Assembly (NCBI GenBank): GCA_031213475.1
Contig: JARUPZ010000019.1
Span: 1,848,940-1,912,939, forward strand
Length of the DNA: 64,000 nt
Source of the DNA: Nereocystis luetkeana
Lineage: Eukaryota > Sar > Phaeophyceae > Laminariales > Laminariaceae
Direction: 5' to 3'
Position numbers and translations under genes: made by a program. Below, one piece after another: positions 1-64,000 of the stretch (position 1 is the first letter of the stretch; each line of letters starts with the position of its first letter). The notes under the pieces were generated by a model that was given only the letters and a program-made list of their open reading frames with translations, ran no database searches and had not been told where the DNA came from.

Positions 1-1390
1 GAGAAGCTCCTCGTTGCAAGATGTAAGAGAAAGGATGAGCGTGCCCGGCGAGGAACGCCCTTCTAGTGTGAGGAGCACTTTTTGCGACGAAGCATATGAT
101 TCGGTATGTCTCGATACAATCCAAAGAGCGGAAGACACTAAGTGACAAACGATGAGTGTACGTGTCATGTATCGCCTATCGTTCTACCTGGTATGCCGTT
201 TCGTTGCATGTCATAACGACTGGAATGATACAGTTTAGAGACAAATTTAGGATTTGCGGAGCTGGAGCGAGGCGCTCTCTCGAACAGACTCATAGACAGG
301 CAAGTGAGACCAGTGTCGAGAGCGGCCCGAGAGCTCACGATGCTGGAACATGGTGAACCCAGGGACATTGTGAGATAGGAGTGCGGTGCCTGGAGATTGG
401 AGTACAATAATTTTCTCTCTTCACGCAGCGAGAAGGTATCCAGGTCGCTCGTTGCTGTGCTAAGGCTGACTCTTAGGGAAGCCGACACCGGAAAACAAAA
501 CAGGATTTCCTTCATCGTGCAGAGGTGTAGAAACCCCAGGGTAGTGCCGTCGGTAGACACGAGCAATTTCCGACCACTACCCAAACATAAAAACCTGTGC
601 TTTCAACACACAGCACCTGCCGCTGCTGCAGATTCCTCGCCTCACAGGGAATCAGATGACGTCAAAACTTCGAGGCCACATACTCCACTCTCCTTTGAGG
701 GTGCTCGCTACCAAGTTTGAGGGTCGTTGATGATGTGTAGCTGGAGTTGTCGGTCGAGACATCGGAGCCTGGCCCATTTCTGGACGATTGCCAGGCTCTC
801 ACGTCTCGAGCGAGAACTTCGGCCACACAGCGTCAATGACCCTCAAACTTGGTAGCGAGTACCTTAGAGCAGTGGAGCATACAGCATACATAACCATGAA
901 GCTTTGATGTTATCTTGTGCCATGTGAAGCGAAGAACCATCGGCAGTGGTAGGTATTTTGTGTTGAAAGCGCAGTTTTTTCCTTCCGGGGCATACGAAAT
1001 AATATCTCCCATCGGCTGTGTGGGTTTTTCAACACCATAAAGGGGAAATCCTGTTCTGTGTTCCGGTTTCGGCTCCCATGAGAGTCAGCGAAAATAATAT
1101 CCAAAACAATCTTCCTTTGCATGCAATTAATTGTAAAAACTCGCTAACTTACGAGTACACGTGTAAGGGGACAAACAAAGAAACGGCCATTCACACCCCC
1201 AAACCTGTAGCCCGGAACTCATCAGGAGCTCGGGACCGACATCGCTGAGCGCCTGGCTAGGTAGGTGGAATCGAAGAAGCACACACAAGTAGCGAACTAC
1301 AGGGTTATATCATGTGTTGTTGGTATCCCAGCAGGTATCCATGTCACATGCATACCTCCATATCAGCAGAAAACCCGCTGGGATGCTATA

Positions 1391-1830
1391 GGGAATTTAT
1401 ACTAAAAATGTTGCACAACTAACGCTACCCGAGTTTAAGGTTTATAAACTTGATTTCCTCCACATTCTCCCCCACTAAACCTGACTTATCTCTTCTTTCG
1501 AGTAAGCCACAGCAACCCCGATGAGACTCTGAGTGTCCAAGTTTTACCTCCGACTTTTTCGGTACCGGACTCAGTATACAACGATCACATTGCTCTCATC
1601 GTCCCTTCCTCGGTGTTTTCTAAGTGAGTGAGTTTTACAGGTTGTTGAACATGACATATTCCCCTTTCACTCTTTTTGTTGGGGGATAACGGCGAGAATC
1701 GAACCACGGCCCTCGCTCTTCATAACATCACGTCCTGCCGACGACGCCCTTGTAGGGAAAAGTACACAAAAAATGTTCCACAACTAACGCTACCCGAGTT
1801 TAAGGCTTATAAACTCGATTTTCACCACAA
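1391..1830. repeat. Direct repeat pair of about 75 bp inside the fold-back element
   Basis: Positions 1391-1468 and 1754-1830 share AACTAACGCTACCCGAGTTT and flanking sequence (TTATAAACTYGATTT). The 290 bp between them interrupt the right arm of the fold-back element, so this may be a secondary insertion or an internal duplication. Confidence 0.7.
1680..1750 (-). repeat. tRNA-like segment with a B-box (SINE head or tRNA relic)
   Basis: On the minus strand this segment contains GGTTCGATTCTC, which fits the RNA polymerase III B-box GGTTCGANNCY, followed by a CCCCC end. An A-box-like GGCAGGACG lies upstream at the usual distance. I could not fold a full cloverleaf with a paired acceptor stem, so a functional tRNA is unlikely. 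Confidence 0.3.
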
Positions 1831-2389
1831 TGACCTCGGGTGGCCCATACGCCACAGAGCTCAGGTCTGGACGCTTTGGATATGTGTTCCTGGCTGCTAC
1901 GAGTAGGGCCCTGCAGTCTCTGGTACGATAACTCTGGGTTCACCATGGTGCAACAGCGTGAGCTCTCGGGCGGGGACGGGCCCCACGTACCCGTCCGGGA
2001 TAGCGCCTCGCTCCGGCTCCGCAAATCCCCCATTTGTCTCCAAATTGCACTATTTCATGGCTTGCAACGACGCTGCATGTAACTATAGGCGATACATGAC
2101 AGGTATACTCGTCGTGTGGCACGTAGTGTTATTTGCTCTTTTGGGTGGCATCGAGCGATGCCGGGCAGTATGCTTCGTCGCAAAAGGAGTTTCACATACA
2201 CGGAAAGCTCCCTCCCCCGGGGACGCTCCTCCTTAGTCCCTTAATTTTGCGACGGGGAGCTTCTCGACAACGTGGTCCCCACCTATGGATAAACACTCCG
2301 CGCGACGCATGTCCGGATAGCCGTCGTGCTTCTCAGCGGATGCTGGCACCCGCATCACTGCAAGACCCCCCCTGCCGACGTATAGCTAC

Positions 2390-2600
2390 CGTCGATACAA
2401 AGCAGGCATCCCGGTCATACCCCAGTACCAACGTGGGCGTTCTCCTTCTCGGCTCCCCGTGGCTGCAACACCCCACCAGCCTGACGCATGTGAGCGTCGA
2501 TGCCAAGCAGGCATCCCGGCAATTAACCAACCCTCCGTTCCTCCTCGGCTCCCCGTGGCTGCAACAGCCCCCCAGCCGGGAATGTATGAGCGCCGGTGTC
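2390..2600 (+). repeat. Two imperfect tandem units of about 105 bp
   Basis: Each unit contains AAGCAGGCATCCCGG and CTCGGCTCCCCGTGGCTGCA at matching offsets. Because the repeat keeps frame, an open frame across 2133-2792 shows a repeated peptide (KQASR...LLGSPWLQ). I see no domain and no splice context, so coding status is undecided and probably negative. Confidence 0.6.
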
Positions 2601-2799
2601 AAGCAGCGCACGTGCCTTCCTCTTTCGCCCCTCGCCGTAGGCCCGACGTTGCGACGCCCCTCCTTCGGTGGTGCTGACCTTGTGGGCGGTGGTGAGAAGG
2701 GCGTCCGCCTTGATCCTTATACGTCATCACACACGAGGAATTCGACCAGTCGACGCTTCGTACCCCTCCCAAGCGTTCCTCGCGACTTGTAGCCCTCAG

Positions 2800-3460
2800 C
2801 ACCTCAAGAAACCACCCGCGCGGCTCCTAGTTTTTTTGTACGTCCACTACGCCCTACGAACACGAATATTCCCATTGTCGCAAAAACTGGGCGAAAAAAA
2901 TTGCTTCCATAAACACGTAACCGATAGTACCTGGCATCATAAACGCAAATACATACGAAGACAGGATTTTCTTGCAAACAAGAATCCGAGGAAGCGCTCA
3001 CCTCCACCGGCCCGTTCGACAAAAGCATGCTACTGGGGGGACATACGCGTGGTAGGCTGATTCATGTGGTTCTATGCTTCGCCAACAAGCTACCAGGTGT
3101 CAATAGTCGCAGAAATGTGGTTAGTTACTGAAATGCAGTTGTTGGCCCTAAAGTAGTCAAAAAGCTTGGCACTCTTCAACACAAACCTGTCTTCAAGTAC
3201 GTGTTACGTCCACCCTTTGGGCACAGCAACAACACCATGCCAGTTAGCACTGCTGCTTGACTATTAATAGTATAATTTCAGATGTAAAATATACGGCCAA
3301 TAACGGCATACATTTCGCATACGGAGTATTATCCGTAGCCATCCCACAGCAGTAGGGGTGCACCAGAAGTTCCTGAGCCCCTCACGTTAGGAGCTCAATA
3401 TCTCACCCGATACAATACTTGGAGTAAATTCGTTCGTGCCACCCGACCGGCACTTGTATG
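2800..3460. other. No recognisable gene
   Basis: This stretch between the fold-back region and the 180-bp duplication has short frames only. I see no repeat family, RNA gene or coding exon in it. Confidence 0.5.
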
Positions 3461-3820
3461 CGCTAGTCCTACAACGATTATACGAGTAGAATTTTCATCT
3501 TAACTGGTGGTTCCTCACGTAAGGAACTCGATTGGTCAGAAAGCTTTGGCCCAAAAAGTGCAACCCCTACCGTGGAGTGACGCCGCACTGACTATGTCTG
3601 CCTGTTATAAATATAAGTACGATATAGTTGACCCTGTGCGCGCTAATCCTACAACGATTATACGAGTAAAGTTTTCATCTTAACTGGTGGTTCCTCACGT
3701 AAGGAACTCGATTGGTCAGAAAGCTTTGGCCCAAAAAGTGCAACCCCTACCGTGGAGTGACGCCGCACTGACTATGTCTGCCTGTTATAAATATAAGTAC
3801 GATATAGTTGACCCTGTGCT
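3461..3820. repeat. Tandem duplication, two units of 180 bp
   Basis: Units 3461-3640 and 3641-3820 are almost identical. Both begin CGCTARTCCTACAACGATTA and run through GTTCCTCACGTAAGGAACTC and GTTATAAATATAAGTACG. Only a few substitutions separate them, so the duplication is recent. Each unit carries a small palindrome, GTTCCT-CACGT-AAGGAAC. Confidence 0.95.
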
Positions 3821-6137
3821 CCACCGCTCCTAAGCCTTCTTAGCCGTTTTTTTTCGGGTTGCTCGTGCTAGCGCGAGATGAGATTCACCTTACGGGACGA
3901 AACTGCCTCATCGTGATTCCCGAGCCCGACTGTGTCGGGAGCGGCGGCGGGCGTGCTTGCGCCGTGCCCTGGCTGCCGGCTGGCCGGGTGTGCTGTACTC
4001 GTTTTGTACAGAAACATTTTTAATAGGTCAGCTGTGAGTGGGACCAGTTGTAGTTTTTGTACGATACGCACCAGTACGCTATGCTGTTGCTACTGCTTGC
4101 CGCTGACTTTACTGCACCAACGTAGTCGCCGCCGCTTCATAATGTCGATTAGCTCGATCGACTGCTGCTCAACCAACTGTTTAGTGTCTATCTGCATACG
4201 AAGTATACAGTACGGACGCCGAGCGTCTCTTCCTTTGTACTTTGTATTTTCTGCTTGCTGCTTTACGAACGAGTTATATGTTGTTGTGCCGGATGGCGGA
4301 TTTCAATGCTTCTTTTTCTTGTGAGTTCAGCGTTTTCTTTATTTTCGCTAAAAGTTGGTTTGTATAAGGCACCCCTTGGCAGTACTGTCCCACTAACAGC
4401 CTCGAGATGCGTACCGGTACGCCTTCAGCCAATACGGGCATGCGCGAAGCCGCCGGCGGGCGTCAGCCCGCCGCGGCGATGCCCCCCTTCTACGTATATA
4501 GTGCAATGGGACCCGCCCGGATTCCAATGTCTCTGTGTAGTATAGTTTGTGGCTTGCATGCCCGCCCATACTCCCAAACTGTCACAGCAGTACGATGCCT
4601 TTAGTTTCGAGTTCGTGCGCTGCAGTTGTTGCGTTCGCTGTACGAGGAATACACATCAACCGAAAACGAAATAAGAAGGGATAATATTGTTTTTAACACG
4701 GTAACGGGGTGATTACACTTTATTGCGAGGTAGCAACGGTTAGCACGCGGAATTATGCAGACGAGAAATACACATACAAGTGTTTAGAGAAAACGCAACG
4801 GAGTACGAGGTTTTGATACTCACAGAAAGTATCAAACAAGAAAATATGTCAACCACATTGTCTCGGTAGGCCAATCCCATAGTTGAATACAGCGAGTTGA
4901 TTATGTCACCTCCATTCAAGGATCGTGCCAAAGATAGCTACTGTAGTTTGCTACGCAGCAGTAACTCGTAGTCTGCCGAATCGCTGATCGGGAACACAGA
5001 CGTCTGCAGCGAGTAGCCGTCGCAGCACTACTGTAGGTGCAACGACCGTACAAGGCATGCCGATTTACAGTTTGTACAAAGTAGGCTGCACAGCCTACGA
5101 TCAAACAATCGCGAAAGCGTCGGTCCGAGGCATATAATGCACAGCGTACGCTCAAACAAATTCGATAGTGTCGGTTCGAAGCATAATATTATTTCAGAAT
5201 CCCGGGAACCCCAAAAAAAGACGCCGCCGAACGAGGATCACGGGTCTTCGGGTTTGCATTTCGTTGTCGGTTTTCCGTTTTTTTGTTCGAGGCTGTGACA
5301 AACGTGCTCATCGCACACTCTCCCACTCCTCTTCTGCTTCTCGCCCCATCCCTTTAGGGATCCTCTTGGGCACCACCGATAACCAACACAACAACTAGTC
5401 TTGGAACCCCGCATGCACTTTATTTCTTATCTCTGGAGCTGAAGCAACCAGTCGGTTGAGCCCTACGGATGATAGCGGTTGCTTCGTGCAGGCTGTCTGG
5501 CGTAACTCAGCAGCCACACTTCACGCCCCGTGCCAAAACCCCGCCAACATAACCAAGCACGAAATGGCATGCATTGCCAAACGCATTGTTACACAAAAAT
5601 CATATAATTCGTGCATCGTGCAGCAGCATTAGCCGCCGCGACGTGCAGCAGTCAAATAGGCCAAGAGCCCCTAACATGAAAAAAGCAGAGCCTACAAAGA
5701 ACAAACGCCGCCGAAGACCGGGTACAGTTTTTATGATAACAACGTAATATTTTTAAGTTCACGGTAGGTAACAATTCTTCTTGGGAAAAAAAAAACGGGT
5801 AGGGGGGGGGTTAACAGGGAAAACGCCGGGAACAATATCCACACTAACTCGGCCTAATGCTGCCTGTATACGTGCTGGGAAGTATTCTCCGCCTTCCCCT
5901 CAAAGGGAACGATGCTACGAAACTCGGAAATACGCTGAACCTTGCCAATCTGTCTATGCGCAAATAATGTAATGTTGTAGATCATTTTCATTGGTGTCGG
6001 CATCTTAAGATGTAGAGCATCGACCAAATAAGTACGGAATACTACCGCAAGAAACACACGTACCACAGGCTTAACACCTACCAATTGTACAAAACCGTTC
6101 GAGGTTTGGACGAATGATACTCCAAGCACCAAGCAAG

Positions 6138-6168
<31 letters not shown>

Positions 6169-7980
6169 CACCATCAGCCGGGTTCCAAGCATATCCACAC
6201 TATTGATAGACGAACTTGATGGACTGGTGATCCAACACGACTCAACCCCAAAAACGACGCCTGAATATAGTGGTTGCGCTAGGATCAACGCCCTGAAAAA
6301 CATACCAGGGCATGTACGTACGAGCGCCCGAAGCACACTGCTGACTGCTCTGAACAACTCACGGGTGGCCGATCACACGGAGTTATAGAAAAAGAAAAAA
6401 AATGAAGCAAACACACACACCCCACCCATCAACCCCTGTCGATAATTGACTCTGGCAATAATAAGTCGAGCGTTGGGGCGGTAGCACGGGGGGGGGGGGC
6501 GGGGGGCGACGACAGAGAAGCAGCAAGCATCAAATAAGGAGCATCGGAAAGGGCAGGAGGGGGCAGCCACACGCACGTGCATGCAGCAAAAAAAAAAAAG
6601 GTCCTGCCTCCGGGGAAAAGCGTAGGGCTCTCGGAAGGACACGCAGACGCGACATAGGCACGCCCTGCCAAAGGCAAGAGGACACGTATCGAAGGCATCT
6701 ACAACATACAGTTGCTCTCCACTCACGAAGAAGTGAGGCTTGGTCCCGCGCTAAAGCCACGATGAGCAGCCACTCCCTCGTGTGATCTCGCATGACTACG
6801 TTGTGTCTTTACACTGAAAAAAAAAAAGAGCAGAGTGCCTGCGGAATCATCCGAAAAATAACAGGAAAAACAACGGTCGGCGCAGCCCGGACTAACTGAA
6901 AAAAAGGTCAGGCCAGTACTCTAAAGAGTCCCGACGACAAGAAAGATCGATGTAAAGGGTGCATATCGCGACAGAAAAAAACGTAAAAAACACTAAACGG
7001 TCGATGTTATACAAGATTGTACCATCCCCGATAACTAAGTACACCGAAATTCGGGTTTTGGCTAATGGGAGTGCCTGTTTACACTTTTTTGAGAGTGCTT
7101 AGAATGCTAAAACGCAGCGCCTTAGACCGTACGGTACAGCGCGCAGTGCCTTGGGTGCCAACTATCTCGAGAATAAAGCAGAAACACGAAACAAGAACCG
7201 AAAAAAAGCAACCTGCTGCTCTGCTCTAAATACGCACCACCAGCCCCGCCCCACTCCCCTGGTGGGTTTGAGGTTTAGCGCGAAGGAAGCTCTACAACGG
7301 TTGGAATGCCGCTACGTACGTGCCGCCGGCCGTTTCGTCTGGGATTCACGGCGCGCGCTTATTGAAATAGCAAACGAAGCTGACAAAACCAAGCGCGAAA
7401 AAAAAAACGCTACAAATACGATACGAGAGAAGTCGTAGGCCCAACCCGGTGGAAGAGCGGACGTGGACAAACTTTAACGTTGATCGTTAATTGACGAGCG
7501 TGCGGACATAGACTGCTATAAAAACATTGATGATCACACGACCACCCCCCCCCCCCCGACGAACAAGCTCAAAATTCACAACGGCCATGGTATACCACAG
7601 CACTCTGTCCTGATAAATACGAGCCGTTTAGGTATTTATCTGAATATCGAAAACGGTCCTTAAATGTATGGGCAGAGTGGTACACGGCAAACGACAGACA
7701 GCTGCGTTTTGTAGAAAAACAGAGTTGCCTCACGAACGTATATGACGACCTATGAAGTCAAAAAGGGAATCTTCCTCCGCAAGACATGCTAGCGCATCGT
7801 CTTGTCTTCGGGATAACCAAAACAACGCACCCAAATAACCCCAAATACGTACCACACCAAACTGGGAGGATACTACTCCCACTCTCAACCACCCCACCCC
7901 CACATGCGCTGCTGCTGCTCTACCCTGATTTCGCCTTTTTTATTTTCAGCCTAAAGCAAGCCGAAAAGATCCCTGCACAC
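3821..7980. other. Mostly unannotatable intergenic sequence
   Basis: I find no convincing exon here. A 167-codon minus-strand frame (5854-6357) crosses a CAT/ATG microsatellite at 6138-6166, lacks a recognisable domain and is not called. Short G or C homopolymers occur near 5805, 6490 and 7545. Low-complexity A-rich tracts are frequent. Confidence 0.5.
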
Positions 7981-8271
7981 GTAGTGCACCCGGAACCCGC
8001 CGGTGTCATCGAATCTCTTGACCGCCTGTTGGTACCCCGTGCGCCCCGGCCTGTCGCGCACAAACCCCAACCACAGGGTAAACGCGAAGTTCATTCCGAC
8101 GCCACCGCCACCGCCACTGCCACTGCCACGGTTGGGAGACATCGCAGAATCAGCATCAGGACCAGCGTGAGGAGGAAGTATGGCCACATTCCTGTCGTCG
8201 TGTGCGTTGAGGGCGGGAGGTGGTGGCTGAATTCGAGTCGCCGTGAAGGTCCCCGCGCCCGTGCGCGCGGC
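7981..8271 (-). CDS. Candidate exon of unknown function, possibly downstream of the Myb-like exon
   Basis: On the minus strand an acceptor (CATATCCCATGCAG) at 8272 opens a 97-codon frame. It ends at a possible donor, TAC|GTGTGC, at 7981. The frame contains a Gly-rich linker (GSGSGGGGG) and a protein-like stretch, GMNFAFTLWLGFVRDRP, then GYQQAVKRFDDTGGFRVHY. Both edges are phase 0, which is compatible with the phase-0 donor of the exon at 9222-9396. I do not recognise the family. The amino-acid composition of the last 45 residues is what suggests a real exon; the N-terminal half may be spurious. Confidence 0.33.
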
Positions 8272-9221
8272 CTGCATGGGATATGGAGGTTGTGCCCCCC
8301 CCGCACGTGCACCTCGCCTCGCGGGGGGCCTGGGACAATCCTCGTCTCCATCCTTGCTCTCACCCGACTGCTTAACAGTCGCATCATCAAGTAAAACAAA
8401 AAAAAAAGTGGGAAGGGGGGGGGGGAGAGGGAGGGTGGTGAAATGTCAAAAACAGGTTGGTACTCATCAGTTTGTTGTACATGTGATAATGATTCATCTT
8501 TTTAGGGCTTCGTATTTTGTGACGAGCAGCGAGCGGCACGGTAGTAGCGGTGGTGACTCGTGAGTCACGAACAGCGGTGTTTTTCGGGCCGCACGATACC
8601 TCTTATCCCTCTTTCCTGACGTGTTTTGTCGAACTTGGCGCTACGTTTTTACCACTCCCTGCCTAAATACCCCATATTTAGGTCCTGCACTGGCGAAAAG
8701 CCTCTTGGAGCACAAGAGGTGGTTGCGTCCAACTCCTACTAACATATATTGTCCCGGTTTTCCAACATTTTCCGGCCAAATTCCACGTCCACGTCTCGAT
8801 TGCTCGCCCACCCGCCTCCTGCCAAGTTGCATCCGTGCCTAAAAGCGTATTCTCTGGTCGGTTGGCCGTCCTTCGGCGCCCAGGCATACGTACGAAGTCA
8901 AATTTGATGGTTGAAAAATACGAAAATCGCAAATTTGTAAAAATAAAAAACATCTGTTGTAAGAATTGAAGTGCTTGAGGAGGAGCAGTGTTTTTGTCCG
9001 TGCGTGGGCGGCTACTGTTCACGGTTTTCTCGAAAAAAAATGCGATTGCCGTGGAGCGCCAAGTCATCTACTTACTGTCTCGGGCGAAATACGAATACTC
9101 ATCGTAACGCCCCCTTTTCGACAAGATGATCCCCTGGTACCTGATATTTGCATAAATAGCGGGAATTAGTGTATCACCTGGCAGAACTAGGGAAACAAAA
9201 AAAAAGAATTTTAGTGCACAC

Positions 9222-9396
9222 CTCGTTCACATTACGATGCTGTCCCCTGTCCTCGTATGCCTCCCAGCTTTCCTTCGCATTCACATGCGCCTGGTTGACG
9301 CTCCGTGGCGGCACGAGAAGCTTCTGCACGAGGATCCAGCCGTTTCCGATGTGATCGAGCCCTCTCAGGAAGCGCTCGTACTCCGCCATCGCCCAC
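9222..9396 (-). CDS. Myb-like (SHAQKYF-type) DNA-binding exon or its relic
   Basis: The minus-strand frame reads RWAMAEYERFLRGLDHIG, then NGWILVQKLL and RSVNQAHVNAKESWEAYE. The first Trp, the E.ERFL.GL..G..W spacing and the R(S/T)V.Q..H.. third helix follow the single Myb repeat of SHAQKYF-class regulators (GRWT.EEHE.FL.GL...G..W...R T..Q.R.HAQKYF). The SHAQKYF hallmark itself is degenerate (AHVNAKESW). Possible splice sites are ATGGCAG| before 9396 and GAG|GTGTGC after 9222. If real, it would be part of a nuclear transcription regulator. A decayed copy or a divergent SANT-like domain is the main alternative. Confidence 0.42.
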
Positions 9397-9449
9397 CTGC
9401 CATTGCTATCGAATTTTCGTTGTGGCGGTGGTGCAGCGGTGAACAAGCT

Positions 9450-10640
9450 CGAGGCTGTTATTTACTGCCATAGAATACAACTTGGAGCGCCTGGCGATGT
9501 GAGTCGCATTACTTCCTTGAACATTTTTGTGGCCGTCAAGAGATACCATTCAGGCCAAGCGCCATGCAGTAGAGGGCTCGATTTCGGGCTCACGCTACGC
9601 AACCAGGTGAGCTTGGAACAGTAACAGGGCGGGGATAGCGAGTGTGGAGAACCTAGTTGAGATGGAAACGGGCGTGCATTTCGCGTTTTTAAGGCTGTGG
9701 CTTAATGATTTTAGCCACATTTACCAGATCGAAGCTGTCTTCTCGTTTTCACGCCACGCGAGTGAAAATTAGCCATGGATCCACGTCGCAATGGCACTCG
9801 TCCAGACAACCATACATTTTGGCCGCACCCATAGGCAGAAAGGCTCCAAACATCGGGGCACTTGTGAAAACCTGCGCCTTACAAAGACACCACGGCTTCG
9901 TGCAGAAGCAACAACAACGGCACATATGTGTGATAGCTCAACGGACAGCCCCTTGCACGTTGGTTGATGTGCAACAAATAACTACGTTCCAGGTACAAAA
10001 GCTGTAGCTTCACCGGCCGCACCGCTGCGTTGGAGACGCGCGTACCGGTGCTTTGAGGGGAACACCGCAGAATGGAAAGCAAGTTGAGTGAGATTCCAGC
10101 CCGGGGCGTGCCGCGGGGGATTGACAAGTGCGCCTCTGAGACCGCCTGGTGGGTGGTACGCTGATTGCTGACATAGCTGAAGCACGCCTGGGTTTCGCTT
10201 TCAGACCACTCTGGTATGGTATTTTTACCTAAAACAGGGCCTGCTTGACTATTTGGGGGCTTCAGGGGTCATAATCGACGGGGAACATGACGATCCCAGA
10301 AATAGCATCGGCCATGCGTAAGTTATATACGCCGTACGTGTAGCAATCCGGCGCTGCCGGGTCAGAGGGTGGCACATTTGGTACCGGACCTACATATCAC
10401 TGCAGGACCTGCACAACACGCTCGTAGCATGATAGTGCTAGCAACTTGTGGGCCAGATCGCTCACCCTGTTAGCTCTTTTGGGAATCACGGAAAGCGACC
10501 TCAAAAACGACAATTGTGGTCTTAATACTATCAACAGTCTATTATAGGGGGGGGGGGGGGGTGCACCAGCGCATGTATCATCATGCTTGCTCGCGTGGTC
10601 GTACTTGTCCCTAAGCCGCGCTTCTGACGCATCTCCTATG
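9450..10640. other. No recognisable gene
   Basis: Only short open frames are present. A poly-G run of 14-16 nt lies near 10546-10561. I see nothing else classifiable. Confidence 0.5.
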
Positions 10641-10646
10641 CCCTAC

Positions 10647-10755
10647 TATTACGGGGGACCATAGTAAGTAGGACCTACGGTACACACAAAAACCCATATA
10701 TTTCCCTATTTTTACTAACAATAGTTGGTCCTATTTACTATGGTCCCCCGTAATA
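10647..10755. mobile_element. TA-type MITE, family TTACGGGGG (copy 1)
   Basis: A 109-bp element flanked by TA, with inverted ends TTACGGGGGACCATAGT and ACTATGGTCCCCCGTAA. It has the family's internal segment TTTTTACTAACAATA.TTGGTCC. The TA target duplication and short inverted repeats indicate a non-autonomous Tc1/mariner-like element. No transposase is encoded. Confidence 0.93.
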
Positions 10756-10759
10756 GCAG

Positions 10760-12210
10760 CCCGGGATGGTTCGCGGGGGGGCGATGCAGCAATCGTCGAC
10801 TATCTTCAACATGAGTTCTCCCCTGACAACCCCAAAGAGGTCGATAAACGATTGGTTAGATCGAGCTTCTTAAACGTTACTGTCGTCGCTGTACCTGGGA
10901 TCAAAAAGACGAACAATAAAACGGAACGAGATATCAGCCATGTATTCGACGCTACGGTTGGAGCACGCTGTAGAAGACAAAGCGAACAATGTTATACAAT
11001 GCCTGATTGAATCTGGTCAACTCAGGCAGAGGGTTATAACTTGATACAATCGTATCGTACGCAACAGTGGCCGTCAACCACTGCATCGAGAAAGCGGCGA
11101 AATCCCCCTCAGAGATAAAAGGTACGCGTTATGTGTCCCAAGCACACCTCTTGGCTGTTCGCCAACCCGCGGCTGCCAGGGAGCAAACACTAAATCGCGA
11201 CTGGTCGTAGCCTCGAATAGCGCAATCAGACGCGCAATTCAGTCAGATTTCAAACCTACAGTAGTATACGAAATGTAATTGCTGCAGAAAATTATGGTTT
11301 TCGAGACTAGCTTCGCTACGGGTGATGACAGCACATGTGATATAGTAAAGTTTCAAGTTTTAGGGGCTGTGAGGAGGGATGGTGCAGAGGGGGGCTGACA
11401 CCTGCCACAGCAATGGACGTTAGCTAAAACGGCCCGCCAAATCGAAGTCGGAATACAGCACGGCATTTCACAGCAGCTAGGAGTCGGGGCGCTCGCGAAT
11501 AATGATCTCCGGACGTGAAAGGAGGCCACGTGCCTAGGCGCGGTCGTGTTGTATCACCACGCACCACGCACAGAACGGCCTCGAGAGCTCTTGGGCGCCT
11601 GTCGTAGTTTCCTGTAACTCATATAATAGCAGATGGCATTTGACTGGGAACATCATCCCGCTCTTGTGGGATCCCATGGGGTATATGGGATATATGGAGC
11701 AGCTTGCCGGTATTTAATGATGAGGTCATTGAGTAGTAGAAAGGGCGGGTGAATGTGGGGACAACATCAACAACAGCGCCATCTTTGAGTGGCATACAGA
11801 AGTTTATTGTTCATGTTGCTAATACAATAATTTCGTCGACATTCTCTCCAGGTCTCCGGCCCGTACGAAAGTCTTGTGTCCTCGATAATCATATGCAGTG
11901 GTTCTACGGACAGCGCTGGCTTACGAACGCATCGTGCGGCGGCACAAACGAAATACGTGCACTCAGCCGCACAAGCTCGACGATGCTCAAATCTCGAGAC
12001 CGACCGCATTCACCGGTAAGGCGCAGAGTGGATTAAATCAAAATCAGCGGGGCGGTGGCGGTGGTAGTCGTGCGAAGCTTGTCCTTGGGCCTCATATTCA
12101 GACCACGGCACATGGCCCCCACGTCAATGATGCGGGGCCGAACCGCATTAACTGCTTTCGTAAAACGCGTACCAGGTATGTGCGTGGTGTAAGTAATAAA
12201 AAATAACAAA
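10760..12210. other. No recognisable gene
   Basis: I find no exon with coherent splice sites or a domain. Scattered TACCTGGTA-type motifs begin to appear near 12166. Confidence 0.45.
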
Positions 12211-12213
12211 CAT

Positions 12214-12247
12214 CAGCTGTGAGATAGAGGATTTCGTCGAAACTCAT
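12214..12247 (-). repeat. Conserved 34-bp segment reading MSFDEILYLTA (copy 1)
   Basis: The minus strand reads ATGAGTTTCGACGAAATC followed by CTCTATCTCACAGCTG. It matches 22022-22056 and 23795-23830 far better than the flanking sequence does. The reading frame M-S-F-D-E-I-x-x-L-T-A is kept in all three. Confidence 0.8.
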
Positions 12248-12249
12248 CT

Positions 12250-13085
12250 ACCAGGTTCTGCTGGTACATCGTGTGCCTCGGAGACGGCAAATAATGAATG
12301 TCTTAAATTAGTTTTAGCTAATTCATCTCACACCACAGTAGTAACTTGAGTCAGTAAAACATATCGTCTCCAAAAAACAATTTTTAAAATATTCCACATT
12401 TTATAGCTCAAGCATCGTCTCCTTTTATAGATATGTTATACCTGGTACCTCTTGCAGCTTTGAGCGATGTGTTTCCGCTGTGCAGTGCACTGTTACTGCA
12501 GTGCGCAACAGAAAGCGGGCACTCTGAACGCCAGCGAACCATCATGATATGTGTGTTGTCTTCACATGAAATCGTCATTTCTACCCAACTGCCTGGTACG
12601 TCAGTACACCCAGTGTCCGTCCGAATTGCTTATCTTAAGAGATACCTGGTACCAGATATCTGGTCACAGACTGTGATACAGAAAAAACAATAACAACAAT
12701 AATCGCAAACGAACGGGCAAATCAAGTAAAATGCCAACGTACAGGGTACGAAGACCCAACAACACAAGCCTGACCAGAAAAAAAAAGAACAAAAGCAGAA
12801 TAAAACGAAAATAATGATAAAATAAAACAGAATACAGGTGACGCAAGAAGATCAGAAAGGCTGCCAGAAGAAAAGCGTACGTGCTCAAGACATAAATTAC
12901 AAAAAAATATCAACTTGGCGAATGAAGGCATACAAATAGTAGTGGATACCGGCACAAGGTGTCCTTATAATGTTACAGCTAGAATGCACCTAGTCTACGA
13001 GTACATAAAAATGGGAAAAAATAGGAAAAACATTATACGAGTATAACAAAGTGCACCCCTACGCCGGCGTGGTCTGTCGTGGTAG
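12250..13085. other. Low-complexity A/T-rich intergenic stretch
   Basis: Long A-rich tracts produce artificial Phe/Leu-rich frames on the minus strand near 12664-12955. TACCTGGTA-type motifs occur near 12437 and 12643. I see no gene. Confidence 0.5.
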
Positions 13086-13091
13086 GGCTTG

Positions 13092-13322
13092 GGGGGGGGG
13101 GCGGGGGCGGGGGGGGGGGGGGGTGTACTCGATAGGAGAGATGTACTCGATCTCATGCATGGCCGTAGTCGTATGACCAGGGGGGGGGGGATACCCGATA
13201 TCATGCATGGCCGTAGTCGTATGACCATAAACCCGCGCGTTCCTACAACGCCGGGACGGAGCACGTCGGGTTTTCATCGACCAGGCAGACATTGCGTGCT
13301 CCAAGCGCGAAGCGCCGTGAGG
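13092..13322 (+). repeat. G-run repeat family, near-full copy with an internal duplication
   Basis: A G homopolymer is followed by TGTACTCGATAGGAGAG, TCATGCATGGCCGTAGTCGT, ATGACCATA and a tail with CGGGACGGAGCACGTCGGG and AGGCAGACATTG, ending near GCGCCGTGAGGTGT. The CATGCATGGCC segment is duplicated, with a second G run between the copies. Related copies in both orientations lie at about 35500, 37100-37316, 40138-40240, 50180-50240, 50500-50650, 58240-58512, 60780-61905 and 62676-62865. Confidence 0.88.
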
Positions 13323-13397
13323 TGTATGGTGGGGTGCGGTTCGAAAAGAAAAATCGGGGCAAAAACAATCATCGTACGTACCTGGTACTGTACACCG

Positions 13398-13734
13398 TTT
13401 TTTTTTTTTTTTTTTTCATCCCATTCATTATCTTCGTACATCTTCTTCTCTCTCTCCTTCCAACTCGTAACTCAGATCCGGGGTCACATAGCAGGCTCTT
13501 CTCCCCCCTTCCCGCTACGGTACGTGCCTTCATTTTTATCGCGAGAAGATTTCAGCCTTTTCTTCCCTCGTCGACTCGCATCGAATTGTGCCTACCCACG
13601 CTGCAAGGCGCTCTCAACAATTGGATCCTTTTTTATTTTTGCAAATAAAGTCAAAGTCCGACCCACCTGGGGCTCGAACCCAGGACTCAAACAAGTAGAA
13701 TTCGAGGTTAACCACTTGAACCACCGGGGCGACC
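13398..13734 (-). mobile_element. tRNA-derived SINE, family 1 (copy 1)
   Basis: On the minus strand the head is GGTCGCCCCGGTGGTTCAAG (an A-box-like region), followed by a B-box, GGGTTCGAGCCCC. A unique body follows and ends in a poly-A tail, which appears as poly-T at 13398-13416 on the + strand. This is the standard structure of a polymerase III-driven SINE, which would use the machinery of a LINE for movement. The copy at 26677-27009 is nearly identical. A diverged + strand copy lies at 21174-21644. Confidence 0.92.
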
Positions 13735-13989
13735 GGCACCGTGTACGATATTGGCGATCGAGTTGATACTGTGAGAATAGCAACAGCAGTTCGGGGCTAC
13801 GTCTCTTTTTCCTCTCGTATAGAGTACTGGTAAGCTAGTCCGGGGGGGGGGGTACATTGTAGTAATCAGGATATGATTGGTTCTTGGGTCCATCGCGGGT
13901 TCTGATTACAACACTAGCCCCCCCGGTACAATGACGAAGGCAAGCAACAATATGAGCAACCCCTCCCCGAGGTATATTGGTAACTTTGA

Positions 13990-14098
13990 TATTACGGGGG
14001 ACCATAGTTAATAGGACCAAATATTGTTAGTAAAAATGGTTAAATATTTAGGTTTTTATGTATACCATAGGTCCTATTAACTATGGTCCCCCGTAATA
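13990..14098. mobile_element. TA-type MITE, family TTACGGGGG (copy 2)
   Basis: An intact copy with flanking TA and ends TTACGGGGGACCATAGT and its complement. Internal sequence matches copies at 63514 and 62281. Confidence 0.94.
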
Positions 14099-14439
14099 GC
14101 AAGAAACAGGGAAGCTGGCCCAGCCGGGATTTCATGTTGTGGGAACGAGGTGCTCTAAACCAGTACTGACTTCCGAGATAACGGCGCCGCGGTCTCGTAT
14201 TTCCGTAGTTCGCTGTAAACTTCAACCTGGCTGTCTCAGTGCTCCATTTCGTCGGCGTCCTGTACTATGATTAAATAACAATGTTGTTATGCTGCACTGC
14301 GCGCACTGCTCGTACTACGGTGGACTATGATATGCTCATGCGAAGTACCAGGTATACATGTATCTGGTGTAAACATAATACTACCAGGTACGAGGTATGT
14401 TGCAAAGTTCGTCAGCGTCTGAGTCCGATTGATCGAGGT

Positions 14440-15175
14440 TCAGTCGATGACTCGCGAGACCGTGTCCTTCTGAAGTACAGAGTCCCCATAGTACCAACAG
14501 CTGAAATAGCTGATTCCTCGCGAGTCCCCAGGATACCAGTAGCTGGAATGACTGAGTCCTCGCGAGTCCCCAGGGTACCAGAAGCTGGAATGGCCGAGTC
14601 CTCGCGATTCCCCAGGGTACCAGAAGCTGATTAGACTGAGTCCTCGCGAGTCCCCTGGGAACCAGAAGCTGAAATAACCGAGTGCTCGCGAGTCCCTAGG
14701 ATACCAAAAGCTGAAATGGCTGCGTCCTCGCGAGTCCAAAGGGTACCAAACGCTCAAATGACTTGAGTCATCGTGAGTACCGAACCAACGGGCAAAACGA
14801 AAATAACACACATGCACACGGTTTTCGTGTATTTCGTTCGCTCTTCAAAAACAAAGTGCGAAAGGTCGTCAGAGTAGCAGTACCAGTCTGTTCGGGACTC
14901 AATCATTGACTCTCTCGAGTTTGAGGCATTTTGAAGTACTAAGTCTCCAGGGAATGAGAAGCCGAAATAATGACGAAATGACTGAGTCCTCGCGAGTCCC
15001 CAGGGTACTGAAAACTGAAAGCTGGAGTGGCTGAGTCCTCGCGAGCCCCTACGAGAGCACTGAAGGCTGAGATGACAGAGCCCGCGCAAGGTCCTAGGAT
15101 ACTGAAAGCTAAAATGACTGAGTCCTCGCGAGTCGCTGGGGTACTGAAAGCTGAAATGACTCGTACTCGGAGGTA
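14440..15175. repeat. Minisatellite of about 42-44 bp in two blocks
   Basis: Units carry GAGTCCTCGCGAGTCCC followed by AGGGTACCAGAAGCTG and AAATGRCT. Six to seven units fill about 14500-14770 and about four fill 14975-15175. About 200 bp of non-repeat sequence lies between. Open frames on both strands here (VPEAGMAESSR-type and FWYPGDSRGL-type peptides) are translations of the array. Confidence 0.9.
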
Positions 15176-15179
15176 CTGA

Positions 15180-16550
15180 TCAGGGTTAGTTCTGATAACC
15201 TTCGCTGCGTATGTCGTCCTGCTTTACTGCAGGTGGTCCTTCGGTCCTCATAAGCAGTAAGAACAAGCCTGTTACGAATGAGTAGAATCTGAAAGGTTTG
15301 CAGTTTTCAGCCGTTCGCTCTGAAAAAAAACTGTACCGCCAACTATGTAAATACCTGGTATACCTTAAGGAATTATATTACGAGGTAGAGAATTATATAC
15401 CTGGTATATAGCAAGCAACCTAGCCTAGAGCAACCATGGGCAGGACATCAACCCTACGGGTACAACGGCATCATATTCTGCAAGTACGCATACTGGATAG
15501 GCTCTGTCGTCTCTCTCTCTACTTTCAGTCAGCCGCGTCGTCGTATCTATACATAAAAAAGGTTTGGCAAAGATGTGCCTACCCGTACTACAGCCAGTAT
15601 CACACTGGTATTAATAGTTAGTTCCGTTAGTATCGTATTTGCGAGGAAGTAGGTCGTATTATACGAGTATATGCATGTATAACAGGTGCGTATACTATTA
15701 ATACTATAATAACGCAAAGGTGATGTATGTGCTGCTGTATATATAGCGTAGTACGAGCGTCCTACGAGTACTATTAATACTGTATCGTTTTGGGGCCAAA
15801 CCACTTGCAATTAGAGTGCTCAAACTAGTTGTAATAGCAGCTACAGTACCTATAGAGACTGCTGTAGTTTCAAAGTGAAAGGGTAACACTAAAGCAACAG
15901 CTCAGTGCAATTTCGAACTCGCGCACAGTAACACAGCAGTAGAAGAAGAAGTAGTCGGCAGGAGTGCGTGCTATTAAATAGTACTTGGGAGTAAAATGCG
16001 GGTGTGCTCACTTTGTAAACGCTACCGGTGCACTACTGGCCTTGATTGCTCGGTTCCAACCTCGTGAGACGTGAGAAGACACGAAGTCGAGAGGAAAAAC
16101 AAGTCAGAAGAATAAGTACGTACAGCTGCCCAACCAGCACGTATAAAACACAGCACTCACTGCCGCCAGCTCTGCGTATAAAACAATCATTCGCATATAC
16201 TACGATATAACAAGAAGTGTACAAAAAACGCACACTCAGACACATCACCAAACAACCTCGCCCCAAAACAAGCGTGCCAAAGTACTGGTACGTGCATATC
16301 AGGTTTAGTATACAGCAGTAGTAGCTCTTGTTTCGGTGGCAACATCAACCACTGCGCTCGCGTGCAGAGCGTACATAACCAGGTACCTGGTACGTACCTT
16401 GACGTACCTGGTACATACACACCTGGTACAGAGTATACTCACGGTAGAGCATACCAACATTTATATCATCATCGTAGACAGCATGAGGATACAACACCAG
16501 CAGTAGCTACTGTTGGTAGTAGTTCTATTGCCACAAGCATGACAATGAGC
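15180..16550. other. Motif-rich non-coding stretch
   Basis: This stretch holds many TA-flanked short motifs (TACCTGGTA, TATTAATA, TACGAGTA, CAGCAGTA). A fragment resembling the TTAA-type MITE centre (TTTGGGGCCAAACCACTT) lies near 15790-15825. No exon is recognised. Confidence 0.5.
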
Positions 16551-16631
16551 TTACGATATGTATCGCCATGTTCTGACCTCGTGTCGAACGCTGCCGCCAC
16601 CGCCGCCGCCGCCGCCGAACCTACGTCAGAC

Positions 16632-16705
16632 CTGTAAGGATCCCCCATTTGTGCGGTCAGCTGGTGGTGCTGGTACTGGTGCTGGTGCTGGACCTGGTGC
16701 TGGTG

Positions 16706-16737
<32 letters not shown>

Positions 16738-17084
16738 GGTGCTGCTGCTGCTGCTGGGTCGTATTGAAGTCTGGAACTTCTTCCTCTCCCTCCGCGGTTG
16801 TTGCTGCTGCAGCTGCTGCTGTTCTTCTTGTTGTCGTCGTTGGTATTATTGTCGTTGTTGCGCCTGTTGTGGTGGTGGGGGTGGGGGTGGCCGTTAGCAT
16901 GTTATCGTGGCAAGAGTGAGTATCTATCAATAGGATGAGGATGGGATCGATTCTCGACTTTAGTGTTTGCTGTATGGATAACAGTCAGTAGTTGTTCGTA
17001 CGTACCCTGGTGAATATTAAGTTGGTTATTGTTATTGTTGGTGTGATCCATGATGTGATGCTGCTGTGGCTGTGACGCTGCCAT
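16632..17084 (-). CDS. Candidate Gln/His-rich protein, two 5' exons
   Basis: Exon 1 (17084-17006, minus) starts with ATG and encodes MAASQPQQHHIMDHTNNNNN then QLNIHQ. It ends one base into a codon at a strong donor, G|GTACGT. Exon 2 would start at 16923 after CATCCTATTGATAG, with phase matching. It encodes a Thr/Pro-rich stretch, an Ala run, an acidic EGEEEVPDF segment, and Gln5, His6 and Gln/His repeats. It reaches QMGDPYR, with a possible but weak donor near 16632. The intron would be about 82 bp. Gln/His tracts are typical of eukaryotic regulatory proteins, but simple-sequence DNA gives the same peptides by chance. Only the phase match and the donor argue for a gene. Confidence 0.35.
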
Positions 17085-18900
17085 GACATGCACGAGAAGT
17101 TTGCCGAGAACGGGGTGCCAGGACTTGGAAGCGGGCGAAAAGGCGATTTCTCACTAAAACTCAGTAAAAATATATAGAAAAAATTGCCGAATTAAATCGC
17201 GGGTCGGCCCGTTCGTGACGACGTCATACTCATGAGCTCCTCATTAACCGGCACCCTGCGGCACCCGGTAATAAATACCACCGTAGAATCACAAGCAGAA
17301 TAACATATATATTTATCAACAAGTACCAACAGCAGTGGTAGTAGTACTGCTGTAGTACGACCCTGCTGAGTTGCTGCTGCCTGCTGCTGCCTGCTGCTGC
17401 CTGCTGCTTATTTGGGCCGATGGCTGCCGTGGTTCGTCTCCCTGTTCGGTTCCCTGGGTGTGGTTCCCACGCAATTAATTGTTCATCTTTTTAGGCACAC
17501 ACTCATGATGACTCGTTTTCATACACTCTTGTTTGTTGTTGTATTACGTACCTGGTAATAAATACAACAGTCTCAGTGTAAAGTATAGTTATTCTCACGA
17601 CAGCAGCGTACAGCAGTAGTAGTAGAAGTTGTTGTAGTTCTCACATTACCACATACTACATGCAGTTCGTGGTCACAGGACAGGCTCCAATACTACTCTG
17701 GAATGCCTTGGTACGTATACTAGTAATATACTACTCTACTACTGATTGATGCTGTACTACTACTACTACTGATGATGATGGGGCTCTACCACTTGCTGCT
17801 GTACACACTATAAAGCAACTCCTACTACTGCTGCAGTGCTGCTGATGATGATGTTTGCTGTTTGTTACACGTATATGATAAACGTACCTGCCACAAGTAG
17901 GTACCTGGTACGTTTTACGACTGCTTTGTATTGTGAGTTAATGTGAGAACAACAACAACAACAACAACAACAACAAACGCACTTTATTACCACTAATACT
18001 ACTACTACTGTTACTACAGTACCAACCAGTCAGTACTATCTACACAGCAGCACGCAGCCTACAGCACCCGGCGGTCGCGGGCGGTACCTGCCCTGTATGA
18101 CATATTGCAAGCTTGCTGCGTCGCGTGGCTGTGGAAGTTATCTATCTATATATAGAATGCCTCGATGCGTCGGCAAGCAGAGAGGTACCAGTACATTACA
18201 GCAGAACAAACAGACGTTTTTGTTCGCAGTTTGTTTCTGAACGTTCGTGTTGTTGTGGTGTCGTGAATCAGATGTTTCCAGACCACCTATGATATGATAC
18301 GACATCTCGTACAGTAGCAGCTGTGGTCTGCCTGCGCAGTAGAACTTGCCAGACAGACCACCATCTCCCTCCCCCTGTGTGGTCTGCGGATGCTTCACAT
18401 TTCATACACACGCCGGATGCATGAGCTAATTACAGTGCCCAGGTACGGCATACATACGCCCAGCTACGACGACGCACCCCCCCAATTTGATGTGATTCCA
18501 CGGGTTGGTTTTTCTGCAGCAAGCTCTACGATTAGTAAAACGAGCTTGGCGTGTGACACTCTGGCCTGTATACGTACAAGTACAAGCTACGGGTAACGGC
18601 GTTAGGCCCCACCGAGAAACCGAGAGGATCCACCGACGACATGATCGTATTCGTACGAGTACACGTTGTCGGTGAACAGCAGCAACAAGGGGCGACGGTT
18701 TCGGCCCTAGTTGTTCTGCCACCTGTCATCAACCAATCACAGTAAAGGGCTTAAAGGTCGGGCCAAAAACTGACAGTCCCGAGCAAAAAGGTGTTACAAG
18801 ACTTCGTTCTTAGACGCGTCAAGGCCTATTTTTACCGTATTGTGCTGTTTTTAAAATCGTACATCGGTCAGTCAAGGGCGTCAAATCGCGGTCTCCAAGC
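17085..18900. other. Triplet-rich (CTG/CAG/TAC) non-coding stretch
   Basis: Short interrupted CTGCTG, CTACTA and AACAAC arrays are frequent, for example at 17360-17410, 17755-17790 and 17950-17975. TACCTGGTA motifs occur near 17550 and 17900. A 36-bp segment at 17920-17955 recurs at 58294-58329. No exon is recognised. Confidence 0.5.
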
Positions 18901-18907
18901 ATCTTAG

Positions 18908-19097
18908 GTCTTCTTTGCTTGCCTTGAACACTTTTGCTTCGTCGAAGCGGAGGCGTGCCCTACCTGCGTCAAGCCTCAAGAACCAAGGGAGAACCAGAGG
19001 CTTTTCAGAGGACCGGATGCAGGAGCAAATACGAAGGGTAGATGCCGGTGCCGCCGAGTACTCCGACTTCGCTGACATCATGAAAGGGAATCAGCCA
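18908..19097 (+). CDS. Candidate internal exon, unknown protein
   Basis: The frame from a possible acceptor (CATCTTAG) at 18907 encodes SSLLALNTFASSKRRRALPA, then SLKNQGRTRGFSEDRMQEQI and RRVDAGAAEYSDFADIMKG. It ends at a consensus donor, CCA|GTGAGT, at 19098. The codon content looks protein-like, with a basic KRRR cluster, but I recognise no domain and no phase-matched neighbour. Confidence 0.33.
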
Positions 19098-19099
19098 GT

Positions 19100-20500
19100 G
19101 AGTTCAAGGTTGTTGTGCTTTTCGTTTTGCGAGGGTATACGTGCAGTCAGTAGTTTAGTCCACCACTCACCACCACGCAGCAGAGTGCTACTGCGATATA
19201 CCAGGTGTTGCTGCAGCTGCTGCTGCTCCTACAGCTTGCTGGGTTCGCTTGCACTGTACGTACGTAGCGTGCCTGTCTGCAATACGCGAGCCCACAGCAG
19301 AGCCTGGAGACATAACAGCAGCAAACAGAACAGCAGCACGTAGACTCTCGTACCTCCTACCAGTACAACCGGTAGCCCTCGTACGTATAATACGGTACTG
19401 CTTGTATTTCCGTACCAGGTTTTATTACGACTGCAATCTCCTCTTGGGGACAAATCACTCAAGTTTTAGTAAAGTAGTTTATCCCCAAAACGGCACTGCT
19501 TGCAACAGGAGTACCAGGTACCTGGTACGGAACAGGTAACAGGTTACTCGCATACTACGGAGGAGTGCATCGTACACGGTAAATGGTCCTGGTAAATGGT
19601 AACCAAGTTGGTTCCCCGTCCTGGGCTTGCACGAAAGGCAGGAGAGCGGAGTGAAGGCTTGCACGAAAGGCAGGAGAGCGGAGTGAAGAGATACGATACG
19701 TAAGGGTAATCATGTACCTGGTCAGCTGGTGTGTAGGACGAAGAGCTGAGACTGCATTTGGTCTACTCGTACTCATACAAGTATTCCGTTACGTAGAGTT
19801 ATATTCTGCACTATATACATATTGAGACTTTGAGACAGCTGCATACCAAGTACCAAGTACCTCGTTACCTGGTGCCTGTCATGTGTCATGAGCTGTAGAG
19901 TCTAACCATGAGCTGTACGTAGAGTCTAAAGTCTACCAGGTACAGAACAGCAGTCGTAGTGAAAGTCTATGAAACGAAGCTGCAGCTGCTGTAGAGCTAC
20001 TCGTATAGAAAATGCTCGAACGTACGTAGACTATCAATAATTCTCCAGACTCTTAAGAGTACCTGGTACCAGTATAATATTTGCGGGCGTACTACTTGTA
20101 TACCTAGGTACCAGTATACGATTACAGACTACCGACCAGTAGATATTTATGTGCCAGGCGTAGGTGTTACCAGCCACCACGAACGCGAACACGAAGTACA
20201 CATCTTAGTTTTAGAGTCTAAAGTGTAGTCATATCGGGGCTGCTGCTGCTGCTGCTGCTGCTGCTGCAGCTGTACATCGTTGTGCTGCTGTCGGCAGTAG
20301 TAGTGGTAAAGCTATAATACTCTGTACACTGGGCCATCACTCACAGATCGCATACTTGTACATAGATACCAGGTATCACATACCGGCATCATAAAGTTAC
20401 CAGGAGACCAGGGGAGCAGCATAGCACTCTGAACGAAAACAAAATCAAGCAGGACGAACTATTAATAGTACATACATGCTGCTGTCCCGTTTTTTTTTTG
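19100..20500. other. Motif-rich non-coding stretch
   Basis: Dense TACCAGGTA/TACCTGGTA motifs lie here, including stacked copies near 19510 and 20060. A fragment of the TTAA-type MITE (GGGGACAAATCACTCAAG ... ATCCCCAAAACGGCACTGC) lies at about 19443-19497. CTG arrays occur near 20240-20270. An exact short duplication (GCTTGCACGAAAGGCAGGAG) lies at about 19626-19685. Confidence 0.55.
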
Positions 20501-20504
20501 TGTG

Positions 20505-20552
20505 TATACCATAGGTCCTACCAGGTATTAACTATGGTCCCCCGTAATATTA
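20505..20552. mobile_element. TA-type MITE fragment carrying a TACCAGGTA insertion
   Basis: Only the right third of the TTACGGGGG family is left (GTATACCATAGGTCCT ... CTATGGTCCCCCGTAATA). Relative to other copies it reads GGTCC-TA-[CCAGG-TA]-TTAAC, a 7-bp insertion that duplicates TA. Confidence 0.85.
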
Positions 20553-20634
20553 CGAACACAAAGAAGGAAAAGTTTACATTCTGGTCGAAACAAAAAAAGT
20601 GTACCAGGTACCAGGTACCTAATATCTGCGTACT

Positions 20635-20731
20635 TTAACCCTTGTAGGACCCCAGTCCCGTTTTTGGGACAAATCACTTGGAATTAGACGTGTTTGTCCC
20701 CAAATCGGGACTGCGGTACTAAAGGGGTTAA
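20635..20731. mobile_element. TTAA-type MITE, family CAGTCCCG (copy 1)
   Basis: Flanked by TTAA on both sides, with ends CCCTTGTAGGACCCCAGTCCCG and a complementary GGGACTGCGGTACTAAAGGGG. TTAA duplication plus CCC-starting ends are typical of piggyBac-type elements. No transposase is encoded. Confidence 0.88.
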
Positions 20732-21089
20732 AATCTAGCCATTACAACCCAGTACGAGTATTAATAGGTACCTTCGAAATAACACCGGGGAGGGGTTGTT
20801 GTCCATACACCTGGTACACATATTTATAATCAAAGATCAACAGCTGTTTGATCGAGGACTTCGTTGAGATTCATCTTCAGCCTTTGCAAGCTGTGCCTGG
20901 TGCTTCGGTCGCGCGTACTATCAACACGAGTTTTACATGGCCAGGGTGTGCAGTCCATATACCTGGTATGAGGGAGACAAAATCTGAAGCTACATAATTC
21001 AAGGAGTGGGTGTGTCTGTATATTCGGAAATCAATAAATAACTAGAAAAATGTCCGGAGGTTGCACGTAACTTGCCACAAGTGAAAAAT

Positions 21090-21111
21090 CCCCCCCCCCC
21101 CCCCCCCCCCC
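21090..21111. repeat. Poly-C run of about 22 nt
   Basis: An uninterrupted C run, a likely G-quadruplex on the minus strand. It is not next to the G-run repeat family. Confidence 0.9.
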
Positions 21112-21173
21112 GCTTTTTTCCGGGTGTGTATACCTACTGACTGCTGTACGATTATGAGTTTGTAATACCAGCC

Positions 21174-21644
21174 GGTCGCCCCGGTGCGCTACAGTAGTAG
21201 TCGTACCCTCGAAGGCTGCTAAAAGTTGATGCTTGAGTTCGAATCCCGCATGAGTCGAACTGTTTTGAGTCTATTTGCAGAAACAAAATGGAGTACGGAA
21301 TCAACCTCTGAGAGGGCCTATTAACCCTTTTAGAACCGCAGTCCCGTTTTGGGGACAAACCACTCAAACTTCAAGTAGTTTGTCCCCAAAACGGGACTGC
21401 GGTTCTAAAGGGGTTAACAGTGGTCGTGGGTAGGCGCAATTCGATACGTAAGAGTCGACGACGAGGGAAGAAGGGGCCGAAGTATTCTCGCGATAAAAAA
21501 TGCCTTCCAAGGTAAGAGTCGTAGTGAGGAGGAGGGAGGGAGAGGGGAGCCTGCTTTGTGACCCTGGATCTGAGTTACAAACTTTCAATAGGAGGGAGAG
21601 AGAATAGCGGGGCGGAAGAAGAAAATGAGACGGAAAAATGAAAA
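21174..21644 (+). mobile_element. tRNA-derived SINE, family 1, diverged + strand copy
   Basis: The head is GGTCGCCCCGGTGCGCTAC with a B-box, GAGTTCGAATCCCGC. The body shares CGCAATTCGAT, GTCGACGA.GAGGGAAGAA, TTCTCGCGATAAAAAATG and GATCTGAGTTAC with the minus-strand copies at 13398 and 26677. It is interrupted at 21321-21417 by a TTAA-type MITE. The tail is A-rich. Confidence 0.87.
21321..21417. mobile_element. TTAA-type MITE (copy 2), nested in a SINE
   Basis: TTAA on both sides. Ends are CCCTTTTAGAACCGCAGTCC and GGACTGCGGTTCTAAAGGGG. The interior GGGGACAAACCACTCAAA is paired with TTTGTCCCC. Insertion into the SINE body shows it is younger than that SINE copy. Confidence 0.95.
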
Positions 21645-22021
21645 CGTCGTGTATCATGCATACCCCTGGGAAATACAATGAAAGACATGCCTCGTAATTA
21701 TAAAAACAACACTAATACTCGTACCAGGTACTCGTACGAGTACCAGGTACTGGTATGAAATATGGTGCACACCGGAAAAAATCCCCGCTCGTGGCAAACT
21801 ATTAGTAGGTGCGACATGCATCTGGAAATTGTTTCAATTACTATCCAAAATAGAGGCGCACACTCCTTGAATTCTGCAGCAGCGTCAGATTTTGTGTTCC
21901 TCATGTATTACGGGATGTACATGGTATATCCTGCCTGCACGAGGCCATACGAAACATGAAACCCGTCGTAGCGCAGGTGTGTAGTTCGTACGCGCGATCG
22001 ATTATCGCAACAGCTTGCAGA

Positions 22022-22056
22022 AGTGAGTTTCGACGAAATCCTCGACCTCACAGCTG
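22022..22056 (+). repeat. Conserved segment reading (V/M)SFDEILDLTA (copy 2)
   Basis: GTGAGTTTCGACGAAATCC then TCGACCTCACAGCTG, matching 12214-12247 (reverse) and 23795-23830. Confidence 0.8.
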
Positions 22057-23794
22057 TGTTAATAGTCTGTTGTTTTGTTTTTTTAAAATATGATATACCA
22101 TGCCGTAGTATATGCATAGTCCACGAGTACAGCAGTAACTGTTGTCCTTGTCTACTCGAAATATCACCATTTACTGCTGTGGTCATCAGCGTACATGCTC
22201 GTGTACCTGGTACCGGGTATCATACATGCTGTGCATATACCTGGGCTGTTGTGTCGCTGCTATATCATACCTGGTATCACCGGTGGGCATCATTCGTGTT
22301 ACAGTTGGGGTTTTTTTTACTCGCTGTTTTGTTTCGCGCCAGAAGCCTCGGTCTTGCGACCAGCCTTGTCTTGTGTCACCACGAACTTCTACTGCTGTAT
22401 GCATGTATGTACATCATGGAGATGAGTTACTGCTGTGAGAACAACAAAATCAACTATAGCGACCGAGATACCTTCGAGCCAGCAAGAATGTATGTAACCT
22501 GTAAGCTTCCTCCTACTGCTGCCGTGTCTCCGATTCCTCCCGCAAACTCTTCTGAGACGCTTCTTGCTGCAACCAACGCTGATTTGAACGGCAGGCATAG
22601 CAAACAAACTATCAATAACTGCGTGGCAGAGTAGTCAGTGCGGTATTAATATAATAGTTGTGGTAGAGCAGTGAGCAGGGAATGGAACCTTCGGCCTTGA
22701 AGTTTTTGTTTTCTTCGTCCGATGCGAATTTTCGAGAGCACCATCTACTACTGCCGCGTGCATAATACAAGTTCCTTGTGGCTGCACCAGGCGCGGACGG
22801 GACACATACCAGGTACCAGGTATCAGGTACCTGGTACCTGGTATGTTTTTTGTTTTTTCGACAAGGGCAACTTGATGTGAATCCCGCGCCGCTTGTACGA
22901 GGCATGCATGTAAAAAGGAGAGAAGATAAGGAAGTGCATGAACCGCTGTGCGTATATGATATCTATTGTAGTATAATCGTATGTACGGGAATATACATGC
23001 CCGAGTATACATACTCGTAAAATGATCTTCGTTCAACGATCGCGCTGACATATATACCGCTGTGCGCAATTCCGGGACAGGATGATGATCGGCAGGACAT
23101 CGTTTTTTTCTCTTCTTCTACTTCGATTCGGATTTTTCGTCCTTATCCATCGCGGCAGAAACAACAAGCAACACAAAACGTACCCACAAGCTACACGACA
23201 ACTGTAAAAACGGGCACCATTTCAATTCAACCATTTCTTGGGTGACAAAGAAAAGTTTCCGGCGCCAGCCAAAAATTAAGAGATGCCGATTTGATCGACG
23301 ACTTCACCCAACTTTACTATTAATAGCTTGGACCCGAAAATGTTCCCATTGACTTTGGAGAATTAGAATGCATCTATATAGTTACAAACTGATTGGCAGG
23401 CGGGGCTATGTTTTACGCCCCGCTTTTTTGCTATTAATAGGAAGAAACCCATTTTGATCAACAACAGCTTTAAATCACGAGATAAAGAGGGAGAAAAAAT
23501 CGAACCAGCCTTCCAAATATACACGAGTTCGTATGTGATACATGTTCCGAAGCCGATGTCAGATTTAAATTTCAGAAATATATATTTTCGGGTCCGTTCT
23601 GGTTGTAGCACCGATCACTGCGGAGGTTAAAAGTTTCGTAAACCCTGGCACTATACAGCAGTATATACCAGCCATGGGAACCACCGAGCACTAACCTTCA
23701 TACATAAAGATCAAGTACAAACCGTGGAGCCTTCATGAGGTTCATATACAACCCGAAACAACGCGCTTATCGAAGTAATACGCACAGCTTGCAA

Positions 23795-23830
23795 GATGAG
23801 TTTCGACGAAATTATCGTTCTCACAGCAGC
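23795..23830 (+). repeat. Conserved segment reading MSFDEIIVLTAAG (copy 3)
   Basis: ATGAGTTTCGACGAAATTAT then CGTTCTCACAGCAGCTG. It is preceded by CAGCTTGCAAG, similar to the CAGCTTGCAGA before copy 2, so copies 2 and 3 share slightly more than the core. Confidence 0.78.
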
Positions 23831-25205
23831 TGGGAGCTGAGAAGCTGAACTGCGTCAGGTAGAGGTAAGTGTATCTCTATTTTTCGTAAAATATAATTTA
23901 CAATATGTTCATGAGGCTGGTCCAGCTTCCCAGCTTGCGATGAACACTCCCTGGATACGGTTCCAAATGCCTACCCTGGTATTCAATAATTGTACACCGG
24001 TATGACGTATGATATGTTGGTGCACAATATCAGCAGGCAGTGCGTTCTTGGTCCACCTCCCTGACTAACTTTATGAGCTGCGCACAAGACAGCGGGTGTG
24101 CCGCATTCGGTCTTCGCTGCCCACCCTACAGCAGTACTGTAGCTGTAGTAGTCAGAGTGTAGAAGCGTACGTGCCTCTTTCAGCATCGCATCCGCGAAGT
24201 GGGGGGCGATACACTTGAACTTATAGTGGGATAATCATTTTCGAAGAGCGTTCTGTCCTAAAATTCCCTGATGTTCGTGTGTTTTTTTTTTCGAAAAAAA
24301 GAGGAAATATCACTACGTATCGCTTTCCTGGTTTTCTGCCCTCTGTTAATTTTCCATATTTAGGCAATATTTTCGATATTTGCTGTGTTCCGCCTTGTCC
24401 TTTTTTTCCGAGAAAAGGCGGAAAATCAGTTCTGAAAGTTGTTCTGTGCGGTTCAATTTTGAGTTTCAGAATTTGAACCGATCGCATTTTGAGTCGTGAA
24501 ATTCGCAAATCGAAACAGGCTTCCTATGCGAACAAAAAACGGATGTAATGTGCGTACAGAGATTCGAGCAAACGCCGAGACCACCTGTGTTCTGGACTGA
24601 CGTCGCAAAGAGGCGCGTCGAGTACGTCGCACCGCGCGTAGGACCCAAGCGTCCGATACCACTCTTTCTGCCTCATGTCTTCCGGAGGAGAGACGTGCCG
24701 AGTCCGCTAGAGTCAACCTGTCTTGGTATTTTGCATTTTGACACAATGTGACTGACTGATGCCGCTGCAGTCTACGAGCGCGTATCCACGGAGAGGTGTA
24801 CGCCGAGTGCGCTTATCTTGGTATCTAGGCCCGAGCCTGCACCAGCCGAATGTATTATGGCCATGGAGAGAGGCGCCGCCCGCCGACTGCGAGTCGGGCG
24901 CGAAGCAACGTCGCTGTACAGCTGTGTCACCATCCAACTTGTCGATCGTTCTGTTGCTGCTTGCTGGCGTGGATAACGTCTTAAAATTTAGAGACCATTC
25001 CTTTTTTTTATTGGAAAATCTGGTGCCCCAAGTCGTCGGATTTTGGACCATCGGATTCTCGAATTAAAAAAAAAAGTATGATTTTGCACGTTTGGACTGC
25101 ATTAGGCTAATTATTGTGCGGTCAGATACGTGGATCGAAAAGGCCGGTTTCCGATGGAAGACCAGATCGGAGTCTTTTCGATCCCAACTTTTTCGAGCGA
25201 GCGAG

Positions 25206-25288
25206 CCGATCCACGCATCCCGTCGAAAAACTCGCTGATTCACGCATCCATTCGAAAAACGAGTTTTTCGACGGGATTCGTGGATCGG
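25206..25288. repeat. Strong hairpin (inverted repeat arms of about 29 bp)
   Basis: The left arm CCGATCCACGCATCCCGTCG then AAAAACTCG pairs with the right arm CGAGTTTTTCGACGGGATTC then GTGGATCGG. Pairing is nearly perfect around a 24-bp spacer. Similar TCGATCC and TTTTCGA pieces flank it, so it may be the core of a small fold-back element. Confidence 0.85.
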
Positions 25289-25299
25289 ATATTTCGATC

Positions 25300-26330
25300 C
25301 AAAACGTTTTTGGAGCCTTCTCCATCCCTCTAAACACACGGTCACGCCACACAGCCACACAGCAGCAGCCTCAACACCTCTCCGATGTTGGGTTGACTGC
25401 TGCTGCTCTACTACTGCTCTACTGCTGCTCTTGCTGCTGCTCAGAGCGCAGCACCTCCTCCTAGAACCCGCGAGCAAGACACGGAACAGTTTTCAGAACA
25501 CTAATGTCGCCTGCAACACTCCAAAAAGCACAAAAGCTACAAATTCGATCCAACTGGCGATAAGGAAAGCATCCAGACACAAACCGACCTTTTCGATCCT
25601 TCCAATTCGATGGTATAAGAGTTAGCCGGAGCAGATGCTTTCAAAATATTTTTACATCGAAAAATACTTGAAAGATACTATTAATGAACATAATCTGAAT
25701 CGCGACATCGAACCGCATAGGAAACAACCTTCGGTGTGGGATAATTGATATTTATACTCGTATTGAAGCAGTGAGGTTTGACTTTGGGGTTTTTTTTTCA
25801 GAGGGCAAACCTGACGGTATAACGTGACGACTACTCATACAGAAACAACGACCGGCCACCGCGTGACTGGGAGACAGTATTGCGCAAGGTGTGTGTCCGA
25901 GTTACGATGCAAGGAGGCGCGTATACAGCACGACACGGGCGCGGCATGATCCGATCCTACGCCGTACTGCTGGGCGCTCTCACTCTGAGTGCTGCTGACA
26001 CGGTTGATAAGTCCCAAAAAAGTTACCGTTGCCGTGATCGCTACCTCGGGGTCCAAGCTTCCGCTACCGTGTCATCCTACCTCGGGAGTGGACCGGTGGT
26101 GTTTGCACGCACAGGTATAACGCCGGTGCCTGTTCCAGTCGGACGCTCAGCACTTACCTTGTACCGGCTGGTTGTCTACAGCAGTCAGATTTGCGTCGGC
26201 AAGCTACGTAAACAACTACTGGTACGCACCACGACCGATATTGAGATGGTTGGTATCGCAGATCGATATAAATGGGATACGAGTACTCGTTGCATAACAT
26301 GTATGTACCTGGTATGTACTCGTATCGCAT
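25300..26330. other. No supported gene
   Basis: CTG/CAG-rich sequence near 25360-25450 is followed by A/T-rich sequence. A 183-codon + frame at 25880-26431 has no domain and runs into a MITE, so it is not called. Confidence 0.45.
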
Positions 26331-26410
26331 TTTTTTCTTGGGCCATTTCTCCCACGCCATTTTTTTTCAGGCCTACCTGTCTTTTGCCCCGTGAAGTAGA
26401 AATATTTGGT

Positions 26411-26518
26411 ATTACGGGGGACCATAGTTAACAGGACCTATGGTACACATAAAAACCTATATGTTTCACCATTTTTACTAACAATATTTGGTCCTGTTAA
26501 CTATGGCCCCCCGTAATA
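26411..26518. mobile_element. TA-type MITE, family TTACGGGGG (copy 3)
   Basis: An intact copy flanked by TA, with ends TTACGGGGGACCATAGTTAA and the complement. It is inserted in the TATTTGGTA junction of the first tandem unit. Confidence 0.94.
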
Positions 26519-26676
26519 GATAGCTTACGGCGATGAGTTACGTAAAACCGTTTTAGTATAGCACTGCCTGTGCATTAAGTCAACTCCTTTGGGATCTCTT
26601 CCACGCCAGAGTTTTTTCAGGCCTGCCGGTCGTGCGTCCGCGGAGGAGAAATATTTGGTATATATATATATATATA

Positions 26677-27009
26677 TTTTTTTTTTTCATCCCATTTATT
26701 ATCTTCGCACATCTTCTTCTCTCTCTCCTTCCAACTCGTAACTCAGATCCGGGGTCACATAGCAGGCTCTTCTCCCCCCTTCCCGCTACGGTACGTGCCT
26801 TCATTTTTTATCGCGAGAAGATTTCAGCCTTTTCTTCCCTCGTCGACTCGCATCGAATTGTGCCTACCCACGCTGCAAGGCGCTCTCAACAATTGAATCC
26901 CTTTTTTATATTTTTGCAAATAAAGTCAAAGTCCGACCCTCCTGGGGCTCGAACCCAGGACTCAAACAAGTAGAATTCGAGGTTAACCACTTGAACCACC
27001 GGGGCGACC
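26677..27009 (-). mobile_element. tRNA-derived SINE, family 1 (copy 2) with 8-bp target duplication
   Basis: Nearly identical to the copy at 13398-13734 over the whole length, including the B-box GGGTTCGAGCCCC and the body. It is flanked by GGTATATA at 26657-26664 and again at 27010-27017, a clear target-site duplication. The poly-A tail reads as poly-T after a short TA microsatellite. The low divergence between copies suggests recent activity. Confidence 0.95.
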
Positions 27010-27799
27010 GGTATATAGCTTACGGCGATGAGTTACGTAAAACCTTTTTAGTATAGAACTGCCTGTGCGTTAAGTCAACTCCTTTGGGACCCCCGACATC
27101 GCGTCCAAAACAATGAACCCTTTGTGGCGTTCATATCAACCATCTACCAGCGGCGTGGGTGTCCAGTAGAGCACCCACGTACGCGTACATACAGCAGTAG
27201 GATCATGTTGCCCCCGTGCCGTACGACTCATTTTGCATCAACCATTGTAACTCGGACGCCAACACAAAACCATCGTACCATCCTCCGATCACGCAGCGGG
27301 CGTCGCTGCTGCACACAATCGTCACTTCTTACTTTCAAGTGTTCCCTCCGGAGCCCCCAAGAGGATTCAACCTGCGTCTGACTCTAATATCAAGTTATCT
27401 GTCCCCTAAATGGGAGCGGGCGGCCCTCTTTTGAGGCTGCGAATAAATGCTCTCCAACCCTATACTTCCCAGCAACGATGTCAGAAGACAGCACTTTCAC
27501 CCCTCGACAGACGGCAACTTTTTTGCGTTGACGCGCCTTGCCTGACTGCCAAACTACTGCGTAGGTTTTTTGGTGAGGAACAACTCGGCCCTACACCCTT
27601 AACGCCGCACGCTTTGTCTTGTATGACGTGTATGACGTGTCTCCTGGCTTCTTTGCTACCCCGAGTAGGCTGTCCTCGAAATGTCTTCTTTTTTTTTCAT
27701 CGTCGCTTGTGCTTTTCAGGTCAACTCGTAGGGGGTTTTACCCTGAGCGATCTTCTGGACATACCGTGATCACAGGTGTCGTCCCCTCTCCCCCCTGAC

Positions 27800-28048
27800 A
27801 CGTGCCCTCTCTTCTTCGCGCGTTACTGGTAGCTCGCAGGGTTCAGCCAGCACCCCCCCTGCCCGTCAATAATCATCGGGTGTTGCTCACTCGCGCTCTC
27901 GCGCTTTCCGCTCGTCATGTTTTTTTATGCAGAAAAAAAGTCCCCCACGACTATGCACGAAGTGAGACTCGAACCCACGCAATTGATTCTACTATAAATA
28001 AAGTTCGCGGGCCGCCTACCAAGCCACCGGGGTTGCAGCTGGAATGGA
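27800..28048 (-). mobile_element. tRNA-derived SINE, family 2 (copy 1)
   Basis: The minus strand begins CCAGCTGCAACCCCGGTGGC. It contains an A-box-like GTGGCTTGGTAGGCGG and a B-box, GTGGGTTCGAGTCTC. This is followed by a body shared with about 33110-33490 (CTTTTTTTCTGCRTAAAAA, GAGCGGAAA, GCGAGAGCG, GAACCCTGCG). It differs from family 1 in head and body. The downstream end is not sharply defined. Confidence 0.78.
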
Positions 28049-28079
28049 CGCGATAGATCAGGGCACCGGCTGAGGCCTG

Positions 28080-28530
28080 TAAAAATAAACCAAGACTAGA
28101 CCGCGCGTCGTGCGATCGACGCCGAGAGGACGTGAGGACGCATGTGGTATGTGTGTGGGCCGTTTCTGCGCTATTACTGTCGCAGAACTTTTTTATCCGA
28201 CGAGTACTAACGCGTACTTTCCCGCTTTCCCTGGTTTGTGTTTCCTGATTTTTGTTTTGTCGGTGTTTTTTTTCTGATTTTCCTGCATATTTTGCCTGAA
28301 GAAGTATCTCTATACCAGGGTATGATATTAAGAACTATGCCAATGGAAACGCAAAGTTTCCATGAAAAAGTTGACTTCCGAAGATACCCGCCAGAAAAAA
28401 TCAGGTACGGCTCGCTATGAGCACGATTCTTGAAACCAAAGGTTCCAAACTTTTGGAAAACCCCGGAGAAAAAAGATCTGGGGGCGATGTTGGGCCAAGG
28501 TCGGCTTCAGAAAAACTCAGGCCGGTGTTA
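28080..28530. other. No supported gene
   Basis: Low-complexity T-rich sequence and short frames only. Confidence 0.45.
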
Positions 28531-28539
28531 TTAATAGTT

Positions 28540-28930
28540 GGAAGCGGCGAGATGCTGAGTACTCGACAGACATCGATCGACAAAACCAACGACTGCGTCA
28601 TGAATTCTGAAAGGAGTGCGCTGGTTAGGGGCTCCGACCCACCCTAGTGTCACCGTGTTCACACAATGGCCGGTGACACATGGCGGGGCGCTGGCCAAGC
28701 GTATGATAAAAAAAGAAATGGCCGCTGGTGTGCACAAAACGGATGACAAAAAGTTTCGATCCGCCTCGAATGGCAAAAACTACTTTTTTTTCAGGTTTGA
28801 GGGAAGAGCGTACGACGCCAACGGCAAGCTCTCGCCCCCCAGATCATGGATCCACCTGATATCTTCGAGGCCGCCATCTACACTCGTCGGCCTTGCCCGA
28901 CACCAAGCGGGTTAGCCGTGGGCTGAGTCT
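28540..28930 (-). repeat. Dispersed repeat, inverted relative to 42930-43500
   Basis: On the complementary strand it shares GGGTGGGTCGGAGCCCCTAA, a CAGACATCGATCGACAAAACC segment and AGGTTTGA/AAACCTGA blocks with 42930-43500. Frames in both copies read NSERSALVRGSDPP-like peptides. It is probably a decayed mobile element of unknown class. Confidence 0.75.
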
Positions 28931-29221
28931 ATGTCGAGGTCGAAGGCCTATCGTCGCACACGCTGATGTTTGAAAATAAATAAATTTAAAAATTAAAAAA
29001 AAAAAAAAAAAAACGCGCTGCCCACAGCTGTTTGAAGAAAAAGGCCTGGGGAAAAATAAAACCAAACCTTTTCCTCTTTTCTCCCGGTGCGGCGGTAGGA
29101 GGAACATCTTCGGCTGTTTTTTGCAAACAATGTTTTGAAACAAAGTCTCAACGCTGACGCTCTCATTGTGATAGGTACAGTAGGTTTGATAAGCTACCGC
29201 ACCAGGTATGCTGTTTCGTTC

Positions 29222-30110
29222 AGGCCTGTTCACGGGTCATGAACCGACCCGTGGATCGGGTCAGGAGCTTTCAGCATCTCACGGTTGGGTTCGGGTAGGG
29301 CCGGCTCGGGTCGGGTCGGGTCGGAATGGGTTCGGTCCGTTCGGGTTGATTCGGGTCCGATCCGGTCGGATCGGGTCCGGTCGGGTCGGGTCGGGTCGGG
29401 TGAGGTCGGTTCAAGAGGTATTAAAAATCTCACGGGTCGGGTCGGGTCGGGTCGGGTCGGGTCAAATTTGAACATTAAACAAAATCTCACGGGTCAGGTC
29501 GGGTCATGTCGCGGGTCGGTCCACCTTGACCCACGAGTGTTGTTTTGGGACCCGCGGGTCCTGCCCGCGGATAGGGCATTTCAAAGTGTTGGCGTGCTGC
29601 CCGAAGGCTTCTCTCGTTCCGATATACTATCTTTGGTAGTACATGCAAACACTAGAACAACGCCAAGTCTAGATATACCCGCTACAGCCATGTCACGTAT
29701 CACTGTGGGGTACAAGAATTAGGCATTACATTGTTTCCGACAATGGGCCGGATGCCCGGGTCGGGATACTTTTCTCGCGGGTCAAGGTGACCTGACCCGC
29801 GACATGACTCGTATCTCACGGTTCAGTCGGAACCTCACGGGTCGGGTAGGGTCGGGTCGGGTCGGTATTTTTTTCAAACATCACGGGACGGGCCGGGTCT
29901 GGAGTTTTCAAATCTCCCCTATCGGGTCGAGTCGGGTCGGGTCAGGAGGTTTCAAATCTTGCGGGTCGGGTCGGGTCGGGTCAGGAGATTGCAACATCTC
30001 GCGGGTCGGGTCGGGTCGGGTCGGGTCGGGTCGGGTCGGGTCGGGTCGGATCGGGTCAGCTGACCCGACCCGAAGAGACCCGTGAGGTTTAACCTGACCC
30101 GTAAATAGCC
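29222..30110. mobile_element. DNA element with long GGGTC pentamer subterminal arrays (copy 1)
   Basis: The left side (29222-29520) and right side (29760-30110) are filled with GGGTCGGGTCGGG-type arrays broken by ATCTCACGGGTC and GGAGNTTTCAAATCTC. The outer left end CAGGCCTGTTCACGGGTCA is roughly complementary to the right end TGACCCGTAAATAGCC. The central 29520-29760 is non-repetitive. The architecture (short ends, internal arrays pointing inward) resembles hAT-type non-autonomous elements. Glycine/arginine/serine-rich frames here are array translations. Confidence 0.65.
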
Positions 30111-30119
30111 TTTTTTGTT

Positions 30120-30878
30120 CCCTTTGGTATATTTACCAGAACGTACGGGGGGGAGGGTCAAGAAAAAGTGCTACGAGTACGCACGCGATCCTGTTTTGTT
30201 TTTTTTTTGCCGTCTATTGAACCTCCGGGGGTTTTTTCGTTTGTTCCTGTTTTTTTCTGATTTGTTATTCAAGTAAAAAGGGAAAATCATTCCATGTAGT
30301 TACAACGGCCCTCTAACGGCTCTGGTGGTACGACCATAGTATCACAGAGAATGCTATCGTCAGCCGTCGACGTGAAGCCAATCGTTCGTCTTGGTACAGA
30401 CACGTGTACCCACAGGTATACACGACGTACATATATATATATACTTCGAAGTATACTGCTGTAGCGTAAGGAACGTCTGTATTGAACGTTAGTATAGAAA
30501 TTTCCCCACATTTCCAGACAGAGTGGTGATATCGAAACCTCGAAGCTTTTCGGCCGATCGTCCGCAAGTACATCACGGTACTGCAGCGCCGCCGCCACAG
30601 ATGCCAACTAAAACTTAACGACCAGGTAGTATCGCGCGTACCCTGCCTGGCAGTAAGTATCCTTGCTCTTTCGACTATTATACCGTGCGACTATCGTAGC
30701 GAGACAGGTTCGTGGGTTCAGTGATTGGGATGCGGGCTTTGGGCCGTTCGAATATGTAGTATCACATGAGAAATCAGGAAATAGAATAAGAATGGCATCA
30801 CGATATTGTGCACGATGTGTGTACCAGGCATGCATGCGTACATACGTGCATACGAAGTATGATATCTGATACAGGTGC
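30120..30878. other. No supported gene
   Basis: Short frames only. A TA microsatellite lies near 30430-30445 and scattered TACCAGGTA-like motifs are present. Confidence 0.45.
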
Positions 30879-31099
30879 TATTACGGGGGACGGTATTAAC
30901 CCCTTTAGGACCCCAGTCCCGTTTTGGGGGCAAACTACTTATAATTAGAGCGTTTTGTCCCCACATATAGGAGAGTGCGGTTCTAAAAGGGTTAAGTAAG
31001 ACCTGTGGTACACACAAAAACCTACCATATATATTACGCTGTTTTTACTATTAATGCAATAACAGTATTTGGTCCTATTTACTATGGTCCCCCGTAATA
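30879..31099. mobile_element. TA-type MITE (copy 4) disrupted by a TTAA-type MITE
   Basis: The outer ends are TA-TTACGGGGGAC and ACTATGGTCCCCCGTAA-TA. A complete TTAA-type MITE sits at 30896-30995, at the TTAA that occurs in the family arm (CATAGTTAATAGG). The distal part also carries a TATTAAT-like insertion in its TTTTTACTAACA segment. Confidence 0.92.
30896..30995. mobile_element. TTAA-type MITE (copy 3), nested in a TA-type MITE
   Basis: TTAA on both sides, with ends CCCCTTTAGGACCCCAGTCC and GCGGTTCTAAAAGGG. It is inserted exactly at the TTAA of the host MITE arm, which fixes TTAA as the target. Confidence 0.93.
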
Positions 31100-32415
31100 A
31101 TATGTACGAGAGTCGGTCAGTCGACTCTCCGGCCGATGCCGTACGACGAACGGCGCTGTTGCCGTCGCAAGTGGTGTCACTATGGGGGTATACTATATAA
31201 GGAGCGTTTGGTCGTTATCGTGAATACGAAGCGGTCATTATATTCACGATCAGAGAGGTATCTCGGTAAAAAAAAAATACCAACCAGCCTGTCTGTGTGA
31301 AAAGGCTACAGGTGTATACAGGCTAACAAACACGGGTATTATGTACTGCTGCCTGATACAGACAATGGATGGGGGTACAGGTATACGTACGACAACGTGA
31401 TACCAGGTACCTTGGGGCCTGGTATGCCTTCGCTGCTACAACTGGTGCTGCTGCTGCTTGCTGTGCTGCTGCTTGCTGTGCTGCATGCATGCATGCATGC
31501 ATGCCAACTATCGATCGGTGTGTTGATGCAACTGTTACTCATGACTCGTGTGGCAAGAGTTTTGAGGGAATTTTCGATCTCATACGTAGCCGAGGTGCGT
31601 GTGTGTTTTGTGTGAGTGGATGTTTTTTTCGTTTTTTTTTTTCTCTTGTGGTCATACACCTGCGTATAACGTCCGCGGTCGGTCGGGGCGGGTCTGTCTG
31701 CGGTCTGCGGGGTGTTGTGCAATGAATAGGTTGCTTGCTGATGCTGTACGGCAGTGGGAAGTTGTGCATATTTGATTGAAAAAAACAGCTCGTGAACAGG
31801 GGCTTCGGGAACAAACCTTTCCTCGCGTACAGGTATATTTTTGTACGAGTGTACATCAAGCGGTACCCTATTCATAGCCAGTGTTTGTGTTGGCATTCAC
31901 CGGGCGGGTTTTGTTCGGTGATATGGCCACGGTTGATGCGATGTGTCGACAAGAAGGACCAAAGAGCAGGGGGGGGGGGGCGTCTCTGAGGGGACTCAAC
32001 GCCCAACACCCTTCGCAAGGTCGGTCGGCGTTGTATTATATCCGCTTACTGTCTGTTGAGATCCTTCGAACAAGTTCCTACTGCTGTAGTCTGATTCCAA
32101 GTAGCTCCCCCCCCCCCCCAAAAAAAAAAATACCAGGGCTTTTCGTACCCATATATTCACACGTTCTGGCTTGTGTTGCGGTGTTCTCGTACCCGGTACG
32201 TTGGCCCGCTCTACCTCGATTCATTTTGCGATTGTCTGATTTGGTTGTCTCTGTGTCACAGCAGTCTGTGATCCCATTATTAATAGTCGTATCTCTCCAT
32301 CTAGGACAAAGGAGCAGGACGGGTGTGCTGATGTGATTGGGTAGAGGGAACGGCTCAATGTGAAGACAACGCTCACTGCGAGAAGTTGGACACCTGGGAC
32401 GGACAATGGGTTCTG
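31100..32415. other. No supported gene
   Basis: Holds a GCTGCTG array and GCATGCATGCATGC near 31440-31500, plus short G and C runs near 31970 and 32108. Frames on both strands lack domains. Confidence 0.45.
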
Positions 32416-32417
32416 AT

Positions 32418-32668
32418 GCGTTCTACGATAGAGGTAGCACATTTCCGCTGAACTTGTTTTCTGAATGACGGGGTTCCTTGACCCAAAATTGTCGGAATGC
32501 CAATCTTCTTCGGAAAAATGACGTTTTTGTATACTTGGGCCATGGGATCATTTATCGGGATGCGATTTTACTTTCGCTCAAGTCAGTTTTCGGGTGAGGT
32601 ATATGGAGCTCCTTAAGTTCAAGTGAGGAGCCTCAGAAAATTTAGGGTGAACTTCTACCGTAAAACGC
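32418..32668. mobile_element. MITE, family GCGTTCTACGATAGAGGT (copy 1)
   Basis: The left end GCGTTCTACGATAGAGGTAG and the diverged right end CTTCTACCGTAAAACGC are inverted repeats. The interior matches the copy at 47497-47748 (GGCCATGGGATYAT, GTCAGTTTTCGGGTG, GGAGCTCCT, GTGAGGAGCCTCAGAAAA). No coding capacity. Confidence 0.85.
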
Positions 32669-32679
32669 CTCTTCTACCA

Positions 32680-32930
32680 ACTTCATGATCTAGATATTTC
32701 GAGGGCAGATCTGTTTACTCCCGATCTGTGTGCGTAGCTCATGTTACCGGGTGTAACCCTTTATAATCTGCATGATCTGTAGGACAAGTTTCCCGGGGTG
32801 GATCTGTACGACACAGGTCCTGCACCGCCCCTCAGAAACAACAGGCTAGGATCTGCATGACCTAGATCGTCGTCTGCCCAAAGCCGCCCAAAAAAACGGC
32901 CAGCGCTATTTTCTGGCTGACGGAGATCCT
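32680..32930 (-). repeat. AGATC-rich dispersed repeat, reversed copy
   Basis: Reverse-complement blocks such as GTAGCTCATGTTACCGGGTG, GATCTGTACGACACAGGTCC and GATCTGCATGA match the + orientation copies at about 36240-36600 and 40690-40960. Confidence 0.65.
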
Positions 32931-33109
32931 CAGCTGAGAAACCAACTACCCGGTGAAGTAACCACCGCTTCGACTCTGATACGGATAGCAAACCGACTTT
33001 AGATTCCCGGTCAGAGCACCCAAGAGGGTTGAGAGGTTGGGATACCGTTGTGTGTTTCACACCGCTGTTTGATGATCCATTTTGGTTTTTTATGTTTCAC
33101 TTTTTTACG

Positions 33110-33500
33110 TTCCAGCTTCTGGAGAAAAGGCCGTGGCCACACGGGCAGGTGTAGCCCCTTCTCCCTTGCCCCCCCCCTCGGCACATCCCTTCATTTCTAT
33201 CGCGCATAGGGTTCAATCGGCGTTCCCACTGCTTCGTCGATTTTTGTCGAATGTAGTGCTGCAGTCCCGTTTTGGGGACAGACCAGTCAAATTGTAAAGC
33301 AGTTTGTCCCCAAAACGGGACTGCGGTCCTAAAAGAGTCAACTCACGCTCTCGCCCTTTTTCCGCTCCGTCATCAATTTTTTACGCCAGAAAAAAATCCT
33401 CCCGAGTCCACATGTGCACTCGGCGAGCATTGAACCCGCGTAATTTGTTTTAGTAGACGCGAGGACCACCCACGAAGCCACCGAGGCCGCCGGAAAGCTC
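33110..33500 (-). mobile_element. tRNA-derived SINE, family 2 (copy 2), interrupted by a MITE
   Basis: The minus-strand head contains TCGGTGGCTTCGTGGGTGGT and a B-box-like GCGGGTTCAATGCTC. The body shares TTTTTTTCTGGCGTAAAAAA and GAGCGGAAAAAGGGCGAGAG with the copy at 27800-28048. A TTAA-type MITE relic at about 33249-33344 splits the body. Confidence 0.72.
33249..33344. mobile_element. TTAA-type MITE relic (copy 4)
   Basis: The interior CTGCAGTCCCGTTTTGGGGA and complementary CCCCAAAACGGGACTGCGG are intact, but the flanking TTAA and outer bases have decayed (GTAGTG, GAGTCAAC). Confidence 0.8.
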
Positions 33501-33558
33501 GGCCACGGAGCATTGTCTACGTGTCGCGTTGCAGTCCCTTTTTGTGTTTCAAGTCACC

Positions 33559-33663
33559 TATTACGGGGGACCATATTAAATAGGACCCACGGTATACACA
33601 AAAATATATATAGCTATTTTTACTAACAATATTTGGTCCTATTTACTATGGTCCCCCGTAGTA
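33559..33663. mobile_element. TA-type MITE, family TTACGGGGG (copy 5)
   Basis: Ends are TA-TTACGGGGGACCATA and CTATGGTCCCCCGTAGTA. The interior carries CTAACAATATTTGGTCC. The last TIR bases have one substitution. Confidence 0.9.
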
Positions 33664-33669
33664 GAATTT

Positions 33670-35663
33670 GAGTGTGTCCCCACAAAGGGTCGAGTCAGGA
33701 GGAGCGTCAGAAAAAATATATACCAGGTACCTGGTACGGGCCCATCTTAACGGGGAACGCTCTTTGGAAATAAAAATTTAATTTCAATGAATTTTAATTT
33801 GATTTCGAAAAAAACGTGTTTGTGTCCTATCGGGGAACAGCGTACTAGCTGTCAATCGAAAAATAATTCCGGAAGAACGCGCCGCGTCGCACAACGCCCA
33901 GCCGACAAACAGCGACTCGGGTAGACGAGAGCGAAGGTTTGCGCTGCCGCGTGCGCGCCGCCGCCAGCCTCTTTTTCTTTTTGATCGCGCAGGATAGAAA
34001 GCTATCACTCTCAGGGTGTCTTGGGTGGTGGGGGCGGAGGAAGCCCTCAAGCGCCACGTGCGGAACAGCAGCGGCGATGCAGCTATCGAGCGTATCCTCC
34101 GTATTTTTGCTCGTTTGCTCGGTTTTCGCGATTGTTGGCCGATCGAGCAGGCCGAAAAAATGGGATTGCGGCCGCCATGACTACTTTTGAGGCGCCACCG
34201 CCGGGGTACGATGTGCTATGGTGTGTGGGCGTGGGCGCGGCTGTAGCTCCGGTCACCTTTCGTTGAGGTTCCCGTTTTATCGCCTCGATTGTGGTCACCG
34301 AAGCGGCCAAGAATCGCCCCAGACTCCACCGAGGGTGTTGACCCACCATGAACATGCTACGTCAAGACCGAGGAACTCCCAAATTCCAAATTTGAAATTA
34401 AAAAAATCGAAAAGAGTTCCAAAAGACTTTTCATTCAAATTCAATTTTTCTAATTTGCCTGCTTGGTCGTTCACTCTTCGACCAATCAGGTGCAAATTAA
34501 ATTAGAGAAAAAAAAACAAGAAAATCAAATCGAAAAAAATAAAAATCCCCGTTAAGATGGGCCCTAAGTCATACACCGTCCTATCGTGGCGTGCCTCCGA
34601 AAATGATGTAGCCCCTGCAAACGATGTAGCCCCCTTTTCTACTGTTTTTTATCGGGTCTGTGAGTCGACTGTTCGTCCTGGCTACCGGTAATTGTTTTGT
34701 TAGTAACTGGGTGGGGTGGCGAACGCCGGCCAAACTATTTTGACGGGAGACCATCGCGAATAGGGCCTACGGTACTCACAAAAACCTACCGGGTACTGTA
34801 TTTACCGGTTTTCACTGACGATATTTGGCCCTGTTTACTGTGGCCCCCCGTAATACCAGGCTCTCGTTGATTGCCGTAGTGTGTTGGTGCCATTTGGGCT
34901 GCATTGTCTATGCTTGTGTTGTGTATGTACAGTACGCGCGAGGAGAGTTACGAAAGAAAACGCCCAACGAACGGCCGCCTTCGGCAACTGCCACCGGCAC
35001 CGGCACCGGGTCGGCGGCGAGGGGTTGTGATGTGCCGCGACTTGCGGCAGACCTCTCCTGTTGAACTCTCTCTCTCTCTCTCTCCCTCTCTGTCCCTCTC
35101 TCTGAGCGAGTGCTCTCACCGATGAAAAAAAAAAAAAGGCACCACAGACCCCGTACGTACGTGGCAAAGAAGTCTTCCATGAACAAGGAAAACCAAACAG
35201 TCAAATGGTTGGCGCCCTTGCAAATTGCAGTATACATACCCCACAAACAGTAGTACTAACTGTAACTATTACTTGTCTGGCGACGTTTGAGGAATCCGAA
35301 TTCACAGATCTACTGTTGTAGCAAAAATGAATCCTAGATTACGTTTCACTCTGTACCTAAATATAACGAGCGTCTGTACTTGATGTTAGCATGTAAATGT
35401 TCCCTACAGTATGTTTCGGGACAGGGGGGTACGAACTCAATTCCAACTGCTGCTGTGTATAGGTTGTTCGCCAGAAAAAAAAAAAAGTGCCATGCATGAG
35501 ATCGAGTACATGTCTCCTTTCGAGTACACCCCCCCCCCCCCCCCCCCTCCCGCCTCCCCCTTTTCACCCTTGCGAAAGCTATCCCAGCAGTCCTTTGTTC
35601 CGACAGTAACGGTATACCTGGTACTTCGTATACGTACAATCCCACGCCTTGTGCAAATCCCAG
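33670..35663. other. Region upstream of the first recognised oxygenase exon
   Basis: The missing 5' exon(s), start codon and promoter of the JMJD4-like gene probably lie here or further upstream. GC-rich unique sequence at 33850-34300 is the best promoter/5'-UTR candidate. It holds GCCGCCATGACTACTTTTGA at about 34171 and an ATG at 34077 that opens a 38-codon frame with a hydrophobic core (SSVFLLVCSVFAIVG). Neither could be joined by splice phase to 35664. The region also has a CT-rich tract (35065-35105) and a G-run repeat fragment at about 35490-35548. Confidence 0.35.
34733..34857. mobile_element. TA-type MITE, diverged copy with CCGGG-type insertion
   Basis: The ends are degenerate (TATTTTGACGGGAGACCAT and CTGTGGCCCCCCGTAATA). 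The interior reads AACC-TA-CCGGG-TA instead of AACC-TA, so a TA-flanked core has been added at the site that also carries one in the copy at 57828. Confidence 0.78.
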
Positions 35664-53088
<17,425 letters not shown>

Positions 53089-53775
53089 TCAAAGCGCGGC
53101 GCGTATATGCCAGGTATATATCAGGCGACATTGTAAAGCGGTACCGACGGCTCCGGCGTCGCGCCGGGGAGGGAAGGGGCGGGGTCGACGGGGCGCCGGC
53201 GGGAGGCGACGGAGACGGGAGATTTAGACGGAAACGGTGGCAGAGACAAGAGACGGACCCAGAGAAAAGCTGGGCTTCGTATATATATAATATATATACT
53301 GGTATATATTATATTTGTGTAACGGCGGAAACCTTGCCAGAGTGGGGTGAAAGCGCGCGAGCATAGCGCTGTTGTGTGAGAAGCGCTGTCCCTCGAAAAG
53401 TGGGCGGGCGGTGTTGTCCTGAAGCGCTTTACCACACGCGCGCGTGTGTGAGTGTGCCACTTTTGTGCAGACGTTTCGGACGTGTTGGGTGATGCATCTA
53501 TCTGGACGATCTTTTCGCGATTGATGAAACGCGCGCCGCCCTTTTTTTTTCCGCTGCGTCTTGCACGGGACCCTCAGTGTTGTCGTGCAGCACCCTGTCT
53601 TCTCGCGTGTTTTTTTATTTTTAATTCCGATATGTAATTGTATGATATTGCCCCCAATGATAAGCATTCTCGCGCTGTTTCACAGTTTTATGCTTTGTTT
53701 TGACAGAGCGGTTGTGTGGTGGTTGGTTGTGATTGTAGCAAGTGGAGGAGTTATATTTATTATTTTTGGGTGGTG
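53089..53775. other. 3' flank of the oxygenase gene
   Basis: Presumed 3' UTR and intergenic DNA. It starts GC-rich, with a block (GGCGACGGAGACGG, CAGAGACAAGAGACGGA, ACCCAGAGAAA) that echoes the end of the last exon (GGCAGCGACAGAGACAGGGA, CTCAGAGAAACACTGG). This looks like a partial local duplication. A TA-rich stretch lies at 53280-53315. No further exon is seen. Confidence 0.5.
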
Positions 53776-53872
53776 TTGACCCTTTTAGGACCGCAGTCCC
53801 GTTCTGGGGGCAAACGACTTGGAATTTGAGTGGTGTGTCCCCTAGATGGGATTGCGGTTCTAAAGGGGTTAA
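53776..53872. mobile_element. TTAA-type MITE (copy 5)
   Basis: Ends CCCTTTTAGGACCGCAGTCC and GATTGCGGTTCTAAAGGGG. The right TTAA is intact and the left has become TTGA. Confidence 0.88.
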
Positions 53873-54364
53873 GTATTTCTTGTTTCCTTGGACAACCAAT
53901 CGCTTCCTCAAGCGAATAGACTCAGATCGTTCTTCAGTAATATGGTATGCTCTATTTGCAGCAGTGGTCTGCTGTGGGTTGGGTCTCGCGTACCTGGTGT
54001 GAGTTAATTCCAACATTTTTACGAAATCTCAACGCGTTATTTCGGTATCATACGGAAGTTCTTGTTACCGGTTGTTGTGTCGAACAGCAGCAGAGCCGCT
54101 TGAGGTACGTACGATATTTGTATGTATTTACAACGAATGAGATGAGCCACGGTGAGCTCGCGACGAGACGAGACATCTATATGCACTACGGAGGGGCAAG
54201 AGAGGGGGAGGGAGGGGTTGGGCGCATGGCGAAGAAGACGGCTTTACTCACTAATCTGTACAGGGCAGGCCCTAGGGCATGCGGTGCTATTGATGTTGAT
54301 CGAAGCTCGGCCGAGTGGCACCACCGGGAAAAGTCTATTACAATAGAACTCCTCCAACGTGAAA

Positions 54365-54475
54365 CAGGTGTTACGGGAGACCGCAGTAATCAGGACCCAA
54401 GGTGCTTCGTGAAAATACTGAAATATACCTGGTATGGGGTTTTGTTCACATGAAGGGTCCTAATTACTACATATT
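54365..54475. mobile_element. Strongly diverged TA-type MITE with TACCTGGTA insertion
   Basis: GTTACGGGAGACCGCAGTAA and GGGTCCTAATTACTACAT are degenerate family ends. The middle has ATATACCTGGTATGGGG, another TA-CCTGG-TA core. Confidence 0.55.
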
Positions 54476-54519
54476 GTATAGTCCACCATCCTGAACACCC
54501 TTGACTCCCATACGTATTA

Positions 54520-54766
54520 GGCTCATTCTTATCGGAGAGCGTTTTTCAAAAAAAAATTCCAAAGTTTGGAAATAATTGGAGATATGTATCGATACACGGA
54601 GGCGTTTCTGTCACTATTCGTGAAATTCTCCAGAAAGCAAAAATATCAAGTTCGTTAACATTCCAATATTTGGAAAAAAAAAACCAGGAAAGTATGGAAG
54701 ATTGAAAAATTGCGCGAAAAAAATGTCGAAAAATTGGAAAAAAAAGCTCTCCGATAAGAATGACCC
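54520..54766. mobile_element. MITE, family GG(S)TCATTCTTATCGGAGAGC (copy 1)
   Basis: Inverted ends GGCTCATTCTTATCGGAGAG and CTCTCCGATAAGAATGACCC are flanked by TTA on both sides (54517-54519 and 54767-54769). The interior is A-rich with paired TTCCAAAGTTTGGAA-like and AATATTTGGAAAAA segments. Confidence 0.92.
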
Positions 54767-54821
54767 TTAATAGTGTAGTATTATAGCTCTCGCAGCTGAG
54801 CACGATTCCTAAACCCATCAG

Positions 54822-55056
54822 TTAACCCCTTTAGCGCCGCAGTCCCGTTTCGGGGACAAACTATTTACGGGGGACCATAGTTAATAGGACCAAATATTGT
54901 TGGTAAAAATGATTCAATATATAGTTTTTTATGTAAATCATAGGTCCTATTAACTATGGTCCCCCGTGATAACCATATTTGGTCCTACTATGGTCCCCCG
55001 TAATATTTAGAATTTAAGCGGTTTCGTCCCCAAAACGGGACTGCAGTTCTAGTAGC
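54822..55056. mobile_element. TTAA-type MITE (copy 6) disrupted by TA-type MITEs
   Basis: The outer left TTAACCCCTTTAGCGCCGCA and right CCAAAACGGGACTGCAGTTC halves are split by a TA-type MITE at 54862-54971 and an attached right-end fragment at 54972-55005. The nesting order is the opposite of that at 30879-31099. Confidence 0.93.
54862..54971. mobile_element. TA-type MITE (copy 7), nested in a TTAA-type MITE
   Basis: TA-TTTACGGGGGACCATAG and CTATGGTCCCCCGTGA-TA ends with the family interior. A 34-bp family end follows directly at 54972-55005. Confidence 0.93.
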
Positions 55057-55059
55057 GTT

Positions 55060-55725
55060 GTTGTGAGAGCAACGACAACATGCATGCAGAGCAGTGCTAG
55101 CAAAGGCCAGTAGCACAGCGGCGTCGCCAGGTGAGGGAACGCCGCACAAAAGTCTGGGGTGTACACAGTCTGGGGAGGGGTGGGACAGGGAGGATAGGGG
55201 GGGGGCGCGACCGGCGAAGGAAGATAAGAGTCTTCACTCACAAATGTATCCCGGATATAATATTATTATTACTATGCTTGTCATCCGACAATGTGTACGA
55301 AGTATTGTTCTAAAAAAAGACTATCGATAATAGAAAGCGGAGAATACTCCAGAACAGAAGCGCGGCATATATTCGCTTTATGCACCAAAGTACGACCTAT
55401 TATTTGCTTGGATGAAAACGAAGCGAGTTCTTATGTGGGGGGCGAAACAACAAAAAAAAAAATGCCGTCGGTATAGAGGCGCTCCCGAGACTCTTCACCC
55501 GTTTCATATCTTGCTCTTGTCGTGCCCGGAAAAATGACGGCGTTTTTAGTGGGACGCTTTCTTACAAGCAGGAGGGCGGCTACCGGTATTCAATTTGTCC
55601 CGAGGGGAAAACAATCGTAGATTTTGCGCGGAATGAATAGAGGGGGGGGGGGGTTGACCGTCAGACAGACTGGTTCCGGGCTTTGCCGACAGAGATCACA
55701 GATAAATGTGTGAAAATATCCTTTT
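55060..55725. other. No supported gene
   Basis: Short frames only. A short G run lies near 55640. Confidence 0.45.
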
Positions 55726-55739
55726 TTTAGGACCCTTTT

Positions 55740-55830
55740 AGTTAGGGCTGCGGTCCCGTTTTGGCAAAAAAAAACACTCAAATTCCAAGTAGGTTTGAGG
55801 CCAAAACGGGGCTGCAGCACACCAAGAAGA
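55740..55830. mobile_element. TTAA-type MITE relic (copy 7)
   Basis: GGGCTGCGGTCCCGTTTTGG and GGCCAAAACGGGGCTGCAG inverted arms remain. The outer bases have decayed. Confidence 0.75.
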
Positions 55831-56310
55831 GTAGAAAGAAGAACACAGCAGTGTACCGCAATCGCTCCCGTCGAAAGAGGGCAAGGTCAGCTTATAATGT
55901 TTTGCCTTGTTTGTGCTGTGAAGCCTCTATTGGCAGTATATACGGAGGGGGGGGGAAGCCCTTTGAAGCGAACGGTACTCTACACCACGATGATATCAGG
56001 CAGGGTCCTGGGAGGTATCACGATGAATCATAGCTTCTTCGTATTAAAGCTTTCAAGCAACGGAACTCCACCTCCTCGGCAGCAGTGCCTACAACACGAG
56101 TCCGAGCAGCGTCCTTCACACCTACCTCTTGTACGAATGGTTCATCTCTCCCGAAAAGCGGCAGTCTACGCATGCATGCATGCATGCATGTCTCTGAAGT
56201 CCCCTGGGATCACACCGCCTACATACAAGACAGACCTATTATCTAGTATACCTATTATCTATTATACCTGTGCCCTGAAATATCTACCAGGTATACGATC
56301 ATGAAGGAGG
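55831..56310. other. No supported gene
   Basis: An open frame of 169 codons (55795-56304, +) starts inside a MITE relic, crosses GCATGCATGCATGCATG and has no domain, so it is not called. Confidence 0.45.
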
Positions 56311-56315
56311 AATAT

Positions 56316-56656
56316 GGCCCATTCTTGTCAGAGAGCTTTTGTTCTAGAATTTCCCAAGTAGTTTGGAAATATTTGGACTTCTTACAAGGCACATTGTTAT
56401 CGAAAAGATTTTTCTCCACATTTTCCAAAGTTCGGAAACAATAATAGGAGATATATATGTGAGATACGGAGGCGTTCTGCCACTGTTTGTGCACTTACTT
56501 ACTTCTCCAGAAGCAAAAAAACAGGAAAGTTAAATTTCACATATATATATAGATGTCTGGAAAAAAAATCAGGAAAGTTTGGAAGATTAAAAAATTGCGC
56601 GAAAAAAACATACCTGGTAGAAATTATGGGACGAAAGCTCTCCGATAAGAATGACC
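56316..56656. mobile_element. MITE, family TCATTCTTATCGGAGAGC (copy 2)
   Basis: The left end GGCCCATTCTTGTCAGAGAG and right end GCTCTCCGATAAGAATGACC enclose an A-rich interior like that of copy 1, longer by about 95 bp. A TACCTGGTA core sits at about 56608. A third, partial copy of the interior follows at about 56660-56845 (ATACGGAGGCGTTCTGTCC, GTGAAATTCTTCAGAAGCA). Confidence 0.83.
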
Positions 56657-57004
56657 CTAAGTATCAAGATACGGAGGCGTTCTGTCCCAATTAGTGAAAT
56701 TCTTCAGAAGCAACAAAAAAACAGTAACAACACATATATTTCACATTATTAGTTGGATTAAAAAAAAACAGGAAAATCTGGAGGACGAACAAATTGCGCA
56801 AAAAAAATATGCAAAGGACGGAAGAAATAGCTCTCCGAGATGTGAAAACATGCACACCTTTCTCCGACAGATAGATCATGATCTGCAGGCACAGGTACAG
56901 GTAGATTGAGACGCGTGCTACGATATAGAGATACGAAGCAGCTTTTGACCATATTTTTTTTCTGATTGACTGTGACTGACTGACTGACTGCCTGACCGTG
57001 CTCC

Positions 57005-57101
57005 TTAACCCTTTTAGAACCGCGGTCCCGTTTTGGGGACAAACCACTCAAATTTTAAGTAGTTTGCCCCCAAAACGGGACTGCGGTTCCAAACGGGTTA
57101 A
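57005..57101. mobile_element. TTAA-type MITE (copy 8)
   Basis: Intact: TTAA-CCCTTTTAGAACCGCGGT and CTGCGGTTCCAAACGGG-TTAA with paired TTTTGGGGACAAACC core. Confidence 0.95.
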
Positions 57102-57128
57102 CCCAATGTCGTTGGAAACACCCAGCAG

Positions 57129-57221
57129 CTTAGGGACCGCAGTCCTGTTTTTTGGAGACAAACCAGTCAAGTTCCAACTGCGTTGTCCCCGAAAACGGGG
57201 CTGCGGTCCTAAAAGGGTTAA
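57129..57221. mobile_element. TTAA-type MITE (copy 9)
   Basis: The right end CTGCGGTCCTAAAAGGG-TTAA is intact. The left end is shortened to CTTAGGGACCGCAGTCC. Confidence 0.88.
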
Positions 57222-57404
57222 TATTGTTTCTCACGATGTGCCCCATATATACCCCAAGTATAGATGTAATGGGTTGTGTGTTTTTTCGTCGGGGCTGCAC
57301 TTTCGAAACTCTTCTCTGATTTCAATGTTGGGGTGGGGTGTTGGGCTCGGAGTTTCATTTTTTTTGGGGCGCACCCCTGCTGTCGTACCGTGCGTTCGTC
57401 GTCA

Positions 57405-57501
57405 TTAACCCCTTTAGAACCGCAGTCCCGTTTTGGGGACAGGCCAGTCAAATTTCAAGTATTTTGTCCCCAAAACGGGACTGCGGTCCTAAGGGAGTTA
57501 A
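57405..57501. mobile_element. TTAA-type MITE (copy 10)
   Basis: Intact: TTAA-CCCCTTTAGAACCGCAGT and CTGCGGTCCTAAGGGAG-TTAA. Three copies of this family lie within 500 bp. Confidence 0.95.
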
Positions 57502-57504
57502 GGC

Positions 57505-57825
57505 CCTAACCTGCCGTATTAATAGTACAGCTCAAACCCAGGGAACATGTGCCTCTGCCATGGTGCTGCTTCGAATGGTACGATGGTGCGGTGTCGTGTA
57601 TATCTTGTAAGGCTAAATTTGCATGGTGGTATGGTGTGTTTCAGTACATAAGGTCTGTAAGGGTCGAATACGTCGTACGCATATCATATGTAACGACCTA
57701 ATATATCGACCACTGGAAAAGTGTTCGAAAATCTAAGCCATGCGGACAGACAGACAGACAGACAGATTTTCATTTACCGCAGCTGAGACTCAGTTTTGCA
57801 AACTGAGAATTGGGATCGTATTTGT
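57505..57825. other. Spacer with a fragment of the AGATC-rich repeat
   Basis: CCTAACCTGCCGTATTAATA, then AGCTCAAACCCAGGGAACAT and GTGCCTCTGCCATGG, match part of 36380-36455 and carry a TATTAATA motif where the other copies have none. A CAGA array lies at about 57745-57765. Confidence 0.6.
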
Positions 57826-57827
57826 AC

Positions 57828-57953
57828 TATTACGGGGGACCATAGTTAATAGGACCAGTGGTATACATAAAACCTACCAGGTACTGGTATGTGTTTAACC
57901 ATTTCTACTATTAATAACAATGTTTGGTCCTATTAACTGTGGTCCCCGTAATA
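57828..57953. mobile_element. TA-type MITE (copy 8) with two TA-core insertions
   Basis: The ends are TA-TTACGGGGGACCATAG and CTGTGGTCCCCGTAA-TA. Compared with other copies, AACC-TA is expanded by CCAGG-TA-CTGG-TA, and TTCTAC-TA is expanded by TTAA-TA before ACAAT. Confidence 0.93.
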
Positions 57954-58084
57954 GTGCGTATCTCAGACGGAGAACCAGGGGTTTTGTCCTGGGCGTGGAT
58001 CTGCATACAGGTGACGACTACAGCGTCAGCGTCATCGGCCACACTATTGATAGCAGCCTGCAAGAAGAGCCGTCGGGGTGTATG

Positions 58085-58479
58085 CAACAGGGCGTGTATA
58101 GGGGGGGGGGGGGGGATTGTCCGAACTGCGGTGTGAGAGGAGCCGCCTGCGCCACACGCACCCAGCAAGACGGTGGATGTATGATGCCCCTACCTCTACT
58201 GCCCGCACGACCCTTTCCAACCGCCAGACTGAGGGATCAGGACCGCCAGGTGGGGGGGGTGTACTCGATAGGATATATGTCCTGCGACCACGGACTGCAT
58301 TGTATTGTGAGTTAATGTGAGAACAACAAAAAACAGCAAAAAATGTACTCGATCTCATGCATGGCCGTAGTCGTATGGCCATAGACCCTCGCATCCCTAC
58401 AATGCCGGGACGGAGCACGTCGGGTTTTCATCGACCAGGCAGACATTGCTTGCACCAAGCGTGAAGCGCCGTGAGGTGT

Positions 58480-58512
<33 letters not shown>
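58085..58512 (+). repeat. G-run repeat family copy with an insertion, bounded by long G runs
   Basis: G runs lie at about 58101-58113, 58252 and 58483-58512 (about 30 G). GTGTACTCGATAGGAT is separated from ATGTACTCGATCTCATGC by about 60 bp of unrelated sequence. That sequence includes a 36-bp segment also present at 17920-17955. The tail has ACAATGCCGGGACGGAGCAC and CCAGGCAGACATTGCTTGCA. Confidence 0.88.
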
Positions 58513-58514
<2 letters not shown>

Positions 58515-59125
58515 GATATTTCTATTTCTACAGGATGCATGGTGTCCCAAGTTTAAAATGGTTGAAGGCAAGGGATCGCACGGCACCGGCGCAACGTGAT
58601 CCCACACCCACACTTCTGGGCTCTGGCTCTGGCGCTGTCTGTGCTCGTAGACGGTTTGCACCACTGTTTTGATACCAAGGTTGCCGTTGTTTTAAATAGT
58701 CGCTAAATATATTATACCAGGTATATATATATATATATATATCCGTTGAAACAGGGGGGTCCCAAAAGGGCTATATACCCGTGACAGGGTGCTCGGCAGG
58801 TTTGTGCTCTCTGCGAACGCGTCACGTGGGCGGACAGGGCAGGCAACAACAGCATCCAATGCTGCGCACGAGACAAAAAGGATTGACAGGTACATAATGA
58901 CGTTTTCTTCGACGCCGCCATGTACGCACGAAAAACGCTCTCATCTTGTGGCTCGCTTGTCCTCCCACCACCCGCCCCCCCCCCAAAATAAGTTTTTATT
59001 AAAAAAAAAAAAAACTGTACGTACGGCGCCTCGATAACAGAAGGTCGTTTCATTCCTGCCATCATGCCACCCTTAACCAATAACTGAAAAAAAAAAAAAA
59101 AACAGCAAAAAGCGCGGGATGGATA
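58513..59125. other. No supported gene
   Basis: A TA microsatellite lies at 58715-58742 and poly-A/T runs near 59000 and 59085. It lies downstream of the minus-strand gene and may include its 3' UTR. Confidence 0.45.
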
Positions 59126-59777
59126 TCATCGCCCCCTGGCTCGCCAGTCCAAGGGGTCCATCGGCACGTAATCCCCGGCAAACGCCTCCTCCACCGCCTT
59201 CTTCTTCTTGCGCTTGCGTCCCCGAAGCATGGCAGATATTTCCACCGCCGCCGCATCCGCCGGAGCCGACGCCACGGCCACCTCGCGCATCGCCGACCCC
59301 GTTTTCGCTACCGACATCTCGACGTCCTCCTTAAGGCCGCTCTCCGAGGGTCGCCGTAGTTTGTCCCGCCCTTTTCCTGCTCTTCCTCCCGCCGCCTCTC
59401 CTCCTCTTTTTCTTCCTCCTGCCTCTTCTCCCCCGACCTCCCCTCCTCCTCCTCCTCCTCCTCCTCCTCCTCCTCCTCCTCCTCCTCCTCCTCCTCCTCC
59501 TCCTCCTCCTCCTCCTCCTCCTCCGCTTCTTCCTCCTTCTCCTCCAGATTGCGCCCCCTCATGTTGCTCCTGCTGGTCCGCAGCACCAGTTCCACCCGAG
59601 CGATCACTCCCCCGGCTCTCTCGGCTGCCGCTCCCGTATCTTTCAGCCGAGGAACTCGCTCCTCCGCCTGCTCCTCCTCCTCCCTCTCCGCCACCCGCGG
59701 GGGAAGAGGGGCGCCTGCGCTTGCGCCCGATGCTCTCCGACTTGTTCATGAGCGTCGCCAGGCGCCCCATCATTGTC
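59126..59777 (-). CDS. Terminal exon of an unknown minus-strand gene
   Basis: On the minus strand the acceptor CCACATCGTCGCAG at 59778 opens a frame encoding TMMGRLATLMNKSESIGRKR, RRPSSPAG and a long Gly-rich/simple-sequence part. It then reads RDKLRRPSESGLKEDVEMSV, AKTGSAMREVAVASAPADAA, AVEISAMLRGRKRKKKKAVE and EAFAGDYVPMDPLDWRARGR, stop. The basic cluster could be a nuclear localisation signal. The C-terminal 70 residues look conserved-protein-like, but I do not recognise the family. A GGA array (59440-59525) gives poly-Gly in this frame and poly-Glu in another, so a frame change within the array cannot be excluded. If the acceptor is not used, an ATG at 59773 could start a 215-residue protein. 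Confidence 0.58.
59440..59525 (-). repeat. GGA (CTC) trinucleotide microsatellite within the exon
   Basis: About 28 uninterrupted triplets. Length changes of whole triplets would keep frame. Confidence 0.95.
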
Positions 59778-59879
59778 CTGCGACGATGTGGGACGCAAAT
59801 ACAACGGTAAAACACGCACGAGTCATGATTTTCGGGAGGCGGGATCTAATGCCGTCACAATAAAATACACAACAAAGTA

Positions 59880-60275
59880 CCATATCACACGGGTGATCAG
59901 ATAAATACCTGGTGCTACCGTAACACCGTAACACACGGGTGATGAGATAACACACCCCCCACCACCCGGGTGATAAGACAACACCCCCCCCCCCCATCGC
60001 GCGGGTGGTAGTATAACACATATTATATCCTATCACACCGGTGATAAGACAACATATCGTATCATACGGGTGATGAGACAACGCACCCACATCACACGGG
60101 TGCTAGGACTACACACCCTCATCACACGGTGGATGAGATAACACCTCCCCATCACACGGGTGATAAGACAACAACCCCCCCCCCCCCTATCACACGGGTG
60201 GTAAGGCAACAAACACACTACCGTATTACACGGGTGATAAGATGACACACCCCTGTCACACGGGGTGATACGTTT
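59880..60275. repeat. Minisatellite with palindromic unit ATCACACGGGTGAT
   Basis: About 12 degenerate units of 28-40 bp, each with (A/C)TCACACGGGTGATRAGA followed by CAACAC and a C run. The core ATCACNNGGGTGAT is self-complementary, so every unit can form a small hairpin. It lies in the intron of the minus-strand gene. Confidence 0.88.
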
Positions 60276-60517
60276 CAGAGACGATTTTCTCCAAGCCCTG
60301 CCCGAAGGGCCCAATAGGGCGCACACGGCGAAGATGGTGGCTTTGGGGAGAGAGACATATCGTCGAGACATATTTTGCCGTAGTATGTGCGCTCCCCCCC
60401 CTCCCGATGTCGAGAGAGAGAGAAAAAAAACGCCTTTGAAATCCATCCGTAAGGGTGTCTGTTATTTCGTCGCCCCTTGTGATACGGCAGAGCGCACGCA
60501 AAAGAGCGCGCGCGCGG

Positions 60518-61905
60518 GGGGGGGGGGGGGGGGGCGTACTCATTTGTTGCTTGCCTTAGTCATTTGACCATTGACCACGTATCCCTTTCGACACGGAGCA
60601 CCGTTCCTACTCCTAGTAGAGACACCTCCAACAATTGGGCGCTCATTACGTTGTTTCCATATATTACATAAAAACTTTTTGCTAATCTTATCCCCTTCCT
60701 GTTTGGCCGCCTGTGGCCACCATCTATCTCCTAGGATAGCGACCGTTTTCTCGTTGCCATCTAGTGTACCACACCAAACTCCTCCATGTCGCGGGGGGGG
60801 AGGGGGGGTTACTCGAAGGGAAAGATGTACTCGATATCCTTGCATGGCCGTATAGTCGTTTGACCATAGACCCTCGCGTCTCTACAATGCCGGGACGGAG
60901 CATGTCGGGTTTACACCGACCAGGCAGACATTGCTTGCACCAAGCGCGGAGCGCCGTGGGGGGAAGGGGGGGGGGGGGGGGGGGGGGGGGCGTACCCATT
61001 TGTTGCTTGCCTTAGTCATTTGACCATTGACCACGTATCCCTTTCGACACGGAGCACCGTTCCTACTCCTAGTAGAGACACCTCCAACAATTGGGCGCTC
61101 ATTACGTTGTTTCCATATATTACATAAAAACTTTTTGCTAATCTTTTCCCCTTCCTGTTTGGCCGCCTGTGGCCACCATCTATCTCCTAGGATAGCGACC
61201 GTTTTCTCGTTGCTATCTAGTGTACCACACCAAACTCCTCCATGTCGCGGGGGGGGAGGGGGGGTTCACTCGAAGGGAAATATGTACTCGATATCCTTGC
61301 ATGGCCGTATAGTCGTTTGACCATAGACCCCCGCGTCTCTACAATGCCGGGACGGAGCATGTCGGGTTTACACCGACCAGGCAGACATTGCTTGCACCAA
61401 GCGCGGAGCGCCGTGGGGGGAAGGGGGGGGGGGAGGGGGGGGGGGGGCGTACCCATTTGTTGCTTGCCTTAGTCATTTGACCATTGACCACGTATCCCTT
61501 TCGACACGGAGCACCGTTCCTACTCCTAGTAGAGACACCTCCAACAATTGGGCGCTCATTACGTTGTTTCCATATATTACATAGAAACTTTTTGCTAATC
61601 TTATCCCCTTCCTGTTTGGCCGCCTGTGGCCACCATCTATCTCCTAGGATAGCGATCGTTTTCTCGCTGCTATCTAGTGTACCAAACCAAACTCCTTCAT
61701 GTCGCGGAGGGGGGGGGGGGGGGGGGGAGGTACTCGAAGGGAAATATGTACTCGATCTCCTTGCATGGCCGTATAGTCGTTCGACCACAGACCCTCGCGT
61801 CCCTACAACGCCGGGACGGAGCATGTCGGCTTTTCACCAACCAGGCAGACATTGCTTGCACCAAGCGCGGAGCGCCGTGGGGGGGGGGGGGGGGGGGGGG
61901 GGTAT
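60518..61905 (+). repeat. Tandem triplication of a 457-bp unit containing a G-run repeat
   Basis: Units start at about 60535, 60991 and 61448 (CGTACYCATTTGTTGCTTGC). Each has CCACGTATCCCTTTCGACAC, AGTAGAGACACCTCCAACAA, GTTTGGCCGCCTGTGGCCAC, CTCCATGTCGCGGG, a short G run and TACTCGAAGGGAAAKATGTA. Each ends with the G-run family body and a long G run. Units differ by only a few substitutions. A reversed relative lies at 49982-50170. Confidence 0.96.
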
Positions 61906-62005
61906 TCAATAGGAGAGATGTGCTCGATCTCATGCATGGCCGTAACCGTGTGACCATATATAGCGAGTAGCGCGGGCGGGGGGGGGGGGGGGGGGGGGGG
62001 GGGTT
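61905..62005 (+). repeat. Truncated G-run repeat copy between two long G runs
   Basis: G run, TATTCAATAGGAGAGATG, TGCTCGATCTCATGCATGGC, CGTAACCGTGTGACCATA, then a further G run of about 27 ending near 62003. Confidence 0.9.
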
Positions 62006-62187
62006 GGGCAAGGGCAAGGGCGACAAGGGACTGTCAAAAACGGTCTTATGAACATGACCGTGCGTGCGAGTATCGACTTTTTACGCCGCGCCCAAAACTC
62101 ACAAGACAAGAAAGTGTGCGTATGTACGCACCCCTTTCGAGCTGGCCGAAGCCGGTTATTTTCGCTAATCGCCGACCGAGATTCATC

Positions 62188-62405
62188 TATTTACGTGGGA
62201 CCTTAGTAAATAGGACCAAACAATGTCAGTGAAAAAAAGGTACATATGCAGGTTTTGCGTGTACAGTAGGTCCTGTTTACTATTACGGGGGGCCATAGTT
62301 AACAGGACCAAATTTTGTTAGTAAAAATGGTTAAATATATAGTTTTTTATGTATACCATAGGTCCTGTTAACTATGGCCCCCCGTAATATGGCCCGCCGT
62401 AATAT
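62188..62405. mobile_element. TA-type MITE nested inside an older copy of the same family
   Basis: The outer, diverged copy (TA-TTTACGTGGGACCTTAG ... TTTACTA | TGGCCCGCCGTAATA) is split at its internal TA by an intact inner copy at 62281-62389. The inner copy starts TATTACGGGGGGCCATAG and ends CTATGGCCCCCCGTAATA. Confidence 0.95.
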
Positions 62406-62675
62406 ATGCCATGCCACTCTTCTCCCGGGAATGTAAAGGGACACGTCTCACCTTCAAAAAAATAAAAAAAATAAAAAAAAACACGCACTCCTTCTACATA
62501 TTTTGGAATGGATTTGGTGCGATTCTCCCGAACGACCAACAAAAGCAGATACAGCTATCTATCTATCTACACGGTAGGTAGCCTGCTTGCGCCAGTGAGT
62601 GGTTTCTTGGGGGCAGTTTTACTACCTGTAAATGCCGCACAACGCCTGTGGCAGGGCGCCGGCGGAGGCGAACCG

Positions 62676-62865
62676 GGGGGGGGGGGGGGGGGGGGGGGCG
62701 GGGTGTACTCATGGCACGCATGGCCGGCCGTACGACTAGTCGTTTGCTACGTATGACCATACACTCTCGCTTTCCTACAAATGCCGGGAGGGAGCACGCC
62801 GGGGATTCGCCGACCAGGCAGACATTGTTTGCGCCAAGCGGCGAAGCCCCGTCAGGTGCTTGGCG
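62676..62865 (+). repeat. G-run repeat family, diverged full-length copy
   Basis: A G run, GTGTACTCATGGCACGCATG, ACGTATGACCATACACTCTC and GCCGGGAGGGAGCACGCCGG, then GACCAGGCAGACATTG and GCGAAGCCCCGTCAGGTG. All blocks are in family order but with many substitutions. This is the oldest-looking copy. Confidence 0.85.
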
Positions 62866-62908
62866 AGTCGCACGAGGGGTGAGTTTGCATCCGAACTCGT
62901 CAACTCAC

Positions 62909-62973
62909 GCTTGCTCTAGCTCCTCGTACTGCTCCTTGTCTTCCTCCACGGCTTCCTCCTCCTGCTCCTCCTC
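62909..62973 (-). CDS. Upstream exon of the unknown minus-strand gene (Glu-rich)
   Basis: The minus-strand acceptor is TCATTTTGTCAG and the donor is a perfect GC|GTGAGT. The 65-nt exon encodes EEEQEEEAVEEDKEQYEELE then QA. The last codon is split after two bases, which fits the single leading G of the exon at 59777 (GC|G, Ala). Both splice sites are better than expected by chance, and the phases agree. The 3.1-kb intron between holds the 457-bp triplication, the palindromic minisatellite and MITEs. Further 5' exons beyond 62974 were not found. Confidence 0.6.
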
Positions 62974-63513
62974 CTGACAAAATGAGCGGGACGGAAGGGA
63001 GGACGAGCGCGCAAAGAAAGCACGAAGGAACGAAAGCAGCAGCACCAAGCGCGGATAAGGATGACAACAACCGAAAACGATCGATGCGGGAAACCTATGC
63101 ACGTACATATCGAGGGGGGGGGGGAACGAAAAACAAAAAACGCCTCGGACGGTACTGGTGGAGAGGCAAAAAAAGGCAAAGCGGCTTCAGGCTTCAAGCA
63201 GGGGGTGTGCGTTCGATGTCAAAAACGGGGAAACACACACAGACACACACATAGAACCCCGCCGCACCCAAAACACTACTACCGAAAAACCACAGCAGCC
63301 CGACGACGGCCGTGACACGAGGCAAGTCCCACACGCGCTAGCCCAAGCTCGTCCGCTTCTGTACACACCGAGCTTGCGGGAATCAGCCACGTACAGCTCT
63401 CGCAATCAGAACTAGAAAAAAAAATAAAAAAAAATGGACAAACGAACGAACGAACGAACGAACGTACACGTTGCAGACAAAACAGTACACAGCAGACAGA
63501 CGGGCCGACAGAC
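62974..63513. other. Presumed intron or upstream region of the minus-strand gene
   Basis: Contains short A-rich and CACA tracts and an AACG tetranucleotide array at about 63440-63465. I found no further exon. Confidence 0.4.
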
Positions 63514-63622
63514 TATTACGGGGGGCCATAGTTAACAGGACCAAATATTGTTAGTAAAAATGGTTAAACATATAGGTTCTTATGTATACCATAGGTCCTG
63601 TTAACTATGGTCCCCCGTAATA
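63514..63622. mobile_element. TA-type MITE (copy 10)
   Basis: An intact copy: TA-TTACGGGGGGCCATAGTT to AACTATGGTCCCCCGTAA-TA. Followed directly by TTAATA. Confidence 0.95.
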
Positions 63623-63959
63623 TTAATACTTAAATAGTGGAAGCAGCCTGCACGCACCCAGGTAAGCAGAAATCCCCCCCCCCTCCCAATATATAGGCAA
63701 GAAAACGGCCTCATAGGATTTTTTTAAAAAACGGGGGAAAAAAAACGGGGAAAAAAAACGAGACAAAAAAACAACCATATATGTAACCTGGTATCATTAG
63801 TACATCCAACGAAATAATAGGGTCGTCCTCGGGAGGCGACGAGAAAAAAAAAGAAACGCACGTGGTGGTTGGTGCTCGCTCGCGTCGCATGCAAGGAAAG
63901 GAGGAGAAATGAAGTTCGCGTATCTATAGTACACGGTGATACTTCCTTCGTGTTTATAC

Positions 63960-64000
63960 TATTACGGGGGACCATAGTTAATAGGACCAAATGTTGTGAG
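63960..64000. mobile_element. TA-type MITE (copy 11), cut by the window edge
   Basis: TA-TTACGGGGGACCATAGTT, then AATAGGACCAAATGTTG. The window ends inside the element. Confidence 0.9.

Follow-up and report, generated by a model that had tools for sequence, protein, structure and literature searches.

Excision scars are usually studied one locus at a time. Minos leaves TA-CGAG-TA or TA-CTCG-TA as its footprint. Passages of PMC3878927 give C(A/T)GTA as the excision footprints of Sleeping Beauty and Frog Prince, and describe several Tc1/mariner elements as favouring bendable TA sites. A footprint range of 2-4 bp is quoted for Tc1/mariner in a section of PMC7913693, and for Stowaway/Osmar-type elements an excerpt of PMC1925063 describes footprints in which 1-4 bp of the inverted repeat adjoin the TA duplication. 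In the brown alga Ectocarpus, part of PMC12477816 reports TcMar-2_Ec32 (4.4 kb) and its MITE TcMar-N1_Ec32 (217 bp); the main text of that paper contains no words starting with excision, footprint, scar or mite.

Here we analyse a stretch of 64,000 bases from the kelp Nereocystis luetkeana (the window), in which the word TACCWGGTA is most probably the excision footprint of one TA-targeting family of cut-and-paste DNA transposons. A preliminary description had compared it with Sleeping Beauty, and the analogy is of the right kind: Sleeping Beauty, Frog Prince and CCWGG share the TA target, the gain of one TA and a palindrome of odd length centred on A or T. However, the core of the former two is three bases (CWG) with 3-nt overhangs, whereas that of CCWGG is five, with a putative element end CCAG(G). 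The main core of five bases falls outside the 2-4 base footprint of Tc1/mariner elements; the minor core has four. CCWGG is like the Minos footprint in that the core is longer than three bases and apparently copied from the element end, but the letters are different and the target preference is not shared by the Minos-type CGAG/CTCG words, of which this genome also has an excess (70 vs 6.6 expected). The scars of Stowaway/Osmar-type elements are likewise short end fragments between duplicated TAs; as far as the excerpt describes them, they are several and variable at a single locus, whereas here a single form, CCWGG, prevails and is present at 182,395 sites.

Results

The excess of TACCWGGTA claimed in the preliminary description is demonstrated by 41 exact copies in the window, where 100 dinucleotide-preserving shuffles yield a mean of 0.43 and a maximum of 3. 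The enrichment holds for the 465-Mb host genome, whose EsV-1-7 repeats point to a brown alga, with 182,395 copies vs 1,744 of a reversed-pattern control, and a 200-kb sample drawn from 20 contigs contains 80. All 15 positions given earlier as examples have an exact copy at most 5 bases away, and the span proposed for the scars, 12166..63795, contains 40 of the 41 copies but misses one at 185 (Table 1). The 41 copies, dense at 12-24 kb of the window, fall into 31 single and 5 double runs (36 in all); head-to-tail pairs number 15,917 genome-wide (control, 2). One scar word dominates, as had been suggested: CCWGG makes up 121 of the 1,094 TA-N5-TA words in the window and the 200-kb sample (264 kb), while the runner-up among odd-palindromic words, TAWTA, occurs 17 times. 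One-mismatch forms, the centre base apart, are common (35 in the window) and transition-biased.

Table 1. Scars and their MITE-1 host in the window
Feature	Positions	Strand	Basis or remark
CCWGG scar	185..193	.	exact-word count
CCWGG scar	12170..12178	.	exact-word count
CCWGG scar	12439..12447	.	exact-word count
CCWGG scar	12643..12651	.	exact-word count
CCWGG scar	13379..13387	.	exact-word count
CCWGG scars x2 (14346, 14382)	14346..14390	.	exact-word count
CCWGG scars x2 (15352, 15398)	15352..15406	.	exact-word count
CCWGG scars x2 (16384, 16405)	16384..16413	.	exact-word count
CCWGG scar	17549..17557	.	exact-word count
CCWGG scar	17902..17910	.	exact-word count
Double scar, centres A then T	19512..19527	.	
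CCWGG scar	19934..19942	.	exact-word count
CCWGG scar, then minor scar TACCAGTA at 20067	20060..20074	.	
CCWGG scar	20367..20375	.	exact-word count
CCWGG scar within MITE-1 fragment	20519..20527	.	most other copies: TA or TG
Double scar, centres A, A	20602..20617	.	
CCWGG scar	20960..20968	.	exact-word count
CCWGG scars x2 (21722, 21741), CGAG/CTCG-type words interleaved, TACTGGTA at 21748	21722..21755	.	
CCWGG scars x2 (22204, 22268)	22204..22276	.	exact-word count
Double scars x2 (22807-22822, 22828-22843)	22807..22843	.	
CCWGG scar	26306..26314	.	exact-word count
CCWGG scar	31401..31409	.	exact-word count
Double scar, centres A then T	33721..33736	.	
CCWGG scar	35615..35623	.	exact-word count
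CCWGG scar, then minor scar TACTGGTA at 49137	49130..49144	.	
CCWGG scar	54426..54434	.	exact-word count
CCWGG scar	56285..56293	.	exact-word count
CCWGG scar	56611..56619	.	exact-word count
CCAGG scar and nested CTGG scar, within MITE-1 copy	57875..57889	.	
MITE-1 copy hosting the 57875 scars; also TTAA scar at 57909	57828..57953	+	
CCWGG scar	58715..58723	.	exact-word count

Alignments of paralogous repeats demonstrate that CCWGG plus TA is inserted exactly at a TA, as the preliminary description held. They contain 14 seven-base insertions, five of which have the form TA-x-TA, and all five are CCWGG plus TA; a sixth scar (L013:4986) is among the 14, its TA-x-TA form having been missed in a shifted alignment. 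This comparison and that of the TACCW look-alikes described below left out L025 and L026, which are contained in L035 and L036, and the viral loci L037-L045. When 116 scar runs, a set including L001-L004 that were chosen as double-scar carriers, were rejoined as empty sites, 15 matched a paralog spanning the join: six cleanly without the insertion, one nested and eight weakly. The two MITE insertions reported earlier are confirmed: the scar at 20519, in the fragment at 20505, is clean against the other copies, and in the copy at 57828 a nested CTGG follows CCAGG. Insertion at a single TA also displays the TA target and 2-bp TA duplication of Tc1/mariner elements.

The flanks of the scars show a symmetric preference that is absent at nearby TAs. 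For 106 scar runs compared with TA sites drawn 2,000 times from no more than 500 bp away (L001-L004 left out), base +1 is not A at a frequency of 0.976, vs 0.813 (sd 0.027) at control TAs; TA at +6 reaches 0.255 vs 0.085 (sd 0.019), and A+T at +5 to +8 reaches 0.696 vs 0.556 (sd 0.017). At +9 to +12 the A+T values are 0.558 and 0.544. Genome-wide, +1 is A in 20,130 of 364,790 flanks (5.5%) vs 19% after sampled TAs, a weaker depletion than in the sample (2.4%). Judged by the bases at +1 and +5 to +8, this corresponds to the structured-site preference of Tc1/mariner elements. The minor scar CCAG/CTGG has the same preference (n = 39; L001-L004 included), and it was not found for CGAG/CTCG, CWG or CCGG words (CCGG n = 27; L001-L004 included). 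The paralog comparison also contained three CGAG/CTCG insertions, two of them being one place (L049:754/757).

The A/T ambiguity of the centre is likewise as described earlier, C and G being rare: on the + strand we count T 68, A 53, C 2 and G 2 (L001-L004 left out). The minor scars are demonstrably asymmetric, with 46,688 CCAG/CTGG and 20,551 CCTG/CAGG genome-wide, although these counts are partly background words because the reversed control of CCAG is itself high (29,541; CCTG, 8,021). The excess of CCAG/CTGG over CCTG/CAGG implies that the transposon end probably begins CCAG(G).

Among the sampled runs, 98 of 116 are single (L001-L004 included). The 18 sampled doubles have the centres AA (7), AT (6), TT (4) and TA (1), again with L001-L004 included; a hand count of the first 59 listed genome-wide gives AA+TT 40, AT 14 and TA 5, and AT makes up 4,522 of all 15,917. 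Given these unequal combinations, duplication or biased repair is the probable origin of some of the doubles. The number of doubles is about 12 times what the mean scar rate per TA predicts, and the measured target preference explains only part of this excess.

The same genome provides a positive control, in which the ends of the abundant MITE-1 and the word TA-TTAA-TA have a common upstream target preference. A complete Tc1/mariner-like element of 4.27 kb also occurs there, its ends resembling those of MITE-1 (L050+L046; 4,274 bp with both TAs counted). This element has TA flanks, inverted repeats with 27 of 28 end bases matching, and a DDE_3 transposase match (E 4.2e-12), all traits of Tc1/mariner. 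It resembles TcMar-2_Ec32 in being a brown-alga Tc1/mariner of similar size. The ends of L046, L047, L051 and L052 (two families) begin TTACGG, and the CCWGG donor is not among them; the better-known TTACGG-ended family pairs with a different scar, TTAA.

The donor itself was sought in about 342 kb, where neither a TA-flanked element with CCW...WGG ends, as the preliminary description anticipated, nor terminal inverted repeats on a CCAG-ended element were recognised. None of 284 TACCW-anchored look-alike pairs in this DNA stands out as an element end: 92 are inner words of MITE-1, 91 lie within longer repeats, and we interpret the 101 boundary-like ones as scar pairs, longer repeats out of register or chance resemblances. 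TACC-ended inverted-repeat pairs (40 of 79 listed; 18 of 18 in a second search) turned out to be scar pairs, parts of MITE-1 or unrelated short elements. The CCAGGCA-ended candidate L003:964-1458 has no second copy in the sampled DNA; its ends are read as decayed scars, and other TACCAGGC sites differ in interior. The double-scar word also matched nine viral contigs, probably by chance.

The PF13358 profile gave 0 matches at E 0.001 and 30 at E 10, the zero being a threshold false negative, and PF01359 gave 0 in a search without a responding control. DDE_3 relatives are present in the genome; besides four copies with legible ends, all of which start TTACGG, they include about 15 other places and 8 further L046-like copies. 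No inverted repeats were recognised within 7 kb of L048, an intact 599-aa DDE_3 relative. DDE_1 (pogo group) profile matches number 28, and no CCAG-ended inverted repeats were recognised at 10 of these 28 loci (about 3.5 kb each, two also at 10 kb). In short, the excess of TACCWGGTA is real, an excision mechanism is likely, and the donor is missing.

Discussion

We propose that the element would insert at TA, duplicating it, and that a staggered cut at its exit would leave each flank with a 3' overhang made of the element's last four or five bases, CCAG or CCAGG. These single strands could anneal by C:G pairs around an A:A mismatch, the repair of which to A or T would give TA-CCAGG-TA or TA-CCTGG-TA, and the fresh TAs at the scar might be hit again to produce double scars. 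Donor identity, overhang length and mismatch repair are the parts of this model that we infer. The 3-nt stagger with CCW ends of the preliminary description is not supported, as two CCA overhangs would share no base pair. An overhang of 4 or 5 nt fits better because CCAG or CCAGG overhangs would pair around one A:A mismatch, and the surplus of CCAG/CTGG over CCTG/CAGG points to an end of the form CCAG(G).

It seems unlikely that a nuclease- or transposase-like enzyme with templated repair puts the 7 bp directly at TA without any excised element. The 182,395 scars and a donor unrecognised in about 342 kb would agree with such a process; yet MITE-1 and TTAA constitute an ordinary element-to-scar link with a common target preference in the same genome. 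Moreover, an active low-copy element would gather scars without gathering copies, so that a missing donor is to be expected in a 0.07% sample.

Less likely still, the scars would stem from decayed palindromic elements whose ends were fused or largely deleted, an internal deletion having joined left to right. CCWGG does almost equal its own reverse complement, but deletions would differ in length and leave bigger remnants, whereas one length dominates (121/1,094 TA-N5-TA) and the minor form is just one base shorter. Microsatellite-like expansion of the TACCWGG heptamer by slippage would account for the 15,917 head-to-tail doubles and for the over-frequent AA/TT doubles among the first 59 listed. 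We nevertheless consider it highly improbable, since it is contradicted by single scars that are clean insertions at TA; most sampled runs are single (98/116), A and T centres are mixed within doubles, and the flanks carry a target preference. That TACCWGGTA is a binding motif conserved by selection, as the crowding at 12-24 kb might hint, is hardly credible, since the one-mismatch forms are frequent and transition-biased, resembling neutral decay, and the sites are insertions within MITE copies that differ between paralogs.

Along with excision by one TA-targeting family, we tentatively consider, at somewhat less than even chances, that a novel transposase lineage, with a 4- or 5-nt stagger and leaving by end joining unusually often, scarred about 0.7% of TAs and nearly vanished, its history being kept only as scars. 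With 182,395 sites of one scar type, target preference, repair outcome and decay become readable statistically from a single assembly, and the set permits testing the neutral expectation that a mobile element of low copy number gives rise to far more scars than copies. A donor stagger of 4 or 5 nt, if true, would widen the range quoted for TA-targeting transposases. Each scar adds seven bases, and could mislead the annotation of indels and repeats in brown algae.

Results

The word TACCWGGTA occurs 41 times in the window; 100 dinucleotide-preserving shuffles gave 0.43 copies on average and never more than 3. The over-representation claimed in the preliminary description is therefore confirmed, and all 15 of its example coordinates are correct with an offset of ≤5 bases. 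The copies form 36 runs, of which 31 are single and 5 are double. Positions 12,001-24,000 hold 29 of the 41, with 24 to 45 scars per 1,000 TA in 4-kb bins versus 0 to 18.5 in the rest of the window; this crowding could reflect local hopping or a regionally open state. In the whole host assembly, which is eukaryotic (465,085,209 bases; all 150 scored candidates, from 1,710 in the assembly, matched the EsV-1-7 repeat, PF19114), the excess is likewise present: 182,395 copies versus 1,744 for a reversed-letter control. A sample of 200 kb (20 contigs, with a single 10-kb piece of each) contains 80 copies, a density in agreement with the genome-wide count. TA composes 5.45% of its positions, and roughly 0.7% of TA sites appear to bear the scar.

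To see whether the word is an insertion, the flanks of 116 scar runs were rejoined around one TA and searched against the sampled DNA. A paralog spanned the join in 15 cases, of which 6 are clean, 1 is nested and 8 are weak or divergent at the join. A scar-blind check, for which no scars were chosen beforehand, drew on 3,279 paralog alignments; their 3-16-base gaps amount to 210 distinct insertions. Among 14 seven-base insertions, 5 have the TA-x-TA form and all 5 are CCWGG (3 CCTGG, 2 CCAGG), which, together with the 6 clean empty sites, bears out the proposal that the insertions in aligned repeats sit at a duplicated TA. The form is also seen in 7 of 25 six-base insertions (TTAA 2, CGAG/CTCG 3, two of them a single place, CTGG 1, TGAA 1) and 9 of 21 five-base insertions (CAG/CTG 3, CCA 2, four others 1 each).

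Several other TA-flanked words are in excess in 310,747 bases. TA-CGAG-TA/TA-CTCG-TA (70 versus 6.6 expected), which occurs also as insertions and which resembles the Minos footprint, is perhaps a further scar family. TA-CWG-TA (126 versus 28) and TA-CAGCAG-TA/TA-CTGCTG-TA (44 versus 0.4) are in excess as well, part of which may be CAG microsatellite.

Features and their locations
Feature	Location	Basis or description
Clean empty-site paralog	window 20519; L022:2012; L013:4987; L020:7063; L023:4590; L014:2281	rejoined-flank search
Nested empty-site case	window 57875	rejoined-flank search
TA-TTAA-TA	window 20460, 23318, 23432, 57909 and others	
TA-CGAG-TA/TA-CTCG-TA	window 1150, 21716, 21729, 21735 and others	
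Short tandem repeat	window 38742-39961	about 1 kb; several frames open on both strands
Complete element (L050 + L046)	C19:5054838-5059111	4,274 bp including both TAs
DDE_3 protein	L048:678-2474	single intact 599-aa protein

Discussion

A transposase's target taste persists in the flanks of its sites. The abundant short element MITE-1, with ends TA-TTACGGGGGACCATAG, serves as a positive control: the bases before its TA are, in order, T (30/46), A or G (41/46) and C (30/46), and TA-TTAA-TA, enriched at 68 versus 3.1 expected in 310,747 bases, has the same preference (T 64/123, A or G 96/123, C 70/123). Scars here can thus retain their element's preference. From its enrichment, common preference and occurrence as an insertion, TA-TTAA-TA looks like the excision scar of MITE-1.

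In the flanks of 106 CCWGG scar runs, set against 2,000 draws of TA sites no more than 500 bp away, base +1 was not A in 0.976 versus 0.813 (sd 0.027), TA stood at +6 in 0.255 versus 0.085 (sd 0.019), and A+T at +5 to +8 was 0.696 versus 0.556 (sd 0.017), with no difference at +9 to +12 (0.558 versus 0.544). Genome-wide, 20,130 of 364,790 scar flanks (5.5%) have A at +1. Since the preferred TA five bases off is provided by the scar itself, scars should draw further hits; double scars number 15,917, roughly a 12-fold excess over what the average rate per TA would give. We infer that the measured preference accounts for roughly one third of this excess, the remainder presumably being crowding or duplication.

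The scar letters also bear on the donor end. The centre on the + strand is T in 68, A in 53, C in 2 and G in 2. One-base-shorter scars are one-sided, CCAG/CTGG exceeding CCTG/CAGG by 46,688 to 20,551 sites genome-wide, 35 to 7 in 264 kb and 14 to 4 in the window, whereas random one-base loss from CCWGG would yield both types equally. Reversed controls are high (29,541 and 8,021, respectively), implying many background words at this length, so that the sample and the flanks weigh more; the CCAG/CTGG scars have the same target preference as CCWGG (n=39). The simplest reading is a donor end of CCAG or CCAGG. Excision would then give each flank a 3' overhang 4 or 5 bases long, and the two overhangs would pair through C:G around an A:A mismatch whose repair would pick A or T. 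The 3-nt stagger originally proposed is not supported, as CCA overhangs would give no pairing. With scars read with centre A, an outer G is found on the left flank in 21/92 and on the right in 9/92 (single scars, window and the 200-kb sample), and the choice of centre may depend on the flank. Single-substitution forms (232 versus 242 exact, roughly 74 expected by chance; both-strand counts) are transition-biased, which suggests neutral decay on the order of 8% per site.

Elements with CCW...WGG ends had been expected, but none was recognised in about 342 kb. Pairwise comparison of 1,713 TACCW sites over 342,240 sampled bases gave 284 look-alike pairs without a donor: inner words of MITE-1 account for 92, another 91 fall within longer repeats, and 101 are boundary-like, which we interpret as pairs of scars, longer repeats aligned with a shift, or chance likeness. 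Because a low-copy, often-leaving element would be missing from such a sample, the failure to find the donor leaves a gap but does not contradict the reading. No CCAG-ended inverted repeats were recognised at the 10 DDE_1 loci examined, out of 28 matches; two of these (L035, L036) carry pogo/jerky-like open frames, with no inverted repeats recognised in 10 kb.

A DDE_3 profile search repeated with a relaxed threshold gave 30 matches, 10 of which share one E-value and lie in open frames 437-515 aa long; two copies, L046 and L047, agree at 99.5% over 3,590 columns. The complete element containing L046 has MITE-1-like ends, TA-TTACGGAGGCTCATAATTAGTAGG, with 27 of 28 end bases matching. The motifs MDES, LDNA and QPIE begin at residues 53, 186 and 308 of its frame, the second (D-to-E) spacing being far above the usual 34 or so. 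It is Tc1/mariner-like, with an intact open frame that belongs to the 10 equal-scoring matches, and is apparently the autonomous partner of MITE-1. The L046 family ends in TTACGG, as does a decayed sister family (L051, L052; 3' ends only). The L048 protein is 40% identical to that of L046; no inverted repeats could be recognised in 7 kb of its locus, and it is possibly domesticated.

The Sleeping Beauty and Frog Prince footprint is C(A/T)GTA (PMC3878927), Tc1/mariner footprints are given as 2-4 bp (PMC7913693), Stowaway and Osmar scars retain 1-4 bp (PMC1925063), and 8 of 94 putative excisions in rice were perfect (PMC4423477). The A/T centre of CCWGG is thus already known for the TA transposons Sleeping Beauty and Frog Prince, but its 5-base core exceeds the Tc1/mariner range; we leave the donor out of Tc1/mariner because the footprint length does not fit and its ends and gene are unseen. 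Listings of open-licence papers and a word search of PMC12477816 turned up no 5-base core at such scale. Therefore, we call the CCWGG scars a known type of footprint, A/T-centred and probably left by a TA transposon, in which the 5-base core at this scale appears to be new.
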